A stretch of DNA of 64,000 bases from Klenkia sp. PcliD-1-E (GTDB lineage Bacteria > Actinomycetota > Actinomycetes > Mycobacteriales > Geodermatophilaceae), in contig NZ_JAMXRZ010000004.1 of the NCBI RefSeq assembly GCF_024124375.1, positions 24,230 through 88,229 of the forward strand, written 5' to 3'. This document shows, one piece after another, positions 1 to 64,000 of this stretch; within the stretch, counting starts at the first letter, position 1; each line of letters starts with the position of its first letter. The translations under genes were made by a program, and so were the position numbers. The notes below the pieces were generated by a model that searched no databases, was not told the DNA's origin, and worked only from the letters and a program-made list of their open reading frames with translations.

Positions 1-1256
1 ATGAGCGTGGTGATGGACGCGCGCAGTTCATCGTCGCTGGCCGGTGACGCCGTTCGCCCGCGCTCGACGTCGAGCGGTAACGGCTTCTGGGTGCTGTGAC
101 CCTCGAAGTCCGCCACGATGCGCAGCGCGCCGCTGGTCCTGGGCACCAGTCCAGTGATCAGTTCCTGGATGGCGCTGGGGAAGACGTTGATGCCGCGCAC
201 GATCAACATGTCGTCGGTCCTGCCGACGCACCGGATGGTCATCCCTGTTCGACCGCACGGGCACGACGTGCCCATCACGACGACGCGGTCCCGGGTACGG
301 AACCTCAGGACGGGGCTGGCCTGACGGTCCAGTGAGGTGTAGACGAGCTCGCCGGAAACTCCCGCCGCCGGCTCCAGCACGTCACCCGTGTCCGGGTCGA
401 TGAGCTCCGCGATCATCAGGTCGGGCGACAGGAGGTGCATGCCGGACCCCTCTTCGCACTCCCCCCAGTACAGGCAGCCAAGGTCTGTGCCACCCAGCAT
501 CTCCCGGGCAGTGGCACCCCATAGGGCCTCCAGCTGGTTGCGAATCGCCGGGATGCTCCCTCCGGGTTCCCCGCCTGTGCTGATCACCCTGACCCCAAGG
601 GTGTCGGCTGTCACGCCCAGCACACGAGGGGCCTGCTGCGCCAAATGGACGAGGAAGTTGGGGGTCCCGACCAGGGCTGCGGCGCGCTGGTCCGCCTGGA
701 CGCGCAGCAGCCTCTCCGCGCCCGCTTCGGCTCCGATCGGGATGTCGCAGATGCCCATGTACTGCAACACCTGGACGATGGGCAGCCCGCCCACGAACCC
801 CTTGCTCATCCCGAAGGCGTGCAGAGCCCGGTCCCCGGGGCGCAAGCCGTTCGCGTAGAACACCCGCGCGCCCATCTCGTTCCAGATCATCTGGTCCGAG
901 CGGGTGAGACCGACGTACGACGGGCTGCCGGTCGTGCCGCTCGATGCCTGGATCTGGACGATGTCCTGATCAGCAGCTGCCTGGTGACGGCCCAGGGGTG
1001 GAAGCTGCCCCAAGCTCTCCCTCAGCTCGTGCTTCTCCGTGAACGGGAACCGGTGCAGGTCACCGACCGAGGTGATGCTGCTGAGCGGCACGCCTGCGAC
1101 GGCGGCCTTGTCCCTGTACAGGTTGCTGTTGCGCGACAGGTAGTCCAGCAGACGGCGCAGTCCAGTGTCCTGTTCTCGACGGATGCGCTCCGCGGGCCAC
1201 ACCTCGACCTCACTCCAGAAGTTGGTCGATCGGGGCGTCCGCGTCACTGGCATCAT
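1..1256 (-). CDS. Phenylacetate-CoA ligase family protein (3' part outside window)
   Basis: About 418 N-terminal residues are visible; the gene runs off the left edge. Reading the reverse strand gives MMPVTRTPRSTNFWSEVEVW at the start, the adenylate-forming P-loop SSGTTGSPSY at about residues 105-114, then STGGEPGG, the GGTDLG acceptor region and a CPCGR pair near the end. This spacing and the CPCG motif are typical of PaaK-type ligases rather than FadD-type synthetases. Such enzymes make an aryl- or acyl-CoA from the free acid, ATP and CoA in the cytoplasm. The start at 1256 overlaps the stop of the upstream synthetase by ATGA, so the two are probably co-translated. The substrate cannot be read from sequence. 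Confidence 0.85.
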   Translation of the reverse strand, partial: MMPVTRTPRSTNFWSEVEVWPAERIRREQDTGLRRLLDYLSRNSNLYRDKAAVAGVPLSSITSVGDLHRFPFTEKHELRESLGQLPPLGRHQAAADQDIVQIQASSGTTGSPSYVGLTRSDQMIWNEMGARVFYANGLRPGDRALHAFGMSKGFVGGLPIVQVLQYMGICDIPIGAEAGAERLLRVQADQRAAALVGTPNFLVHLAQQAPRVLGVTADTLGVRVISTGGEPGGSIPAIRNQLEALWGATAREMLGGTDLGCLYWGECEEGSGMHLLSPDLMIAELIDPDTGDVLEPAAGVSGELVYTSLDRQASPVLRFRTRDRVVVMGTSCPCGRTGMTIRCVGRTDDMLIVRGINVFPSAIQELITGLVPRTSGALRIVADFEGHSTQKPLPLDVERGRTASPASDDELRASITTL

Positions 1257-3010
1257 GCTGCGTTCCCTGGACCGCCACCACCGGTCATCTGGCTGACGAG
1301 ATCAGACCTCCCCAGCTCCTGCACCGCACGTTCGCGGAGGCGGAACTTCTGCACCTTCCCCGAAGCAGTGGTCGGCAGATCGGCGGCCGTCGTGAACAGG
1401 ACCGCGTAGGGTACCTTGTGCCGCGCTAGCCTGTCGGCCACGTGCGCGCGCAGGTGCTCTGCATCGACGGACATCTCCGGTCGGAGGATGACGAACGCAA
1501 CCCCCACTTCGCCCGAGCGGATGTCCGGAACCCCGACGACAAAGGCCTGTTCCACCGCGTCGTGCGAGGCGAGCACATCCTCGATCTCCTGGGGTATGAC
1601 GTTCTCCCCGTTCAGCTTGTACAGGTCCTTGCTGCGACCGGTGAGCTCGACGAGGCCGTCGGCGTGGATACGGCCGAGATCTCCCGTGCGGAGCCAGCCA
1701 TCCTTGTCGATCACCTCAGCCGTCTCGGAGGGCTTTGCGTAGTACCCTCGGGTGACGATGTTCCCGCGGCAGGACAGCTCCCCCTCCACGCCGTCAGGAA
1801 GGTCAGCGCCGGTCGAGGGATCGACGGTCTTGTACTGGGTGTTCGCGCCGCCGAACTCCGGCAACCCCCCGGGCCCCCCGGGCAATACCGCCCCCACCCG
1901 ACTGGACACGATCTCGACCGCGTCGCCAGGTCTCGTTGCAATCGTCGCGGCGCTGACCTCGGTCATCCCGTACCCGGTGTGCATCTCGTCCAGGCCGAAG
2001 GCCTCTTTCGCCCTCTCCCACAGCCAGACCGGTGCGGGAGCCGATGCGCAGAAGATCGAGCGGAGGGATGACAAGTCCGTCGTGGCCAAACCGGGCTCGT
2101 TGATCAGGGCCAGGAGGATGGTCGGGACGAAGAGGGCTTCGTTGGCTTGTTTGTCGGTCATGAGGCGCAAAGCTTCGACCGGGTCGAACTGCACCTGCGG
2201 GATGACAGCTCCGCCGACCAGCATCGCGCCGAGCATGCCCTCCACGTACCCGAACACGTGGTAGAGAGGCATCGGGAAGAACAGGCGCCAACCATCGGCG
2301 TACCTGCGGCCGTAGGCGGTGGCCATCGCGCTCCGCCACAACATGTCGTTGGTCAACATGACGCCTTTGGGCAGGTTCGTGGTACCTGACGTGTAGAGGA
2401 TGTCGGCGACTTCCTCGGGATAGGCCGACTCGGCCTGACGCGCATCGACCACGGCCTGATCGATGGCGTTCCCCATCTCCATGAGGGCATTCAACGTGCA
2501 GGGAGCCGCGCCGCTCCCTGCCCCGGTCTCGAACACGATGGTATGGCGAAGCCTCGGGAGTGACTCTTGTCGACCGGAGCGCCAGCCTGGGGCGACGGTG
2601 TCGAGCTCGGCGAGGTGGTCCACGCCGCGGAAGGAGTCCATCGTGATTAGGCAGGCAGAATCCGACTGCCGTAGGAGGTAGGCCAACTCGTCGGCCTTCA
2701 GGGCGAAGTTGAGCGGCACAGCCACAGCTCCGATCCGAGCTATGGCCAAGCGGACCACGATGTACTCCGCGTAGTTGGCCATGATCATGGCCACGTGCTC
2801 TCGACGCTCGACGCCCAGGGCCAGCAGCCCGGCGGCAACCCTGCGGGAGGCGGCAGAGACCTCGGTGTACGACCAGTCCCGGTCGTCCGTCATGATCAGC
2901 GGGCGATCACTGTAGCGTTCGGCGAGACGGTCGAACCGGTCCGCGAGCGTCAATCGCTCCCACGGACTGTAGTCGGAGTCCAGCTGCTTCTGCGCCGCCG
3001 CGCGATTCAT
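1253..3010 (-). CDS. AMP-binding acyl-CoA synthetase (FadD-like)
   Basis: 585 residues, normal for a class I acyl-CoA synthetase that activates a carboxylic acid to its CoA thioester through an acyl-AMP. The P-loop YTSGTTNLPKGVMLT lies near residue 210. The later motifs GYGMTE, GWLRTGDLGR and the C-terminal catalytic lysine region TASGKVQKFRLR are all present, so it should be active. The start overlaps the stop of the preceding dehydrogenase by ATGA, and the stop overlaps the PaaK-type gene, giving a tight dehydrogenase-synthetase-ligase order. Two ligases in one operon suggest a ring- or branched-acid substrate, but this is inference. Confidence 0.9.
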   Translation of the reverse strand: MNRAAAQKQLDSDYSPWERLTLADRFDRLAERYSDRPLIMTDDRDWSYTEVSAASRRVAAGLLALGVERREHVAMIMANYAEYIVVRLAIARIGAVAVPLNFALKADELAYLLRQSDSACLITMDSFRGVDHLAELDTVAPGWRSGRQESLPRLRHTIVFETGAGSGAAPCTLNALMEMGNAIDQAVVDARQAESAYPEEVADILYTSGTTNLPKGVMLTNDMLWRSAMATAYGRRYADGWRLFFPMPLYHVFGYVEGMLGAMLVGGAVIPQVQFDPVEALRLMTDKQANEALFVPTILLALINEPGLATTDLSSLRSIFCASAPAPVWLWERAKEAFGLDEMHTGYGMTEVSAATIATRPGDAVEIVSSRVGAVLPGGPGGLPEFGGANTQYKTVDPSTGADLPDGVEGELSCRGNIVTRGYYAKPSETAEVIDKDGWLRTGDLGRIHADGLVELTGRSKDLYKLNGENVIPQEIEDVLASHDAVEQAFVVGVPDIRSGEVGVAFVILRPEMSVDAEHLRAHVADRLARHKVPYAVLFTTAADLPTTASGKVQKFRLRERAVQELGRSDLVSQMTGGGGPGNAA

Positions 3011-4173
3011 GAGCGTGCTCCGCCGTAGGACCGGGGAAGTCCGAGCGAGTGCTGTGCAACGTGGTTCAGGACCATCTCACGACTGACCGGTGCGATCCGC
3101 ATCAAACGAGCCAGTCCCCAGTAGGGCGCGAGGGCGTACTCGCTGGCCAGGCCGTTGCCCCCGTGCATCTGGATGGCCTGGTCGACACAGCGGAGGGCAG
3201 CTTCGGCAGCGCTGTACTTGGCCATGTTGGACGCCTCGGAGGCATCGGTGCCTGCGTCGTGCTGACCTGCCGCTTTCCACATCATCAACCGGGCGAGTTC
3301 CAGCTCGATCTTGGCGCTGGCCAACGGGTGCGAGAGGCCCTGATGGGTGCCGATGGGTGCACCCCACACGGAGCGCTCCAGCCCGTAACGGACCGCCTGG
3401 CGGAGTGCATACCTGCCGATGCCCGTCTCGATGGCCGCTCCCGTGATGCGCTCGGGGTTCAAGCCCTCGAAGACAGAACGGAATCCTCCCCCCACCTTCC
3501 CGACGACGGCCTCCGCCGGGAGGAGGACGTCGTCGAAGTGCAGCGTGAATTGCTTCTCCGGCGCGACGATCTCCATGGTGATCATGCTCCTCTGCAGCCC
3601 AGGAGCATCGACCGGGACCACGAACAACGACGTGCCCAACGGCTGGCCTGATTCGTCCTTCGTCGCGGCGACCACGAGGATGGCAGCGGCTTCGTCCACG
3701 CCGGATATGTAGTACTTGGTCCCGCGCAGGGTCCAGCCGTCGCTGCCGCGGGTGGCCGTCGTGGAGATAGCATGACTGTTGGAGCCGGCGTCCGGCTCGG
3801 TGATCGCGAACGCCATCTTGACCGTGCCGTCGGCGATGCCGGGCAGCCAGGTCTCTCGCTGTGCGGGGCTCCCGTAGCGCGCCAGGACCGTTCCGCAGAT
3901 CGCTGGCGACACCATCAAGAGCACCAGCGGGCACCCGGCCGCGGCGGTCTCCTCGACCACCGCAGTGAGTTCGGTGATGCCCCCGCCCCCGCCGCCGTAC
4001 TCCTCGGGGATGCTCACCCCCAAGAACCCCGGCTTGGCCAGCGCCGACCACAATTCGTCGGTCTTCCGGCCCGTTCGCGCTGCTGAGAGGAAGTACTCCG
4101 GGCCGAACTCACCGGCAACCGAAGCGACCGAGTCCCTCAGCAGCGTCAGTTCAGCCGATTCTCCGTAGAACAT
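3007..4173 (-). CDS. Acyl-CoA dehydrogenase
   Basis: 388 residues, the usual length for a FAD-dependent acyl-CoA dehydrogenase introducing the alpha-beta double bond. Seen: the Gly-rich EEYGGGGGG stretch, the FAD/substrate signature AFAITEPDAGSNSH, KYYISGVDEA, and the C-terminal MHGGNG region. A Glu in SREMVLN aligns by eye with the catalytic base of medium-chain enzymes. A GAGGAG ribosome site precedes ATG 4173. It is closely similar along its whole length to the dehydrogenase at 10944-12098 (shared EEYGGGGGG, KYYISGVDEA, LNPERITGAAI, APIGTHQG, PYWGLARL), so the two belong to one subfamily. It sits just downstream of a carboxyltransferase gene. Confidence 0.9.
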   Translation of the reverse strand: MFYGESAELTLLRDSVASVAGEFGPEYFLSAARTGRKTDELWSALAKPGFLGVSIPEEYGGGGGGITELTAVVEETAAAGCPLVLLMVSPAICGTVLARYGSPAQRETWLPGIADGTVKMAFAITEPDAGSNSHAISTTATRGSDGWTLRGTKYYISGVDEAAAILVVAATKDESGQPLGTSLFVVPVDAPGLQRSMITMEIVAPEKQFTLHFDDVLLPAEAVVGKVGGGFRSVFEGLNPERITGAAIETGIGRYALRQAVRYGLERSVWGAPIGTHQGLSHPLASAKIELELARLMMWKAAGQHDAGTDASEASNMAKYSAAEAALRCVDQAIQMHGGNGLASEYALAPYWGLARLMRIAPVSREMVLNHVAQHSLGLPRSYGGARS

Positions 4174-4200
4174 GGGATCTCCTCGATGTTCCTGACTCGG

Positions 4201-5766
4201 TCAGCCGCGGATGACCGGGTGGCGACGGGCAAGCCGTTCACGGCTCTTGTGCGAATACCGCTCGAGACGGTTGACCAGTTCGGCGCGGAGATCGCTGCCT
4301 GCGATCACGGCGTCGAGGTAGGTCGCCGAGGCCGCCCGGAAGACATCCAGGTTGACCATGTAGTCGGCCCTGAGCTGGGCGACGTAGTCCGCTCGGTCCT
4401 GCTCGTCCTCGATCGCGTTGATCTTGTTCAAGTAGATCGCATTGATGGCTGCCTCGGGACCCATGATCGCGAGCTTCGCGTGCGCCAAGCCGATCGTGGC
4501 GTCAGGCGCGAACGTCGCGCCGGACATGGCCATGTAACCGGCGCCGTACGACTTCCGGAGGATGACCGAGATCCGCGGGACGCTGGCTTCGGCAATAGCG
4601 GCCAGGTACTTGGCTCCGCGTCGGATGATCCCTTGTCGTTCGACCTGGCTGCCGACCATGAAGCCGGGAGTGTCGGACAGGAAGACGAGCGGGATGCCGT
4701 AGGCATCGCACAGTTGCACGAACTGGGCACCCTTCTCGGAGGCATCGCTCCCGATGGTCCCCCCCTTACGCATGGGCTGGTTCGCCACGAGCCCGACGGG
4801 TTTCCCGTCCAACCGCGCGAAGCCCGTGACCAGTTCGCGGGCGAAGAGAGCGCGGTGCTCGAAGAAGCTGTCGGCGTCGATGAGCCGGCGGATCACGTTC
4901 ATCACGTCGAACGCGCGGTTCTGCGCTTGCGGGATCAGCTGGTCGATGGGTTCCCCGTCGACCGGATCCATCGGTAGGTGGACCGGCAGAGGGGCCTCCG
5001 CGTGATCAGGGAGGTACTCCAGGTACTGGCGCGCCAGCCGCAATCCGTGCTCGTCGTTCCGCGCGATCTGGTCCCCCAGACCGGACACCTCGCAGTGCAT
5101 GCGGGCGCCGCCCATCTCCTCTGCGGACACCTTCTCGCCCGTTGCCATCTCGACCATCCGAGGGCTGCCGAGAAAAGCGCTCGCGTTGCCGTCCACCATG
5201 ACCACTGCGTCGCAGAAGGCGGGCAGGTAGGCTGCGCCGGCTGGGCTGGGTCCGAAAAGCACGCAGATCTGCGGGATCTGGCCGGACAGTCGTGCCTGGT
5301 TCCAGAAAATCCGCCCAGCATGGTGGCGATCGATGAACAGGTCGAACTGCTCATCCAGGCGTGCCCCTGCGGAGTCCACGAGGTACAACAGGGGGCATCG
5401 AACGAGTGCAGCCTCCTCCTGCTGGCGGATGATCTTCCGGATGGTCTCCCGGCCCCATGCACCCGCCTTGACCGTCGGATCGTTGGCGATGACGGCGACG
5501 GTGCGACCGCCGACCGTGCCGGTCCCGGTCACCACTGCGTCGGCAGCGAGACCCTCGTCCATCGTGCGGGCGAGCAAGCCGTTCTCGACGAAGGACCCGG
5601 GGTCGAGCAGGATGTCCAGACGCGATCGGACGAAGATCTTCCCTGTCTCCTCGATCTGACGGTGGTACCGCTCGCTTCCACCCGCCTTGGCGCGTGCCGT
5701 GCGCTCCGAGAGCTCGGCCACGAGATCACGGGCAGCCCCGGATGCCAGGTCCGACTGCTGAGTCAA
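4201..5766 (-). CDS. Acyl-CoA carboxylase carboxyltransferase (beta) subunit
   Basis: 521 residues with both crotonase-like halves of an AccD/PccB/MccB carboxyltransferase. Motifs include VIANDPTVKAGAW, LYLVDSAGARLDEQ, FGPSPAGAAYLPAFCD and ATGEKVSAEEMGGARMH in the N-half, then VANQPMRKGG, FLSDTPGFMVG and KSYGAGYMAMSG in the C-half. The enzyme transfers CO2 from carboxybiotin to an acyl-CoA. Its biotinyl partner is the small gene 48 bp upstream and the biotin carboxylase is probably the divergent gene at 6357. DSAGARLDEQ resembles methylcrotonyl/geranyl-type more than propionyl-type enzymes, but the substrate is not settled. Confidence 0.9.
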   Translation of the reverse strand: MTQQSDLASGAARDLVAELSERTARAKAGGSERYHRQIEETGKIFVRSRLDILLDPGSFVENGLLARTMDEGLAADAVVTGTGTVGGRTVAVIANDPTVKAGAWGRETIRKIIRQQEEAALVRCPLLYLVDSAGARLDEQFDLFIDRHHAGRIFWNQARLSGQIPQICVLFGPSPAGAAYLPAFCDAVVMVDGNASAFLGSPRMVEMATGEKVSAEEMGGARMHCEVSGLGDQIARNDEHGLRLARQYLEYLPDHAEAPLPVHLPMDPVDGEPIDQLIPQAQNRAFDVMNVIRRLIDADSFFEHRALFARELVTGFARLDGKPVGLVANQPMRKGGTIGSDASEKGAQFVQLCDAYGIPLVFLSDTPGFMVGSQVERQGIIRRGAKYLAAIAEASVPRISVILRKSYGAGYMAMSGATFAPDATIGLAHAKLAIMGPEAAINAIYLNKINAIEDEQDRADYVAQLRADYMVNLDVFRAASATYLDAVIAGSDLRAELVNRLERYSHKSRERLARRHPVIRG

Positions 5767-5814
5767 CTGAGCCTTCTTCCGTCTTCGGTCGTCGTGGTCG
5801 GGGTGATCAGTCGC

Positions 5815-6042
5815 TCATCCAGGATCGGCAGCGATGCGTACGAGCGGTTGGTCCTCGGCCACCACGTCACCGGGGGCGACCAGCAGCGCGGTCACCGAGC
5901 CACGCACGGGGGATTCGACAGGAATCTCCATCTTCATGGACTCCAAGATCACCAATACGTCGCCCACCTCGACCTCCTGGCCCGACTGCACCTCGACCTT
6001 CCACACGTTCCCGGCCATCTCCGCCGTCAGCACCTCGTCCAC
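5815..6042 (-). CDS. Free-standing biotinyl (BCCP) protein
   Basis: A 75-residue single biotinyl domain with the biotin-accepting lysine in ESMKME. Most carriers have EAMKM; the ESMKM form is known from short actinobacterial BCCPs. The frame stays open to GTG 6057, but GTG 6042 is preferred. It has a GGAGGG ribosome site about 6 bases upstream, and it gives an N-terminus (MDEVLTAEMAGNVWKV) that fits short carriers. It would shuttle carboxybiotin between the biotin carboxylase (6357-7766) and the carboxyltransferase (4201-5766). The upstream region carries a 30-bp imperfect palindrome. Confidence 0.85.
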   Translation of the reverse strand: MDEVLTAEMAGNVWKVEVQSGQEVEVGDVLVILESMKMEIPVESPVRGSVTALLVAPGDVVAEDQPLVRIAADPG

Positions 6043-6056
6043 GAAGGCCCTCCACA

Positions 6057-6086
6057 CCGAAACGTACGAACGTTCGCTCGCTTCGG
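6057..6086. promoter_or_regulatory. 30-bp imperfect palindrome, candidate operator
   Basis: By eye 12 of 15 base pairs of this 30-bp segment are symmetric around 6071/6072, with the perfect core CGAACGTTCG at 6067-6076. It ends 14 bases upstream of GTG 6042 of the biotinyl gene, so a bound protein would block that promoter or leader. The size and symmetry suit a TetR dimer; the nearest candidate is the TetR at 7880-8476. Binding is inference. Confidence 0.5.
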
Positions 6087-6212
6087 CAAAAGCTAGGCTC
6101 GCCCCTGGTGAGTGTCAAGACCGGCCGACCCGCTCCGTCCAGTCGGGATCGCCCGGCACCTGCAGGGTTGTCCGGATCGCACATGCGGATAAATGGATGG
6201 ACTGCTAGCGTT

Positions 6213-6235
6213 TAGCGAACTAGCGTTCGTTAGTT
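6213..6235. promoter_or_regulatory. Overlapping inverted repeats upstream of biotin carboxylase
   Basis: Two overlapping dyads. CGAAC-N4-GTTCG lies at 6216-6229. An 18-bp near-palindrome of the form AACTA...TAGTT lies at 6218-6235, with 7 of 9 pairs. The CGAAC/GTTCG arms match the core at 6067-6076, so both sides of the divergent carboxylase promoters may bind the same regulator. The rest of the 6043-6356 gap shows no gene. Confidence 0.45.
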
Positions 6236-6356
6236 TCCGGCTGCGCCGCGACTGGAGACGACGGCCTCAGGCGCACCGGCGACGATGCTGCTGGTGTGCC
6301 CGGTACAACCCCGACGTCGTCCGAGACCACGCATCGAAGGGAAAGAGGAGGAACCT

Positions 6357-7766
6357 GTGTTCGAGAAGGTCCTGATCGCCAACCGTGGCGAGATCGCGGT
6401 GCGCATCGCACGCACGTGCCAAGAGCTGGGCATCAGGAGCGCGACGGTGCACTCTGCAGATGACAGCCACTCGCTGCACGTACGGGCGGCAGATGAAGCT
6501 GTGGCGCTGGACGGGGTGCCGACGTCCCGTCCCTACCTCGACATCGCCCAGATCGTGGCGGCCGCACTCACCGTCGGCGCGGACGCCGTTCACCCCGGGT
6601 ACGGCTTCCTCGCCGAGAACGCCGACTTCGCCGAAGCGGTCCTCGCGGCCGGCCTGGCGTTCATTGGTCCCTCCCCGAGCGCGATTCGCACCATGGGCGA
6701 CAAAGTGGCCGGCCGTGCGGTGGCTGAGTCCTGCGGTGTGCCCGGGGTACCGGGCACCCGGGGCGCGATCCAGGAGGTCGCGGAGGTGCTCGAGTTCGGA
6801 GCAGCCCACGGATTCCCCCTGCTCATCAAAGCATCCTTCGGGGGAGGTGGCCGTGGGATGCGTGTCGTCGCCGATCCCGGCGAGGTCTCTGACGCATTCC
6901 TGTCGGCTCAGCGCGAGGCAGGGACGGCGTTCGGGCAGGACGACGTGTACGTGGAGCGGTATCTCCCCCGTGCCCGACACGTCGAGGTGCAGGTCTTCGC
7001 CGACGGGCACGGGAACTCGGTCTTCCTCGGAGACCGGGACTGCTCAGTGCAGCGCCGTCACCAGAAGCTCGTCGAGGAGGCCCCGGCGCCCGGCTTGTCC
7101 GACGATCTCCGGCGGTCCATGGGGGAGGCGGCGCTGCGTCTGGTGCGTGCAGTGGACTACGTCGGGGCCGGCACGGTGGAGTTCCTCGTCGAGGACGACA
7201 ACTACTACTACCTCGAGATGAACACCCGCATCCAAGTGGAGCACCCGATCACGGAGATGGTGCTCGGAGTCGATCTGATCGCTGAGCAGTTGCTGGTGGC
7301 GGCCGGCCATACCCTGTCCTTTACACGCAGCGAACTCGCCCCGCGGGGGCACGCCATCGAGTGCAGAATCAACGCAGAGAACGTCACCAGGGGTAGGTTC
7401 CTCCCCTCACCAGGTGTCCTCGAGCGTCTCGCGGCACCGACCGGCGCCGGGGTGAGGCTCGACGCCGGTTACTCCTCGGGGGACGAGATCCTGCCCTACT
7501 ACGACAGCCTCGTCGGCAAATTGATCGCTTGGGCACCCACCCGTGAGCATGCGCGCCGTCGGCTGCTCGCGGCGATCGACGAGTTGAGCGTGGTCGGTAT
7601 CCGGACCACGCTGCCAGCCGTGCGAGTCGTGTTGGAGCATGCCGACTTCATCGACGGTGCAGTGAGTACTCGTTGGCTGGAATCCCTGCCCCTCGCTACC
7701 CTGCTGGCAACGGACGGCCAGCGCGGCGCGACGGTCGCCACCCGACGGGACAGCGGCCGGTCGTGA
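6357..7766 (+). CDS. Acyl-CoA carboxylase biotin carboxylase subunit
   Basis: 469 residues of an ATP-grasp biotin carboxylase without an attached carrier domain. The frame is open from 6285, but GTG 6357 has a strong GAGGAGG ribosome site and gives the family N-terminus (M)FEKVLIANRGEIAVRI. Motifs: HPGYGFLAEN, the ATP-binding KASFGGGGRGMR, CSVQRRHQK, EMNTRIQVEHPITE and GHAIECRINAE. It makes carboxybiotin from ATP and bicarbonate on a carrier, presumably the 75-residue protein encoded divergently at 5815-6042. Contrast the second cluster, where the same domain is fused to its carrier (15339-17348). Confidence 0.9.
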   Translation: MFEKVLIANRGEIAVRIARTCQELGIRSATVHSADDSHSLHVRAADEAVALDGVPTSRPYLDIAQIVAAALTVGADAVHPGYGFLAENADFAEAVLAAGLAFIGPSPSAIRTMGDKVAGRAVAESCGVPGVPGTRGAIQEVAEVLEFGAAHGFPLLIKASFGGGGRGMRVVADPGEVSDAFLSAQREAGTAFGQDDVYVERYLPRARHVEVQVFADGHGNSVFLGDRDCSVQRRHQKLVEEAPAPGLSDDLRRSMGEAALRLVRAVDYVGAGTVEFLVEDDNYYYLEMNTRIQVEHPITEMVLGVDLIAEQLLVAAGHTLSFTRSELAPRGHAIECRINAENVTRGRFLPSPGVLERLAAPTGAGVRLDAGYSSGDEILPYYDSLVGKLIAWAPTREHARRRLLAAIDELSVVGIRTTLPAVRVVLEHADFIDGAVSTRWLESLPLATLLATDGQRGATVATRRDSGRS

Positions 7767-7879
7767 CTCTGCACATCTGCCCTGGGCACCTACCCTGCAC
7801 CGCCCCGTCCCTGGTCAGCAGTGAGCTCCTCGGCAGTCATCGGTCGAGGGTGCGGCGGCCGGAGACCTCGACTGGACGA

Positions 7880-8476
7880 TCACGCCGCGGGCTGGAGGCC
7901 GAGCTGGCGGAACGCCATCGTGGTGTAGATGTCCACGATCTCGTCCAAGGTCATCGTGCCCCCGGGTCTGTACCACGCAGAGACGTGACTGCCCGCCGCG
8001 ACCACCGCGTAGGTCTGCAGGCGCAGATCGATGAGCTCGACACCGGCTTCAGAACAGGCCGCGGCGATGGCCGCGCTGATCTGGCGCTCGTACGCATCAC
8101 GGAGGGCGACGATCTTCCCTCGGGCTTCCGCATGGAGCGAACGCAGCTCGGAGTTGCCGATGAACACGTCCTGGGCCCGCTCCGCGTGGAACCGGACATG
8201 GCAGTCGAGCACCGCGCGCAGCCGGTCCAGACTGTCGGTCCGGTTGGCCAGAGCATCCGCCTGCGCACGTCCGAGGTCGCCCATGATGGCGTCCATCATC
8301 GAGACGAGGAGACTCTGCTTGCCGTCGATGTGGTTGTACAGGCTGCTGACCTTGACCCCGACTGCAGCTGCGACCTCGCGCAGGCTCGTCGCCTCGTACC
8401 CCTTCTCGTAGAAGAGGTCTCGAGCGGCCTCGCGAATGGTGTCGGACGTGCGGGCGCTGCTCACCGACTCCTCCAC
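7880..8476 (-). CDS. TetR-family transcriptional regulator
   Basis: 198 residues. An N-terminal helix-turn-helix domain at about residues 12-60 (EAARDLFYEKGYEATSLREV, AVGVKVSSLYNHIDGKQSLL) is followed by an all-helical ligand-binding domain ending with WYRPGGTMTLDEIVDIY, which resembles the C-terminal domain of KstR2-type regulators of acyl-CoA catabolism. It is convergent with the biotin carboxylase gene and divergent from the thioesterase. It is the natural candidate for the palindromes at 6057-6086 and 6213-6235, with an acyl-CoA as ligand; this is inference. No clear dyad was seen in its own upstream gap (8477-8729). Confidence 0.85.
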   Translation of the reverse strand: MEESVSSARTSDTIREAARDLFYEKGYEATSLREVAAAVGVKVSSLYNHIDGKQSLLVSMMDAIMGDLGRAQADALANRTDSLDRLRAVLDCHVRFHAERAQDVFIGNSELRSLHAEARGKIVALRDAYERQISAAIAAACSEAGVELIDLRLQTYAVVAAGSHVSAWYRPGGTMTLDEIVDIYTTMAFRQLGLQPAA

Positions 8477-8729
8477 TCTCGCCGGTCACGGTTGGGCAGG
8501 GAGAGAATGCAGTGATCGACCCCGGAACCCTAACTCGCACCGTCCTCCGCGCGGGCGTCTGGTCGAGCCCGACCCCCACAGTGCACTGCATGCACGTGCC
8601 CATCTCGGCGATCGCAATGCCGCCCTGCAAGATGCGACCGCGACGGGGAGCGCAGAGTCGTCACCGGAGGACGCGAGGGCGACCCCCGGTGACGCGCGCC
8701 GCTCGAGAACCCGAGGAGACGATCAGGAC

Positions 8730-9221
8730 ATGTCGATGCCCACTGAGCGTGAGTGGAATGGTCTGCCGCGCCACGACGGCACAGGCCAGCTCCCCCCGCA
8801 CCACCCGACGTGCCTGGGGTGCGGGCCGGACAACCCCAACGGTCACCACCTCGCCGTGTGGCAGGACGGTGACCGCGTCCGAGCCAGCCACACGTTCGGG
8901 GAACGGCACGTCGGCGCCCCGGGCATCGCGCACGGCGGTGCGGTCGCGACCGTGGTCGACGACCTCTTCGGATTCCTCCTCTACGGCGTGGGACAGCCAG
9001 CCGTGACCCGCACCTTGTCGGTCTCCTACCGGGCGCCGGTGCTGCTTGGGGTCGAGTACCGCGTCAGCGCGCACCTCGAGCGGCGAGAAGGTCGAAAGCT
9101 CTTCCTCGTCGCCGAGGTCGCCGATGCCCAGGGCTTCGTGCTGGCTGAGGCATCGGCCCTCTTCATCGTGGTCGAGCTGGAGCACTTCGACCGCGCTCGT
9201 CGACGCCCTGAGCACCCCTGA
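8730..9221 (+). CDS. PaaI-type hotdog thioesterase
   Basis: 163 residues. The segment HHPTCLGCGPDNPNGHHLAV and the later GIAHGGAVATVVDDLFGF match hotdog-fold acyl-CoA thioesterases of the PaaI/THEM4 group; the HGG loop with the following Asp is the active-site region. It would hydrolyse acyl-CoA esters and so relieve CoA trapping during catabolism. The frame is open upstream to 8436 but that part has no domain; ATG 8730 or ATG 8736 are the likely starts (GAGGAG at about 8714, AGGA at about 8725). It lies between the TetR and the BtrH-like gene. Confidence 0.8.
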   Translation: MSMPTEREWNGLPRHDGTGQLPPHHPTCLGCGPDNPNGHHLAVWQDGDRVRASHTFGERHVGAPGIAHGGAVATVVDDLFGFLLYGVGQPAVTRTLSVSYRAPVLLGVEYRVSAHLERREGRKLFLVAEVADAQGFVLAEASALFIVVELEHFDRARRRPEHP

Positions 9222-9436
9222 CCGTTCCGGACAGGCACCCGTGCAGACCCCAGCAGGGCGCCACCGGGCCCATGATCATCGAAACCCGCGAGCTGTTGGG
9301 CACACTGGGCGCCCCAGTCGACCTCAGGTGACCGGTGTCTGCCGGTTCGACTGCGAAGTGGAGCTGTGTCAGCTGGTGCCCCCCCACGGTCGATGAGTGA
9401 ACGGTGTCAAGAAGGTCGGATTTGGGAAGGTGAGGC

Positions 9437-10519
9437 ATGTCCGGAGAGTTGGCCGACCGCTACCCCCATCGGATGGCTGGCCACTGCGGCTCGGGGGCGC
9501 TGCGCGACCTGCTGCACTGGCAGGGGCTCGGGTGGGCCGGTCCACCGGGCGAAGGTCTGGTGTTCGCGCTGGGCGGCGCGCTCGGCCTCTCCTTCGTCCG
9601 CTCGTCGCAACTGAGCCCCCCTGTGTACTTGGTGGGCAGGGAGACCGACTACGAAGTCGCGCTGCCCCGACGGCTCGGCGCCCAGGTCGAGGTGCTGGCG
9701 ACCGACGACCCCGAGACGGGTTGGACGTGGGTCACGAGGGAGGTCGACGCCGGTCGGCCAGTCCTCATCTGGGCGGACATCGCCGAGTTGCCCTACTTGA
9801 ACGTCCAGCTGCAGATGAGCCGCCACGACGTCGTCGTGATCGGGTACGACCTGGACCGACAGACAGCACTCGTGGTCGACAACGACCGCGCTGAGGCCCA
9901 GCTCGTCCCGCTGACCGCCCTGGCGCGCGCGAGGGCCTCGAACGGCTTCCCGGAACCCACCATGCACCGCACCTACCGCATCGTCTGGCCCCGTCAGCTT
10001 CCTCCGATCGCCGGCGTCGCGGCGGATGCCTTCCGACGATCCGCGAACGCCATGCGTCATCCCAGCGGTCCTGGCATCGCCGGAGTCACTGGAACGGGAT
10101 CACGAGGGCTGTCCGCGGCGAACCACCTCGTGACCGAGCTGCGCAGCTGGGTGGACGTGCCACCACCCGATGTGGATCGACTCCTTTTTGCGCTGTATGC
10201 CTTCATCGAGAAGGCAGGAACGGGAGGGGGCCTGTTCCGCCGCCTGTTCGCGGATGGCTCAACAGAGATCGCCCGACTGACGGGTGACCTCCCCACGCAG
10301 AGAGTCGCCTCGTGTGCGCGCCGATGCTCGGACGCTTGGTCTGAATTGGCCGGCATCGCGAAGGACCGTGGGACGTCGACGCAGACACGCACAGCAGCGA
10401 TCGCACGGGCAGCCGCAGCCATCCCCGCCGCCGAGGAGGATCTGGTCGTCGCCCTGGAGTCTGCGTCCAGGTCGCTGCAGAACTTGGGCCACGGCAACCG
10501 ACCGGACGGTCCCGGGTGA
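9437..10519 (+). CDS. BtrH N-terminal / DUF4872-like protein
   Basis: 360 residues. The N-terminal half (HCGSGALRDLLHWQGL, then EGLVFALGGALGLSF) fits the papain-like BtrH_N fold: a conserved His-Cys near residues 16-17, and VVIGYD and VDND further on, which may complete a Cys-His-Asp site. The C-terminal half fits the DUF4872 partner domain by position and helical content. BtrH from butirosin synthesis moves an acyl group from a carrier protein to an amine. A start with AAGGTGAGG before ATG 9437 is clear. Here it stands alone between acyl-CoA operons with no biosynthetic cluster in view, so it may be an acyltransferase or peptidase-like enzyme of unknown substrate. Confidence 0.65.
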   Translation: MSGELADRYPHRMAGHCGSGALRDLLHWQGLGWAGPPGEGLVFALGGALGLSFVRSSQLSPPVYLVGRETDYEVALPRRLGAQVEVLATDDPETGWTWVTREVDAGRPVLIWADIAELPYLNVQLQMSRHDVVVIGYDLDRQTALVVDNDRAEAQLVPLTALARARASNGFPEPTMHRTYRIVWPRQLPPIAGVAADAFRRSANAMRHPSGPGIAGVTGTGSRGLSAANHLVTELRSWVDVPPPDVDRLLFALYAFIEKAGTGGGLFRRLFADGSTEIARLTGDLPTQRVASCARRCSDAWSELAGIAKDRGTSTQTRTAAIARAAAAIPAAEEDLVVALESASRSLQNLGHGNRPDGPG

Positions 10520-10943
10520 GCCGCGGTGTCGTCTGCGGGCAGATGCCTCGAGTGGGTGCACAGCCACCGCCGGCTGTCGATGCAGGCTGACCCGAGCCCG
10601 ACAGGCGCGTCCTGATCGACGGCGGGGTTGACGTGCGGACGAGGACCGCTTCGCCCTTCAGTGGCCTCCTGAGCATCGACACCGTGACTCGCGGCGCAGA
10701 CAGGCCCGACCACCGATGACCGGATGCTGGATGCCGTCGGCACCGGGGCAGCACCTGTGGTCGTCGGTCGCTGACCGTCCGGGGCACCGAGCACCGTCAC
10801 GACCACATGTGAATCGGAATCCTCGAGCGGGCGGCGGACCGCCGAACCATGACCTTCTGGCGGGCGTGTTCGTGGACACCTGGCCTCTGCGGTCGCTACG
10901 GTTCAGTCCGATAGTGATCGGCGCATCACAAGGGAGTGACGTC
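10520..10943. other. Intergenic region before the second acyl-CoA operon
   Basis: 424 bases without a convincing gene; the open frames here lack family features and ribosome sites. The only clear signal is AGGGAG at 10931-10936, the ribosome site of the dehydrogenase at 10944. The operon promoter must lie here but no confident -35/-10 pair was found. Base use changes sharply to nearly all G/C third positions at the start of the next gene. Confidence 0.5.
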
Positions 10944-12098
10944 ATGGAGTTCGCCGAGAAGCCCGAGTTGCAGGCCCTGCGCAAGACGGTCGGCCAGATC
11001 GCCGCCCGCTACGGCAGCTCCTACTACGTCGAGCGCGCCGCCCGGCACGAACCGCTCACCGAGCTGTGGGCCGACCTCGCCGAGGGTGGGTTCATCGGGA
11101 TCAACGTTCCCGAGGAGTACGGCGGCGGGGGCGGTGGCCTGGTCGAGCTGGCGATCGTCTGCGAGGAGATCGCGGCGCAAGGTAGTCCTATCCTGCTGCT
11201 GGTGGTGTCGGCGGCCATCTCGGCCGAGGTGATCAGCCGGTTCGGCGACGCGGAGCAGAAGCAGCGGTGGCTGCCCGGCCTGGCCGACGGCTCGGCCAAG
11301 GTGGTCTTCGCGATCACCGAGCCCGGCGCCGGCTCCAACTCCCACCAGCTCTCGACCGCCGCCCGCCGCGACGGCGACGACTGGCTCATCTCGGGCCAGA
11401 AGTACTACATCTCCGGCGTAGACGAGGCCCAGACGCTGCTCATGGTCGCCCGCACCGGCACCGACGAGGTCACCGGCCGGGCGCAGATGTCGCTGTTCCT
11501 TGTGCCCACCGACGCCCCCGGCCTGGTCGCCCAGCCGCTGCCGGTCGACGCGATGCTCCCCGAGCGCCAGTTCACCCTCTTCCTCGACGACGTCCGGGTC
11601 GGCCCGGAGATGGTGGTCGGCGAGGTCGGTGCCGGCTTCGCCCAGGTCTTCCACGGGCTGAACCCCGAGCGGATCACCGGCGCCGCCATCGCTGTCGGCA
11701 TTGCCCGGTACGCCCTGGGCCGGGCTGCGGAGTACGCGACCCAGCGCACGGTGTGGAAGGCGCCGATCGGCACCCACCAGGGCGTGTCGCACCCGCTGGC
11801 CCGCGCGGCCATCGAGACCGAGCTCGCCGCCCTGATGACCCGCAAGGCCGCCTGGGCCCACGACTCCGGCATCCCCGCGGGCGAGGCCTCCAACATGGCC
11901 AAGTACGCCGCCGCCGAGGCCGCGCTGGCCGCCGTCGACGCCGCCATCCAGACCCACGGCGGCAACGGCATGTCCACCGAGTACGGACTGATCCCGTACT
12001 GGGGTCTGGCCAGGTTGTTGCGCATCGCCCCGGTGAACCGGGAGATGATCCTCAACTACGTCGCCCAGCACACCCTCGGCCTCCCCCGCTCGCACTGA
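10944..12098 (+). CDS. Acyl-CoA dehydrogenase
   Basis: 384 residues, first gene of a long coupled operon. Seen: EEYGGGGGG, FAITEPGAGSNSH (FAD/substrate loop), KYYISGVDEA, LNPERITGAAI and THGGNGMSTEYGL. A Glu in NREMILN aligns with the catalytic base. It should oxidise an acyl-CoA to the 2-enoyl-CoA with FAD, passing electrons to ETF. Although the frame is open from 10716, ATG 10944 has AGGGAG seven bases upstream. It is a paralogue of the dehydrogenase at 3007-4173, and carboxylase genes follow downstream in both clusters. Confidence 0.9.
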   Translation: MEFAEKPELQALRKTVGQIAARYGSSYYVERAARHEPLTELWADLAEGGFIGINVPEEYGGGGGGLVELAIVCEEIAAQGSPILLLVVSAAISAEVISRFGDAEQKQRWLPGLADGSAKVVFAITEPGAGSNSHQLSTAARRDGDDWLISGQKYYISGVDEAQTLLMVARTGTDEVTGRAQMSLFLVPTDAPGLVAQPLPVDAMLPERQFTLFLDDVRVGPEMVVGEVGAGFAQVFHGLNPERITGAAIAVGIARYALGRAAEYATQRTVWKAPIGTHQGVSHPLARAAIETELAALMTRKAAWAHDSGIPAGEASNMAKYAAAEAALAAVDAAIQTHGGNGMSTEYGLIPYWGLARLLRIAPVNREMILNYVAQHTLGLPRSH

Positions 12099-12109
12099 GG
12101 ACGGCGACC

Positions 12110-13714
12110 GTGACCCTGAGCCCGCTCGCCGACAACCTGATCCACCGGGTGAACGTCGGCGACACCCTCACCCGCACCGCCGACCGCGTGCCCACGAGGA
12201 CGGCGCTGGTCGACGGCGACCGGCGGATCACCTACCGCGAGCTCGACGACTGGACCGACCGGCTGGCCCGCGCCCTGGTCGACCGCGGCTACACGGTCGG
12301 CGACTCTCTCGCCCTCGCCTCGGGCAACAGCGCGGAGTTCCTGGCCGTCTACTACGCCTGCGCGAAGGCCGGCGTCGTCTGCGTCCCGCTCAACCTGGGC
12401 TGGCGGCCCGACGAGGCCGGCTACGTGCTGGGCCATGCCGGCGTCCGGGGCGTGGTGGTCGAGGCCCAGCTCGCCGGCTGGGTCGCCGAGGCCCTGACGG
12501 GGGTGGACGGCGTCCGCGACGTGGTGGTGGCCCCGGGCACCGGCGGCGACGTCCCCGCCGAGCTCGCCGGGCGGCCGACCGGCACGCTCGAGGACTGGGC
12601 CGGGGCGGCCGCGGCCGGGCCGGTGGAGGTCGTCGTCCCCGACCGTGCGCCGGTCACCTACCTCTACACCTCGGGCACCACTTCCGCCCCCAAGGGCGTG
12701 GTCGGCACCCACCTGGCCGTCGTGGTGGAGTCGCTGACCATGGCGATGGAGGCACGCTGGACCGACGACGACCGGTTCCTGGCGATGATGCCGATGTTCC
12801 ACACCGCGCAGCTGAACTGCTTCTGCACCCCGGCCGTCGTGCTGGGCGCGACGCTGGTGGTGCACCGCGGCTTCGACCCCGACCGCTTCCTGGACGCCGT
12901 CGAGGCCGAGTCGGTCACCCAGGTCTTCGGCCTCCCGATGATGTACCGGGCGCTGACCGAGCGGGCCGACATCGGGCAGCGCGACCTGTCCAGCCTGCGC
13001 CGGGCCTGCTACGCGATGGCGCCGATGCCCGAAGCACAGCTGCGCCGGGCGATCGACGTGGTCGGCTGCGAGTTCTTCCTGCTGTTCGGGCAGACTGAGA
13101 TGAGCCCGACCACCACGCTGTTCCGCCCCGAGCACCAGCTCACCCACGCCGGTGCGGTGGGCACGCCGACGGTGAGCGTGCGGGTGGCGCTGCTGGGGCC
13201 CGGCGGCGAACGGGTAGGGCCGGGCGAGGAGGGCGAGATCGTCTACCGCAGCCCGCAGGCGCTCACCGGCTACCTGCACGACGAGGCCGCCACCGAGGCC
13301 GCCTTCGCCGGCGGCTGGTTCCACTCCGGTGACATCGGCCGCTTCGACGACGACGGCGTGCTCTGGTTCGCCGACCGCGCCAAGGACGTCATCAAGACCG
13401 GCGGGGAGAACGTCGCCTCCATCGAGGTCGAGCGAGCCCTCTACGCCGCCGACCCGCGGATCGCCGAGGTGGTCGAGGTGGGGCTGCCGCACGAGCGGTG
13501 GAGCGAGGCCATCACCGCCGTCGTCGTCCCCGTCCCCGGCGCGGTCCTCGACGAGGCCGAGCTGCTGACCGCCGTCCGAGCGCACCTGGACCCCTACAAG
13601 GTGCCCAAGGCGGTCGTCGTCGTAACGGACCTGCCCCGCACCTCCACCGGCAAGGTGCAGAAGAACGTGCTGCGCCGGCGGCTGGCCGACCACTACTCCG
13701 GAGGGACCGCATGA
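12110..13714 (+). CDS. AMP-binding acyl-CoA synthetase
   Basis: 534 residues from GTG 12110, eleven bases after the dehydrogenase stop. Motifs in order: P-loop YLYTSGTTSAPKGVV near residue 185, LFGQTEMSP, GGWFHSGDIGRFDDDG, and the C-terminal lysine motif RTSTGKVQKNVLRRR. It forms an acyl-CoA from free acid, ATP and CoA, probably the entry step for the operon substrate. It is shorter and only distantly similar to the synthetase at 1253-3010. The stop overlaps the next ATG (ATGA). Third codon positions are almost all G or C, as through the whole operon. Confidence 0.9.
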   Translation: MTLSPLADNLIHRVNVGDTLTRTADRVPTRTALVDGDRRITYRELDDWTDRLARALVDRGYTVGDSLALASGNSAEFLAVYYACAKAGVVCVPLNLGWRPDEAGYVLGHAGVRGVVVEAQLAGWVAEALTGVDGVRDVVVAPGTGGDVPAELAGRPTGTLEDWAGAAAAGPVEVVVPDRAPVTYLYTSGTTSAPKGVVGTHLAVVVESLTMAMEARWTDDDRFLAMMPMFHTAQLNCFCTPAVVLGATLVVHRGFDPDRFLDAVEAESVTQVFGLPMMYRALTERADIGQRDLSSLRRACYAMAPMPEAQLRRAIDVVGCEFFLLFGQTEMSPTTTLFRPEHQLTHAGAVGTPTVSVRVALLGPGGERVGPGEEGEIVYRSPQALTGYLHDEAATEAAFAGGWFHSGDIGRFDDDGVLWFADRAKDVIKTGGENVASIEVERALYAADPRIAEVVEVGLPHERWSEAITAVVVPVPGAVLDEAELLTAVRAHLDPYKVPKAVVVVTDLPRTSTGKVQKNVLRRRLADHYSGGTA

Positions 13715-15342
13715 CCGCCGCCACCCACCCCCGGGTCACCGAGGGCACCGTGCTCGGCTCCGTCCTGGACACCCGGGGCGAGGCCTACCGCACCAACCGG
13801 GCCGCCTCCCTGGCCGTGCTCGACCAGCTCGAGGAGCAGCTGGACCTGGTGCGCGCCGGCGGGGGCGAGCGGTACGCCGCTCGGCACCGCGAGCGCGGCC
13901 GGCTGCTGGCCCGCGAGCGCGTCGAGCTGCTGCTGGACCGCGACTCCGCGTTCCTCGAGCTCTCCTCGCTGGCCGCCTCGGGCACGCAGTTCACCGTCGG
14001 CGCCAGCATCGTCACCGGCATCGGCGTCGTGGCCGGCGTCGAGTGCGTCGTGATTGCGCACGACCCCACGGTGCGCGGCGGCGCGATGAATCCGATCTCG
14101 CTGAAGAAGACGCTGCGCGCCCTGGAGATCGCCCGGCTCAACCGGTTGCCGGTGATCAACCTGGTCGAGTCCGGCGGCGCCGACCTGCCCAGCCAGGCCG
14201 ACCTGTTCGTGCCGGCCGGCCAGATCTTCCACGATCTGACCCAGCTCTCGTCGCTGGGCATCCCGACGCTGGCGCTGGTGTTCGGCAACTCCACCGCCGG
14301 CGGGGCGTACGTGCCCGGCATGTGCGACTACTCGGTGCTGGTCGACCGGCAGGCCAAGGTGTTCCTCGGCGGCCCGCCGCTGGTCAAGATGGCCACCGGT
14401 GAGGACGCCGACGACGAGGAGCTCGGCGGGGCGGCGATGCACTCCCGTGTCTCCGGCGTCGCCGACCACTTCGCCGTCGACGAGCGCGACGCGATCCGGC
14501 TCGGCCGGCGCATCGTGTCGGAGCTGAACTGGCGCAAGGCCGGCCCCGGCCCGTCGCTGCCCGCCGACGAGCCGCTGTTCGACCCCGACGAGCTGCTGGG
14601 CATCGCGCCCGCCGACATCCGGGTGCCCTTCGACCCCCGCGAGGTGCTCGCCCGCGTGGTCGACGGCTCCCGGTTCGGTGAGTACAAGCCCGAGTACGGC
14701 ACCAGCCTGGTCACCGGGTTCGCTTCCGTGCACGGCTTCCCGGTCGGCGTGCTGGCCAACGCCCGCGGCGTGCTGTTCAGCGAGGAGGCGAAGAAGGCCG
14801 CCGAGTTCATCCAGCTGGCCAACCAGGTCGACACCCCGCTGCTGTTCCTGCAGAACACCACCGGCTACATGGTCGGCAAGAGCTACGAGCAGGGCGGGAT
14901 CATCAAGGACGGCTCCAAGATGATCAACGCTGTCACCAACTCGACGGTCCCGCACATCACCATCAACACCGCGGCCTCCTTCGGCGCCGGCAACTACGGC
15001 ATGAGCGGGCGGGCCTACGGTCCGCGGCTGATGTTCGCCTGGGCCGGGGCCAAGCTCGCCGTCATGGGCGCCGCGCAGCTGGCCGGGGTCATGTCCATCG
15101 TCGGCAAGGCGTCGGCCGCAGCCTCGGGCCGGCCCTTCGACCAGGCCGCGGACGACGAACGACGGCGCGGCATCGAGGCCCAGATCGACGCCGAGTCGCA
15201 CGCCTTCTACGTGACCTCCCGGCTCTACGACGACGGCCTGCTCGACCCTCGCGACACCCGCACCGTGCTCGGCATCGCCCTGTCCGCCGCCCACTCGGGC
15301 CCGATCGAGGGACGCCACGGCTACGGCGTCTTCCGGATGTGA
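13711..15342 (+). CDS. Acyl-CoA carboxylase beta subunit (MccB/AtuC-like)
   Basis: 543 residues from ATG 13711; the frame upstream of it is a shadow of the synthetase. Carboxyltransferase motifs: HDPTVRGGAMNP, INLVESGGADLPSQ, FGNSTAGGAYVPGMCDY, ATGEDADDEELGGAAMH, then ANARGVLFSEEAKK, LQNTTGYMVG, GIIKDGSKMINAV and ASFGAGNYGMSGRAY. The ESGGADLPSQ and GKSYEQGGIIKDG forms are characteristic of methylcrotonyl-CoA and geranyl-CoA carboxylases. That fits leucine or acyclic-terpenoid degradation and the AtuA-like gene downstream. The partner is the fused alpha subunit that overlaps its stop. Confidence 0.9.
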   Translation: MTAATHPRVTEGTVLGSVLDTRGEAYRTNRAASLAVLDQLEEQLDLVRAGGGERYAARHRERGRLLARERVELLLDRDSAFLELSSLAASGTQFTVGASIVTGIGVVAGVECVVIAHDPTVRGGAMNPISLKKTLRALEIARLNRLPVINLVESGGADLPSQADLFVPAGQIFHDLTQLSSLGIPTLALVFGNSTAGGAYVPGMCDYSVLVDRQAKVFLGGPPLVKMATGEDADDEELGGAAMHSRVSGVADHFAVDERDAIRLGRRIVSELNWRKAGPGPSLPADEPLFDPDELLGIAPADIRVPFDPREVLARVVDGSRFGEYKPEYGTSLVTGFASVHGFPVGVLANARGVLFSEEAKKAAEFIQLANQVDTPLLFLQNTTGYMVGKSYEQGGIIKDGSKMINAVTNSTVPHITINTAASFGAGNYGMSGRAYGPRLMFAWAGAKLAVMGAAQLAGVMSIVGKASAAASGRPFDQAADDERRRGIEAQIDAESHAFYVTSRLYDDGLLDPRDTRTVLGIALSAAHSGPIEGRHGYGVFRM

Positions 15343-17348
15343 GCGCCATGTCGATCCCCCTGACGATCACCAAGCTCCTGGTCGCCAACCGCGGCGAGAT
15401 CGCCCTGCGGGTCATGCGCACCGCCCGCGAGATGGACGTCGCCACGGTCGCCGTCTTCTCCGACCCGGACGCCGACGCGCCCTTCGTGCGCGCCGCCGAC
15501 GAGGCCGTGCGGCTGCCGGGTGCGAGCCCGGCCGACACCTACCTGCGCGGCGACCTGGTCATCGCCGCCGCCCTGGCCACCGGGGCACAGGCGATCCACC
15601 CCGGCTACGGGTTCCTGTCGGAGAACGCCGGCTTCGCCCGCGACTGCGCGGCCGCCGGGCTGGTCTTCGTCGGCCCCACGCCCGAGGCGATCGACGCGAT
15701 GGGCTCCAAGACCGCGGCCAAGGAGCTGATGGCCGCGGCCGGCGTCCCCGTGCTGCCCGGTGTGGTCGCCGGGGAGGACACCGACAGCGGCCAGGACCTG
15801 GTCGCCGAGGCCGAGCGGATCGGCTACCCCGTGCTGGTCAAGGCCGCGTTCGGCGGCGGCGGCCGCGGCATGCGGATCGTCCGCGGGCCCGGCGAGGTGC
15901 AGGCCGCCGTCGACAGTGCCCGCCGCGAGGCGGTCTCGGCGTTCGGCGACGGCACCGTGTTCCTCGAGCGCTACGTCGAGCGGCCGCGGCACGTCGAGGT
16001 CCAGGTCGTCGGCGACACCCACGGCACCGTCGTCCACCTCTTCGAGCGCGAGTGCTCGGTGCAGCGCCGCTACCAGAAGGTGCTGGAGGAGGCCCCCTCG
16101 CCGGCCGTCGACGACGAGCTGCGCGCCCGGCTCGGCAAGGCCGCGGTCGCCGCGGCACAGGCCATCGGCTACGTCGGCGCCGGCACGGTGGAGTTCGTGC
16201 TCGCCCCCGACGGCGACTTCTTCTTCCTCGAGGTCAACACCCGGCTGCAGGTCGAGCACCCGGTCACCGAGCTGGTCACCGGCCTGGACCTGGTGCGGGT
16301 GCAGCTGCAGGTCGCCGAGGGCCTGCCGCTGCCCCCGGAGGTCCTCGACGCCACCGTCACCGGTCACGCGGTCGAGGCCCGGCTCAACGCCGAGGACGTC
16401 CCCGCCGGCTACCTGCCGGTCACCGGCGCCGTGCACCGGTTCGTCGTCCCGGCGCTGCCCGGTGTGCGGGTGGACACCGGCGTCGCCGACGGCTCGGTCG
16501 TCGGCGTGCACTACGACTCGATGCTCGCCAAGGTCATCGCGCACGGCCGGACCCGGGACGACGCCTGCCGGCGGCTGGCCCGCGCGCTGGCCGAGGCGCA
16601 GGTGCACGGCATCACCACCAACCGCGACCTGCTGGTCGGGGTGCTGCGGGAGGCGGGGTTCCGGGCCGGCGAGATCGACACCGGCTACCTGGAGCGGCAC
16701 CCCGAGCTGACCTCGCCCGGGCGGGACCCCGAGGTCACCGCGCTGCACGCCGCCGCCGCGGTGCTCGCCGACGCCGCCGCGCGACGGGACGGCGCCCGGG
16801 TGCAGGCCGCCGTCCCCAGCGGGTGGCGCAACGTGCCCAGCGCCGACCAGGTCGCCGTCCTGCAGCTCGGGGACGACCAGCTGGAGGTGCGCTACCGCCG
16901 CGCGCGCGACGGGTGGCGGATCGCGGTCGGGGACACCAGGCTGGCCGTCGACGGGGTCGAGGTCGCCCCCGACCGGGTGGTGCTGACCGTGGCCGGGGTG
17001 CGTCGGCCCTGCACCGTGCACCGGGTCGGGGACGACGTGTTCGTCGACGGCGCCGGGGCCTCGACGGCGTTCACCGAGGTGCCGCGGTTCCCGGTGCCCG
17101 GCAGCGCCGCGGGCGAGGGTTCGCTGCTGGCGCCGATGCCCGGCACCGTCGTCCGGCTGGCCGTGGCCGAGGGCGATGCCGTGACCGCGGGGCAGGCCGT
17201 GGTCGTCCTGGAGGCGATGAAGATGGAGCACGTGGTGTCCGCGCCGGCCGACGGCACGGTGGCCGAGCTGCGGGCCGCGGTCGGCGAGGCGGTCGACACC
17301 GGCGCGGTGCTGGCCGTCGTCGAGGCCACCGCGGAGGTGGCGGGGTGA
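15339..17348 (+). CDS. Acyl-CoA carboxylase alpha subunit (biotin carboxylase + BCCP)
   Basis: 669 residues from GTG 15339 (GTGA overlap with the beta-subunit stop); ATG 15348 is an alternative three codons in. The biotin carboxylase domain spans about 1-450 (KLLVANRGEIALR, KAAFGGGGRGMR, CSVQRRYQK, EVNTRLQVEHPVTE). A linker follows to about 595, and a C-terminal biotinyl domain has the acceptor lysine in EAMKMEH near residue 630. This is the usual MccA/AtuF arrangement, unlike the split carrier in the left cluster. It works with the beta subunit encoded just upstream. GC at third positions is extreme. Confidence 0.9.
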   Translation: MSAMSIPLTITKLLVANRGEIALRVMRTAREMDVATVAVFSDPDADAPFVRAADEAVRLPGASPADTYLRGDLVIAAALATGAQAIHPGYGFLSENAGFARDCAAAGLVFVGPTPEAIDAMGSKTAAKELMAAAGVPVLPGVVAGEDTDSGQDLVAEAERIGYPVLVKAAFGGGGRGMRIVRGPGEVQAAVDSARREAVSAFGDGTVFLERYVERPRHVEVQVVGDTHGTVVHLFERECSVQRRYQKVLEEAPSPAVDDELRARLGKAAVAAAQAIGYVGAGTVEFVLAPDGDFFFLEVNTRLQVEHPVTELVTGLDLVRVQLQVAEGLPLPPEVLDATVTGHAVEARLNAEDVPAGYLPVTGAVHRFVVPALPGVRVDTGVADGSVVGVHYDSMLAKVIAHGRTRDDACRRLARALAEAQVHGITTNRDLLVGVLREAGFRAGEIDTGYLERHPELTSPGRDPEVTALHAAAAVLADAAARRDGARVQAAVPSGWRNVPSADQVAVLQLGDDQLEVRYRRARDGWRIAVGDTRLAVDGVEVAPDRVVLTVAGVRRPCTVHRVGDDVFVDGAGASTAFTEVPRFPVPGSAAGEGSLLAPMPGTVVRLAVAEGDAVTAGQAVVVLEAMKMEHVVSAPADGTVAELRAAVGEAVDTGAVLAVVEATAEVAG

Positions 17349-18103
17349 CCGTCACCTACGAGGTGGTGCGCCGGGTCGCGTGGTTGACCATCGACCGGCC
17401 CGAGGCCCGCAACGCGCTCTCGGCAGAGGTCCGGCGGCTGCTCACCGAGGGGTTCGAGCGGTTCGCCGCCGACCCCGACGCGGCTGTGCTGGTGCTGACC
17501 GGGGCGGGGGAGAAGGCGTTCTGCGCCGGCGGTGACCTGCGCGAGATGGCCGACACCGGGTTGACGGTGCCGCCGCCGGACTTCGTGCCCCAGCCCGGCC
17601 GCACCGTGCAGATCGACAAGCCGGTGATCGCCGCGGTCAACGGGATCGCCTACGGCGGGGGGTTCCTGCTGGCCCAGCAGTGCGACCTCGTGATCGCCGC
17701 CGAGCACGCCCGGTTCGCCGTCAGCGAGGCCAAGCTCGGCCGCGGCGCCCCCTGGGCGGCGCCGCTGTCGTGGCTGGTGCCCCCGCGCGTCGCCATGCAG
17801 CTGCTGGTCACCGGTGACCCGATCACCGCCGAGCGGGCGCGCGAGGTGGGCCTGGTCAACGAGGTCGTGCCCGCCGACCAGCTGCACGAGGCCGCGCAGG
17901 CCCTCGGCGAGCGGATCGCGGCCAACGCCCCGCTGTCGGTGGCCGCGGCCAAGCAGACCGTGCGGCTGATGGCCGGGCACCGGTTCGCCGAGGCCTACGC
18001 CGAGGCCGAGGCGCTGTGGGAGCCGGTGTACCTGTCGGCCGACGCGCAGGAGGGCCCGGCCGCGTTCCGGGACAAGCGCACCCCGGTCTGGCAGGGCCGC
18101 TGA
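17345..18103 (+). CDS. Enoyl-CoA hydratase/isomerase family protein
   Basis: 252 residues from GTG 17345, overlapping the previous stop by GTGA. Crotonase-fold signatures: LTIDRPEARNALS near the N-terminus, the first oxyanion-hole segment EKAFCAGGDLREM, and the second AAVNGIAYGGGFLLAQQCDLVIAA (split here: NGIAYGGGFLL). Some catalytic Glu positions of classical hydratases are not obvious by eye, so isomerase or hydrolase activity is possible. Operon order suggests it hydrates the carboxylated enoyl-CoA, like methylglutaconyl-CoA or isohexenylglutaconyl-CoA hydratase. Confidence 0.85.
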   Translation: MTVTYEVVRRVAWLTIDRPEARNALSAEVRRLLTEGFERFAADPDAAVLVLTGAGEKAFCAGGDLREMADTGLTVPPPDFVPQPGRTVQIDKPVIAAVNGIAYGGGFLLAQQCDLVIAAEHARFAVSEAKLGRGAPWAAPLSWLVPPRVAMQLLVTGDPITAERAREVGLVNEVVPADQLHEAAQALGERIAANAPLSVAAAKQTVRLMAGHRFAEAYAEAEALWEPVYLSADAQEGPAAFRDKRTPVWQGR

Positions 18104-18104
18104 G

Positions 18105-18890
18105 GTGGCCGTCGACATGGCCGCGCTGGTCGCCGACCTGGCCGCGGAGTCCGCTGACCTGGACCGGGTGCTCGCCGAGCTGCCCGACGCCGCCTGGGCG
18201 ACGCCCACGCCGTCGCCGGGGTGGAGCGTCGCCGACCAGGTGGTGCACCTGGCCCACTTCGACGAGACCGCCACCACCGCGGCCGTCGACCCCGACCGGT
18301 TCCGGGCCGAGGCCGACGCGCTCACCGCGCACGGCGACGACTTCACCGAGGTGGTCACGCAGGCCAACCGCGGCCGGACGCCGGCCGACCTGCTGGCCTG
18401 GCTGCGCGGCGCCCGCGCGGAGTACCTGCAGGTGTTCGGCGGCCTGGACCCCTCGACCCCGCTGCCCTGGTACGGCCCGCCGATGAGCGCGGCGTCCTCG
18501 GTCACCGCCCGGCTCATGGAGACCTGGGCGCACGGCCAGGACGTCGTCGACGCCGTCGGCGCCACCCGCGAGCCCACCGCCCGGCTGCGCAACATCGCCC
18601 ACCTCGGCGTCGCCACCCGGGGCTGGAGCCACCGGGTGCGCGGCGAGGAGCTCCCGGCCGAGCCGGTGCGCGTGGAGCTCACCGCCCCGGACGGGGAGGT
18701 CTGGACCTGGGGCCCCGCGGACGCCGTCGACCGGGTCACCGGGCCGGCGCTGGACTTCTGCCTGCTGGTCACCCAGCGCCGGCACCGCGCCGACCTCGCG
18801 CTGCACGCCACCGGCCCGGTCGCCGACCACTGGCTCGACGTCGCGCAGGCCTTCGCCGGCCCGCCCGGCCCCGGGAGGACCCCCGCATGA
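18105..18890 (+). CDS. TIGR03084-family DinB/maleylpyruvate-isomerase-like protein
   Basis: 261 residues. The N-terminal four-helix region (ELPDAAWATPTPSPGWSVAD, VVHLAHFDE, later METWAHGQDV) is the metal-binding fold of the mycothiol-dependent maleylpyruvate isomerase / DinB superfamily; His residues in HLAHFDE and WAHGQD are the likely metal ligands. TIGR03084 proteins occur in actinomycetes next to AtuA-like and carboxylase genes, as here, but their reaction is not established to my knowledge. GTG 18105 begins one base after the hydratase stop; ATG 18117 is an alternative. The stop overlaps the AtuA start by ATGA. Confidence 0.75.
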   Translation: MAVDMAALVADLAAESADLDRVLAELPDAAWATPTPSPGWSVADQVVHLAHFDETATTAAVDPDRFRAEADALTAHGDDFTEVVTQANRGRTPADLLAWLRGARAEYLQVFGGLDPSTPLPWYGPPMSAASSVTARLMETWAHGQDVVDAVGATREPTARLRNIAHLGVATRGWSHRVRGEELPAEPVRVELTAPDGEVWTWGPADAVDRVTGPALDFCLLVTQRRHRADLALHATGPVADHWLDVAQAFAGPPGPGRTPA

Positions 18891-20647
18891 CACGGGACCC
18901 CGTGCGCATCGCCAACTGCTCCGGCTTCTACGGCGACCGGCTGGCCGCCGCCCTCGAGATGGTCGAGGGCGGGCCGATCGATGTCCTCACCGGCGACTAC
19001 CTGGCCGAGCTCACCATGCTCATCCTCTGGAAGGCCCGCCAGAAGGACCCCGGCGCCGGGTTCGCCCGCACCTTCCTCATCCAGCTCGAACAGGTGCTCG
19101 GCACCTGCCTGGACCGGGGCATCCGGATCGTCAGCAACGCCGGCGGGCTGAACCCGACCGGTCTGGCCGGGCAGATCGGTGCGCTGGCCGAGCGGCTCGG
19201 CCTGCACCCGGAGGTGGCCGCCGTGCACGGTGACGACCTGCTGCCCCGGGTGCCCCAGCTGCTCGCCGACGGCGTCGACCTCGCCCACCTCGACACCGGG
19301 CAGCGGCTGGCCGACGCCGGCGTCGAGCCCGTCTCGGCCAACGCCTACCTCGGGGGCTGGGGCATCGCCGAGGCGCTGGACGCCGGGGCCGACGTCGTGG
19401 TCACCGGCCGGGTCACCGACGCGGCGCTCGTGGTCGGGCCGGCGGCCTGGTGGCACGGCTGGGCCCGCGACGACTGGGACGCCCTGGCCGGTGCCGTCGT
19501 CGCCGGGCACGTCATCGAGTGCGGCCCGCAGGCGTGCGGGGGCAACTACGCCTTCCTCGACGAGGTGGTCGACCGCCGCTACCCCGGCTTCCCGATCGCC
19601 GAGGTCGCCGCGGACGGCTCCAGCGTGATCACCAAGCACGAGGGCACCGGCGGCCTCGTCTCGGTCGGCACCGTCACCGCCCAGCTGCTCTACGAGATCG
19701 ACTCCCCGGCGTACGCCAACCCCGACGTGGTCGCCGACTTCGCCAGCTGCCAGGTCACCCAGCAGGCCCCCGACCGGGTGCTGATCTCGGGCACCCGGGG
19801 GTCGGCACCCCCGGACCGGTTGAAGGTCGCGCTCAACCACCTCGGCGGCTACCGCAACACGATGACCCTGGTGCTCACCGGCCTCGACATCGAGGAGAAG
19901 GCGGCCTGGGCCGTCGACGAGCTGTTCGACATCCTCGGCGGGCGCGACTCGTTCGCCGAGACCGACGTGCAGCTGCTGCGCTTCGACAGCCCGGACGCCG
20001 CGCTGAACGCGCACGCCACCGCCCACCTGCGAATCACCGTGAAGGACCCCGACCGGAAGAAGGTCGGCCGCCGGTTCTCCGACGCCACGATGCAGCTGGC
20101 CCTGGGCGGCTACGCCGGCTTCCACACCACCACGCCGCCGTCGGCCGAGAGCGCCTACGGCGTGTACTGGCCGGCCCTGGTGCCACGCGACGCCGTCGAG
20201 CACGTCGTCGTCCTGCCCGACGGGACGTCGCGGGTCATCGCGGACCCACCGACCGGTCCGCTGCCCGTCGTCGAACCCGGCGACGGCGACGCGCAGCCGG
20301 CCGACGAGCCGACCCGGCGGGTCCCACTGGGACGGGTGGTCGGCGCGCGGTCGGGGGACAAGGGCGGCAACGCCAACGTCGGCCTCTGGGCCCGCGACGA
20401 CGCAGGCTGGGCCTGGCTGCGCGCCACGCTGACCACGGAGCGGTTCCGCGAGCTGCTGCCCGAGGCCGCCGGGCTCGCCGTCCGGCGGTACGAGCTGCCG
20501 CACCTGCGGGCGCTGAACCTGGTGGTCGTGGGCCTGCTCGGCGAGGGCGTCGCCTCGGCGACCCGGCCCGACCCGCAGGCCAAGGGGCTTGGGGAGTATC
20601 TGCGGTCCCGGATGGTCGAGGTCCCGGTCAGACTGCTCCAGTCATGA
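18887..20647 (+). CDS. AtuA-like protein (acyclic terpene utilization, DUF1446)
   Basis: 586 residues from ATG 18887. The N-terminal DUF1446 region has RIANCSGFYGDRLAAALEM, DVLTGDYLAELTM, SNAGGLNPTGLA, DVVVTGRVTDAAL, ECGPQACGGNY and KHEGTGGLVSV. A C-terminal domain carries GARSGDKGGNANVGLWARDD. This two-part layout is that of AtuA, needed in Pseudomonas for citronellol/geraniol use, whose exact reaction is still uncertain. Together with the geranyl/methylcrotonyl-type carboxylase and hydratase it argues for degradation of a methyl-branched acyl-CoA. Its stop overlaps the TetR start (ATGA). Confidence 0.85.
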   Translation: MTRDPVRIANCSGFYGDRLAAALEMVEGGPIDVLTGDYLAELTMLILWKARQKDPGAGFARTFLIQLEQVLGTCLDRGIRIVSNAGGLNPTGLAGQIGALAERLGLHPEVAAVHGDDLLPRVPQLLADGVDLAHLDTGQRLADAGVEPVSANAYLGGWGIAEALDAGADVVVTGRVTDAALVVGPAAWWHGWARDDWDALAGAVVAGHVIECGPQACGGNYAFLDEVVDRRYPGFPIAEVAADGSSVITKHEGTGGLVSVGTVTAQLLYEIDSPAYANPDVVADFASCQVTQQAPDRVLISGTRGSAPPDRLKVALNHLGGYRNTMTLVLTGLDIEEKAAWAVDELFDILGGRDSFAETDVQLLRFDSPDAALNAHATAHLRITVKDPDRKKVGRRFSDATMQLALGGYAGFHTTTPPSAESAYGVYWPALVPRDAVEHVVVLPDGTSRVIADPPTGPLPVVEPGDGDAQPADEPTRRVPLGRVVGARSGDKGGNANVGLWARDDAGWAWLRATLTTERFRELLPEAAGLAVRRYELPHLRALNLVVVGLLGEGVASATRPDPQAKGLGEYLRSRMVEVPVRLLQS

Positions 20648-21270
20648 CGACTGGTACTAGAGCGGTCCGCACCCGCGACCCCGACCGGCGCGACCGCATC
20701 CTGCGCGCCGCGGCCGACCTGCTCGCCGAACGCGGTTACCACGGCGTCTCCATGGCCGACATCGGCGGCGCCGCGGGCATCGTGGGCTCCGGGGTCTACC
20801 GGCACTTCGACAGCAAGGCCGCCGTCCTCGTCGCCCTGCTTGACGACGTCATGGACCGCCTGCAGCTCTCAGCCGATCTGGCTGCGACCTCCCAGAACCC
20901 TGTGGACCTCGTACTGCGAGATCTGGTCGGCGCTCAGGTGGCATTCGCGATCGATGACCGAGCCCTCCTCCGGTTGTACCTGCGAGAGGCACACAACCTT
21001 CCCGAGAACGATCAACGTCGACTACGCCGTCGCCAGCGTCGGTACCTCGAGGAGTGGATGCACGTCCTGCTCGAGCTGCGCCCGCAGCTCGACGACGGAG
21101 TCGCCCGTACCCTCGTCCACAGCGCATTCGGGTCCATCCAGTCGGTCGCCGCGCACCGCAGCGGCCTCCCGCGCCATCAAATGCACGAGCTCCTGGAATC
21201 AGTTGCGTTGGCGTGTCTGTTCGCCGACGACCCATCGACGGCGAACAACGAGACTTCAGCCCTGACCTGA
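20644..21270 (+). CDS. TetR-family regulator, mosaic base composition
   Basis: 208 residues, last gene of the coupled operon. HTH at about residues 15-60 (AAADLLAERGYHGVSMADIG, GIVGSGVYRHFDSKAAVL), then a helical effector domain. Up to about 20860 the codons end almost only in G or C like the operon. Beyond it CCT, GTA, CGA, GCA, CGT and CTA are common, so the DNA-binding and effector domains appear to have different histories. A stop-start ATGA overlap ties it to the AtuA gene. It probably autoregulates the operon; no operator was identified at 10520-10943. Confidence 0.8.
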   Translation: MTTGTRAVRTRDPDRRDRILRAAADLLAERGYHGVSMADIGGAAGIVGSGVYRHFDSKAAVLVALLDDVMDRLQLSADLAATSQNPVDLVLRDLVGAQVAFAIDDRALLRLYLREAHNLPENDQRRLRRRQRRYLEEWMHVLLELRPQLDDGVARTLVHSAFGSIQSVAAHRSGLPRHQMHELLESVALACLFADDPSTANNETSALT

Positions 21271-21489
21271 CCGCCAGTCTGCGGGTGATGATTCGGATCC
21301 TGGCGGTGCCGCAGGACAAGGAAGGCTGCACAGGTGGTGCGGATCTCCTCCTCGACCTCGCGAGAACACGACACCACTACCGCCGACCATCGTGCAATCC
21401 ATCGAGTGCACGAACGAGCCTCCCACCGTCGCTCCGGCTGGGAAGGCTTCAGCAACCAACTGGCCCCATCCGAGACAGATGTAGATCAT

Positions 21490-21518
21490 TTGTCAACAGC
21501 GCCTACACATGATGTACT
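21490..21518 (+). promoter_or_regulatory. Candidate promoter of the P450 fusion gene
   Basis: TTGTCA at 21490-21495, a 17-base spacer and TGTACT at 21513-21518 resemble a housekeeping -35/-10 pair. Transcription would begin near 21525, about 30 bases before ATG 21554 and its GGGAGGG ribosome site. The rest of the 21271-21553 gap shows no gene. Confidence 0.45.
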
Positions 21519-21553
21519 TCTGTCACCCGACGTCCATAGGGAGGGCGACAGTC

Positions 21554-23992
21554 ATGCGGTTCCTCGACAGGTTCGTCATGAAAGCCCAGTCCACCGTCCC
21601 GATGGGTCGGCAGGTCCAGGCCCTCCATGTCCTCGACAGGGCCAGGAAGCTGTTCACTCAGGATGACCAGCCCCGGTTCTCCGAGTCCGTCATCCCGGAT
21701 GTCTCGGAGCTCGGGCTGACCGAGATCGACGTCAGCAACCCGTTCTTGTGGCGGCAAGGGCAGTGGCACGGCTACTTCCGCCGTCTTCGCGACGAGGCGC
21801 CGGTTCACTTCAACTCCACCAGCGCCTTCGGCCCCTTCTGGTCGGTGACCCGCTACGACGACGTCGTGGCGGTCGACAAGGACTACGCGACGTTCTCAGC
21901 TGAGCCGCAGATCATCCTCGGAGCGCCACCCAGCGGTCTGGACATCGAGATGTTCATCGCCATGGACCCGCCGCGCCATGACCAGCAACGCGCCGCCGTG
22001 CAGGGCGTCGTCGCACCGGAGAACCTGGAGGAGATGGAAGGTCTGATTCGCGGGCGCGTCCAGGAGGTCCTCGATAGCCTACCTGTGGGACAGCCATTCG
22101 ACTGGGTCGACCGGGTCAGCGTCGAGCTGACCTCGCGGATGCTGGCCACTCTGCTCGACTTCCCCTACGCCGAACGACGCAAGCTGGTGGAGTGGACGGA
22201 CCTTGTGGCCACCAGCGCATCGGCCACCGGCGGCTCGAACAACACGAACGAGATCTACCGAGGGGCCGCCGAGATGGCCCGCGCCTTCAGCGCGCTCTGG
22301 CACGCCAAGGCCGCTCGTCTGCAGGCCGGCGAGTCGCCCGGCTATGACCTAATCACGCTCATGCAGCTTTCCGAGGACACGAAGGACCTGATCAACCGGC
22401 CGATGGAGTTCCTGGGCAACCTGGTCCTGCTCGTCGTGGGGGGCAACGACACGACGCGGAACTCGATGACCGGGGGGGTGTTGGCCCTCAACCAGTTTCC
22501 CGAGCAGTTCGACCGGCTTCGTGCCGACCCCCACCTGGTCACGAAGCTCGTCCACGAGATACTGCGGTGGCAGACACCCCTGGCCTACATGAGGCGCGTC
22601 GCGACACGCGACACCGTCGTCGGTGGCCAGTTCATCCGCAAAGGCGACAAGGTCGTCATGTGGTATGCCTCAGCCAACCGGGACGAGCGAATCTTCGAGG
22701 ACCCGGACGCCTTCGTCATCGACCGACCAAATGCCCGTCGCCACCTGGCCTTCGGCATCGGAACACATCGGTGCATGGGCAGTCGATTGGCCGAGATGCA
22801 ACTGCGGATCCTCTGGGAGGAGTTGCTCGCCCGGTTCGATGACATCGAGGTGCTGGCCGAGCCGGCGCGCGTGCAATCGAACTTCGTGCGCGGGTACAGC
22901 TCCATGTCGGTGGTGCTCACGCGCAAGGGCGAACGACGTCCCTCTCCGGGCCCTTACCGTGTGGGACAAGCAGCAGACCCCCAGCACCCATCGCGCACAC
23001 CGCGACACTCAAGCCCGGCCTCTCCGGACCGGCCCGGTCACGCCGAAGGCGACCGCCGCGAGCTGCAGGTGTTACACCGGCGCACCATCGCCCGCGACGT
23101 CGTCGAGCTCACCCTGGTCGACCCGTCAGGAGACCCCCTACCTGCCTGGACGCCCGGATCGCACGTCGAGCTGTTCCTCCGCCCCGGTCTGAGCCGGCAC
23201 TACTCCCTCTGCGGAAATCCTGCCAACACGTCGTCGTGGTCGGTCGCTGTCCTGCGTGAACCCGACGGTCGCGGCGGCTCGATCCACGTCCACGACGAAC
23301 TCGGCGCGGGGACCTCGCTCCAAGTCACAGGTCCAACGAACCGATTCCCGCTCGTCCCCGCATCGCGCTACCTCTTCATCGCCGGCGGCATCGGAATCAC
23401 CCCTATCCGGTCCATGGTGGCGGCCGCTCAAGCCGCAGGGATGGAGTGGAACCTCCTCTACGTCGGACGCTCGCGGGGTTCGATGGCCTTCCTGGACCAG
23501 CTCGACAGTAACGACCGGATCACCTGCTGGGCCACGGATGAGCACGGGCATCGGCCTGACCTGGGCGCGTTCGTCGGTGATCCAGAACCTGGTGCCTCCA
23601 TCTACTGCTGCGGTCCGGGCTCCCTGCTCGACGCAGTCGAACAAGCGTGCACGGCGTGGCCTGACGGGAGCCTGCACACCGAACGGTTCGCTGCTGCGGA
23701 GATTGCAGTTCCGGAGGCCGCGCTGGGCACTTTCGCAGTCGAGTGCGCCCGATCGGGGGTCACCGTCACAGTCCCCGACGGCACCACAATTTTCGACGCG
23801 GTCGGCGCGGCCGGCGTGGACGTGATCGGATCTTGCATGGAAGGCGTCTGCGGGACCTGCGAAGCCGACGTCCTGCTGGGTGTACCCGACCACCGGGACT
23901 CCGTGCTGTCCCGCCGGGAGAGGGAGCGCGGGGCCACACTCATGACCTGCGTCTCAAGGTCGCTCTCACCGACGCTCGTGCTCGACCTGTAG
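21554..23992 (+). CDS. Self-sufficient cytochrome P450 - ferredoxin reductase fusion
   Basis: 812 residues. The frame opens at 21509, but ATG 21554 follows GGGAGGG and the candidate promoter would not include earlier codons. P450 domain to about 440: I-helix GGNDTTRNS, LRWQTPLAYMRR, and the haem loop FGIGTHRCMG with Cys407. A low-complexity linker (PSPGPYRVGQ to PGHAEGD) leads to a phthalate-dioxygenase-reductase module: RHYSL flavin motif, GGIGITPI nucleotide motif, YCCGPGSLLDAVE. A C-terminal plant-type [2Fe-2S] domain has cysteines 761, 766, 769 and 799. The order equals P450RhF/CYP116B enzymes, so NAD(P)H should drive oxidation without separate partners. The haem domain resembles terpenoid P450s such as CYP111/CYP108; substrate is inferred only. 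Confidence 0.9.
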   Translation: MRFLDRFVMKAQSTVPMGRQVQALHVLDRARKLFTQDDQPRFSESVIPDVSELGLTEIDVSNPFLWRQGQWHGYFRRLRDEAPVHFNSTSAFGPFWSVTRYDDVVAVDKDYATFSAEPQIILGAPPSGLDIEMFIAMDPPRHDQQRAAVQGVVAPENLEEMEGLIRGRVQEVLDSLPVGQPFDWVDRVSVELTSRMLATLLDFPYAERRKLVEWTDLVATSASATGGSNNTNEIYRGAAEMARAFSALWHAKAARLQAGESPGYDLITLMQLSEDTKDLINRPMEFLGNLVLLVVGGNDTTRNSMTGGVLALNQFPEQFDRLRADPHLVTKLVHEILRWQTPLAYMRRVATRDTVVGGQFIRKGDKVVMWYASANRDERIFEDPDAFVIDRPNARRHLAFGIGTHRCMGSRLAEMQLRILWEELLARFDDIEVLAEPARVQSNFVRGYSSMSVVLTRKGERRPSPGPYRVGQAADPQHPSRTPRHSSPASPDRPGHAEGDRRELQVLHRRTIARDVVELTLVDPSGDPLPAWTPGSHVELFLRPGLSRHYSLCGNPANTSSWSVAVLREPDGRGGSIHVHDELGAGTSLQVTGPTNRFPLVPASRYLFIAGGIGITPIRSMVAAAQAAGMEWNLLYVGRSRGSMAFLDQLDSNDRITCWATDEHGHRPDLGAFVGDPEPGASIYCCGPGSLLDAVEQACTAWPDGSLHTERFAAAEIAVPEAALGTFAVECARSGVTVTVPDGTTIFDAVGAAGVDVIGSCMEGVCGTCEADVLLGVPDHRDSVLSRRERERGATLMTCVSRSLSPTLVLDL

Positions 23993-24556
23993 CGCCGCCC
24001 GCCCGAAGACCCGGCCCACCATCGAGATGCGGTCGACGGCTTCATCGACGCCGACGGTGGGCTGCAGCAAATGGCTCACCGTCAACCGCACCACAGAGTC
24101 GATGAGGGCGTCGGGCACTGCACCCCCCACCATCGACTGGATCAAGCCGATCGCGTGTCCAAGCACGACGTCAGGGTCCACGGTGACGAGCGCAAGAAGC
24201 CCGGAGTCGCGATCTGGTCGGAGGATCGACAGGACCAAAGCGTTGTCCCGGCCTCGCTCCAGGACCATACGCGCCGCAGCCGAGATGCCGTCCTCCACGC
24301 GCCCCGGATGAGCCTCGAACCCCTCCTGGACCCACCCGAGGAAGCGGGCCACCTCGTGGGCCACGACGGCCCTCCCGAGTGCCGCTCGGTCGCCCACGTC
24401 CTTGTACAGACCCTGGCGGGTCACGCCCGCCCGCCGCGCAACCGCTGTCATGCTGAGCCCGTCCCAGCCCCGCTCGGTGATGATTTCCACCGACGCGTCG
24501 AGCACCCGATGCAGACGCAGGAGACGCACTTCGGCGTTGAAATCGGACGCACTCAC
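23966..24556 (-). CDS. TetR-family regulator, convergent with the P450 gene
   Basis: 196 residues if started at GTG 24556, the first start in this frame that gives a normal TetR N-terminus (SASDFNAEVRLLRLHRVLDA). The open frame extends far upstream without family similarity. HTH at about residues 20-65: EIITERGWDGLSMTAVARRA and GVTRQGLYKDVGDRAAL. A helical C-terminal domain follows. Its 3' end overlaps the P450 3' end by 27 bases on the opposite strand. It is a plausible regulator of the P450 or of itself; a 12-bp palindrome at 24655-24666 lies about 100 bases upstream. Confidence 0.75.
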   Translation of the reverse strand: MSASDFNAEVRLLRLHRVLDASVEIITERGWDGLSMTAVARRAGVTRQGLYKDVGDRAALGRAVVAHEVARFLGWVQEGFEAHPGRVEDGISAAARMVLERGRDNALVLSILRPDRDSGLLALVTVDPDVVLGHAIGLIQSMVGGAVPDALIDSVVRLTVSHLLQPTVGVDEAVDRISMVGRVFGRAALQVEHERR

Positions 24557-25254
24557 AACTCCGAGCCTAGGCCCCCCTTTCGTGCGACCGCCGTACGCAG
24601 CAGGCTGGGCTGAGGCCGGGAGAGCGCACCGGGTGCAGGGGTACTGTTCTGGCTCCGGAGCTCCGGCTGCAGACTGAATCGCACCCGACGACGGCCGCAC
24701 CGGGATGCTGCTCGACGTTGAACAGGCCAGCGCACATCGGTTCTTCTCCCTCCCCCCGTAGTCGATTGCACCCGCGCATGGGTGAGCCCGATCTATGGTT
24801 CGCCCTGAGCAGCCCGGCGGCTGGAGTGGCAGGCCGCTGGCGGGGCCAGGTCGGCCGCGTAGGGCGGGGGCGGCTTCACGTGTCGGAATCACCCTCCTGA
24901 TGCGCGTCACGCGTCTGGCGGGGTACCTGTTCCCAGGGTGTGGCGTTCGGGCGCGACGGACCTCCGTCCCGCTGGACGCCGCAGCGGACGCACGTGGCGC
25001 GTCATCGCCGGTGCGCACAGATCGATGGCCACACTGCCGCGGGACTGCTGCACGTCCCGCGCGGCGCGAGCCGGATGAACATCTGGTGACGCCGGACGAC
25101 GGCCGACCCGGAGGGCTCCGGTCACCGGTTCTTCACCTGCTGCCCGCCTCGGTGTGGGTGCCGGTTCAGTCGCGCACCGCCTACTTCAGCCGGGCCCACC
25201 GCACCGGGTCGCGGGATCCGGGCGATGCCCCTTGTGCGCACGGGAGAAGACGAC
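24557..25254. other. Long intergenic region with a short palindrome
   Basis: 698 bases without a supported gene; frames open here have no motifs or ribosome sites. The perfect palindrome CCGGAGCTCCGG at 24655-24666 could be an operator for the TetR gene. The ABC operon promoter should lie toward the right end; only the GGGAGA ribosome site before GTG 25255 is recognisable. Base use switches from mixed to extreme G/C near 25225. Confidence 0.4.
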
Positions 25255-26397
25255 GTGAGGACCACCCTGGTACGGCCGGCGGCCGTGCTCTTCACCGCGG
25301 CGATGGCGCTGACGGCCTGCGGTTCGGACAGTTCGGGCAGCGGTGGCGGCGGGGACGCCGACGCCGCGTCGGCGACCTCGCTGGCCGACTTCGGCGACAT
25401 GGACGCCCTGGTGGCGGCCGCGCGGGCCGAGGGCACGCTGAACGTGATCGCGCTGCCGCCGGACTGGGCCAACTACGGCGAGATGCTCGACACCTTCTCG
25501 CAGAAGTACGGCATCGAGATCAACTCGGTGAACCCCGACGGCTCCAGCCAGGACGAGCTCAACGCGGTCACCAGCCAGCGGGGCCAGGACCGCGGTCCCG
25601 ACGTGCTGGACCTGGGCACCTCCTTCGCGCAGCAGGCAGCCGCCCAGGACCTGCTCGCCCCCTACCAGGTGGCCACCTGGGACGACATCCCCGACGACCA
25701 GAAGGAGGCCTCCGGCCTCTGGTACAACGACTACGGCGGCTACGTCTCGATCGGCTGCAATGCCTCGGTCGTGACCACCTGCCCGACCAGCTTCGAGGAG
25801 CTGCTCGACCCGCAGTACGCCGGCCAGGTCGCCCTCAACGGCAACCCGACCCAGGCCGCGGCCGCCTTCGGCGGCGTGTGGGCCGCGTCGCTGGCCAACG
25901 GCGGCAGCCTGGACGACATCGGCCCGGGCGTGGACTTCTTCCGCCAGGTCAAGGAGGCCGGGAACTTCAACCCGGTCGAGGTCACCCCGGCCACCATCCA
26001 GTCCGGGGAGACCCCGCTGGCCATCGACTGGGACTACCTCAACGCCGCGCTGACGTCCGACCTGGCCGACCAGGGCGTCACGTGGGAGGTCAACGTGCCC
26101 ACCGACGGCCTGTTCGGCGGCTACTACAGCCAGGCCATCAGCGCCTTCGCCCCGCACCCGGCCGCGGCGCGGCTGTGGCAGGAGTTCCTCTACAGCGACG
26201 AGGGCCAGAACATCTGGCTGGCCGGCGGCGCCCGCCCGGTCCGGCTGCCGGTGATGGAGCAGGCCGGCACCGCCGACGCCGAGTCCCTCGCCGCGCTGCC
26301 CGCCGTCGAGGGCACCGCGGAGTTCCCGACCCAGGAGCAGAACTCCGCTGCCCAGCAGGTCGTCGCCAGCCGGTGGAACACGGAGATCTCCGGCTGA
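25255..26397 (+). CDS. ABC transporter substrate-binding lipoprotein
   Basis: 380 residues from GTG 25255 with GGGAGA upstream. A basic N-terminus, hydrophobic stretch and lipobox LTACGSD near residue 20 mark a lipoprotein anchored outside the membrane, followed by a Gly/Ser linker. The body (ARAEGTLNVIALPPDWANYG, DVLDLGTSFAQQ, GLWYNDYGGY, SFEELLDPQYAGQV) is a type II periplasmic binding fold of the polyamine/iron/thiamine group. With two permeases and an ATPase downstream it forms a complete importer. The ligand is not deducible by eye. Confidence 0.85.
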   Translation: MRTTLVRPAAVLFTAAMALTACGSDSSGSGGGGDADAASATSLADFGDMDALVAAARAEGTLNVIALPPDWANYGEMLDTFSQKYGIEINSVNPDGSSQDELNAVTSQRGQDRGPDVLDLGTSFAQQAAAQDLLAPYQVATWDDIPDDQKEASGLWYNDYGGYVSIGCNASVVTTCPTSFEELLDPQYAGQVALNGNPTQAAAAFGGVWAASLANGGSLDDIGPGVDFFRQVKEAGNFNPVEVTPATIQSGETPLAIDWDYLNAALTSDLADQGVTWEVNVPTDGLFGGYYSQAISAFAPHPAAARLWQEFLYSDEGQNIWLAGGARPVRLPVMEQAGTADAESLAALPAVEGTAEFPTQEQNSAAQQVVASRWNTEISG

Positions 26398-27308
26398 GCA
26401 CCGACCTCGGCACCACCCCCCGCACGACCGCAGCGGTCCCCCGGCGCCCCCGGCGTCGGGGGGCCCTGCCCGCGGTGCTGGGCACCCTGCCGTTCTTCCT
26501 GCTCGTCGGGCTGGTGCTGCTGCTGCCCGTCGTCGTCCTCGCGGTCGAGGCGTTCCGGGTCACCGACCCGGTCACCTACGACGACGTCTGGTCCACCTCG
26601 GCGATCACCTCGGTCACCTCGGGCGCCTACGGCCGCGCCTACCTCGGCAGCCTGCAGCTGTCCCTGATCACCGCCGCGCTGGCGACCGTGCTCGGTCTCG
26701 GGCTGGCGGTCGCGATGCTGTCGGTCCGCCGCGGCCGGCTGCTGCGCCGGCTGCTGCTCACCGCGTCGGGGGTGCTGGCCAACTTCGGCGGCATCCCGCT
26801 GGCCTTCGCCTTCATCGCCGCGATCGGACAGCAGGGCATCCTCACCGCCCTGCTCGCCCACATCGGCATCACGGTGGGCACCTCGCTGTACTCCACCACC
26901 GGCCTGGCGCTGGTCTACCTCTACTTCCTGGTACCGCTCATGGTCCTGACGATCACCCCGGCCCTGGAGGGCCTGCGGCCGCAGTGGCGGGAGGCCTCCG
27001 ACGTCCTCGGCGGGTCGGGCTGGCAGTACTGGCGCCGCGTCGGCGGCCCCGTCCTGCTGCCCTCGGTGCTGGGGGCGTTCGTCCTGCTGTTCGCCTCGGC
27101 GTTCGCCGCCTACGCCACGGCCCGCGCGCTGGTCGGCAGCAGCATCCCGCTGGTCACCCTGCAGATCGCCGACGCGCTGTCCTCCAACGTCCTGGTCGGC
27201 TCGGAGGCGCAGGGCAAGGCACTGGCGCTGGGCATGGTCGTCCTGGTGGGTGCGGTGATGCTGGTCTACGGCTGGCTGCAGCGCCGGGCGAGCCGGTGGT
27301 CGGCGTGA
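26373..27308 (+). CDS. ABC transporter permease (PotB-like)
   Basis: About 311 residues from GTG 26373, which overlaps the binding-protein gene by 25 bases; GTG 26475 is a shorter alternative that loses the cytoplasmic leader. Six or so membrane segments are visible (for example PFFLLVGLVLLLPVVVLAV and GKALALGMVVLVGAVMLVYG). The cytoplasmic EAA loop reads EASDVLGGSGWQYWRRVGGP. This is a MetI-type permease of the polyamine/iron class that pairs with the next gene. Confidence 0.8.
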   Translation: MEHGDLRLSTDLGTTPRTTAAVPRRPRRRGALPAVLGTLPFFLLVGLVLLLPVVVLAVEAFRVTDPVTYDDVWSTSAITSVTSGAYGRAYLGSLQLSLITAALATVLGLGLAVAMLSVRRGRLLRRLLLTASGVLANFGGIPLAFAFIAAIGQQGILTALLAHIGITVGTSLYSTTGLALVYLYFLVPLMVLTITPALEGLRPQWREASDVLGGSGWQYWRRVGGPVLLPSVLGAFVLLFASAFAAYATARALVGSSIPLVTLQIADALSSNVLVGSEAQGKALALGMVVLVGAVMLVYGWLQRRASRWSA

Positions 27309-28204
27309 CCGCCGTCGACACCGCGGCCGGGCTCGGGGCGGCCGTCGCCGTCGACCCCGACCCGGCACCGGCCGGACGGCGGGCCCCGCGACGCCCCGGG
27401 TTCCGGGTAGCCCGGGCCTTGCTGTTCACCGTGCTCGGGCTGTACTTCCTGGCCCCGATCGCGGCGTCGGTGGCGTTCACCGTCCGGGACCGCGGCACCG
27501 GTGGGCTCACCGCCCGCTGGTACACCGGCATCCCCTCGGCCGACGGGTTCGCCGAGACCTTCGGCCGGTCGCTGGCCCTCGGCGCGCTCACCGTGGCGGG
27601 GACGCTGCTCCTGCTGCTGCCCACGGTCGTGCTGGTGGTGCTGCGGCTGCCGCGGCTGCGCCGCACGGTGGAGTTCCTCTGCCTGCTGCCACTGGTGCTG
27701 CCGCCGATCGCGCTGGTCGTCGGGGTGCGCAGCGTGCTGTCCTGGGCGCCCGACTACTTCTACGGCACCCCGCTGGCCGATGCGCTCTTCGCCCTCCAGG
27801 AGCCGGACCTGCCCTGGATCCTGGTGCTGGTCTACGTCGTGCTGGCGCTGCCGTTCGTGCACCGCGCCCTGGACGCCGGGGTGCGTGCGGTCGACCTGCG
27901 CACGCTGACCGAGGCCGCCCGCAACCTGGGCGCCTCGTGGCCGCGGGTGCTGCTCACCGTCGTCGTCCCCGCGCTGCGCACCGCGGTGCTCAACGCCGCC
28001 TTCCTCACCCTGGCCCTGGTGCTCGGCGAGTTCACCATCGCCTCGCTGCTGGGCTTCCGCACCTTCCCGACCTGGATCGTCGAGATCTCCGGCTCCTCAC
28101 CGCAGCTGTCGGTGTCGGTGTCGGTGCTCTCCCTGCTGCTCACCTGGGGGCTGCTCGTGCTCATCTCCGCCCTGGACCGCCGCCGCACCGGGACCGCGCC
28201 GTGA
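27305..28204 (+). CDS. ABC transporter permease (PotC-like)
   Basis: 299 residues from GTG 27305, GTGA overlap with the previous stop. Hydrophobic segments ALLFTVLGLYFLAPIAASV, LALGALTVAGTLLLLLPTVV and VSVSVLSLLLTWGLLVLISA and the EAA loop EAARNLGASWPRVLLTVVVP identify the second MetI-type permease. It heterodimerises with the preceding protein to form the translocation path. The stop overlaps the ATPase start (GTGA). Confidence 0.85.
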   Translation: MTAVDTAAGLGAAVAVDPDPAPAGRRAPRRPGFRVARALLFTVLGLYFLAPIAASVAFTVRDRGTGGLTARWYTGIPSADGFAETFGRSLALGALTVAGTLLLLLPTVVLVVLRLPRLRRTVEFLCLLPLVLPPIALVVGVRSVLSWAPDYFYGTPLADALFALQEPDLPWILVLVYVVLALPFVHRALDAGVRAVDLRTLTEAARNLGASWPRVLLTVVVPALRTAVLNAAFLTLALVLGEFTIASLLGFRTFPTWIVEISGSSPQLSVSVSVLSLLLTWGLLVLISALDRRRTGTAP

Positions 28205-29295
28205 CCACGGCACCCGCCCGGCCGGCCGCGGTCGCCGAGCTCCAGGAGCGGGCCCCGGCCGACGTCGTCCTGTCCGGGGTGACCCGCACCTACGGCACGA
28301 CCACCGCGCTGGACGCCCTGGACCTGCACGTCGCCGGCGGGGAGTTCCTCGCCGTCCTCGGGCCCTCGGGCTGCGGGAAGACGACGGCGCTGCGGGCGAT
28401 CGCCGGGTTCGAGCTGCCCGACGCCGGGACGATCACCGTCGGCGGGCGCGACGTCACCACCGTCCCGCCGAGCAAGCGGGACATGGGCATGGTGTTCCAG
28501 GCCTACTCGCTGTTCCCGAACATGACCGCCGCGGACAACGTCGCCTACGGCCTCGCCGTCCGGCGGCGCGGGCGGGCCGAGCGGCGCACCCGGGCCGCGG
28601 AGCTGCTGGAGCTGGTCGGCCTCGCCGACCGCGGCGACCGCTACCCGCACCAGCTCTCCGGCGGCCAGCAGCAGCGCGTGGCGCTGGCCCGCGCGCTGGC
28701 GGTGGCCCCGCAGGTGCTGCTGCTGGACGAACCGCTGTCGGCACTGGACGCCCAGGTCCGCGTGCAGCTGCGCGACGAGATCCGGCGCATCCAGATCGAG
28801 CTGGGGACGACGACGATCTTCGTCACCCACGACCAGGCCGAGGCGCTGTCGGTGGCCGACCGGGTCGCGGTGCTGCGGGCCGGGAAGCTGGAGCAGGTGG
28901 CCTCCCCCGACGAGCTGTACTCCCGGCCGGCGACCGGGTTCGTCGCCCGCTTCGTCGGCACCACCAGCGCGGTCCCGGCGCAGGTGCGCCCCGACGGCCA
29001 GGTCGACCTCCTGGGCACCAGCCGCCCGGTGGCCGGTCAGGCACCCGCCGGCCACGTGGTCGCGTTGCTGCGGCCCGAGCAGGTGGTGCTGCGCCCCGAC
29101 GCCGGCGGACCGGCCCGGGTGGTCACCCGCACGTTCTCCGGCGGCACCACCCGGGTCACCGCCGTCCTGCCCGACGGCACCGAGGTCGCCGCCGACGTGG
29201 TCAGCACCGAGTCCACGGAGCTGGTGCCGGGCACCGCCGTGCAGGTCACCCCGACTGCCCGGCCGGTGCTGCTCGTGCCCGCCGCGGAGGCGTGA
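28201..29295 (+). CDS. ABC transporter ATP-binding protein (PotA-like)
   Basis: 364 residues. Walker A GPSGCGKTTALR near residue 58, Q-loop MVFQAYSLFPNM, signature LSGGQQQRVALARAL, Walker B LLLDEPLSALD and switch His in FVTHDQAEALS are intact. A C-terminal TOBE-like region (ALLRPEQVVLRP onward) matches polyamine/iron-type importer ATPases. It powers uptake by the two upstream permeases. The following hotdog gene is coupled by TGATG. Confidence 0.9.
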   Translation: MTTAPARPAAVAELQERAPADVVLSGVTRTYGTTTALDALDLHVAGGEFLAVLGPSGCGKTTALRAIAGFELPDAGTITVGGRDVTTVPPSKRDMGMVFQAYSLFPNMTAADNVAYGLAVRRRGRAERRTRAAELLELVGLADRGDRYPHQLSGGQQQRVALARALAVAPQVLLLDEPLSALDAQVRVQLRDEIRRIQIELGTTTIFVTHDQAEALSVADRVAVLRAGKLEQVASPDELYSRPATGFVARFVGTTSAVPAQVRPDGQVDLLGTSRPVAGQAPAGHVVALLRPEQVVLRPDAGGPARVVTRTFSGGTTRVTAVLPDGTEVAADVVSTESTELVPGTAVQVTPTARPVLLVPAAEA

Positions 29296-29699
29296 TGGAG
29301 GCCGAGCAGCGGGTCCAGCTGGCGCTGTCGGTCCCGCTCGTCGCGGCACTGGGGGTGCAGCTGCTCGACCCCGCCCGGCCCTCGGCCGGGGTGTGGCTGC
29401 CGGTCGGGTCGCTGTCGGCCAACGGGGCCGGCGGCGCGCACGCCTCGGCGCTGTCCGCGGTGCTGGAACTGGCCGGCTACCTCGCCCTGGCACCGGCCCT
29501 CGCCGACGACGAGCACGCCGTCTCCCACGCGGTCGCGCTGCAGCTGATCGGCCCCGCCCCGGCGGGCAGCCAGGTGCGCGCCACCGGTCAGCTCGACCGC
29601 CGAGGCCGCCGGAGCGCCTTCGTCACCGCGGTCGCCCAGGTCGACGACGTCGTCGTCGCCCGCGCCCAGATCACCAAGACAGTCGTGCCCTGGGGCTGA
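29295..29699 (+). CDS. Small hotdog-fold (PaaI-like) protein
   Basis: 134 residues. ATG 29295 overlaps the ATPase stop by one base (TGATG); GTG 29292 is an alternative. The pattern (LGVQLLDPA, then GAHASALSAVLELAGYLAL and later RATGQLDRRGRRSAFVTAVAQVDD) follows hotdog thioesterases, but the usual HGG loop is replaced by GGAHAS, so activity is uncertain. Coupling to an importer suggests the transported compound is handled as an acyl ester or acid. Confidence 0.6.
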   Translation: MEAEQRVQLALSVPLVAALGVQLLDPARPSAGVWLPVGSLSANGAGGAHASALSAVLELAGYLALAPALADDEHAVSHAVALQLIGPAPAGSQVRATGQLDRRGRRSAFVTAVAQVDDVVVARAQITKTVVPWG

Positions 29700-29898
29700 G
29701 CCGGCGGACGGGGTAGCAACGCCGGGTGTTCGTCTGCCGACAGGTACGCCCCGCCCGCCAGCGGGCAGACCAGGGTCATGACGACGGCATGGTTCGAGGA
29801 GCGGCCCGGGTCCACCACCCCGGTCGAGGGGACACCGACGCGCAGCCGGAGGATGCGAGCTCCGGAGCCGCGGACGGCCAGCTGCCGACGATCGACGA

Positions 29899-29915
29899 GG
29901 ACGGCGCGGCCGTCC
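29899..29915 (-). terminator. Hairpin just after the HU-like gene
   Basis: GGACGGC-GCG-GCCGTCC forms a perfect 7-bp stem with a 3-base loop seven bases beyond the HU stop at 29922. No T-run follows, which is common for terminators in high-GC actinomycetes. Confidence 0.5.
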
Positions 29916-29921
29916 GAAGTC

Positions 29922-30443
29922 CTACTTGCTGTTCTTCGCTTTCTTGCCCGACTTCTTGCTGCCCTTCCCGTCGGCCTGGGCCCCGTCAGCGTTCTTCGAC
30001 TTCTTCTTCTCGCCAGTCTTGCCGCGGGCCTTCTGCACGGCGTTCTTGGCGTCCGCACCGGGGTCGGCCTTGTCGGGTTCGATGGAGGCCGGGACCGTCT
30101 CCGTGCCTGCCGCCTGCTGCTCGTCCTCGTCGACCGATGTCGAGCGCAGCGAACTCGATGCGTTGTCGGCCTCGGTCAGCAGAGCTCGGAACGCCGTCCC
30201 GGCCCGGAACACCGGGACCGTCGTTGCTCTCACGTCGACCGACTCACCGGTACGAGGGTTCCGTGCCGTTCGGGCCGCGCGCTCGCGGCGGTCGAAGGTG
30301 CCGAAGCCGGTCAACGCGACCCGCTCACCGCGGGCCACGCTGTTCCCGATCTCTTCCAGGACGCCGTTCACCGCAGCGACGGCCGTCGCACGATCTCCGC
30401 CGAGACGCTCGGTCAGCTTGCTGACCAGGTCGGTCTTGTTCAA
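29922..30443 (-). CDS. HU-family DNA-binding protein with Lys-rich tail
   Basis: 173 residues. The N-terminal 90 residues are an HU/IHF domain: NKTDLVSKLTERLGGDRATA, GERVALTGFGTFDRRERAAR and ARNPRTGESVDVRAT with FRAGTAFRALL. The last 40 are rich in Lys (GEKKKSKNAD, GKGSKKSGKKAKNSK), as in mycobacterial HupB. The frame extends upstream without similarity, so TTG 30443, preceded by AGAGGGAAG, is taken as start; the resulting NKTDLV N-terminus is the HU norm. It diverges from the relaxase gene, where an HU protein could help bend the transfer origin. A chromosomal HupB role is the alternative. Confidence 0.85.
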   Translation of the reverse strand: MNKTDLVSKLTERLGGDRATAVAAVNGVLEEIGNSVARGERVALTGFGTFDRRERAARTARNPRTGESVDVRATTVPVFRAGTAFRALLTEADNASSSLRSTSVDEDEQQAAGTETVPASIEPDKADPGADAKNAVQKARGKTGEKKKSKNADGAQADGKGSKKSGKKAKNSK

Positions 30444-30650
30444 CGCGCTCTTCCCTCTGCCGCCGGATGCCGAGCTGGCCCCGGCGAGAACGGACAGCGT
30501 CCACCCAAACTGCGGCCACCGCGACTCGGCGATCGGCGGTGAGATCCGCTCGGCCGCATGTCCCGTCAAAGCCTTGCAGAACACGGCCGACACACCTCCT
30601 GCACGCCGGGTGACACCCACGGACCCTTGACGAGCCCTGCGGTGTTCGTG

Positions 30651-33600
30651 ATGACGGTGCACAAGCTCACCACCGGGGATGGGTACACCTACCTCAGCAA
30701 GCAAGTGGCCGCGCAGGACGCCGACGGCCCAGGCGTCGGCGGTCTGTCTGCGTACTACACGGCCAAGGGAGAGTGTCCGGGCCGGTGGCTGGGCCGCGGC
30801 ATCGAGGCCCTCGCCGAGGAGGGTCTTGGTCCGCAGGTCACCGAGGCGCAGATGCGGGCATTGTTCGGGGAGGGGTGTCACCCCGACCGCGACCGCATTG
30901 CCGCTGCGTTGACCACCGCGGGAGCGACTGCGGTAGAGGTCGAGCGGGCGACCCGGCTCGGCGCCCCGTACCGGGTCTACGCCGCGGCCGGTGAGTTCCG
31001 GCAGCGGTGCTCGGTCGCCTACCGCGAGCACAACGCCGCCCACGGCGAGGCCCGTGGCACACCCATTCCGGCGGACGACCGGGCCCGGATTCGGACGTCA
31101 ATCGCCACGGAGATGTTCTCCGAGACCTACGGCCGGGCGCCGCTGAACCCCCGGGAGCTGTCCGGGCACCTGGCGCGGATCTCCCGCCAGTCGACCACCG
31201 CGGTCGCCGGCTACGACCTGACGTTCAGCCCGGTCAAGAGCGTCTCGACGCTGTGGGCCATCGCCCCACCCGAGATCGCCGCGGTCATCGAGCAGGCCCA
31301 CGACGACGCCGTCCGCGACGTCATCGGCTGGCTGGAGGAGCACGCCACCTACACCCGCACCGGCCGGCACGGCATCGCCCAGGTCGACGTCCACGGACTG
31401 CTCGCCGCAGCCTTCACCCACCGCGACTCCCGCGCCGGCGACCCGGACCTGCACACCCATGTCGCCATCAGCAACAAGGTCCAGACCCTGGTCGGCGGGC
31501 GCTGGCTGGCCCTGGACGGCCGGCCGATCTACAAGAACACCGTTGCCGCCTCCGAGCGCTACAACACCCGCATCGAGGCCCTGCTCACCGAACGCCTCGG
31601 GGTGCGCTTCGCCGAACGCCGCGACGGAGACCCCAGCAAGCGTCCGATCCGGGAGATCGTCGGGATTGACGGTCCCCTCCCCCGCCTCTGGTCCTCCCGC
31701 CGCGCCGCCGTCGACACCCGCCGCGCCGTCCTCACCGCCCAGTTCCAAACCGACCACGGCCGGCCACCGACTACGCGGGAAGCCATCCAACTCGCTCAGC
31801 AGGCCAACTTGGAGACCCGGGACGACAAGCACGAACCCCGATCCCACGCCGAGCAGCGCGCTACCTGGCGCGCCGAAGCCCTGGTCGTCCTCGGAGACGC
31901 CGATGGGCTCACCCGGTACGTGGACGGCGCCCTGCACCCCGCGCACCGATCGGCCCCACCGGCCATCACCGACCAGTGGGTGCACGAGGTCGCCCGTGCC
32001 ACGGTCGACCGTGTGGCCCTGACCCGGGCCACCTGGGAGGAACCCCACCTTCGCGCCGAAGCCGAACGGCGAGCCCGGCAGGCCGGCGTCCCCCACGTCG
32101 AACTCGACACCACCGTCGACCGGGTCGTCACCCGCGCCCTGTCACCCCCGTTCTCCCTGCGCGTCACCCCCGACCGGGACGACGGCGAACCGGATCCGCT
32201 ACGCCGCGTCGACGGCGCCTCGGTGTTCGAGGTCGACGGCGCCGGCGTGCACACCTCGGCGACTGTGCTGAACGCCGAACGGCTGATCATCGACGCCGCC
32301 GGACGATTCGACGGACACGTCACACCGACGCACCCACTGCACGTGGCCCTGGAGAACGCAGACCTGCCGCTGAACACCGGGCAGACCGACTTCGTACGGC
32401 AACTGGCGACCTCCGGCGCCCGGGTCCAGGCAGCCCTAGCTCCCGCCGGTACCGGCAAGACCACCGCGCTCGGCGTCCTGGCCGCAGCCTGGCGAGCCGG
32501 CGGCGGCAGCGTCATCGGGCTGGCTCCCTCTGCCGCAGCAAGCGCCGTTCTGCGTCACCAGCTCGCCGACACCACCGACACCGTCGCCAAGTTCGTGCAC
32601 TCCCTCCGCACCGGCGCGGACACCCCCGACTGGCTTGAATCCCTGGGGCCGGACTCGCTGATCATCGTCGACGAAGCGGGCGCCGCGGCCACCGGCGACC
32701 TGGCCACTGTCGTCGATGCCGTCGTGGCCGCGGGCGGATCGGTGCGGCTGGTCGGGGACGACCAGCAGCTGGGCGCCATCGGCGCCGGCGGCCTGCTCAC
32801 CGACCTGGCCCGCACCTACGGCGCCGTCCACCTCACCGAGGTCGTCCGGTTCACCCACGCCGACACCGGCGCCCCCAACACCGTCGAGGGCACGGTCTCC
32901 CTGGCCCTGCGCGACGGCGACCCGGCAGCGCTGGCCTACTACGCCGACCGCGGCCGACTTCACGTCGGCGACCTCGGCACCTGCCTGGACCAGACCTTCC
33001 AGGCCTGGGCCAGCGACCGGGCCGCCGGTCAGGACGCGCTCATGCTCGCCCCCACCCGCGACCTGGTCCGCCAGCTCAACGAACGCGCCCGAGCCGAACG
33101 CCTCGCTGGAGAAGGCCGGCATGGCCGCGAGGTCGCCTTCGCCGACGGCACCGCGGGATCCGCGGGGGACGTCGTCATCACCCGACGCAACGACCGCACC
33201 CTGGCCAACGGCACCTCAGGCTGGGTCACCAACGGCGACCGGTGGACAATCGCCGCCGTCCGCCCCTCCGGCGCCCTCGACGTCGTCCACACCCAGACCG
33301 CGGCCCTGGTCACCCTGCCCACCGACTACGTCGCCGCCCACGTCACCCTCGGCTACGCCAGCACCGTGCACGGCGCCCAAGGCGTCACCGCCGACACCAG
33401 CTACACCGTCATTGCCGGCACCGAGTCCCGCCAGCAGCTCTACGTCGCCCTCACCCGCGGCCGGCACACCAACCACGCCTTCGTCACCGTCACCGGCGAC
33501 GGCGACACCCACAGCGCCATCACCCGCGAGGGAGTCCTCCCCCCGACCGCCATCGACATCCTCGCCCGCATCCTCGACCGGGACACCGCACCCCGGTCGG

Positions 33601-35747
33601 CCACCACCACCGCCGCCCAGGCCGCCGACCCGGCGCTGCAGCTGGCCGGCGAGGTCGACCGCTACGTCCACGCCCTGGCCACCGCCGCAGAAGACCTGCT
33701 CGGCACCGAAGCCATGACCGCCATCGACGACGCCGCCGAAGCCACCCACCCCGGACTGACCGACCAACCCGCCTACCCCACACTCCGCGCCACCCTCGCG
33801 CTCCGCGCAGCCGCCGGGCACGACCCCGCCGCCGACCTCCAGCACGCCACCGACAACGACCGGGCCCTCGACGACGCACGCGATCCCGCGGCCGTCCTGG
33901 ACTGGCGCATCACCACGGGGCAGAGCGAGGGGTCGAGAGGCCCCCTCCTCTGGCTGCGCTCGATCCCCGAGACGCTGGAGAGCGAGCCGCGGTGGGGCGA
34001 CTACCTCACCAGCCAGGCATTCCGCGTCCGCGACCGGGCGTCGCAGGTCGCGAACTCCACTGCAGGTTGGACGGCCGCCAGCGCACCGCCGTGGGCACGC
34101 CCGTACCTCGATGACGCCGACCTCGTGCGCGAGCTCGCCGTCTGGCGAGCCGCCGCCGGCGTCGAACCCTCCGACCCGCGCCCCACAGGAGACCCCGCGT
34201 TCACCGCGGCCGAGGCTTCAGTCCAACGAGAGCTAGACGAACGGGTCCGCGCCCACCTCGCCGGAACGACGGCTGACATCCTCCGGTGGGCGGACCGTCT
34301 CCGCGGCGCGGCCCTGCACATGAGCGAGGACGCGTTCTGGCCCGTGCTCCTGGACCGCCTCACCGACCAGCGCCTCGACGACCCCACCGGCCACCACCTT
34401 GTCGACGCGGCAACGAGGGCACCACTGCCGGATGAGTTGCCCGCCGCAGCCCTCTGGTGGCGACTGCTCGAACACCTCCCCACACATGCTCAACTCCCCC
34501 GCGCCGTGTACCCGGACCCAGCCGAGGATCGGGCTGCTAGCCCATACGACGCCACCTCCTCGACGGAACCCGAGGCGCAGCCCGGGGAGCTGACACGTAA
34601 CCGCGTGCTGGAGCTGAACCGGCTCGCGGCTGAGCTCTACACCCGCAGCTACGACGGCTCATGGGCTCAGGCCTACCTCGTCGATCGACTGGGTGCGGAC
34701 CCCACGCAGACCACGCCCCACCTCATCGGCTTCGCCCCGAAGGGCTGGACCACCCTGGTCGACCATCTCCGCAGCAGCGGCGCCACCGACGACGAATTGA
34801 TCGCAGCGGGGTTGGCGTCACGCGCGTCCACCGGGCGGCTCATCGACCGCTTCCGAGACCGGGTCGTGTTCGCCATCCGCGACCAGGACGACATCGTCGG
34901 CTGGATCGGCCGCTGCCACCCCGTCGCCGACCACACGCCCCACCCAGGGGTCCCCAAGTACCTGAACACCCCCGAGACCGCGGCATTCACCAAAGGCGAG
35001 CACCTGTTCGGCCTCACCGACAACCAGCCATCGATCACCCAGGGGTCAACCCCGGTCTTGGTCGAAGGACCCATCGACGCCCTCGCGGTCACAATGACCG
35101 GAGACGGCCGGTTCGTCGGCGTGGCCCCACTGGGCACCGCCTTCACCGACCGTCAGGCTGACCGCCTGCGCACCGCCGCGCCCGACGAGCGCCCCCGGAT
35201 CATCGTTGGCATGGACGCCGACCACGCTGGTCGCCGGTCTGCGGAAGCCATCTTCTGGCGCCTGAGCGAAGGGTGCGAGACCAGGTCCCTGCACGTACCC
35301 GACGGCGAGGACCCAGCCGGGCTGCTGCACGACGCAGGGCGCGGCGTACTGCTGACCGCCCTTGAATCGCCGTCGGGTCTCGCCGACATGCTCGTCCGCA
35401 GTGCCATCGCCGATTGCAGTGACCAGCTGAACACTGTCGAGGGCCAGGTGGACGCAACACGGCGGGCAGCTCGGATCATCGCCGCGGTGCCCGTCGATCA
35501 GTGGCCGGCCCTGCTCACCCAGGTGGTCGCCGGAACAGGCATCGCCCCAGACATCGCGCTGACCGAGGTCCTCGACGCGGCGGAGGTGCGGCGGCCGGCC
35601 GGTGGAGCGGCGGCCCGCAACGCTTCGCGCGAGGCCGGCGGAACCCACGCTGCCGTGCCGATCCACAAGTCGACACATCGACAGCCCGCCCCTGTCGGCC
35701 AGGCGGCCGCGCACCCGCGCCTACCTTCCCCCGCTCGGGGGCGATGA
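30651..35747 (+). CDS. MobF relaxase - helicase - primase-like (TOPRIM) protein
   Basis: 1,698 residues from ATG 30651 (GTG 30648 adjacent); the MTVHKLTTGDGYTYLSKQVA start is the MobF norm. Relaxase domain to about 400: GYDLTFSPVKSVS and the HUH metal motif PDLHTHVAISN near 265-275. RecD/TraI-like helicase at about 560-1000: Walker A PAGTGKTTAL (Lys603), LIIVDEAG, VGDDQQLGAIG, and motif VI QLYVALTRGRHTNHAF. The C-terminal third reads like a DnaG core: VVFAIRDQDDIVGWIGR, PKYLNTPETAAFTKGEHLFG, then TOPRIM Glu1472 in VEGPIDALA and Asp1522/Asp1524 in GMDADHAGR. It should nick at oriT, unwind and perhaps prime the transferred strand. The gene is unusually long for the family. Confidence 0.9.
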   Translation: MTVHKLTTGDGYTYLSKQVAAQDADGPGVGGLSAYYTAKGECPGRWLGRGIEALAEEGLGPQVTEAQMRALFGEGCHPDRDRIAAALTTAGATAVEVERATRLGAPYRVYAAAGEFRQRCSVAYREHNAAHGEARGTPIPADDRARIRTSIATEMFSETYGRAPLNPRELSGHLARISRQSTTAVAGYDLTFSPVKSVSTLWAIAPPEIAAVIEQAHDDAVRDVIGWLEEHATYTRTGRHGIAQVDVHGLLAAAFTHRDSRAGDPDLHTHVAISNKVQTLVGGRWLALDGRPIYKNTVAASERYNTRIEALLTERLGVRFAERRDGDPSKRPIREIVGIDGPLPRLWSSRRAAVDTRRAVLTAQFQTDHGRPPTTREAIQLAQQANLETRDDKHEPRSHAEQRATWRAEALVVLGDADGLTRYVDGALHPAHRSAPPAITDQWVHEVARATVDRVALTRATWEEPHLRAEAERRARQAGVPHVELDTTVDRVVTRALSPPFSLRVTPDRDDGEPDPLRRVDGASVFEVDGAGVHTSATVLNAERLIIDAAGRFDGHVTPTHPLHVALENADLPLNTGQTDFVRQLATSGARVQAALAPAGTGKTTALGVLAAAWRAGGGSVIGLAPSAAASAVLRHQLADTTDTVAKFVHSLRTGADTPDWLESLGPDSLIIVDEAGAAATGDLATVVDAVVAAGGSVRLVGDDQQLGAIGAGGLLTDLARTYGAVHLTEVVRFTHADTGAPNTVEGTVSLALRDGDPAALAYYADRGRLHVGDLGTCLDQTFQAWASDRAAGQDALMLAPTRDLVRQLNERARAERLAGEGRHGREVAFADGTAGSAGDVVITRRNDRTLANGTSGWVTNGDRWTIAAVRPSGALDVVHTQTAALVTLPTDYVAAHVTLGYASTVHGAQGVTADTSYTVIAGTESRQQLYVALTRGRHTNHAFVTVTGDGDTHSAITREGVLPPTAIDILARILDRDTAPRSATTTAAQAADPALQLAGEVDRYVHALATAAEDLLGTEAMTAIDDAAEATHPGLTDQPAYPTLRATLALRAAAGHDPAADLQHATDNDRALDDARDPAAVLDWRITTGQSEGSRGPLLWLRSIPETLESEPRWGDYLTSQAFRVRDRASQVANSTAGWTAASAPPWARPYLDDADLVRELAVWRAAAGVEPSDPRPTGDPAFTAAEASVQRELDERVRAHLAGTTADILRWADRLRGAALHMSEDAFWPVLLDRLTDQRLDDPTGHHLVDAATRAPLPDELPAAALWWRLLEHLPTHAQLPRAVYPDPAEDRAASPYDATSSTEPEAQPGELTRNRVLELNRLAAELYTRSYDGSWAQAYLVDRLGADPTQTTPHLIGFAPKGWTTLVDHLRSSGATDDELIAAGLASRASTGRLIDRFRDRVVFAIRDQDDIVGWIGRCHPVADHTPHPGVPKYLNTPETAAFTKGEHLFGLTDNQPSITQGSTPVLVEGPIDALAVTMTGDGRFVGVAPLGTAFTDRQADRLRTAAPDERPRIIVGMDADHAGRRSAEAIFWRLSEGCETRSLHVPDGEDPAGLLHDAGRGVLLTALESPSGLADMLVRSAIADCSDQLNTVEGQVDATRRAARIIAAVPVDQWPALLTQVVAGTGIAPDIALTEVLDAAEVRRPAGGAAARNASREAGGTHAAVPIHKSTHRQPAPVGQAAAHPRLPSPARGR

Positions 35748-35772
35748 CCGCTGAAGTCCCACCAGCACGACC

Positions 35773-35795
35773 GCGCGGAGGTCAGACCGCCGCGC
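35773..35795. terminator. Hairpin between convergent genes
   Basis: A stem of ten positions with one mismatch around the loop CAG (GCGCGGAGGT / ACCGCCGCGC) lies 26 bases after the relaxase stop. It overlaps the stop of the minus-strand gene at 35782. It could end transcription from both sides. Confidence 0.45.
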
Positions 35796-36261
35796 CACTA
35801 ACGGTGCTGGCGTACCGGCTCCGGGCCGGCCAATCCTGGTGCCGTCCAGACCTGCACGTGGTCTCCCCCAGGCGATCCAACATCCGATCGCTGAAGGTCG
35901 GGAAGGCGTACCGGTTCCACTCCTCGGTCGGTTGAGGCGACGCAGAGGCCTCAGCCCGCCACCGCAGGACGGCCAGCACCGGGAGCTCGCGGGCGATGTG
36001 GGGGTGGTCCCTCCAGCACGACGGCACCAACTGCGCCGGCCGCCAAGCGAACTCGTGGTTGATCCACAGCACTACGTCCTCGCACCACGCCCAGATCTCC
36101 GCTGCGAGCTCCGCCGTGCAGGACGCCGGCTCCCAAGGCCGCTCCATCTCAGCGACCGCCGAGGCCGGGAACGCCTTCCCCTCCCGGCCCTCCATCCCCT
36201 GCAGCAGGTCCAGCGCAGCGAGGACGCCGAGGGGTGGTGGCGGGAAGGGCAGCACCACCAT
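35782..36261 (-). CDS. Small DUF4913-like conjugation-locus protein
   Basis: 159 residues; ATG 36261 shares one base with the stop of the coupling-protein gene (TGATG). The core EIWAWCEDVVLWINHEFAWR, VPSCWRDHPHI and ELPVLAVLRWRAE, with EEWNRYAFPTF near the end, fits small Trp-rich proteins encoded beside T4SS coupling proteins in actinomycete plasmids and ICEs (DUF4913-like). No enzyme motif is seen. A role in coupling-protein or relaxosome binding is inference. Confidence 0.55.
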   Translation of the reverse strand: MVVLPFPPPPLGVLAALDLLQGMEGREGKAFPASAVAEMERPWEPASCTAELAAEIWAWCEDVVLWINHEFAWRPAQLVPSCWRDHPHIARELPVLAVLRWRAEASASPQPTEEWNRYAFPTFSDRMLDRLGETTCRSGRHQDWPARSRYASTVSGAAV

Positions 36262-37745
36262 CAGCTGGTCGTGGGTGGATCGAGGGGGGTCATCCAGTGC
36301 GCCCGGGAGTACGCGAGCGCCGCAGCCGTCCGTCCGCCGCCGTCCGCTTCCTGACGCCTGGCGCGGTCGACCTGCTGCCGGGCCGCAGCCAGCTCCTCGG
36401 CGAGCCGCCGTCCGTCCGCGCCGTCCAGGCAGCGCTCCAGACGCGCGATGATCGGAGCGGTGGTTCCTGCGATCACGACCGCGTGGCGCTCGGGCACGGT
36501 GCGGAAGTCCCCCGGCCGGAGCACACGGACGTCCTCGCCCGACCGCGACGACCCCACTCCCCCGGGCCCGTCGGTGATCGTCCTCCGGCTGACCCGCACG
36601 TCGTCGAGCAGCTCTGACAGCTCCCGGTAGAAGGTCACGTCCTTGCCGCCGCCGAAGACGATCAGGTTGTTCGTCAGGCCGAACAGTGACCGGGCCTCGT
36701 CCTCGCCGTAGGCGACCACCATCTGCTTCCACGTCTGGGTGGCGTAGATGAAGGAGAGGCCGAGGGCGCGCTCGTTGGCCATCCGTACGCGCAGGGTCGG
36801 CAGCGGTGCCGTCGAGGGCAGCTCGTCCAGGCAGGCGAGGAAGGACGGCGTGATGCGGCCGTGCGGGGACCTGGTCGCGAGCTCCAGCGCTGTGTCGAGG
36901 ACGTGCTCGGCGACGGCCGTCATGAGTGGCGCTGCGGAGGCGTACGGGTCTTCTCGTCCGAGGAGGTAAATCGTGCCGTCCCGTCGGACCAGGTCGGCGA
37001 GGTCGGTCGCGGGTCGGGCCGGCCCCGGGACGCAGCGTCGACGCACGTCCGGCTGGAAGAACAGAGCCATGGCTTGCTGCACCGTCGTGACCGTGTTGCC
37101 GACCGTGTCGGGGCTGCCCCGCAGTGCCCCGAGCAGCAGCCCGTCCCAGAACCGGGCGGCTTGCGGGTGCTGCTGCAGGATCTCGGCGGGCTGCTCAGCC
37201 GCGACCGGGTTCGCTACCCACTCCAGCACGTGGTCGAGGGTGCGGCCGGTGAGTGCGGCCGCGTGCAGGAAGCCCTGCAGCACCTTGGCCGTCTCCGCTG
37301 CGTAGAAGCGCGCAGCTGAGTCTTGCCTGCCGCCGGACACGGCACCGCTGACCGTGCCGGCGGAGAAGGCCTTTGCGCGTCGCTCGGCCGTGCGCGGGTC
37401 GACGCACCCTGCGACCGGGTCCCACACCAGTTCCGGGACACCTGGCGCCGACCCGAACGGGTCCAGGACGGCGACCGGCCGACCGGCCCCACCGGGCACC
37501 GCAGGTCGTTGCCGCCGAGCCATGGTGAGCAGCAGGTCGTCGACCTTCGTCAGCGTGGCCAGGGCCCCACCCCGGTGGGCGAGCATGGCCGGAGCGAGGA
37601 GGTCCAGCGTCTTGCCGGAGCCCTGCTCACCGAAGACGCCGGCGGTCCGGTCGAACCGGCACCACAGTTCCACCCCGGACGGGACGGTGGATCGTCCGAT
37701 GCGCCATCCGACGTCCTGCGGGTCGCAGGTCGGGCGGTGGAGCAT
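36261..37745 (-). CDS. T4SS coupling protein, ATPase part (VirD4/TraD-like)
   Basis: 494 residues from ATG 37745 (TGATG coupling). It begins almost at the ATPase domain: DVGWRIGRST, then Walker A GEQGSGKT at residues 39-46, Walker B FLACLDELPS, GLSFIYATQTWKQM and a TraM-recognition-like C-terminus. It lacks the N-terminal membrane helices and the GWATR linker normally found in the same chain. Those are encoded 1.7 kb upstream by the 39447-39908 gene. It would bring the relaxase-DNA complex to the channel. See the finding on the split protein. Confidence 0.8.
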   Translation of the reverse strand: MLHRPTCDPQDVGWRIGRSTVPSGVELWCRFDRTAGVFGEQGSGKTLDLLAPAMLAHRGGALATLTKVDDLLLTMARRQRPAVPGGAGRPVAVLDPFGSAPGVPELVWDPVAGCVDPRTAERRAKAFSAGTVSGAVSGGRQDSAARFYAAETAKVLQGFLHAAALTGRTLDHVLEWVANPVAAEQPAEILQQHPQAARFWDGLLLGALRGSPDTVGNTVTTVQQAMALFFQPDVRRRCVPGPARPATDLADLVRRDGTIYLLGREDPYASAAPLMTAVAEHVLDTALELATRSPHGRITPSFLACLDELPSTAPLPTLRVRMANERALGLSFIYATQTWKQMVVAYGEDEARSLFGLTNNLIVFGGGKDVTFYRELSELLDDVRVSRRTITDGPGGVGSSRSGEDVRVLRPGDFRTVPERHAVVIAGTTAPIIARLERCLDGADGRRLAEELAAARQQVDRARRQEADGGGRTAAALAYSRAHWMTPLDPPTTS

Positions 37746-39022
37746 CAGCGAGACCTCGTCGGTCCGGCTTGCCGGGCCCTGCCGAGCAGCACCTGGCGGG
37801 CCGCCTCTCGGCTGGCCGCGTCGAGGGCGCCGGCCGCGGCCGGCCTCGTGAGCATCTCCTGGTTGGCCGCGAATGCGCGGCGAGGGAAACCCGGCGGGTG
37901 GGTGTCGTCCACCCGCACCGCGACCGACAGGGACAGCAGGCGCGCGTTGTGCAGCGCTCCGACGACGGGTTGGAGATCCGCGGCGTTCGCCCGCACCATG
38001 CCGCCGGGCTGGTAGCCCCGGAGGTAGGCGGCCGCCCGCTCCTCTCGAGGGGGGAGGTCGCGGGCGAAGGCGACCAGGCTGCCGTGGTCGGCCCAGGAGC
38101 GGACGGTGCGGTAGAGCAGCTGGACGGCGAGCGTGGGCATGTGCTGGGCAGCTGCCGCCACTGCCTCTCGTGCAGCCGGCCGGGCAAGCAGCTGCTCCGG
38201 CGGCACGGAGGTGAGAGCCCGGTGGACAGCACCCGCTGCGAGAACCGACGGTGGTGCGTCCGGATGCGGTCGCCTGCTTCCGTCGTCGTAGGGCCGAAGG
38301 ACGTCCTGGACGGCTCGCCACGCGGGCGCGGCCAGATGGCCGGAGCCGCGGGTGGAGGAGGTGTCCAGTCGCTGCGCGAGCGATGTGATCGTCTCGGCCG
38401 ACACGCAGTACGCCAAGACCTCGGCGACGGTGGGCAGCGGAGCGGTGGCCCCCGTCGCCTGGAGGATCACGGCGACGGCGTCCGGCACCTCGGCGACCGA
38501 GGTGCCGACCAAGGCGTTCGCCGGACTCGGCAGGGGCCGGTCGAGGAGTGCGGCGTCGCTGACGGCGGGGGGCTCCAGCGCCGCGTCCTGCTGGACGACG
38601 AGCGACCACCGCAGGGTCTGGTGCACCCACTGCGACGCTTCCCCCTCCGGTCCGACGAGGACGGCGGCCAGCGAGTGGGCCGCATCGGCCAGACCGACCG
38701 CGACCGCCCACCGGGAGGACACCGTGCTGTGCGCGTGCAGCACGGCCAGGCTGTCGGCAGCCGCGGCGGACAGCTCGGCCATCCGGCCTTCCCCGACGGG
38801 TGCGTGCCGCGCCAGCTCGCTGCACCCGGTGGCCAGCGCAGCGACGTCACGCTCCCTGCGGTGCCCGGACTCCGACGCCAGGCCGTCCTGCCTCAGGTGC
38901 TCCAGGGCTCGGCCCACGTGGCCGAGCCCGGTGGCTGCGTCGGCCTGCGCCGAGGGCGTGCGACCAGACCGCTGGGCGACGTCCACCAGATGGTCGAGCA
39001 GCTGGCCGAGTGAGGTGGCCAT
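37745..39022 (-). CDS. Conserved hypothetical helical protein in T4SS operon
   Basis: 425 residues, not recognised. The sequence is Ala/Leu-rich and probably all-helical, without signal peptide or membrane segment. LYRTVRSWADHGSLVAFARD and DLPPREERAAAYLRGYQPGG are the most ordered stretches. It lies between the two halves of the apparent split coupling protein and is coupled to both neighbours by TGATG. It may be a cytoplasmic adaptor of the coupling protein; this is inference from position. Confidence 0.6.
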   Translation of the reverse strand: MATSLGQLLDHLVDVAQRSGRTPSAQADAATGLGHVGRALEHLRQDGLASESGHRRERDVAALATGCSELARHAPVGEGRMAELSAAAADSLAVLHAHSTVSSRWAVAVGLADAAHSLAAVLVGPEGEASQWVHQTLRWSLVVQQDAALEPPAVSDAALLDRPLPSPANALVGTSVAEVPDAVAVILQATGATAPLPTVAEVLAYCVSAETITSLAQRLDTSSTRGSGHLAAPAWRAVQDVLRPYDDGSRRPHPDAPPSVLAAGAVHRALTSVPPEQLLARPAAREAVAAAAQHMPTLAVQLLYRTVRSWADHGSLVAFARDLPPREERAAAYLRGYQPGGMVRANAADLQPVVGALHNARLLSLSVAVRVDDTHPPGFPRRAFAANQEMLTRPAAAGALDAASREAARQVLLGRARQAGPTRSR

Positions 39023-39323
39023 CAGCGCACCGCGATCAAGGCTCGGCGGGCATGCCGGGCAGCCTCGACCACCGCTGGCTTGGCGAAGTCCTCGAAGTCC
39101 AACTCTCCCAGGGCGCGCAGCGCCCGGGTGATGAGCACGTCAGGTCCGGGGTGGTCCGGTACCGGCGGTACGGGGCCGGTAGGCACGCCGAGCGCATGCA
39201 GGCCGTCAGGCTGTGCAGAGCCATGGATCGACTCGCCAGCCGGTGTCGGGCCGCGGTGGCGAGCAGTGCGGCGGCGAGGACGACGGCCTCGGGTGCCGTG
39301 TGGGCGCGGTCCTTCTGGTGCAT
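39022..39323 (-). pseudogene. Small operon gene with an apparent frameshift
   Basis: ATG 39323 has the strong ribosome site GAGGAGAA and starts MHQKDRAHTAPEAVVLAAAL with plausible helical protein to about SMALHSLTA. The same frame then becomes Ser/Arg/Trp/Pro-rich, typical of an out-of-frame reading. The next frame from about 39205 reads GLHALGVPTG, then DVLITRALRALGELDFEDFA and KPAVVEAARHARRALIAVR, ending at 39022 in TGATG with the next gene. A joined product would be about 100 residues. Mutation, sequencing error or programmed shift cannot be separated here. Confidence 0.5.
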
Positions 39324-39446
39324 GGGTTCTCCTCGGTCGGGGATGGAGCTCGACCGTGCGGTCTCTCTCCCCGTCGCCGGGTGCAGGTCTCGGAAGCTGT
39401 GGACAGGTGACACAGCCGTCGTCCCTGTGGACGGGGACTTGCGGTG

Positions 39447-39908
39447 TCAACGCCTGGTGAGATCCGGCCTGATGACGGGTCGGGCGGCGCGAAGTGCACC
39501 AGTGCCGAGTGCGCGTCGGGCCTGCGCTCGGGTCGCGAACCCGGTCTTCTGACCACCGAGCCCGAGCCGGTGGCGTAGCAACCGGGCACCCAGCAGGCAC
39601 CCGACGCAGAGCAGGAGTTCGCTCAGGGCGACCAGCAGGTACGTCGGAACGGGCCCGGCGACCCGTGCGTGCAGCCCTGGCGGGTACCCAGCAGCTGGCG
39701 CGCCTCCGACCAGCCCGACGACGGCCGAGCTGATGTCCCGGGCCGTGGCCGGCCACACCCAGCCGCCGCCCCACAGGGCGGCCGCGACCCCCACCCCGAC
39801 GAGGGCCGCGCACACGACGCCCCCGACCACAGTTGTGACGACCACGAAGGCCACCTCCCAGCCGCGGCCGACGGGTTCCGGGTCCCGGCGTCGAACGGGA
39901 GCGCTCAC
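39447..39908 (-). CDS. T4SS coupling protein, N-terminal membrane part
   Basis: 153 residues from GTG 39908 (GTGA overlap). Two membrane helices: WEVAFVVVTTVVGGVVCAAL with a following hydrophobic run, and TYLLVALSELLLCVGCLLGA. A cytoplasmic tail reads GQKTGFATRAQARRALGTGA then RPVIRPDL. The tail matches the segment that, in intact actinobacterial VirD4/TraD proteins, follows the second helix and precedes the ATPase domain. The protein stops there, so this looks like the detached membrane anchor of the 36261-37745 ATPase. By itself it would be called a hypothetical membrane protein. Confidence 0.6.
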   Translation of the reverse strand: MSAPVRRRDPEPVGRGWEVAFVVVTTVVGGVVCAALVGVGVAAALWGGGWVWPATARDISSAVVGLVGGAPAAGYPPGLHARVAGPVPTYLLVALSELLLCVGCLLGARLLRHRLGLGGQKTGFATRAQARRALGTGALRAARPVIRPDLTRR

Positions 39909-40999
39909 CCGATGTGCCGAACGGCGACGACCTGACCGGACCACCGACTGGCCTCGGTCACGATGACGGGGACGCCGACCATCGGGGCGTGCACGAGGTA
40001 GAGGTGCCGGCCGTCCTCCTGGTCGACGTAGCCCGCCACCATCCCGACGTGCCCGGGCCGGAGGGCGGTCCCGCCCGAGCCCGGGATCATGACAAGGTCG
40101 CCGGCCACGGCCTCGGTCAGGTTTGTGGCGCTCGGGATCCCGTGCCCGGTCTGGGCTGCCGCGTTGTGCGGCAGAGCGACCCCGGCCGCTGCCCACGCAG
40201 CCATCGTGAGGCCTGAGCAGTCGAAGGAGTCGGGCCCTGACGCGGCCCAGACGTAGGGCTTGCCGAGCTGCGCCAGGGCGTACTGGACGGCCGACACACC
40301 TTGCGGTGTTCCGTTGATCACGAGACCCGGCGGGATGGTCGTCGTCCCGGTGGTGTTGCCCCCCATCGGGCCGACGAACTCCCCCGCCGGCACCGCCCCG
40401 CCAGCACCGGGGCAGACCGGTGCGGGCGACCCGCCCGCCTGCCCTGTCGAGCTGCTGACCGTGGGCCAGATCTGACCGACGACCTGCTCGGCGAGACCCA
40501 GGTGGAGGGCGTACCGGTCGGGATAGGCGGAGATCTGCACCGCCTGAGCGGCGTCACCCATGGGCATCGACTCCCACGCCGGCAACTCGACGAGCCGGTC
40601 CAGGAATGCCTCCGTGGACCTCACCGGGTCGATCGCCACGGCTTCGGTGTAGATCGACACCCGCTGCTGGAACAGGCCCTCCGAGTCGTGGTCGGTCTGG
40701 ACAGCCGAGTTGATCAACCTGGATTCGGTGTAGGCGGTCGCCACCGCGATGAGGGCCGCGCGTACTGGAAGCTGCCGATCAGCGACGACCGACACGATCG
40801 TCCAGGCGTGCCCCATCTGGTCGGCGTCCAGCTCGACGCCGTCCATGGACTGACCCGTGCCGGCCCCCGCGCACAGACCCACCGACGGCTCGGCCGAGGA
40901 GGCGCCGCCACCGGTGAGCACCAGCACGAGCGCCGCCACGAGGGACAGCACCGGCACGACGGCGACGGCCACGGAGGTCCCGACCCGGTGGGAGCTCAC
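39905..40999 (-). CDS. Bifunctional lytic transglycosylase-like / NlpC-P60 peptidoglycan hydrolase
   Basis: 364 residues from GTG 40999. An N-terminal membrane/signal segment (VAVAVVPVLSLVAALVLVLT) is followed by a goose-lysozyme-like domain: AALIAVATAYTESRLINSAV with Glu92, SEGLFQQRVS and AAQAVQISAYPDRYA. A C-terminal NlpC/P60 domain at about 243-364 has KPYVWAASGPDSFDCSGL with Cys261 and a His in RPGHVGMVAGY. It should open the cell wall so the secretion channel can be built, the job of VirB1 in Gram-negatives. It is coupled to the VirB4 ATPase upstream. Confidence 0.85.
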   Translation of the reverse strand: MSSHRVGTSVAVAVVPVLSLVAALVLVLTGGGASSAEPSVGLCAGAGTGQSMDGVELDADQMGHAWTIVSVVADRQLPVRAALIAVATAYTESRLINSAVQTDHDSEGLFQQRVSIYTEAVAIDPVRSTEAFLDRLVELPAWESMPMGDAAQAVQISAYPDRYALHLGLAEQVVGQIWPTVSSSTGQAGGSPAPVCPGAGGAVPAGEFVGPMGGNTTGTTTIPPGLVINGTPQGVSAVQYALAQLGKPYVWAASGPDSFDCSGLTMAAWAAAGVALPHNAAAQTGHGIPSATNLTEAVAGDLVMIPGSGGTALRPGHVGMVAGYVDQEDGRHLYLVHAPMVGVPVIVTEASRWSGQVVAVRHIG

Positions 41000-42510
41000 G
41001 TCGGCACCGCCTCGGCCGGGCGGGACAGCGCCTCGTTCGTGTTGGTCAGCGCCATGTCCACCGAGGTGCGGACCGTCTGGACCTTCGCGACGTGGCTGCC
41101 GACCATCCACAGGGCCCGTCCGCGGGCGGCCGCCGCCCAGTCGGTCACGATCCGCTCCGCCATCGGGCTCAGCCCCAGCAGGCCGGACAGCTCGTCGCCG
41201 ATCTGCTCGTCCTGACCGAGCAGGACCTTCGTGGCGCAGAGATGGAGGAGGTCGCGGGCGATGGCGACTGCCTGGCTGTCGGCGTCGCCGACGGTCAGCA
41301 TGTCCGACGGCTTGTGCGCCACCACTACCTGGATGCAGCCCTCGTTCCGAGACAGACGGAGGTCGGCGTCCAGGGACTTGACCGCGTCGGGGCCCAGCCG
41401 CATCTGCTTCCAGCACTCGTCTCGGACGACGATGCGCAGGTCGCCTGGTTCGGCGAGCTGGGTCATCGCGCGGCCCCAGGAGTTCAGGCAGGTGAGCGCA
41501 ACCCCGATGGCGTGGTCCCCCAGGGGCTCGAGTCTCGACAGGGACAGCGACTGGATGGGGGCGCGCCAGTCGACCTGCACGGTGGTGGGTGCGTCGAACA
41601 GGCCGGCAAGGTGCCCGGTGACCAGGGCGCCCAGTGCGTCACGCACCGACCGGGTGTCGTCCAGGAAGTGCTGCCGGTCGGCGTAGCGACAGGACTCCAC
41701 CAGTTCGTCGTCCGGCGCTCGCAGGGCGTGCCAGAGGTCGGGAATGGTAATCTCCCGCATGCGGTCGGCTCCGCTGCTGTAGCCGGTGACCTCGCGGAGG
41801 ACCTGGCCCACCGCGGTCTCCGCGGTGGGCCCGAACGGCACCTGCTGGGAGCCCACCAGACCGCGGATGAGGAGCAGCCACCGGGCAAAGACCATGGCAG
41901 CACGCCGCTGGGCCTCCGCCCTCGGCAACCCGCTCCAGTCGTTGCCGAGAGGGCCGAAGTCCAGCGGGTTGATCCGGGCCGGGAGTCCGTGCCCGACCGC
42001 GTGCGGTTGCACACCGAGCGCGCCGCACAAGGGCGCGTACTCGTCCTTCACGTCACCGAGGACCAGCGTTCGGTAGCCGTAGGCCATCTGGCGCAGGGCA
42101 AACATCTTGATCGTCCCGGACTTCCCGCGGCCCGGCGCACCGAAGACGATCATGTTGGGATTGGTCACCCCAGCCACTCCGTTGAGGGTCCAACCGATCG
42201 GGTCGGCCGCGAACGCCCCGCCCGACAGGTGGTCGATGCCGAGCAGCGCTCCGGACGCCGACAACCCGTTCCCGGCGATCAACGGCCAAACCCCGCCGAC
42301 CTGCTCGGTGGTCATCCGGTACACCGAGAGCGGGGCGGGAACCGCCGCCCACCCCGTCGCTGGGCCGAATCGGCCTCGACGTCCGACCGGGTTCCCGAAC
42401 GGGTCCCTGTCGACCTGGTGCGGGGTGGCCGGCACCGCCCGAGGCAGCTGGTGGTCGAAGTCCGCCATCAACCTCGCCAGACCCCGGCCCGGCACCCTCC
42501 TGCTGTTCAC
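40996..42510 (-). CDS. VirB4-like T4SS ATPase
   Basis: 504 residues from GTG 42510, which overlaps the previous stop (GTGA); ATG 42468 is an alternative. Walker A GAPGRGKSGTIKMF lies near residue 130, GDVKDEYAPL follows, Walker B is LRIVVRDECWKQM, and VVVAHKPSDML is the later motif. It has the ATPase half of VirB4/TraU but not the 300-residue N-terminal half of Gram-negative VirB4; that part may be in the coupled SCO6880-like protein. It energises channel assembly and transfer at the membrane. Confidence 0.85.
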   Translation of the reverse strand: MNSRRVPGRGLARLMADFDHQLPRAVPATPHQVDRDPFGNPVGRRGRFGPATGWAAVPAPLSVYRMTTEQVGGVWPLIAGNGLSASGALLGIDHLSGGAFAADPIGWTLNGVAGVTNPNMIVFGAPGRGKSGTIKMFALRQMAYGYRTLVLGDVKDEYAPLCGALGVQPHAVGHGLPARINPLDFGPLGNDWSGLPRAEAQRRAAMVFARWLLLIRGLVGSQQVPFGPTAETAVGQVLREVTGYSSGADRMREITIPDLWHALRAPDDELVESCRYADRQHFLDDTRSVRDALGALVTGHLAGLFDAPTTVQVDWRAPIQSLSLSRLEPLGDHAIGVALTCLNSWGRAMTQLAEPGDLRIVVRDECWKQMRLGPDAVKSLDADLRLSRNEGCIQVVVAHKPSDMLTVGDADSQAVAIARDLLHLCATKVLLGQDEQIGDELSGLLGLSPMAERIVTDWAAAARGRALWMVGSHVAKVQTVRTSVDMALTNTNEALSRPAEAVPT

Positions 42511-43997
42511 CGGGCGCCACGCCGTCGCGGTAGCCCGATGCCGAGGGGCACGCAGGCAGCGGCGAAGCCGGTGTCCTGGGCGAGGTCGAGGCGCAGTGGC
42601 TTGAAGCCGCTGTTGGTGATGCTCGACTCCAATCGACGCCCGTAGTCGCTGATCGACCACGTGGCCGGCACGGTGACCGCCGCGACGACCGCGACCCGCA
42701 CCAGCGCGTTGCCCTCGGCGAAGCGGATGTCTCTGCCTTCGACGCGGGCGGCCTCCTGCCGGTGGGATGCGCGGACCCGGAAGCCGCCCCGACGCCGGAG
42801 CTCGTTGGTGAGCTCGGAGCTCATGGACTCGTTGCCGATCATCCGGTCCGCCCTGGTGCGGTTGATGGGTTCGAAGAAGACCGTCGCCGACCGGCGTTCC
42901 CCGGCCGCGGTCGGTACGAGGACCGGAGCCAGAGCTCCCATGAGTGCTCCCTTGTCGGGCAGGAGGACCGTGCAGGTGACCGACTGCCAGGCGTCGTGGG
43001 CGTAGTGGCGCTTCTCCGGAGGAGGCGCGGACGTCGGTCCCGCGGCGGCCATGGGGATGGCCACGCCGTCGCGCGTCAGCGCCGCTCGATCCCCTGGGGC
43101 GAAACCGGTACGAACGGCTGCCGCGAGCTCCGGCGAGTCCAACCAGACCACCTCGGAACAACCCACTGCACCGACCAGGCGTGCCTCGATCTCGGCCATC
43201 AGGCCGTGGAGCACCCGGGCTCGCCCATCCACCCCGCCGCCGGCCTCCTTCGCGAGCCGCGCGATCCGGCGCTCGGGGACGACCACCGTCACGAAGGCCT
43301 CGTGGCGGACCCCGGACGCCGTCATGATCTCGGCGAGCTCGGCGATCACCGCCCGGGCGAGGGCCGGAGCGTCCTGCCGCAGGTTGCTCGTCTCCCAGGT
43401 CGCCCGCTCGGCGCCGTCGTCGGGCACCGTGCGCACCTGCAGCGCCAGGCAGGAGATGAGCTCGCTGGTGGCGGCGCTCTCGAGGAGCTCGGCGAGACCC
43501 TGCCCGAGCCGGTTGCGAGTACCGGCCTCGGCGAGCCCGATGCCTGGGTGGCTGACCCGCGCCACGACGGCCCAGGTCCGCTCGCGGTCGTCGGCGACCA
43601 CGACGGGTCGGACGAGGAGCGGCCCGAACGGAGGTCCGTCGTGGGTCCGGATGCCGGAGAGCACACCCGGCAGGTCCGCCTCATCGAGGTCGTCGGCGGT
43701 GCCGGTGACCGCTCGGGACTGCCAGTCGGTCCATCCGAGTAGTCCGCCAGCGAGGCGGTGGCAGACGTCCCAGGCCCATCGCACCGGGGTGCGACCGCGG
43801 ACCGGGACAGCGAGCAGGACAATGACGACGGCCCAGACGGGGGTCCACGCCGCTGCGGCGGACCATCGCTGGGCGCCGAGGGCTGCCAGGACGGGTAGCC
43901 CCGCCGCCGCGGCGCCCAGCCAGGTCCCGACACCGAACCCGCCGAAGGTGGCTCCGCGGTCTGCTGACCACGACCCGTACCGTGCCGGCGCCGTCAT
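42507..43997 (-). CDS. SCO6880-family T4SS protein (PrgI/VirB3-like N-terminus)
   Basis: 496 residues from ATG 43997 (ATGA overlap). Two close membrane segments near residues 20-65 (WLGAAAAGLPVLAALGAQ; TPVWAVVIVLLAVPV) resemble the VirB3/PrgI arrangement. A long soluble region follows (LPGVLSGIRTHDGPPFGPLL, HEAFVTVVVPERRIARLAKE). SCO6880-type proteins sit directly before the VirB4 ATPase in actinomycete conjugation loci, exactly as here. A joint VirB3-VirB4 function split over two chains is likely. Confidence 0.75.
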   Translation of the reverse strand: MTAPARYGSWSADRGATFGGFGVGTWLGAAAAGLPVLAALGAQRWSAAAAWTPVWAVVIVLLAVPVRGRTPVRWAWDVCHRLAGGLLGWTDWQSRAVTGTADDLDEADLPGVLSGIRTHDGPPFGPLLVRPVVVADDRERTWAVVARVSHPGIGLAEAGTRNRLGQGLAELLESAATSELISCLALQVRTVPDDGAERATWETSNLRQDAPALARAVIAELAEIMTASGVRHEAFVTVVVPERRIARLAKEAGGGVDGRARVLHGLMAEIEARLVGAVGCSEVVWLDSPELAAAVRTGFAPGDRAALTRDGVAIPMAAAGPTSAPPPEKRHYAHDAWQSVTCTVLLPDKGALMGALAPVLVPTAAGERRSATVFFEPINRTRADRMIGNESMSSELTNELRRRGGFRVRASHRQEAARVEGRDIRFAEGNALVRVAVVAAVTVPATWSISDYGRRLESSITNSGFKPLRLDLAQDTGFAAACVPLGIGLPRRRGAR

Positions 43998-45328
43998 CGT
44001 GGGGACTCCCCTGTCGACCCGACGTCCGTGCCCACACCCGCAGGCAACGGCTCGTCCGACCGGGCCGGCTGGGTGCTGACCCGTGATGACGACCGGCCGG
44101 TGTCGTAGCCGGATGGGTCGGACGACGACCGGGCTGTACGTCGCGAGGTGGAGCCGGCGGGGTACCCCGGGTGGCCGACGCCGCCCGCGCTCAGCACGTC
44201 GGAGGCGAGGTCGACCGTCCGGTGGGCGACCGCAGCAGCGGCACCGACGGCGGCGACGGCCGCGCTGCCGGCGGCGGAGGCCGCGGTCGCGACGGAGCCG
44301 AGTCGTCGGGCGGACTGCGCCTCGGCCGCCACCTCGCCGTGTGACCGGCCGTCCTGGGCGCTGGCGGTGGCCGCCCCGTTGCCGTTGCCCTGCCCACCTC
44401 GGGTCAGCCCACTGAGCCCACCCGCGTCGTTCCACGATTGGCGCAGCGCGGAGCCCGAGGCCGTGCCCGGGTCGACGAAGGCGAGCAGGCGGAACAGCAC
44501 CATCGGGCACACGGCGCCGATCGCCACCATCACGGCGCCGACGACCGCGGTGCCGGCAGCCTGTGCGGTGTCGTCGCCGCTGCCCGCCACGACCCCCGCT
44601 GACAACTGCACCCCGATGCCCAGCATGAGGGCCGCGGTGGGTGTGATCAGCAGGCTCGCGAAGAACCATCGAAGGCTCTTCCAGAACCAGGACCGGGTGC
44701 TGTCGCTGAGCAGGCCGCCTGCGGAGATGGGCGCGGTAGCGATCAGGATGATCAGCGCCGCTTCGCGGACGAGCGCGATGATCACGTAGAAGAACGCCGC
44801 GGGGATCACCAGCAGCAGCGACGACAACCCGAGCACGGTGGCCGCTGTGGCGTCGACGACCTCCCGGGGCCAGGAGTTGCCCGGGTCCACGGCCGCCAGG
44901 CTGTCGACGTCGAGCATCGCGCTGAGGATTCCCCGGGCCAGCTCGGCCGCGGCCAGGATCATGCCGCCGGCTACCCCCAGGTATCCCACCCAGACCAGCC
45001 CGAACTGGGCCACGCCCAGCAGCACGCGCCCCAGCGACCGACCGTCGCGACGGACCAGCGCCATCGTCAACTGGACGAACATCATGAGGACGGCGACCGT
45101 CGCGCCCAGCCACAGCGTCGTCGGCAGCACCGAACCCATCGGCCCGGAGTCGGACACGTCCGGCGTGGTGAACGCGTCGATGACCCGGAAGGCGAGCCCG
45201 AGCAACCAGAGACCGGCCGACCAGATGCTCACCATGGCGGCTGTCCAGACGTCGGCGATGGCCTCGGCCGCGAGGTCCCCGAGCCAGCTCATGGGGTTCA
45301 GGTCGATGGCCAGGACGTCCTCACCCAC
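43994..45328 (-). CDS. VirB6/TrbL-like polytopic membrane protein
   Basis: 444 residues from GTG 45328, overlapping the upstream stop by 8 bases. About six to eight hydrophobic segments occupy residues 30-300, including VLPTTLWLGATVAVLMMFVQ, GLSSLLLVIPAAFFYVIIAL and AVVGAVMVAIGAVCPMVLFR. SWFWKSLRWFFASLLITPTA is a typical VirB6/TrbL loop. The last 140 residues are a Ser/Gly/Ala-rich tail. It should form the inner-membrane part of the channel. Confidence 0.75.
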   Translation of the reverse strand: MGEDVLAIDLNPMSWLGDLAAEAIADVWTAAMVSIWSAGLWLLGLAFRVIDAFTTPDVSDSGPMGSVLPTTLWLGATVAVLMMFVQLTMALVRRDGRSLGRVLLGVAQFGLVWVGYLGVAGGMILAAAELARGILSAMLDVDSLAAVDPGNSWPREVVDATAATVLGLSSLLLVIPAAFFYVIIALVREAALIILIATAPISAGGLLSDSTRSWFWKSLRWFFASLLITPTAALMLGIGVQLSAGVVAGSGDDTAQAAGTAVVGAVMVAIGAVCPMVLFRLLAFVDPGTASGSALRQSWNDAGGLSGLTRGGQGNGNGAATASAQDGRSHGEVAAEAQSARRLGSVATAASAAGSAAVAAVGAAAAVAHRTVDLASDVLSAGGVGHPGYPAGSTSRRTARSSSDPSGYDTGRSSSRVSTQPARSDEPLPAGVGTDVGSTGESPR

Positions 45329-46151
45329 GGCTGAGGTCCCGGTAGCCGACGGCGATGGCGAGGTCGGTGTCCGGCCAGACCGACGGTGGCTGGGCCGGCT
45401 CGTCGCCGGGGCCGATCAGCCACCGGTCGCCCGACCAGACCATGCGCTGGCAGTCGGCGACGGCACCGCGTGCGGTCTGGTCGAGGGTGACGTCCAGCTC
45501 GAAGTCGACGCACGGGACGACGAAGTCAGCGCCGACGGTGCCCTTGATCAGACCCATCAGCGGGGTCAGCACGATGGCCAGCCGGGCTGATCCCCCGCCT
45601 GACACACCGGTCCTCTCGAACAGGACGGCGAGGGCATGGACCACCGACCAGCTCGTCGTGGTGGGACCGCCAGGCAGCGCCCAGGCCCGGATGACTTCCC
45701 TGGCTCCTTCCAGCGACCCGGACTGGAACGCGACTTGGTCGATGGCGGCCAGTTGGGCGAGCGCGCCCTCCGGCGTCTGCGGGAAGCCGGTGGGTACCCC
45801 TGCCGGTCCGGTGGTCGTCGGTGCCGGTAGCTCGATGCTCGGTCCCGGGTCCAGGACGGACACCGGTCCGGGGCGGGCTGCCGAGTCGTCGACGACGGGC
45901 ATGGGCCGGTCGCTCAACGTGTCCCGCGCGCTTGCGGCGTCGTCCGGGCCGGCCCCTTCGGTCGGGCTCGCGTGGGCGGCCATCTGGGCGGTCGGCGCCG
46001 GCTCTGTGCGAGGAGGCCCCACGGCCCGGGCGACCCCGAGGACGACCGCGGCCGCGAGAAGGAGGGCGACCAGACCGGACGCGACCAGCAGCACGCGGAT
46101 CCGGCGGCGGGACCACTTCACTCCGCTCCGCTCGTGCACACGGCGGGCCAT
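45321..46151 (-). CDS. Single-pass membrane protein, VirB8-like by layout
   Basis: 276 residues from ATG 46151 (TGATG). A basic cytoplasmic start is followed by one membrane helix (RVLLVASGLVALLLAAAVVLG), a Pro/Thr/Ser-rich linker and a C-terminal outer domain (FVVPCVDFELDVTLDQTARG, DRWLIGPGDEP). This topology, NTF2-like length and location suit a VirB8/TraM-type channel component, but no sequence motif proves it. Confidence 0.55.
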   Translation of the reverse strand: MARRVHERSGVKWSRRRIRVLLVASGLVALLLAAAVVLGVARAVGPPRTEPAPTAQMAAHASPTEGAGPDDAASARDTLSDRPMPVVDDSAARPGPVSVLDPGPSIELPAPTTTGPAGVPTGFPQTPEGALAQLAAIDQVAFQSGSLEGAREVIRAWALPGGPTTTSWSVVHALAVLFERTGVSGGGSARLAIVLTPLMGLIKGTVGADFVVPCVDFELDVTLDQTARGAVADCQRMVWSGDRWLIGPGDEPAQPPSVWPDTDLAIAVGYRDLSRG

Positions 46152-46441
46152 CAGCAGCCGGTCCCGACGATGGATTGCACGATGACGTAACCGACGACGT
46201 ACAGGATCGCCCCGACGACGCAGATGAGGATGCCGTCCATGCCCAGGCGAGCCCCGCGGGGGTGATGGGTGACCCGCCCCCAGATGAGCATGCCCACGCT
46301 GGCGAAGAAGCAGATGCCGAGCACCGCGAGCACGCCCCACTTGACCCAGGACGTGATCTGGTCGGCGTAGACCTGCACGCCTGGAGGGGCGGCCGGGCAC
46401 ACGGCTGCCTCGAGCACGAGGTCGGCGAGCCGGGCCCTCAC
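46151..46441 (-). CDS. Small two-helix membrane protein (VirB2/TrbC-like candidate)
   Basis: 96 residues from GTG 46441 (GTGA overlap). Two helices, WVKWGVLAVLGICFFASVGM and ILICVVGAILYVVGYVIVQS, are joined by the basic loop HHPRGARLG. A short N-terminus has two Cys-Pro-like positions. Its size, two-helix form and place near VirB4/VirB6 genes resemble VirB2/TrbC subunits. No signal peptide cleavage site is obvious. Confidence 0.55.
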   Translation of the reverse strand: MRARLADLVLEAAVCPAAPPGVQVYADQITSWVKWGVLAVLGICFFASVGMLIWGRVTHHPRGARLGMDGILICVVGAILYVVGYVIVQSIVGTGC

Positions 46442-47307
46442 CGAGCACTCCGACTGCCTGCGTCGAGGCTCTGGACGGTCTGGACGAGGGAGAGGAGCTG
46501 GGCGCCGGCCGCGACGACAGGTCGCGGGAGCGGCCGGTCCGTCAACCCCGTCACGTCGAGCCGCGAGTCCCACGGCACGGACACGAGGCGACCGGTGTCG
46601 CGGAGCGCAGCGAGCCGGGGCCCGATCGACGCCCGTACCTCCCGCGCCGACCCGTGCGGACCGACAGCGGCGACGACCAGAGGTCGGCCGGCGAGCTGCA
46701 GCAGACGCTGCTCGGCCAGCCGGAAGCCGGGCACGTTGGCGCGGCAGACGACAACGGTCGGAGCGGTGCTCGCTGTGGTGCTCTCCGTGCTGCCGAGGTC
46801 CAGCACCGTCAGCACGTCGTCCTGGAGCTCGCCCGGGACGACGCTCGACCCGTCACCGGGGAGAGCACGCCGCTCGATGACCACCGAGGTTCGACGTCCC
46901 TTGCGCCAGGTGCCGCTGGGGTCCGTCCCGAGCTCCGTCACGGCCGCGGCCATCAGCCCCGAACGCCCCGGCGCAGCGGGGTCGAGCAGGTGCACGGCGC
47001 GGCCGTTCGTGGCCGCCGCGTCGGCAAGGGCCAGGGCGACGGTGGACGATCCTGCCCCGGGGTGACCGGCGATCACGGAGACCTGAGCTGCAGTGTCACC
47101 CCCGTGGATCGCACTGCCGGTGCTGTTGTCACCCCGGCCGGAGGACTCCTCCCCCGCTGGCGGGCCGACCGCTGGACCCGCCTGGCGTCCCAGCAGATGG
47201 CGAAGGGCGATCTGCACCTCGGCCACCGACAGCGGGCCAGCCGGCCGATCAGGGACGCCGAGGACGTGCCGCACGGCCACCGGCTCGTCGTTCCGGTGCT
47301 CGGTCAC
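46438..47307 (-). CDS. Deviant ParA/MinD-like P-loop protein
   Basis: 289 residues from GTG 47307 (GTGA overlap). An unstructured start of about 70 residues precedes a MinD/ParA-like fold: VSVIAGHPGAGSSTVALALA, HLLDPAAPGRSGL and DVLTVLDLGSTES. The P-loop has GAGSST where GKST is expected, so the conserved lysine is missing and ATP hydrolysis may be impaired. Such ATPases occur in actinomycete T4SS and Tad loci, perhaps placing the machinery. Compare the TadZ-like protein at 59657. Confidence 0.6.
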   Translation of the reverse strand: MTEHRNDEPVAVRHVLGVPDRPAGPLSVAEVQIALRHLLGRQAGPAVGPPAGEESSGRGDNSTGSAIHGGDTAAQVSVIAGHPGAGSSTVALALADAAATNGRAVHLLDPAAPGRSGLMAAAVTELGTDPSGTWRKGRRTSVVIERRALPGDGSSVVPGELQDDVLTVLDLGSTESTTASTAPTVVVCRANVPGFRLAEQRLLQLAGRPLVVAAVGPHGSAREVRASIGPRLAALRDTGRLVSVPWDSRLDVTGLTDRPLPRPVVAAGAQLLSLVQTVQSLDAGSRSAR

Positions 47308-48062
47308 GCGACTGCCGCCAGGTAGTCCTGGGCCACAGCGCGCAGGGTCTCCAGGGTGCGGCGCCGCCGTCGGTACAGGGTGCGCGTCGAGATGCCGTGC
47401 TGGGCGGCCACCACGGTGTCACCCCCGCTGGGGTGGAGGTGGCGTGCGCGCTCGGTGGCGATCAGGAGTTCGAGGTCCCCCGGTTCGACGCCGGCGTCGA
47501 CCGCCCACCGCAGCAGGTCGACGACGTCGACGTCCTCGGCCTCGTCCTCGGGCGCGACGGGCAGCAGTCGGGTGATGTCACCGTCGGCGGTGAGCACTTC
47601 GCCGCGCTCGGGGTGACGTCGGTTCCGCGGACGCAGTTCGGCGAGGACGGCGTGCCGGGTGTCGTGACGGAGGTTGGCCGCGATCGAGCGCGGGCGCCGC
47701 TGCCACGGGTAGCGACGGATCTGACACGCGAGCTCACCCGTCACCACGGCGAGGATGTCCGGGCTCAGGTCCTGCAGCTGACGTGCCGTCGTCCAGACCA
47801 CCCCGCTCAGCAGGTGCAGGAGCAGCGTGAGGGCGTCGTCGTCGCGGCCGTTGTCGGCAGCCGCCCACCGCACCAGCGCAGCGAGGACCGCGTCGCTCAG
47901 CTCGTGGTCGCTGGACACAGAACAGGCCCGGACGACGTCGGCAACGGTCGGCGTCGCCCTCAGTGCGGGCTCGGTCTCTGCCCAGCGCACCAGGGTGCGG
48001 CTGTCGTCGATCCGGACGACGAGCGCCGGCCAACTGCCGACAATCGAGGGGTCGTGGAACAT
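47304..48062 (-). CDS. Sigma-70/HTH-like regulator of the conjugation operon
   Basis: 252 residues; ATG 48062 follows GGAGGCACCTG. The central region YPWQRRPRSIAANLRHDTRH resembles part of a degenerate sigma region 2. The C-terminal GGDTVVAAQHGISTRTLYRR with RRRRTLETLRAV is a region-4-like helix-turn-helix. It is first in the minus-strand T4SS series and diverges from the plus-strand small genes, so it probably controls transfer. A 10-bp direct repeat (TGCCTCCGAC at 48067-48076 and 48087-48096) lies at its start. Assignment as sigma factor is tentative. Confidence 0.55.
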   Translation of the reverse strand: MFHDPSIVGSWPALVVRIDDSRTLVRWAETEPALRATPTVADVVRACSVSSDHELSDAVLAALVRWAAADNGRDDDALTLLLHLLSGVVWTTARQLQDLSPDILAVVTGELACQIRRYPWQRRPRSIAANLRHDTRHAVLAELRPRNRRHPERGEVLTADGDITRLLPVAPEDEAEDVDVVDLLRWAVDAGVEPGDLELLIATERARHLHPSGGDTVVAAQHGISTRTLYRRRRRTLETLRAVAQDYLAAVA

Positions 48063-48229
48063 CAGGTGCCTCCGACATCAGTGGGATGCCTCCGACGCTC
48101 CAAGGAGACGTTCGAGCAACCGTCACCCCGGACGGCGCCCGACCCTGTCCGGCACCTGTCACCCCACGTCCACCCATCTGCGGAGCGGGTGACATCGACC
48201 GCAAGCCTCACTCGCGGACGATCGAACAT

Positions 48230-48580
48230 GTGTGCGAACGTGGAGGGGTGGGGACCAACCGGCGCTATCCCGACACGGGAGAGCAACGAGCACAGCAGCG
48301 TCGATTGCAGGCAGCGCGCAGCCACGGTCCGCTGAGGAGCCTGAGCGATGAGCAGCTCCAGCTGTCCACCCGAGTCGTCTCCCTCGCCCCCGATCGCGGT
48401 CCGATGTGGGCGATGGCCTGGGTTCGGTTCGGGGACACCGACGTGCGGTGCACCGCCCGCGTGATGCGGTGGACGGACGAAGCCGTCGGCATCGAGTTCG
48501 AGGTCGGGGACGAGAAGATGCGGTGCTGGGTATGGCAGGGCGCTGTCCAGCGCACCGAAGGACGGCCCGTCGACGCATGA
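48230..48580 (+). CDS. Small hypothetical protein, divergent from the regulator
   Basis: 116 residues from GTG 48230; GTG 48248 is an alternative and neither has an ideal ribosome site. The ordered part is beta-rich: LSTRVVSLAPDRGPMWAMAW, VRFGDTDVRCTARVMRW and VGIEFEVGDEKMRCWVWQ, suggesting a small PilZ/Tudor-like barrel, but I do not recognise the family. It may be a control protein of the element by position. Confidence 0.5.
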   Translation: MCERGGVGTNRRYPDTGEQRAQQRRLQAARSHGPLRSLSDEQLQLSTRVVSLAPDRGPMWAMAWVRFGDTDVRCTARVMRWTDEAVGIEFEVGDEKMRCWVWQGAVQRTEGRPVDA

Positions 48581-48716
48581 ACCGCTGGGCGGGCGCCTGA
48601 GCAGCGTCTCGGTCACCTGCGCATCGATCACCGCAGCTGCCGCGGTTAGCGGGTGCCCGATCGCACGGCACACTTGAGCTGGTACATCTGAGCGGCGGAG
48701 AGGAGAGGAGCGGACC

Positions 48717-49250
48717 GTGCTGTTCCCGCCCCGCGCGGTCGACGAGGACCCGGCCGACCTGCAGAGCGCTCTGCTGCGCGCCGCAGTGGGTGACTACGGC
48801 GCCGAGGCAGCCGTCCTGCTCCTTCTCAACGACGGCCATTGGTTGCCCGTCCTCGCGGCCGCGGACCTCGTCTTCGTCGACTACGACGACGACCCGGCGG
48901 GACCACCGACCGGACGAGCCGCCGGTATCGGCTGGGCCCAGGTCGCCTGGACCGAGCTGGAGGCCGCAGTCCGCGGCGGGCGCATCGCCGGGTCAGCCGG
49001 CCAGCTGCGTCTGCTGCGGGCGGCCGCCTCCCTCGCGGACGGTCAGCCGGTGGCTCTCGGTGAGCTCGCCGCCGGGCTGGACCGGCCACGCCTGGCCCTG
49101 CTGCTGGCCGCCATCGCCCATGCCGGCGGGAGCCACGAGCACCCCGGCAACGGGCTCGACGGCCGCACAGGTGACCACTCCCGGCGCTGGTGCCGTGGCC
49201 GGCGAGTTCTTGAGCGACGTCGATGTCTTATCCGCCACGGCCTCAGCTGA
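48717..49250 (+). CDS. Hypothetical protein
   Basis: 177 residues from GTG 48717, preceded by GAGAGGAG. Helical stretches LQSALLRAAVGDYGAEAAVL and WTELEAAVRGGRIAGSAGQL are plausible; after about residue 140 the sequence becomes Arg-rich and overlaps the next gene by 28 bases. No domain was recognised. With the following HTH gene it forms a small plus-strand unit in the middle of the element. Confidence 0.5.
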   Translation: MLFPPRAVDEDPADLQSALLRAAVGDYGAEAAVLLLLNDGHWLPVLAAADLVFVDYDDDPAGPPTGRAAGIGWAQVAWTELEAAVRGGRIAGSAGQLRLLRAAASLADGQPVALGELAAGLDRPRLALLLAAIAHAGGSHEHPGNGLDGRTGDHSRRWCRGRRVLERRRCLIRHGLS

Positions 49251-49492
49251 CGCCCCTGCCCGACTTCGCCGGCACTGCAAGCCAGGGCAGGTTCCTGGAC
49301 CGTGAGCTGCGCGAGAAGTTGGAGACCTTCATCGTCAGTGCGTACGCCCAGGGCCGGTCGTTGAGGGAGATCGGGGAGCTGGTGGACCGCTCCCAGACTG
49401 CGGTGCGGCGCGTGTTGGCGTCGCACCAGATCCCTCTTCGACCCGCCGGCGCTGCCCGTACCGGCGCTCGGCGGCGACCGCACCAGAACTGA
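49223..49492 (+). CDS. Small helix-turn-helix protein
   Basis: 89 residues. ELREKLETFIVSAYAQGRSL and REIGELVDRSQTAVRRVLAS form a clear resolvase-like/MarR-like HTH of the kind found in many small regulators of actinomycete plasmids and phages. It ends with a basic Arg-rich tail. It may control the plus-strand unit or the T4SS/Tad operons; target unknown. Confidence 0.65.
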   Translation: MSYPPRPQLTPLPDFAGTASQGRFLDRELREKLETFIVSAYAQGRSLREIGELVDRSQTAVRRVLASHQIPLRPAGAARTGARRRPHQN

Positions 49493-49509
49493 CGCTTCGC
49501 GCACCGCCC

Positions 49510-49841
49510 TCAGATGGCGGGTACGTCCTCGGGACCCAGGTCGGGGCGCATCCGCACGAACCCCAGCGGGCGCCGGAACACCCCAGCGGTCAGCGCGGCA
49601 TCGGCGGAGACCTCGGCAATGGCGACCGGCTCCACCCGGACCATGGGCACCGACAGCCGGCCGCCTCCGAACGCGCCGGTGCCGATCCGATCTGGCCACG
49701 GGTGCTCCGTGGTCACCGGGTCAGAGCGGCAGCGAGCTCAGCCACCTGTGACCGGTTCAGCGGGGTGGACCGGCCGACCACGTGCAGGTGACCGTCGCGG
49801 TAGCGGCCGGCGACCAGCCGACTGGACTGCTGCAACGACCC
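49510..49841 (-). pseudogene. ATP-dependent DNA ligase, C-terminal relic with frameshift
   Basis: In one reverse frame near 49829-49720 I read SSRLVAGRYRDGHLHVVGRS, TPLNRSQVAELAAALTR and a stop. In the next frame (49716-49510) the reading continues EHPWPDRIGTGAFGGGRL, VEPVAIAEVSADAALTAGVF, RRPLGFVRMRPDLGPEDVP. Together these match the end of actinobacterial ATP-dependent DNA ligases in order. One frameshift near 49715 separates them, and an in-frame stop at about 49844 plus a composition change cut off the rest. A dead fragment is the simplest reading. Confidence 0.65.
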
Positions 49842-49956
49842 TCACGCTGCCTGCTCGAGCGGGACGTCAGGCCTGCGCTTTCTTGTTCCAACAATGCTCA
49901 GCGATGGCGACTTCGGATCATCGCAGAATTCATGGCTGCCTGCTAAGCGAGACGTC

Positions 49957-50391
49957 CTAGTCGTCAAAAAGCGCTGCGTATTCTTCGGCGTCGTACGAAA
50001 CGACACCTTGAGTGGGGGATAATTGACGCCATTCTCCCGAGTCGGATTGGATGAGAAACGCAACCACCTCACTGCCAGCTGCGACTTCCACAGAAGAGGG
50101 TCCACAGTCGTCGGCAGGCTTGGCCAGGATTGATCCACCTACGAACGAGGAGTCGCCTTTCGCAACGGCGTTGACCTGAACCGTCTCGCCATCCCCGGAC
50201 ATATCGATAAGAGTTCCGCGAATCACCAAATCCGAAGCCTCAGCGGCGGTGTTCGGCGAATCGAAAATGACATAAGACCCGCAGGATGCACTCTGCACCG
50301 ATTCTTCGCCGCACGAGGACAGAACGGACATTAGGGCTACGGTCAGGGGGGCAAGGGCGACCCTTGCCCCCCTAGCAGACGGTAGGTACAT
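49957..50391 (-). CDS. Lipoprotein of unknown function
   Basis: 144 residues. An N-terminal hydrophobic segment LTVALMSVLSSC gives a lipobox (LSSC) near residue 27, so it should be lipid-anchored. The mature part (SYVIFDSPNTAAEASDLVIR; EVVAFLIQSDSGEWRQLSPT) is beta-rich and not recognised. Codons end in A or T much more often than in flanking genes. It follows the metalloprotease gene by five bases and may be its immunity or accessory protein; that is a guess. Confidence 0.65.
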   Translation of the reverse strand: MYLPSARGARVALAPLTVALMSVLSSCGEESVQSASCGSYVIFDSPNTAAEASDLVIRGTLIDMSGDGETVQVNAVAKGDSSFVGGSILAKPADDCGPSSVEVAAGSEVVAFLIQSDSGEWRQLSPTQGVVSYDAEEYAALFDD

Positions 50392-50396
50392 CTCGG

Positions 50397-51359
50397 TCAG
50401 TATATGAAGTCGATGCCGAGCTGGTCGCCACGACCAAGAGTTCGAGCGTCAGTGTCGCAGTAATTGAACGACGGCCGCATCACAAGCCCCCCGGTTTGCG
50501 CGGTATGGTTCAGACCATATGCGTGTCCCCATTCGTGCGTAGCGACCCCTCGGAAATCGTAAGCATTTCCGGAACACGTGGAAGCAACACTCCAGGGCTG
50601 ATTGGTGGCATAGACCTGGTCGGCCTCCAGGGCGTCCCCAAAACTGTTATACCAGGTGCATGTAAGCGCCAAGTTGTTCGACGCCCTCGCCTGCCAGCCA
50701 ATGGTGTTCTGCTGATTCCGGGTTCCGCATCCTCCGGAACCCGAGATGATATTGGGCGCGGTTGTGGTAGTGCCGATGTAATTATGTCCGGCGGACGACA
50801 AGATGGTGTACCCGCAGGTGGTCACGGTTCCTGACCATGCCGACGCCGCAGCTGACAGCGCAGATGCGCCCGAGACGATCTGCCCCGATGAGTTGTAGCG
50901 CCAGACAACGTCACTTGGCCATCTCCACCCCGACACGTTGCACTCGGAACTCCCACAGCTTGCGCGACTGGAGGACCCGTCGTCGTTAGTCGCTGTTCGT
51001 CCGGCGAGCGCCTCCTGCTGCTCCTCCACCGCGACCGGCGCCCCGCGCCATTCGTCTTCTAATTGAACGGCTACACCGGTTGCGCCTGCATTTGTGAGCG
51101 CCACCTCCAACCCTTCCATTCCGGCAGGGGGTACCCCCATGGCAACCACCGTTTCACCCGGGGCCGGCAGCGCGATCTCTGTTCCGTCGTCAAGGGTCAC
51201 CAAGGTGCCCGCCTCGTAGGTGCACCCCGCATCAAGTTGAGCGAGGTTCACGCTTCCGTCGAAACTGCACACGTCCGCCGATGCTTGGCCTGGCATAAAC
51301 AACAGCGCTGCGGTCGTGACACCCGCCAGTGTCAGCGAGGTACTCCGACGATGGTCCAC
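50397..51359 (-). CDS. Secreted matrixin-like zinc metalloprotease
   Basis: 320 residues from GTG 51359, with AAGGAG eight bases upstream. A signal peptide (LTLAGVTTAALLFMPGQASA) is followed by a Cys-containing mature protein. The catalytic motif HEWGHAYGLNH at about 275-285 gives three zinc-binding His and the catalytic Glu, and a Met in GGLVMRPS can serve as the Met-turn. This is the HExxHxxGxxH pattern of metzincins of the matrixin type. The frame is open upstream to 51761. Lower GC than the surroundings points to separate acquisition. Targets unknown. Confidence 0.85.
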   Translation of the reverse strand: MDHRRSTSLTLAGVTTAALLFMPGQASADVCSFDGSVNLAQLDAGCTYEAGTLVTLDDGTEIALPAPGETVVAMGVPPAGMEGLEVALTNAGATGVAVQLEDEWRGAPVAVEEQQEALAGRTATNDDGSSSRASCGSSECNVSGWRWPSDVVWRYNSSGQIVSGASALSAAASAWSGTVTTCGYTILSSAGHNYIGTTTTAPNIISGSGGCGTRNQQNTIGWQARASNNLALTCTWYNSFGDALEADQVYATNQPWSVASTCSGNAYDFRGVATHEWGHAYGLNHTAQTGGLVMRPSFNYCDTDARTLGRGDQLGIDFIY

Positions 51360-51840
51360 TGCAATCTCCTTTGATTGCTTCGGAAGACAGCTCACGATGC
51401 ATTTGTTCGAGATCTGACGATTGGAGATGGCCAGGCCGTCCACGTCGAAGTCGGGTAACCACCACCCGCGCGCTGTAGCGCACAGCTTGCTCTCAGGTAG
51501 CTCAATGCGGCAAGGGCCGCAGCGGAACTTCTTGCCAGTCGTAATCATCTGATGATTGCGACTGCCGAGTTGGGGGATGAACCCGGCGCTACCTTCAACG
51601 CTGACTGTTGCTTCAGCGCCGATCCGGGAGATCACGACTTCGCCGTCTAGCACGGGCCGCGTTCTGCACCCCGACACCTCTCGCACCCGCGCTTGGTTCT
51701 TGGTTGACGAAGAGCCCCGTCGCCAGCTGGACAGGCTAAGACGCAGTCCCCGGGTCAACATTTCCCGTCACCGCGGCCAGGCCGGCTCCCCGGCCAGCTG
51801 CTGCAGCAGACACCTCGCGAGGTTCGGTGGTGTTTGGCCG
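51360..51840. other. Gap upstream of the metalloprotease, open frame of unclear status
   Basis: 481 bases. The minus frame that continues into the metalloprotease is open to 51761 and contains protein-like stretches (VVISRIGAEATVSVEG; KKFRCGPCRIELPESKLC). The signal peptide and ribosome site nevertheless argue that translation starts at 51359. It may be a remnant of another gene. Base composition returns to high GC near 51760. Confidence 0.35.
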
Positions 51841-54800
51841 CTAGTCCAGGCGGTTGCGTCGAAAGAGCACTTCCGCCGTCCGGGGCGGCAGGTCCTCCTC
51901 GACCTCGGCGTCGTGGTTGGCCAGGATCCGCGTGACGTAGGCGCTGGCCTCGGCCTGGTTGCCCATCGCGTCGCAGGCGGCCACCAGGTCCAGCAGAGGG
52001 ACGTCCTCGTAGGTGCCCGACCGCAGCGCGCTGTGTGCGGCGCTCGCTGCTCGTTCCGGCTCCCCGTTCCCGAGGTGGTGGGTGGCCACGATGTGCGCGA
52101 CGTCGACGATGAGTGCCGGGAGTTCGAGGTCCAGTCGTTCTCCGTCGTCGAGTAGCCATCCGTAGCCACCGACGCCGCGCACGCGTAGGTCAGGCAGCTC
52201 GAACGGTTTGCCGCTGACCAGGTCGAGAGCGCGCTGGAGGTCATCGATCCCGTCCGCTCCCCGGGCCAGGCCGCGAGCTCTGAGTCGCCGGAAAAGATCG
52301 GCGTCCACGAGTGCACCGCTGATGCGGTAACGCCCACCGGCTGCGGCACTCAGCCCGGAGGGCAGGTAGTCCGCACCGTCCGGGTCGACGCCCAGCCAGG
52401 TCCGGACGACGGAGATGGACTGCCTGACCTTGGTCTTGCCCACGACGTCCGGCTCGTCGGGCCAGAGGGCTGTTGCGTACTGCTCGCTGGTTGCCCCGTC
52501 GGGCCTGGTGATGAGGTAGGCGACGACCTCGGTGTAGAACTGCCGCCGCGGGTTCCGGGTCGGCAGCTCACCCTGCGCATCGACTCGCACCGGGCCGAGA
52601 AGCGTCACCTTCGGCCGGCGACAGTGCGGGTCGGCCCAGTCGGCCAGGTCCCGGTCCAGGTCGGGGTCCGCGACCTGGGCGCGCCGCCGTTCGATCTCCG
52701 AGGACACCGGCGCGAGCATGTTCAGGTCCTCGGCGGTGGTGGCGGCGGCCTTCAGGTAGGTGGCGTCGGGCTGCGGCAGCACAGAATCGACCGGTTCGAG
52801 GTGGGGAGCATTGCGATCGGTCATGCCGCCGACGACATCCCGCACGGCCGGCGACGTCTCGTCGTCGGCGGGCGCTCCCTCGCTTTCCTGCGTGGTGGTC
52901 ACCGATGCGGCATGGGCCAGCAGCTGAGCCAGGGCGGCAGCTTCGTCGGCGGGGAGCTGGGTCGCGTGGACGTGCAGACCCAAGGCAGGGACGTTTGCCG
53001 CACCCGATGAGTCGATGTGCAGGCGCAAGCCGCGTCCGTCCCCACGAACCGGGGCAACGAGCGCGAGGCCGGCTCGACCGTCGATGCGGTCCAGTCCGTC
53101 GGCGCAGAGCTGCACCGACTCCCCCGCCGCTCCCGAGATGAGCACCCGGGGAGCCCAGGCCTCCGGCTCCAGGTCGTCGGTCCTGGCCCGCAGTGCACCA
53201 CCGGGCTGGCTCGTCAGCAGGTCGATCCGCTGACGCGCCGATCTGGAGAACTGCTGGGTCGGCTCGTCCGGGTCCTGGTGCAGGACGAGCCGGTCCGGGT
53301 TCAGGTCGGCCAGTTCGCCGCCGATCCCGACTGCGTCGACCCTCATCATCTCCGACCACGGGTTGTGGGCGAGCTCGGCGGCGAGGTAGCGCAGGAAGTC
53401 GCCGATCCGGTGCTCGTCCCCCGTGATGCTGACGACGCCGGCCCGCTCGAGGTCAAGGAACCACTGCTGGCCCGAAACTGTCGTGCCGATCGCAGCCAGG
53501 CACGGGAACGGCGCGTGCCCGCGCCCCGGCGCTGGGACACTGTCCGGGAGTGCCGCCGTCCGCTGGAGGGACCATCGCGTCCCGGTCTCGTCCACCACCC
53601 AAGGCGCCGGCGCGGACCGGTACTGCCCGGCAAGCACGACCGTCACCGCCTGGGCGTCGACGCCGACCGCGACCACGTCGGGAGCCGTGCCCTGCGCGGG
53701 AGTGACCAGGCTGCGCAGCACTGTGTCGAACCAGGCCACGTCGAGGTGGCCTGCACGCTGGAGAGCGCGCTCGGCCGAACCCAGTGCTCGCGGAACTGGC
53801 GGCAGAGGCCGACCGGGCCGACGGAGGCGGAACTGACGGCGTCGGTAGCGGTGCAGGGCGAGCAACGACATGGCGGCCAGGGCGGAGGCTGCTCCGACCG
53901 CTGCCGCGGCGGGGACCCCGTCGGTGGCGTCTGGTTCGGCGGTCACGCCGTCGCTTGCCGCCCCCGATGTCGCAGCCGGTGTCGCAGCCGACGACGGCGC
54001 CGCGGGACTCGAGGAAGGAGGAGCCGTGGACGGAGGTGGCGGGAAGCTCGGTGTACTCGGTGCTGGGGATGGCAGCGTCTCGGACGGTGTGGGCACCGGC
54101 ACGTTCGGCTCTGTCGTCTGTGCCGGACCTGGCACCGAGATGGTCCAGCCGGGCCGGATGAGGTCCGGGTCCGTGAACGCAGCTCCTCCGGGTTGAGCCC
54201 GGCCGGCATTGGCATCCCACACCGCTGGCCAGTCGTCGCCGTCCCCGGTGGCGTCCTCGGTGATGCTCCAGAGGCTGTCCCCGGGTTGCACCAGCACCTG
54301 CGTGTTCGCCCCTTGGGCGCCATCCTCCGCTGACAGCCCGGCTGCATCGGGCGGGAGGAGGAGGGTGGTGCCTGGCGTGATGCGGCTGTCAGGACCGACC
54401 ACGTCCCTGTTGAGCGCGACGATCTCCGTGTACCGCAACGGGTCACCGAGGTACCTCTCGGCCAGGCCCCACAGGGTGTCTCGTCGTTCGACCACGTACT
54501 GAGGGCCCGGCTCCGCCGAGCCGTCTGCAGGCGCAGCAGCGACGGGCACCTCAGACGCGCCCGGGGCGGCGGCGGTCATCAGGGCCACCGGCAGGGGCGG
54601 TCTGTCGGCCGACGTCACGGGAGACAGCTGGCTCGCGGGCGTTGCCAGACCCAGCGCGAGGACGACGGCTGCGACGAGCGCGGCGACCGGTGCCTGGACG
54701 GAGCCAAGACCGGGCAGCCGCGGAACCGGTCGGGCCATCGCGACGGCCCACAGCTCGGCTGCCGTCGCGGTGGCGAAGACGAGCCAGCACACCCATGCGC

Positions 54801-54990
54801 CGGCGCCGAGCACACTGCGGAGCAGTTGTCCGTCGTCCCGGGCATTGAGCGTCGCGACGACTTCGCCCGCCGTCGGGACGTGGTCCGGGACGAGCCCCAG
54901 TGCGACCAGCAGCACGGGGACGCCGACGACGACGCCCACCAGGACGAGCAGCGCCCCGATACCACGGGCGACGCGCATCGCCGCGTTCAT
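51841..54990 (-). CDS. LysM - BTAD membrane protein of the Tad locus
   Basis: 1,049 residues from ATG 54990 (ATGA overlap). Membrane segments near 8-32 and 60-120 precede two LysM domains at about 165-213 (YVVERRDTLWGLAERYLGDP) and 230-285 (VLVQPGDSLWSITEDATGDG). A Pro/Ser/Ala-rich linker, another helix (AAAVGAASALAAMSLLALHR), a long cytoplasmic region and a C-terminal SARP/BTAD-type domain follow from about 780 (VVAYLITRPDGATSEQYATA, VVGKTKVRQSISVVRTWLGV). It could sense the cell wall outside and act through the BTAD domain inside. Upstream Tad genes are coupled to it. Confidence 0.8.
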   Translation of the reverse strand: MNAAMRVARGIGALLVLVGVVVGVPVLLVALGLVPDHVPTAGEVVATLNARDDGQLLRSVLGAGAWVCWLVFATATAAELWAVAMARPVPRLPGLGSVQAPVAALVAAVVLALGLATPASQLSPVTSADRPPLPVALMTAAAPGASEVPVAAAPADGSAEPGPQYVVERRDTLWGLAERYLGDPLRYTEIVALNRDVVGPDSRITPGTTLLLPPDAAGLSAEDGAQGANTQVLVQPGDSLWSITEDATGDGDDWPAVWDANAGRAQPGGAAFTDPDLIRPGWTISVPGPAQTTEPNVPVPTPSETLPSPAPSTPSFPPPPSTAPPSSSPAAPSSAATPAATSGAASDGVTAEPDATDGVPAAAAVGAASALAAMSLLALHRYRRRQFRLRRPGRPLPPVPRALGSAERALQRAGHLDVAWFDTVLRSLVTPAQGTAPDVVAVGVDAQAVTVVLAGQYRSAPAPWVVDETGTRWSLQRTAALPDSVPAPGRGHAPFPCLAAIGTTVSGQQWFLDLERAGVVSITGDEHRIGDFLRYLAAELAHNPWSEMMRVDAVGIGGELADLNPDRLVLHQDPDEPTQQFSRSARQRIDLLTSQPGGALRARTDDLEPEAWAPRVLISGAAGESVQLCADGLDRIDGRAGLALVAPVRGDGRGLRLHIDSSGAANVPALGLHVHATQLPADEAAALAQLLAHAASVTTTQESEGAPADDETSPAVRDVVGGMTDRNAPHLEPVDSVLPQPDATYLKAAATTAEDLNMLAPVSSEIERRRAQVADPDLDRDLADWADPHCRRPKVTLLGPVRVDAQGELPTRNPRRQFYTEVVAYLITRPDGATSEQYATALWPDEPDVVGKTKVRQSISVVRTWLGVDPDGADYLPSGLSAAAGGRYRISGALVDADLFRRLRARGLARGADGIDDLQRALDLVSGKPFELPDLRVRGVGGYGWLLDDGERLDLELPALIVDVAHIVATHHLGNGEPERAASAAHSALRSGTYEDVPLLDLVAACDAMGNQAEASAYVTRILANHDAEVEEDLPPRTAEVLFRRNRLD

Positions 54991-55394
54991 CGGACCGGCT
55001 CGCCGTCGACCAGGCCGACCTCGAGCTGCGCGCTGTGGGAGCGCGTCTGCTCGATCGGTAGGCCGAGGAGGGGCGTGGAGTCGGTGATGGTCACGGTCAC
55101 CTGCACCAGGCCGGGACCCTCGACGCGCACCGACCCGCGGGCGCCGATCTGCGAGAGGTACGTGCTGGCAGCGGCGACGGCCAAGCGGGTGTCCTGGCTC
55201 CCACCCGCGGGGACAGGACCCACCGCGATGGCTGCGGCGCGTGCGGCTTCCGCGGATGCGGTGTCGGCGCGGTTGGCGGCCTGGATGTTGGCCCCGGCGT
55301 CGATCAGCGCGGTCACCAGCACGCCGGCGGTCAGGACGACGGAGCAGAAGAGCACGGACACGGAGCCGCGCTCCCCCGGCAGTCCGGTGATCAC
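54987..55394 (-). CDS. TadE/TadG-like pilus-assembly protein (Rv3654c-like)
   Basis: 135 residues from GTG 55394 (GTGA overlap). GLPGERGSVSVLFCSVVLTA followed by GVLVTALIDAGANIQAANRA is the short leader, class III-like cleavage zone and single helix of TadE-type pseudopilins. In this order the third, most divergent member often resembles mycobacterial Rv3654c. It would be processed by the A24 peptidase (62871-63515) and act in pilus assembly. Confidence 0.7.
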   Translation of the reverse strand: MITGLPGERGSVSVLFCSVVLTAGVLVTALIDAGANIQAANRADTASAEAARAAAIAVGPVPAGGSQDTRLAVAAASTYLSQIGARGSVRVEGPGLVQVTVTITDSTPLLGLPIEQTRSHSAQLEVGLVDGEPVR

Positions 55395-55822
55395 GGCTGC
55401 TCCCTGGTGGGGTCGACGGGGCTCGACGCGGTGTCGGTGATGGTGCGGGATCCGGGCAGACCGGCGATCCCGATGTCGGACAGGTCGACTGTGCAGCTGA
55501 CGGAGACTGAGACCGCCGCTCCCGAGCCGGGCGGTGCCCCGAAGGCCGTCGAGTCCACATTCACCACGACGTCGCGACAGCGCAGGTGCTGGTCGCGGAG
55601 GGCTTGGTTCGCCGCTGTGACCGCTGCTGACTCGGCGGCACCCGGCGACCGCGCCAGAGACGCCTCGCGGGCCGCCGAACCGGCGACGCCGGTGATGCGG
55701 TTGCCCGCCATGGCGATCCGGGCGCCCACCACGACGAGCGCGATGACGAGGACCGCGACGGGCAGGAGGATCGCCAGTTCGACCGACTCTGATCCGCGTT
55801 CGCCCGACCGGGGCCTCCTCAT
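55391..55822 (-). CDS. TadE-like minor pilin
   Basis: 143 residues. GERGSESVELAILLPVAVLV with IALVVVGARIAMAGNRI shows the Gly-x-x-x-Val-Glu start of the helix, with the Glu at position five after the likely cleavage, characteristic of TadE. The outer domain contains three Cys (RCRD, SCTV). Overlaps both neighbours by 4 bases. Confidence 0.75.
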   Translation of the reverse strand: MRRPRSGERGSESVELAILLPVAVLVIALVVVGARIAMAGNRITGVAGSAAREASLARSPGAAESAAVTAANQALRDQHLRCRDVVVNVDSTAFGAPPGSGAAVSVSVSCTVDLSDIGIAGLPGSRTITDTASSPVDPTREQP

Positions 55823-56232
55823 GGGGTCTCCCGGACCGTGAACCGCTCAAGGCCGCGAGCGGAGGTCACGTCGACGACCGGCACCATGCCCGGCAACGGG
55901 ATCACGTTGGGGACGTCGGCGACGACGTGGACGACGACGGAGGTGGCCGTCCGTGTCTCCTCCACCCGGTAGCTGGTGATCGTCCCGGTCCCCAGGGCCG
56001 CCAGGTAGTCCTGAGCCGCGTCGCTCCCGGCGCCGGCTGGCGCGCCGTCGAGACTGCCGGCTCTGGCCCCTGCCTCAGCGGCTGCCTCGGCCGCGTCCTG
56101 CGCGAAGTACCACAGCGCCATCTGCGGCCCGGCGAGGAGCAGGGTGACGAGGACCGGGAACAGCACGGCGAACTCGACGCTCGACGACCCGCGCTCCGGC
56201 GCAAGCCATCGAGTCCGCAGGCGTCGCCCCAT
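55819..56232 (-). CDS. TadE-like minor pilin
   Basis: 137 residues. PERGSSSVEFAVLFPVLVTL then LLAGPQMALWYFAQDAAEAA is a textbook TadE leader and helix, with Glu five residues after the predicted cleavage. The mature domain ends VPVVDVTSARGLERFTVRE. It is the first of three TadE-type genes after the Flp gene. Confidence 0.8.
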   Translation of the reverse strand: MGRRLRTRWLAPERGSSSVEFAVLFPVLVTLLLAGPQMALWYFAQDAAEAAAEAGARAGSLDGAPAGAGSDAAQDYLAALGTGTITSYRVEETRTATSVVVHVVADVPNVIPLPGMVPVVDVTSARGLERFTVRETP

Positions 56233-56243
56233 GGTCCGGACCT

Positions 56244-56465
56244 CTACTGGAAGAGGGCCGTCTTGCTGGCCACGAACGCCACGGCGGCTGTGGTGACTGC
56301 AGCGCCCAAGGCGATCGCCAGGATGACCATGAAGGCCTTCTCCGAGGAGTCCGAGCCGCGGTCGTCCTCGACGTCCTCGGCTCGGAGCCAGGAGACGACG
56401 GCGAGGACGCTGGTCTGGACGGCATCGGTCACCCGGCGGGCGATCGCGGTGGTGGAAGGGATCAT
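56244..56465 (-). CDS. Flp-type major pilin candidate
   Basis: 73 residues from ATG 56465. One hydrophobic helix, SEKAFMVILAIALGAAVTTA then AVAFVASKTALFQ, ends the protein after a charged leader-like segment with EDVEDDRGSDSSEKA. The size, the place between TadC and TadE genes and the single C-terminal helix suit actinobacterial Flp pilins, though the leader is longer than in Aggregatibacter Flp. The ALFQ end is common in such actinobacterial proteins. Confidence 0.7.
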   Translation of the reverse strand: MIPSTTAIARRVTDAVQTSVLAVVSWLRAEDVEDDRGSDSSEKAFMVILAIALGAAVTTAAVAFVASKTALFQ

Positions 56466-56491
56466 CGTGCTTCTCCTGGGTGCGGTCGGGC

Positions 56492-57388
56492 TCAGGTCGC
56501 GGTGGTGAACATGCGGATGAGGAAGGGAACGAGGACGAACAAGGTCAGGCCGGTGACCAGCAGGGCCAACGGTCTGGCCATCCGTTCGCTGACCTCGTTG
56601 GCCTGGGTGCGGGCGTCGGCCAGCTCGGCATGCCTCAGGGTTCGCGCCGTGGCGAGGAGCGTGTTGTAGACCGACGCACCGTCCGAGGCCACCGCAGCGA
56701 TGTCGGCGAGGCCGCGGAGTTCCTCCACGCCCAGTTCGTCCCCCAGTTCGCGGAGGTCCGTCCAGGGCTTGCGCCCGGCGAGGGCGGAGCGACGCACGGC
56801 CTGGTGCATCCGCCGGAACGGGACGCTGCCCGAGACGCGCGCTGCTTCCTCCAGCGCCTGCTCGACCGATCCCCGCGCGCGCCGTTCCCCGGCGACGAGG
56901 GTCAAGTAGCACTCCAGGTTGCTCCGGAACTCCTGCCGCGCCGCGCGGGCGTTCTCGCGGACGTCGGCCGTGGGCAGGAACCAGCCGACAGCCGCCGTCC
57001 CGACGCCTGCTGCCACGGGGATGGCCGCACCGAACGGGACGCCGGCAACGGCCATGAGCACCCCGATGAACGACGGCGCGAGCAGGCCAAGCAGCGCGAG
57101 CCTGAGCTTCCGTGCGGCCAGGTCGGCGCGGGTCATGCCGAGGATGGCCAGGTCGGTGCCCGGCACACCCAGCCGCTGCTCGGCCGCGAGCAGGACGCGG
57201 TGGGGCACGAGCCGGGAACGGGTGGCCGACGGACTGGTCGGCACGGGTCCGCGTACGGAAGGCTGCACCGACAGCCGGTCCAGCGCAGCTCCGAGCGCTG
57301 GTGGAGCGGGCCGCAGTGCGCGGACCGCCAGGAGGGAGCCGGACGCAATCAGGCTGCCGGCGATCGCGGCGAGCTGGAGACCGGTCAC
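56492..57388 (-). CDS. TadC-like pilus platform protein
   Basis: 298 residues from GTG 57388 (GTGA overlap). T2SSF-type domain with helices LRLALLGLLAPSFIGVLMAV, AAIPVAAGVGTAAVGWFLPT and PLALLVTGLTLFVLVPFLIR, and ERRARGSVEQALEEAARVSG between them. It forms the inner-membrane platform with TadB. Confidence 0.85.
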   Translation of the reverse strand: MTGLQLAAIAGSLIASGSLLAVRALRPAPPALGAALDRLSVQPSVRGPVPTSPSATRSRLVPHRVLLAAEQRLGVPGTDLAILGMTRADLAARKLRLALLGLLAPSFIGVLMAVAGVPFGAAIPVAAGVGTAAVGWFLPTADVRENARAARQEFRSNLECYLTLVAGERRARGSVEQALEEAARVSGSVPFRRMHQAVRRSALAGRKPWTDLRELGDELGVEELRGLADIAAVASDGASVYNTLLATARTLRHAELADARTQANEVSERMARPLALLVTGLTLFVLVPFLIRMFTTAT

Positions 57389-58245
57389 GAGACGCCCCCG
57401 CCGGGCGGATCCGCGAGCACCCTGGGCCATGCCGGAGGCGCCGACAGCCCTCTCATCCACCGGAGGGCCGTCCCGAAGACGGCGGCGACGAGGAGTAGTG
57501 CGACCTGCCCCAGCGGGCTCGAGTAACCGGAGAGGAACTCGCGCGCGAACAGCAGCATCGCGGCGATCACGACACCAGTCGTGACGACGATGGTGCGCAT
57601 GTTGGACCGTGGCTTGGCCCGTTCGGCCTCCACCTCGCGGACCATGCGGGATCGTTCGTCGAGGTCGGCCGCCAGGGACGTGAGCACCTCCGCGAGGCCG
57701 GGACCACCGTTGCGCTCGCGGAGGATGAGCACCATGGCGATCTTGTCGGCCGCGGGATCGCCGATGTCGTCGGCGAAGCGGCGCAGAGCCGTCTCCACTC
57801 CCTGCGGGCCCATGCGATTGACGAGGTCAGCGACAGCAGGCCGGATGACGGCCGGTGCCGAGTCGGCCGACCGTCGCAGCGCCTCGCGGGTGGAGCCTGC
57901 GGCTCCCGAACTGATGAGGTCGGCGAGGCGACGCGTCCAGTCGGCCAGGGCGTCAGAGGTGTCGATCAGTCGACGAGACGCTCTGCCTCCGCCGATCACG
58001 CTGGGCACGAAGACGACAGCGGCAGCGGCGGCGATGGCCGCCACGGGCCACCCGGCGAGCGCGAGGACCAGGACGCCGACCAACAGGCCGGCCGCATGCG
58101 TCCTCGTCGGGCGGAACCCCCTTCGGCGTCCGGCGGAGCGATCGGACTCCAGCAGCGTCTCTCCACGGGCCGCGAACACGGCCGCAACTCCCCCAGCTGC
58201 CACGAGGAGGCCGCCGACGCCCATCAGCAGTGCTGCCGCGGTCAC
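57385..58245 (-). CDS. TadB-like pilus platform protein
   Basis: 286 residues from GTG 58245. Helices at the N-terminus (AALLMGVGGLLVAAGGVAAV), centre (GLLVGVLVLALAGWPVAAIA) and C-terminus (TIVVTTGVVIAAMLLFAREF). The T2SSF core reads ALADWTRRLADLISSGAAGS and ERNGGPGLAEVLTSLAADLD. It is the partner of TadC. Confidence 0.85.
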   Translation of the reverse strand: MTAAALLMGVGGLLVAAGGVAAVFAARGETLLESDRSAGRRRGFRPTRTHAAGLLVGVLVLALAGWPVAAIAAAAAVVFVPSVIGGGRASRRLIDTSDALADWTRRLADLISSGAAGSTREALRRSADSAPAVIRPAVADLVNRMGPQGVETALRRFADDIGDPAADKIAMVLILRERNGGPGLAEVLTSLAADLDERSRMVREVEAERAKPRSNMRTIVVTTGVVIAAMLLFAREFLSGYSSPLGQVALLLVAAVFGTALRWMRGLSAPPAWPRVLADPPGGGVS

Positions 58246-59660
58246 GGCGTCGCCCCGGCAGACGTGGAGGCTCGCCAGTCCGAGGCATCGGGATGGAGCC
58301 AGTCGAGATCGAAACCGACCGCGCTCAACCGCTCCCGGAGGGAGTCGCCCAGCAGCCCGGCTCCCGTCGCACGTGCTCGCCGGTCACCGACTCGGGGCGC
58401 GAAGACGGCGGTCAGGTCCGGGCGTCCCGAGTCACCGATGGCACCCAGCTCGTACACACCGGAGACGTACCGGTTGTAGAACCGATCGCGTTCGACGTGG
58501 ACGACCAGCCCGAGGGCGGCCAGGGAGCGCAGGACCAGTTCTGACGACGGGGCCGGGTGCGCCTTGAGGGCGTTGATGAGCACCTTGTCGAAGATCCCGC
58601 CCGCCGAGGGCGAGTGGATCGTGCACATCACCGAGGCGATGCCGCTGGTGGCTGCCTCCAGCAGCGATGTCACGTAGGCGCCCCGGACCTCGCCGACCAG
58701 GACCCACGTCGGCGACGCTCGCAGCGCCAGGTGCAGGGCATCGCCCATGTCGAAGGCCCCGCGTCCTTCGGCGTTCGGCAGGCGCGACTCGAACGGCCGG
58801 CAGACAGCGTGACGAGAGACGTAGCGCTTCTCGGCGGCGTCCCATCGTGGGATGTGCAGCCCGAGCTCGCGTTCGTCCTCGACGGTGACGACGACGTTGT
58901 TCCACGGGATGGTGTTGCCGAGCGCGCGCATCAGCGTCGTCTTCCCGACACCCGGGGCCCCGGACACGAGGGGCGACACACCCGCCTCGATCGCTGCCCG
59001 CAGGAACGCTCGCAGGGGCCCGTCGACCATGCCCATCCGGTGCAGGTCGTCCAGGCTCGGATCGCTGAAGCGGTGCACCCGGATGACCCCGGCCGGTCGG
59101 GGCACGACATCCATGGCGGCCTGCAGGCGAGCACCGAGCTCGGTCACGCCCTGCAGCCGGACGTTCAGCACAGGGCTCGCAGACGAGAACTCCCGACTCG
59201 TCTGGCCGCCGTCAGAACGAGAGCCCATCGCACGCAGCAGTTGTTCCAGTTCCTCGTCGCTGGTCGCGATAGGCGGACCCGGCACCAGGGCGCCGTCGAC
59301 CAGGCGCAGCATGGTGGGCTCGGAGCCCTCGAAGTGGATGTCCTCGACATCGGGGCGGGAGAGCAGCGGCGCGAGTCGACCCAGACCGTCGAGCTCGGCC
59401 AGCACCGCGTCGACGATGGAGTCCTCAAGCAACCCGTCCGGCGCGGACCGGCCGCTGTTCGCCTCGTGCAGGAGCCACTGCTCGTACTCGTCGTTGACCA
59501 GCTTGCGGGTGAGTTCGCGGCGCGGGCCAGGCGCGTAGTTGCGGTCCTCGGCGCTGAGGCGGGTCGACACCCGCTGACGGAGCTCGGCGACCACCCGGTA
59601 GTCACTCTCGGAGAGCTCCGCCATCCCGGTCCCGTGCTCGACGTCCAACTGGGCGGTCAT
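58242..59660 (-). CDS. tadA: TadA/CpaF-type pilus ATPase
   Basis: 472 residues from ATG 59660 (ATGA overlap). GspE/CpaF family: Walker A SGAPGVGKTTLMRALG near residue 230, Asp-box-like VTVEDERELGL, Walker B WVLVGEVRGAYV, and His box CTIHSPSAGGIF. It should power pilus extension, and retraction if it occurs. It clusters with TadB, TadC and TadZ. Confidence 0.9.
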   Translation of the reverse strand: MTAQLDVEHGTGMAELSESDYRVVAELRQRVSTRLSAEDRNYAPGPRRELTRKLVNDEYEQWLLHEANSGRSAPDGLLEDSIVDAVLAELDGLGRLAPLLSRPDVEDIHFEGSEPTMLRLVDGALVPGPPIATSDEELEQLLRAMGSRSDGGQTSREFSSASPVLNVRLQGVTELGARLQAAMDVVPRPAGVIRVHRFSDPSLDDLHRMGMVDGPLRAFLRAAIEAGVSPLVSGAPGVGKTTLMRALGNTIPWNNVVVTVEDERELGLHIPRWDAAEKRYVSRHAVCRPFESRLPNAEGRGAFDMGDALHLALRASPTWVLVGEVRGAYVTSLLEAATSGIASVMCTIHSPSAGGIFDKVLINALKAHPAPSSELVLRSLAALGLVVHVERDRFYNRYVSGVYELGAIGDSGRPDLTAVFAPRVGDRRARATGAGLLGDSLRERLSAVGFDLDWLHPDASDWRASTSAGATP

Positions 59661-60430
59661 GCACTCACCGATGTCCGCGACCGGTCTGCCGCGGCCAGCC
59701 GACGCGCCATTTCACCTGCAGACCGCACGAGGGGCGACCGCCGCATACCCCGTCCACTCGCAGCGACGCCGTCCGAGAAGACCGATGCCGAGACCCCGTC
59801 CGCGGGCATCCGACCGGCGAGGGGAATGCCGAGCGTGCCGGCCACCTCGTCGGCTGAGTAGGGGCCCGCACCCACCACTAGTGCGGAGACCGTGCCCAGG
59901 TCGCCCAGCTCGGTGCGGAGGCGGCGAAGCGCGTCATGCGCTGCATGGACTGACCGCACGCTCGGCCGGACGACGAGCAGCACGAGGTCTGCTGCCCGGA
60001 CGACCGGCCAGCACCCACGGTCCCCCACGAGCCGACCGGTGTCGACGAGGACGTCTCGACCCAGCGAGCGCGGGGCAGCGGCCAGAGCTGTCGAGAGCCG
60101 CTCCCACGTAGCCGCGGTGAACGAGGCGCCCTGGGCGGCTGTCCCGAACCCGGGCAGCAACCCGAGCATCGGGTGCTCGGGTATCTGCACGGCATGGCTG
60201 AGCAGAGCGGACGCCGCGGCAGCCGGCCCGGTCTCGTGCCGGACGGCCGCCGACCAGGACAGCAGCCCGGTCTCCGCACCGACCCGGCCGGCCATCAGCC
60301 CGGGCGCGACATCGCCGCCGGCGAGGTCGCAGTCAGCCAATAGCAGGGCACGGGGCCAGGTCGTGGCCAGCGCGCAGGCCGTCGTCGTCACCCCCGGCGC
60401 GGCCTTGCCGGAAGTCAGCACGGTAAGCAT
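59657..60430 (-). CDS. TadZ/CpaE-like ParA-family protein
   Basis: 257 residues. MLTVLTSGKAAPGVTTTACA begins the protein with a ParA-like P-loop whose GK[ST] is replaced by GVTT, a deviation known in TadZ/CpaE proteins. LLADCDLAGGDVAPGL and DVLVDTGRLVGDRGCWPVVR and LVLLVVRPSVRSVHAAHDAL are further family traits. It probably places the Tad machine at the membrane. Starts by TGATG overlap with the CpaB-like gene. Confidence 0.75.
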   Translation of the reverse strand: MLTVLTSGKAAPGVTTTACALATTWPRALLLADCDLAGGDVAPGLMAGRVGAETGLLSWSAAVRHETGPAAAASALLSHAVQIPEHPMLGLLPGFGTAAQGASFTAATWERLSTALAAAPRSLGRDVLVDTGRLVGDRGCWPVVRAADLVLLVVRPSVRSVHAAHDALRRLRTELGDLGTVSALVVGAGPYSADEVAGTLGIPLAGRMPADGVSASVFSDGVAASGRGMRRSPLVRSAGEMARRLAAADRSRTSVSA

Positions 60431-61131
60431 CAGCCGTTGCCGGGCAGCACGATGACGGCCAGGTTGCCGGTCGACGCCAGGGCCGCGACGGCTTCCCCGT
60501 CGTCCTCGGACACCTCGACATCCACAACGGTCACCTGGGTCGCCGGGTTGAGGGGTCCGACCTGCGCGACGGTCGCAGTCACGGTCGCGGCGAGGCCGGA
60601 CGCGGTCGCGTTCACGACGCCCGCGGTGCCCGGGGTGGCGACGACGAGGACCTGCTGACCCGGGGTGAGCCCACGGGCAGGGAACTGTCCGCCCTGAAGG
60701 GGCAGCGCGACCAGCACGCTCCCGTCGGGGATCCCGGACCCGGTCCCGAGCTGGGACATCGTGAGCAGCCCGCCCCGCGACAGCGGGACCTCGGCCACCA
60801 TGCCGACCACGCTGGACAGATCGGCCGCGGCGACCGGGCTGAGCGCGGGGTCGTCGGGGACGCTCGCGACGACGAAGTCCTCCGCAGTGAGGATGGCGCC
60901 GGCCTCGACGTCCCGCGCGATGGCCAGCACCTCGGTGCGGCTGGTGAGCATCTGGGCAGCGGTGAAGGCCAGGATCCCGCCGAGGAGGACGACGAGCACG
61001 GCCAGCGCGAGCGACTTCCTGCTGACCCGGCGCCGTGCCGCCGCGGTCAGCTGCACCGGGGCGGGAGCCGAGGCGCGGGGACCATCCGCGTCGTCCCCGG
61101 CGCGGATCGGCGCTCGCAACTGCGCGGTCAT
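60430..61131 (-). CDS. CpaB/RcpC-like SAF-domain protein
   Basis: 233 residues from ATG 61131 (ATGA overlap). One helix (LALAVLVVLLGGILAFTAAQ) is followed by an SAF domain: VLAIARDVEAGAILTAEDFV, SSVVGMVAEVPLSRGGLLTM, RGLTPGQQVLVVATPG. This is the periplasmic or cell-wall pilus component CpaB/RcpC, here without an outer-membrane secretin, as expected in an actinomycete. Confidence 0.8.
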   Translation of the reverse strand: MTAQLRAPIRAGDDADGPRASAPAPVQLTAAARRRVSRKSLALAVLVVLLGGILAFTAAQMLTSRTEVLAIARDVEAGAILTAEDFVVASVPDDPALSPVAAADLSSVVGMVAEVPLSRGGLLTMSQLGTGSGIPDGSVLVALPLQGGQFPARGLTPGQQVLVVATPGTAGVVNATASGLAATVTATVAQVGPLNPATQVTVVDVEVSEDDGEAVAALASTGNLAVIVLPGNG

Positions 61132-62081
61132 CGAGTGACCACCGTCTGCGCCTCGACGACGGCGAAAGCAGCGGTCGACGTGGTGGTCAACGGCGGGAGT
61201 GTGCCCGTGACCCCGGTCGAGGACCGCCACGAGACTGACCATCGGATGCCGTACACGGCGGACACCTTCCCGTCGGGCTGCTGGAGGGACGAGCTGTCGT
61301 AGCGGTAGTCACAGCCTGACGGCGACGGGCTCCACACCCCGGCCGAGGGCTGCCACGCGGTGCCGGGCCCGGTGCAGGACACGGTCGCGGAGCCGTCCCC
61401 GGGGGTGAAGGTGAGCGCCGTCGGGGTCACGGTGACCTCGGCCCACACGCCGCCGGCGTCGGCCCGCGCGGACGTCGGCCGGTAAGAATCGGCGTCGGTC
61501 CAGAACCAGGTGTGGGCGTTGACGACGGTGTAGGCGCGTCCGTCGCTGAGGGTCCCGGCCGGGTACCGACCGGCGGTCGGCGAGGGAAGGACGACGGTGT
61601 CGAGCGCCTGTCGCGCAAGGACGGCGGGGTCCACCGCCGCTGGTCCGGCAGGCGGAGTGGCCGACCAGAAGGTGTAGCCGTTGGTGCCCGGGAAGGAGAG
61701 CCCGTTGGTGAACGGCGTGCAGAAGTAGAGGGCTCCATCGGTACGACCGCCCCACATCGGGGAGTCGGATGGCGGAGGGTTGTCCAGGGGGCGGACGTAG
61801 CACTGCTTGGTCTGGGACCACCAGCCGCCGGCGTCGGAGCACGGGACGGTCGCACCCAGCCGGGTGTCGGTACAGGCTGCTGCCGGCGTCGTACCGCCTC
61901 CGCCGTCCGATCGCGGAGAGCTCGGGCTCTGCCCGTTCGAGCCGCCGGTCTCTGCGGTCACCACGCAGAACCCGTGGGCGGTGTACTGCTGGCACTCGGC
62001 CGGGGCCGCGGAGCCGACCGAGGCCGGCAGCACAGCGATCAGGGCCAGGGTGCTGGCGAGGATGAGTCTCAGCCGGGACAT
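61128..62081 (-). CDS. Secreted protein of the Tad locus
   Basis: 317 residues from ATG 62081; the frame is open further but this start begins a signal peptide (RLILASTLALIAVLPASVGS with cleavage near SAAPAE). The mature protein has several Cys (AECQQYTAHGFCVV, CTDTRLGATVPC, KQCYVRP, YFCTPF) and a beta-rich second half (AYTVVNAHTWFWTD, TALTFTPGDGSATVSCTGPG). Not recognised; overlaps the lipoprotein gene by 13 bases. May be a pilus-associated or adhesive surface protein. Confidence 0.65.
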   Translation of the reverse strand: MSRLRLILASTLALIAVLPASVGSAAPAECQQYTAHGFCVVTAETGGSNGQSPSSPRSDGGGGTTPAAACTDTRLGATVPCSDAGGWWSQTKQCYVRPLDNPPPSDSPMWGGRTDGALYFCTPFTNGLSFPGTNGYTFWSATPPAGPAAVDPAVLARQALDTVVLPSPTAGRYPAGTLSDGRAYTVVNAHTWFWTDADSYRPTSARADAGGVWAEVTVTPTALTFTPGDGSATVSCTGPGTAWQPSAGVWSPSPSGCDYRYDSSSLQQPDGKVSAVYGIRWSVSWRSSTGVTGTLPPLTTTSTAAFAVVEAQTVVTR

Positions 62082-62662
62082 GCCTGGGCCTGTGTGTTCG
62101 GGGCCGAGCTGACCCGCCAGGACGAGGAGTCCGGGTAGGCGGTGTTGACGATGGTCAGTTCGGAGACGAGGAACGGAGACTGCTGCCCCGGCGTCAGCGC
62201 AGCACCGGCCGAGGAAGTCGCCCCGACCTGGGTGACGTCGATGCACGCCGTGATCTTGACGAAGGGCAGGTCCCCCGCGGCCGCTACCTCGAGGTCGACT
62301 AACCCCGGGGTGGTGCTGACGACCTGCGATTGGCCGGTCTGGGTGTAGCCGCTGGCGCGGAAGCTCTGGATGGCGGCGGCCTCCGACGCGGCCTCCGGGT
62401 CCACCGCCACCTCGTACAGGGTGTCGATGGGCAGGGTCGGGTCGGTGTAGAGCTGGTCCACCGTCTGCCAGTAGGCCGTGACGAAGGCGGTGGCCTCCGC
62501 GACGGCCGACTTCTCGGGGTCAGTGGTGGTCGACGGAGCGGCCGTCGTCGGCGTCGAGGAAGTAGCGGGCTCCGCGGGGGTGTCCGACCCGGAGCAGGCT
62601 GCGAGGAGAACGGGCAAGGTCATCAGCGCGCAGCGAGCAGCCACGACGTGCGAGAGCGTCAT
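62069..62662 (-). CDS. Lipoprotein, first gene of the Tad operon
   Basis: 197 residues from ATG 62662, with a strong GGAGGAAGG ribosome site. Signal peptide and lipobox LPVLLAACSGSD near residue 25, a Thr/Ser/Ala-rich linker, then an NTF2-like domain: ATAFVTAYWQTVDQLYTDPT, AAIQSFRASGYTQTGQSQVV. It heads the minus-strand Tad series and probably sits on the outer face of the membrane. Longer starts would bury the signal peptide. Confidence 0.7.
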   Translation of the reverse strand: MTLSHVVAARCALMTLPVLLAACSGSDTPAEPATSSTPTTAAPSTTTDPEKSAVAEATAFVTAYWQTVDQLYTDPTLPIDTLYEVAVDPEAASEAAAIQSFRASGYTQTGQSQVVSTTPGLVDLEVAAAGDLPFVKITACIDVTQVGATSSAGAALTPGQQSPFLVSELTIVNTAYPDSSSWRVSSAPNTQAQACPG

Positions 62663-62741
62663 GCTGCGGCACCTTCCTCCAATTCCATCGGCTGGCGAGC
62701 ATGCATCGCCGATGGCGTCCTGCAACGACTGCAGGCGCCAC

Positions 62742-62759
62742 GTCACCCGGTCCGGTGAC
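62742..62759. promoter_or_regulatory. 18-bp inverted repeat upstream of the Tad operon
   Basis: GTCACC at 62742-62747 and GGTGAC at 62754-62759 form an 18-bp dyad (7 of 9 pairs overall), 80 bases before ATG 62662. It lies between the divergent lipoprotein and prepilin-peptidase genes and is a candidate operator for both. The element-encoded HTH proteins are possible binders. Confidence 0.35.
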
Positions 62760-62870
62760 ACGAACGACTGATTTCGAGCTTGCGTGGGTCACGAACCGTC
62801 ACCAGGCAGTACAACCTCAGTGACAGCCCCCTCACCAGCGCGATCAGCGCTCAGCACCAAGCGAGGACAC

Positions 62871-63515
62871 GTGGACACCCCTGCGGTCGCCGCTGTGGCC
62901 ATCGCCTCGGCCGCCGGCTCAGTGGCGGTCCCTTGGGTCACCGTCCGGGGGTTGCGACAGGTGCGATGGGGTGGCCCACTCCCCCGCCGGCTCCGGTCGG
63001 GCACCGCGCTGGTGGGCGCCGCGACAAGCGCCGCGGTCGCGGATCTCCTCTTCGCGCGCATCGAGTGGGCGTTGCTGCCGGCCTACGTCCTATGGACGTG
63101 CGCTCTGGTGGCGCTCGCGATGTGCGACGGGTTGACCCAGCGGATCCCGACGCCCCTGATCCGCCGATCGATCGTCGTCGTCTGCCTCGCGTTGATTGCG
63201 GGTGCGGGCAGCGCGGGGCACTGGACACTGCTGCTGGCCGCGGCCGCTTGGATCATCGCCTCGGCGGCCGCCTTGCTCCTCGCATGGCGCTTCGCTGGTG
63301 CTGGCTTCGGGGACGTTCGTCTCGCGGTCCTCGGGGGCGTCGGTCTGGGCTTCGCCACCCCCACCAGCCTGCTCATCGGCCTCGGCGCGTGGGCCGCCGT
63401 AACCGCCGGCCAAGCCGTGACCGCGAGCGCCCGAGATGGATCGCTGCGGACGAGGGTCGCCCTCGGACCGGGATTGGCGACGGCGTTCCTGGTGGCCGCC
63501 TGCATACCCACGTAG
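62871..63515 (+). CDS. A24 prepilin peptidase (TadV/CpaA-like)
   Basis: 214 residues from GTG 62871, chosen over 62784 for its GAGG site and membrane-first N-terminus. Several helices are evident. The two catalytic Asp motifs are present: DGLTQRIPTPLI after the third helix and GAGFGDVRLAVLGG later. It lacks the N-methylation domain, as do TadV/CpaA enzymes. It should cleave the Flp and TadE-like prepilins encoded divergently on the other strand. Confidence 0.85.
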   Translation: MDTPAVAAVAIASAAGSVAVPWVTVRGLRQVRWGGPLPRRLRSGTALVGAATSAAVADLLFARIEWALLPAYVLWTCALVALAMCDGLTQRIPTPLIRRSIVVVCLALIAGAGSAGHWTLLLAAAAWIIASAAALLLAWRFAGAGFGDVRLAVLGGVGLGFATPTSLLIGLGAWAAVTAGQAVTASARDGSLRTRVALGPGLATAFLVAACIPT

Positions 63516-63545
63516 ACCTCGTGGAGCGCTCCGGCGTGTGCGTAG

Positions 63546-63848
63546 TCAGCGCCGGGGCCACCAGAACCGAACTGTCACCTCAACTTGCAGCAGTCCCATC
63601 AACTGGCTGTAGTCGAGGTAGGCCAGTGGGTTGACGTTGTCTGCACCCGCCATGTGCGTGAACGCCGCATCTTTGATTGACCGACCCGTGGCCTGCTTCA
63701 CGGCATCGGACCACCGCTTGCCCAGGAAGGAGCGCACCTCGACGTACGCCAGCTCCCTTAGCCAGGTCTCGAGTTGCCACCAGCGTGCGTAGAGCGCAAG
63801 CGACCTCGGGGAGAGAGCTGCCGATCCGCCCGCTGTCGCCGCCGCCAC
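63546..63848 (-). CDS. Small HEPN-like protein, probably truncated
   Basis: 100 residues; GTG 63848 is the first start after an in-frame stop and has no ribosome site. RSLALYARWWQLETWLRELA, YVEVRSFLGKRWSDAV and DYSQLMGLL resemble Swt1/Apea-like HEPN proteins found near actinomycete defence and mobile genes, but the usual Arg-x4-His RNase motif is not clear. Loss of its N-terminus next to an IS21 end suggests damage. Low certainty. Confidence 0.4.
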   Translation of the reverse strand: MAAATAGGSAALSPRSLALYARWWQLETWLRELAYVEVRSFLGKRWSDAVKQATGRSIKDAAFTHMAGADNVNPLAYLDYSQLMGLLQVEVTVRFWWPRR

Positions 63849-63936
63849 AGCATCCGCACTGCTGGCATCACCCTGTCAATGGCCAAGCTCAGGTCCCCGT
63901 TGGTGGCCAGGTGAAAGTCCCCGCCCCTCGCGGTGA

Positions 63937-64000
63937 TTAGCGGGTGGGGCGGTCACCTCCTCGGGTGCGGGCTTGGCGCATCCGGTAGGACTCGCCGTCG
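63937..64000 (-). mobile_element. C-terminus of an IS21-family IstB-like helper ATPase
   Basis: Reading inward from the right edge on the minus strand gives DGESYRMRQARTRGGDRPTR and a stop at 63937. GESYRMRQAR is the typical end of actinomycete IstB-like transposition helpers. Only about 20 residues are visible, so the element would extend beyond the window. The gap 63849-63936 shows nothing recognisable. Confidence 0.5.

What the first reader, a model, noticed from the sequence alone, without database searches (positions are those of the whole stretch)
35782..63515. One element carrying a T4SS and a complete Tad/Flp pilus: a possible Tad-assisted conjugation system
Seen directly: on the same strand and in the same coupled style lie VirD4-, VirB4-, SCO6880-, VirB6- and NlpC/P60-type genes (36-48 kb) and TadA, TadB, TadC, TadZ, CpaB, Flp, TadE-like and A24 peptidase genes (51.8-63.5 kb), with a relaxase at one flank. 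Known: Gram-positive T4SS lack a conjugative pilus, and Tad pili mediate adhesion. Inference: here the Tad pilus may bring mating cells together. I am not aware of an actinomycete element described this way.
Basis: partly seen in the sequence, partly recalled or inferred. Interest (0 to 1): 0.85.

Follow-up and report, generated by a model that had tools for sequence, protein, structure and literature searches.

The report
Mobile DNA with a grappling pilus
A stretch of DNA in an actinomycete, likely part of a mobile element, carries side by side a DNA-transfer machine and the genes for a thin Tad pilus; the same pair sits together in dozens of related genomes and plasmids, and the pilus would likely help the donor cell catch a partner before DNA is passed on.

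Summary
Window 30,558-63,515 carries a MOBF relaxase, a SCO6880-type T4SS and a Tad/Flp pilus locus. In the host's family (Geodermatophilaceae, inferred from relatives) 32 of 35 SCO6880 T4SS loci have a TadA of one of two clades within 50 kb, against 0 of 39 listed TadA genes of other kinds. In two relatives the core lies between tRNA-Pro repeats, in ICEs of 92.7 and 136.0 kb; 23 of 23 core genes tested are in both, the window's cargo is not. The pairing recurs on pTC1, pNOCA01 and other plasmids. TadA is under purifying selection as strong as VirB4. Tad and T4SS trees disagree in part, so Tad cassettes are exchanged. Pairing is not universal: 6 of 44 listed SCO6880 places in 36 genomes of other families. 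Most likely role, inferred: mating-pair formation, as type IV pili do for R64 and PAPI-1. No transfer experiment exists here. The pairing is not wholly new: a Cutibacterium acnes plasmid with tad plus conjugation genes was published in 2017 (PMC5696575), the functional link left open.

The parts
30558..35747 (+). MOBF (TrwC) relaxase fused to AAA helicase and DnaG-type primase domains
   Evidence: Pfam TrwC 1.6e-85, AAA_30, DNAG_N, Toprim_2; H.H motif at 299
35782..36261 (-). gp35.8, conserved small protein of the T4SS block
   Evidence: 36-77% identity in the ICEs and plasmids where found
36261..37745 (-). VirD4/TraG coupling ATPase
   Evidence: TraG-D_C 6.6e-20; Walker A
37745..39022 (-). 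gp37.7, conserved T4SS-block protein of unknown family; lies elsewhere in the block in type B elements
   Evidence: 29-71% identity in relatives' elements
39022..39186 (-). gp39.0, small conserved ORF (54 aa)
   Evidence: 51-87% identity in type A and some other elements
39447..39872 (-). gp39.4, small conserved predicted membrane protein
   Evidence: 30-55% identity in relatives, not counting a 35-residue hit on pNOCA01
39905..40999 (-). NlpC/P60 cell-wall hydrolase, VirB1-like role inferred
   Evidence: Pfam NLPC_P60 1.3e-12; DCSG motif
40996..42468 (-). VirB4-like ATPase
   Evidence: PDB VirB4-like 4ag5 1e-6; NCBIfam VirB4-type hits below cut-off
42507..43997 (-). SCO6880-family T4SS protein
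   Evidence: NF042935 6.6e-121
43994..45328 (-). VirB6/TrbL channel protein
   Evidence: Pfam TrbL 3.2e-10
45321..46151 (-). gp45.3, one predicted N-terminal helix; VirB8/TcpC-like role only guessed
   Evidence: conserved; structure model too poor to test (pLDDT 48)
46438..47307 (-). ParA/MinD-like P-loop protein
   Evidence: P-loop and weak CpaE/Ssd hits below cut-off
47304..48062 (-). gp47.3, HTH-type regulator candidate at the head of the T4SS block
   Evidence: weak HTH hits below cut-off; 31-86% identity where found; no hit in the type B regions
51841..54990 (-). LysM protein (BTAD-like C-terminus recalled), last gene of the Tad locus
   Evidence: Pfam LysM 2.4e-10; beside Tad on the plasmids opened
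55391..55822 (-). TadE-like minor pilin 2
   Evidence: Pfam TadE 1.3e-5; GSESVE prepilin-type motif
55819..56232 (-). TadE-like minor pilin 1
   Evidence: Pfam TadE 5.8e-11; GSSSVE motif
56244..56465 (-). Flp-type major pilin candidate
   Evidence: GSDSSEKAFMVILAIAL-type motif in 7 of 7 type A regions with a hit; on pCHL and pA-N39 the Glu is Gln; no pilin Pfam hit
56492..57460 (-). TadC platform protein
   Evidence: Pfam T2SSF 9.2e-8
57385..58245 (-). TadB platform protein
   Evidence: Pfam T2SSF 1.7e-7
58242..59660 (-). TadA/CpaF pilus ATPase
   Evidence: Pfam T2SSE 1.1e-17; PDB CpaF 3.8e-16; Walker A
59657..60430 (-). TadZ/CpaE-like protein
   Evidence: NCBIfam CpaE_hom_Actino 9.3e-9, below cut-off
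60430..61131 (-). CpaB/RcpC (SAF domain)
   Evidence: Pfam SAF 2e-8
61128..62081 (-). secreted (by its N-terminus) beta-rich protein with conserved Cys, found in most Tad loci compared; candidate surface adhesin (guess)
   Evidence: 204 relatives; invariant Cys and Trp columns; model pLDDT 75.7, no solved fold matched at E <= 0.001
62069..62662 (-). putative lipoprotein, first gene of the Tad block
   Evidence: found in 4 of the 5 type A elements with T4SS compared, not in G062:C2
62784..63515 (+). A24 prepilin peptidase (TadV-like)
   Evidence: Peptidase_A24 18.2 bits, below cut-off; GFGD motif; same place in type A elements

Best explanation
The block at 30.6-63.5 kb is the conserved core of a family of actinomycete elements, mobile by inference, that pairs a MOBF relaxase and a SCO6880-type T4SS with a Tad/Flp pilus locus, and the pilus likely serves as the element's mating-pair device, gripping recipients before the T4SS passes DNA. 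Steps shown by sequence: the three blocks are linked, ordered and under purifying selection; in two relatives they lie between tRNA direct repeats with an integrase, and elsewhere on plasmids; the core is shared while cargo is not. Steps inferred: the A24 peptidase trims Flp and TadE pilins; TadA with TadB/TadC polymerises, and may retract, a pilus; the pilus or the secreted protein at 61.1-62.1 kb binds a partner cell; NlpC/P60 opens peptidoglycan; VirD4, VirB4, SCO6880 and VirB6 export relaxase-bound single-stranded DNA. The window most likely lies wholly inside such an ICE, whose left end is near contig position 13.4 kb, outside the window.
For: Linkage: 32 of 35 SCO6880 places in the family have a type A or B TadA within 50 kb; 0 of 39 listed TadA genes of other kinds do. 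Block order kept in eight regions of the family: G001, G002, G005, G062:C2, G038 (type A), G053, G007, G033:C3 (type B; gp37.7 lies at the other side of gp35.8 there). Same pairing elsewhere: pTC1, pNOCA01 and pINDO-MA30-4, with Tad just before the T4SS; pCHL and pA-N39 with both on one plasmid; chromosomal G310, G327, G493 (two loci), G433, G126 and G112. ICE in relatives: exact 45-bp repeats in G005 (92.7 kb) and 44/45 in G002 (136.0 kb) with Tad inside; Pfam-confirmed integrase beside the Tad locus at tRNA-Pro in G005 and at tRNA-Thr in G053. Left-end homology of the window's contig to both ICEs at or just inside attL. Core against cargo: 23 of 23 core genes in the G002 and G005 ICEs and the G001 region, 20 of 23 in the G053 region; of 16 window cargo genes 4 have matches, all 25-45% identical. 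dN/dS TadA 0.10, VirB4 0.09-0.10. Exchange: type A Tad rides on two T4SS lineages, and G033:C3 has a type B Tad on a T4SS of the A-associated clade, so the slot is refilled rather than left empty. Precedent for the mechanism: PAPI-1 (PMC5297154, abstract) and R64 (PMC10516633, passages).
Against: No transfer or pilus experiment. One T4SS locus (G062:C3) lacks Tad within reach and two more are unresolved at contig ends. Tad without T4SS: G053b, and G052 whose genome has no SCO6880 hit. Of 10 SCO6880 places outside the family only one (in G112) has a listed TadA within 50 kb (cut list). Related SCO6880 plasmids of Pseudonocardia (2) and Dermacoccus (1) have no T2SSE gene at all, and 6 of 44 listed SCO6880 places in 36 genomes of other families are paired: this T4SS type does not need Tad as such. 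G418 has the T4SS lineage of G493a without Tad in the 40 kb held. The LysM protein matches 194 plasmid records, of which PLSDB types only 2 as conjugative; but the same typing calls pCHL, pA-N39, pINDO-MA30-4 and pYJNG non-mobilizable although they carry T4SS or MobF genes. Flp evolves less constrained than TadA (dN/dS 0.37). An adhesion benefit to the host would also favour a mobile pilus.
Confidence: 0.55

Rival explanations
1. The Tad pilus is an adhesion or biofilm trait that benefits the host cell and is simply carried by the element; it plays no part in conjugation.
For: Tad pili are known adhesins, and the C. acnes plasmid authors call the pili adhesive while leaving a conjugation link open (PMC5696575, abstract passage and Discussion). 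The LysM protein matches 194 plasmid records, 2 of them typed conjugative. Two family TadA places stand without T4SS.
Against: Tad behaves as core, not cargo: kept position between T4SS and integrase end, core shared while cargo differs, and linkage to one T4SS clade.
Confidence: 0.27
2. The Tad parts feed the T4SS directly: TadA stands in for VirB11, and the pilins form part of the T4SS channel or a surface extension of it.
For: TadA matches VirB11/TrbB models and a PDB VirB11 chain besides CpaF; no other T2SSE-type gene lies on the window's contig.
Against: TadB, TadC, TadZ, CpaB, TadE, Flp candidate and A24 are kept, as a pilus needs; Pseudonocardia and Dermacoccus relatives of this T4SS have no T2SSE gene on the plasmid, so no VirB11 substitute seems needed.
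Confidence: 0.06
3. The pilus takes up DNA or acts in recipients, as the Tad locus of Micrococcus luteus does in transformation.
For: A Tad role in M. luteus transformation is cited in the Discussion of PMC5696575.
Against: Linkage is to an export system with relaxase. Competence genes were not searched for.
Confidence: 0.06
4. Linkage is hitchhiking: an old island in which neighbours were inherited together without working together.
For: Many elements are close kin, so the 35 places are not independent.
Against: Tad and T4SS trees disagree in part, with Tad types exchanged yet a Tad still present; dN/dS 0.10 for TadA; pairing recurs with T4SS only 24-31% identical in SCO6880 and VirB4 (G112, G126, G493a).
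Confidence: 0.06

Closest known systems
Cutibacterium acnes linear plasmid with tad locus (p15.1.R1, p09-9, p11-79; Davidsson et al. 2017, PMC5696575)
   Same: Actinomycete element with a tad locus and, upstream of it, VirB4-type conjugation genes; a functional link named as unclear by the authors
   Different: Conjugation genes reported there are FtsK/TraB-like, VirB4 and TcpC-like; the word relaxase occurs 0 times in its main text. Whether its T4SS is of the SCO6880 type was not tested (record not found)
pTC1 of Paenarthrobacter aurescens TC1 (CP000475) and pNOCA01 of Nocardioides sp. JS614 (NC_008697)
   Same: TadA-TadB-TadC-Flp-TadE-LysM just upstream, same strand, of VirB6-SCO6880-VirB4-TraG; MOBF and 'conjugative' by PLSDB
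   Different: Circular plasmids; SCO6880 43% and TadA 30% identical to the window; pNOCA01's locus has an insertion after tadB; pTC1's TadE1-like protein lacks the Glu of the prepilin motif
R64/IncI thin pilus (type IVb)
   Same: A type IV pilus locus upstream of the tra operon, used to hold mating pairs (PMC10516633, PMC8213034, passages)
   Different: Gram-negative, type IVb pilus with PilV shufflon adhesin; here Tad (type IVc, recalled) genes in a monoderm
PAPI-1 of Pseudomonas aeruginosa
   Same: An integrated island that encodes its own type IV pilus needed for its conjugation (PMC5297154, abstract)
   Different: Type IVb pilus that binds LPS; actinomycetes of this kind have none (recalled), so the receptor must differ
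SCO6880-family T4SS plasmids of Pseudonocardia and Dermacoccus
   Same: Related T4SS with MOBF relaxase
   Different: No T2SSE/Tad gene found on the three whole records searched

Membership tests
Integrative and conjugative element (ICE) | relaxase and T4SS genes together | tested here: met
   30558-48062
Integrative and conjugative element (ICE) | integrase and flanking att repeats | tested here: inconclusive
   Met in relatives G005 (integrase and exact repeats) and, for the repeats, G002; the window's contig ends at 64000, its left end shows only homology to ICE ends, and the tRNA-Pro 45-mer is absent from the whole contig (best 26/45)
Integrative and conjugative element (ICE) | self-transfer | not testable with these tools
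   needs mating assay
Tad/Flp (type IVc) pilus | TadA/CpaF ATPase with TadB and TadC | tested here: met
Tad/Flp (type IVc) pilus | Flp prepilin with GxxxxE motif plus TadE/F | tested here: met
   In the window and type A relatives; Flp by motif and synteny only. In distant loci the Glu is Gln or another residue: Flp of pCHL and pA-N39, TadE1 of 8 of 19 loci with a hit
Tad/Flp (type IVc) pilus | A24 prepilin peptidase | tested here: inconclusive
   18.2 bits, below Pfam cut-off, but motif and conserved place in type A; no hit in the type B regions held
Tad/Flp (type IVc) pilus | a pilus on the cell | not testable with these tools
   needs microscopy
SCO6880-type actinomycete T4SS | SCO6880 protein over cut-off, with VirB4, VirB6 and VirD4 | tested here: met
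   SCO6880 404.5 bits, TrbL and TraG-D_C over cut-off; VirB4 by PDB similarity and weak models only
Type IVb conjugative pilus (R64/PAPI-1 kind) | PilV-type tip adhesin and type IVb pil genes | not tested
   No search with pil genes was made. Works-like claim only

The most novel reading that the evidence does not exclude
Actinomycete conjugative elements carry a swappable Tad pilus as a mating apparatus: a Gram-positive counterpart of the IncI/PAPI-1 mating pilus, in which different Tad types are exchanged between T4SS backbones and may set which recipients are caught.
Probability: 0.43. Interest if true: 0.82.

Novelty: new variant of a known kind. Interest (0 to 1): 0.62.

Why it matters
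T4SS of Gram-positive bacteria are held to lack a conjugative pilus (recalled), and how actinomycetes make mating contact for T4SS elements is open. A conserved pilus locus in the core of such elements gives a direct, testable candidate, with a soil plasmid (pTC1) on which genes could be removed.

Tried and rejected
One fixed chromosomal Tad locus beside a chance T4SS: rejected by sporadic distribution (SCO6880 in 36 of 116 relatives, 29 of them in the family), different tRNA neighbours and plasmid copies. Tad as cargo in the strict sense: not supported. Clean co-evolution of the two modules: rejected, trees disagree in part. Phage origin of the T4SS: no SCO6880 match in the phage collection. 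VirB8/TcpC identity of gp45.3: structure model too poor, left open. Known fold for the secreted protein at 61.1-62.1 kb: no match with E under 0.001. attL of the G053 element: not found in the 93 kb to its left that I held. Right end of the window's ICE: a search of the own genome with G005's integrase gave 6 matches of 28-37% identity on other contigs, not placed. Literature: ten searches led to one paper with tad plus conjugation genes in an actinomycete; most other papers listed were seen as listings only, and subscription journals are mostly not held, so wider priority cannot be excluded. Rows dropped: two G051 SCO6880 fragments; 5 of 21 ORFs left of the core (overlapping or small).
Full report
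What is there. The window is G000:C207:24230-88229, the right-hand end of an 88,229-base contig in a draft genome of 4.51 Mb in 262 contigs. NCBI puts Klenkia in Geodermatophilaceae. The relaxase reads on the + strand, the T4SS block (35.8-48.1 kb) and the Tad block (51.8-62.7 kb) on the minus strand, and the A24 peptidase on the + strand. Domain evidence is in the parts list.

Linkage in the family. SCO6880 was searched in 116 relatives (36 positive, 29 in the host family) and TadA in the same 116 (102 positive, place list cut). Of 35 SCO6880 places in the family (two further fragments in G051, on contigs of their own, dropped), 32 have a TadA of clade A or B within 50 kb, at 12-50 kb. The three others are G062:C3 (no Tad), G064 and G014 (contig ends). 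Of 35 A/B TadA places in the family, 32 have SCO6880 within 50 kb; the exceptions are G052:C145, G053:C1:1.54 Mb and G014 (split contigs). Of 39 listed TadA genes of other kinds in SCO6880-positive genomes (three of them in G051), 0 do. Clades A and B were defined by the TadA tree, in which type A also includes G112 from another family. Of the 10 SCO6880 places outside the family, one, in G112, has a listed TadA within 50 kb; the list of weak TadA hits was cut, so others are not excluded.

Order. With 27 window proteins as queries, the order relaxase, T4SS block, LysM, TadE, TadE, Flp, TadC, TadB, TadA, TadZ, CpaB, secreted protein is kept in G001, G002, G005, G062:C2 and G038 (type A, with A24). 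In G053, G007 and G033:C3 (type B) the block order is the same, but there is no hit for A24, Flp, gp47.3, gp39.0 or the lipoprotein, and gp37.7 lies on the other side of gp35.8. In the type B elements T4SS and Tad lie about 2 kb apart. In G112 the same Tad type (TadA 68%) precedes a T4SS whose SCO6880 is only 27% identical. In G001 the two blocks are 38 kb apart.

Mobility. In G005 a tyrosine integrase (Phage_integrase 104.9 bits) and tRNA-Pro(ggg) follow the A24 gene, and an exact 45-bp copy of the tRNA end lies at 48,451, so the ICE is 92.7 kb. In G002 a 44/45 copy gives 136.0 kb. In G053 an integrase (78 bits) and tRNA-Thr follow a type B Tad locus; its left end was not found. The window's contig has, at 13.38-14.11 kb, sequence like that at or just inside attL of both ICEs, so the whole window probably lies in an ICE whose right end is missing from the contig; the tRNA-Pro repeat itself is not in the contig (best 26 of 45), so the site would differ. 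Core genes tested: 23 of 23 in the G002 and G005 ICEs and the G001 region, 20 of 23 in the G053 region. Of 16 window genes left of the core (5 further ORFs left out), 4 have matches in these regions, at 25-45% identity, and 12 none.

Selection and exchange. Between the window and G002 or G001, dN/dS is 0.10 for TadA, 0.09-0.10 for VirB4, 0.08-0.10 for VirD4, 0.29-0.30 for the LysM protein, 0.37 for Flp and 0.32-0.33 for the relaxase; dS is near 1, so the values are rough. In the SCO6880 tree type A Tad occurs on the window's lineage and, separately, on a ~60% identical lineage that also carries type B; G033:C3 carries a type B TadA identical to that of G050 on a T4SS of the A-associated clade (98 SH-aLRT). 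Trees are quick searches without bootstrap.

Beyond the family. SCO6880_fam is in 158 of 394 genomes of the class. In 36 of these 158, picked for few contigs, 6 of the 44 SCO6880 places listed have a T2SSE gene within 50 kb, counted by eye: G310, G327, G433, G493 (two) and G126; the list of places was cut, so fainter ones are uncounted. All six are Tad loci with a LysM-protein match. Three unpaired ones that I fetched (G441, G354, G418) show T4SS hits and no Tad hits in 35-40 kb. Among 62 plasmid records with SCO6880, the six best (44-49% identity, H1-H6; two of them near-identical Pimelobacter plasmids) carry TadA and LysM matches; three of the next ten, taken as controls, have no T2SSE gene on the whole record; the other 53 were not checked. 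VirB4 ranks the same six plasmids first. On pINDO-MA30-4 many of these genes are annotated in pieces. In a tree of 32 SCO6880 proteins one supported clade holds 22 Tad rows and 1 without; Tad rows also appear in a second, distant clade, so pairing arose or was lost more than once (long branches there are unsafe). The LysM protein matches 194 plasmid records, many over its N-terminal quarter only and 2 typed conjugative; the four of these opened are Tad loci, for instance beside a MobF gene on pYJNG and on linear pREL1.

How it works. Shown: presence, linkage, order, selection, ICE ends in relatives. Inferred: pilus assembly from Flp and TadE after A24 cleavage, driven by TadA with TadB and TadC; contact with a recipient through the pilus or the secreted protein at 61.1-62.1 kb; wall opening by NlpC/P60; export by VirD4, VirB4, SCO6880 and VirB6. 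[quoted passage not shown] The use of type IV pili for mating contact is established in Gram-negatives: PAPI-1 (PMC5297154, abstract) and R64 (PMC10516633 and PMC8213034, passages).

What is known. Davidsson et al. 2017 (PMC5696575; passages and the whole Discussion seen) report a tad locus and conjugation genes on a C. acnes plasmid and say it is unclear whether the Flp pili are linked to the conjugation apparatus. So the pairing in one actinomycete plasmid is in print; a conserved core of ICEs and plasmids across several families, with exchangeable Tad types, I did not find in ten searches of an incomplete library (listed in Tried and rejected). I file it as a new variant of a known kind: pilus-assisted conjugation, here predicted with a Tad pilus in monoderms.

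Limits.

Noticed in passing
G000:C111 ~102.5-109 kb (L046, L160), G000:C185 74.5-81.4 kb (L047, L159), G000:C193:129 (L048): Three more MOBF relaxases 66-72% identical to the window's, with no T4SS or Tad hit in the 12-20 kb stretches held; two have an integrase relative near, and one a tRNA-Ser(tga): candidate mobilisable elements that could use the window's T4SS in trans.
   Followed up: partly
window 1-30000 and C207 13.4-24.2 kb: Cargo of acyl-CoA dehydrogenases, two carboxylase gene pairs, AMP-binding enzymes and an ABC transporter: looks like a catabolic island carried by the ICE.
   Followed up: partly
window 48218-49825: A 1.6-kb block with a small HTH gene (49223-49492) is inverted relative to Klenkia relatives.
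   Followed up: no
window 49957-51761: AT-richer insert (61.5% GC in 50-52 kb against about 72% around it) between T4SS and Tad with a matrixin-type M10 metallopeptidase and a small exported protein; not part of the shared core (one 27% match to the metallopeptidase in G002).
   Followed up: no
G000:C222 (L127-L128): A second Tad-LysM locus of another type on a 25.9-kb contig, with no hit to the T4SS proteins.
   Followed up: partly
G053:C1:1.536-1.548 Mb (L020-L021): A type A Tad locus with LysM and A24 but no T4SS in the 40 kb held, tRNA-Arg nearby: perhaps the relic end of an ICE.
   Followed up: no
pCHL, NZ_CP124682.1 (L010, L011): Nocardioides plasmid with Tad and SCO6880 T4SS also carries annotated sul1, aadA2, cmx and erm genes; described only.
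   Followed up: no
window 63546-63848: Short ORF at the contig end, just after the A24 gene; no family search was made.
   Followed up: no
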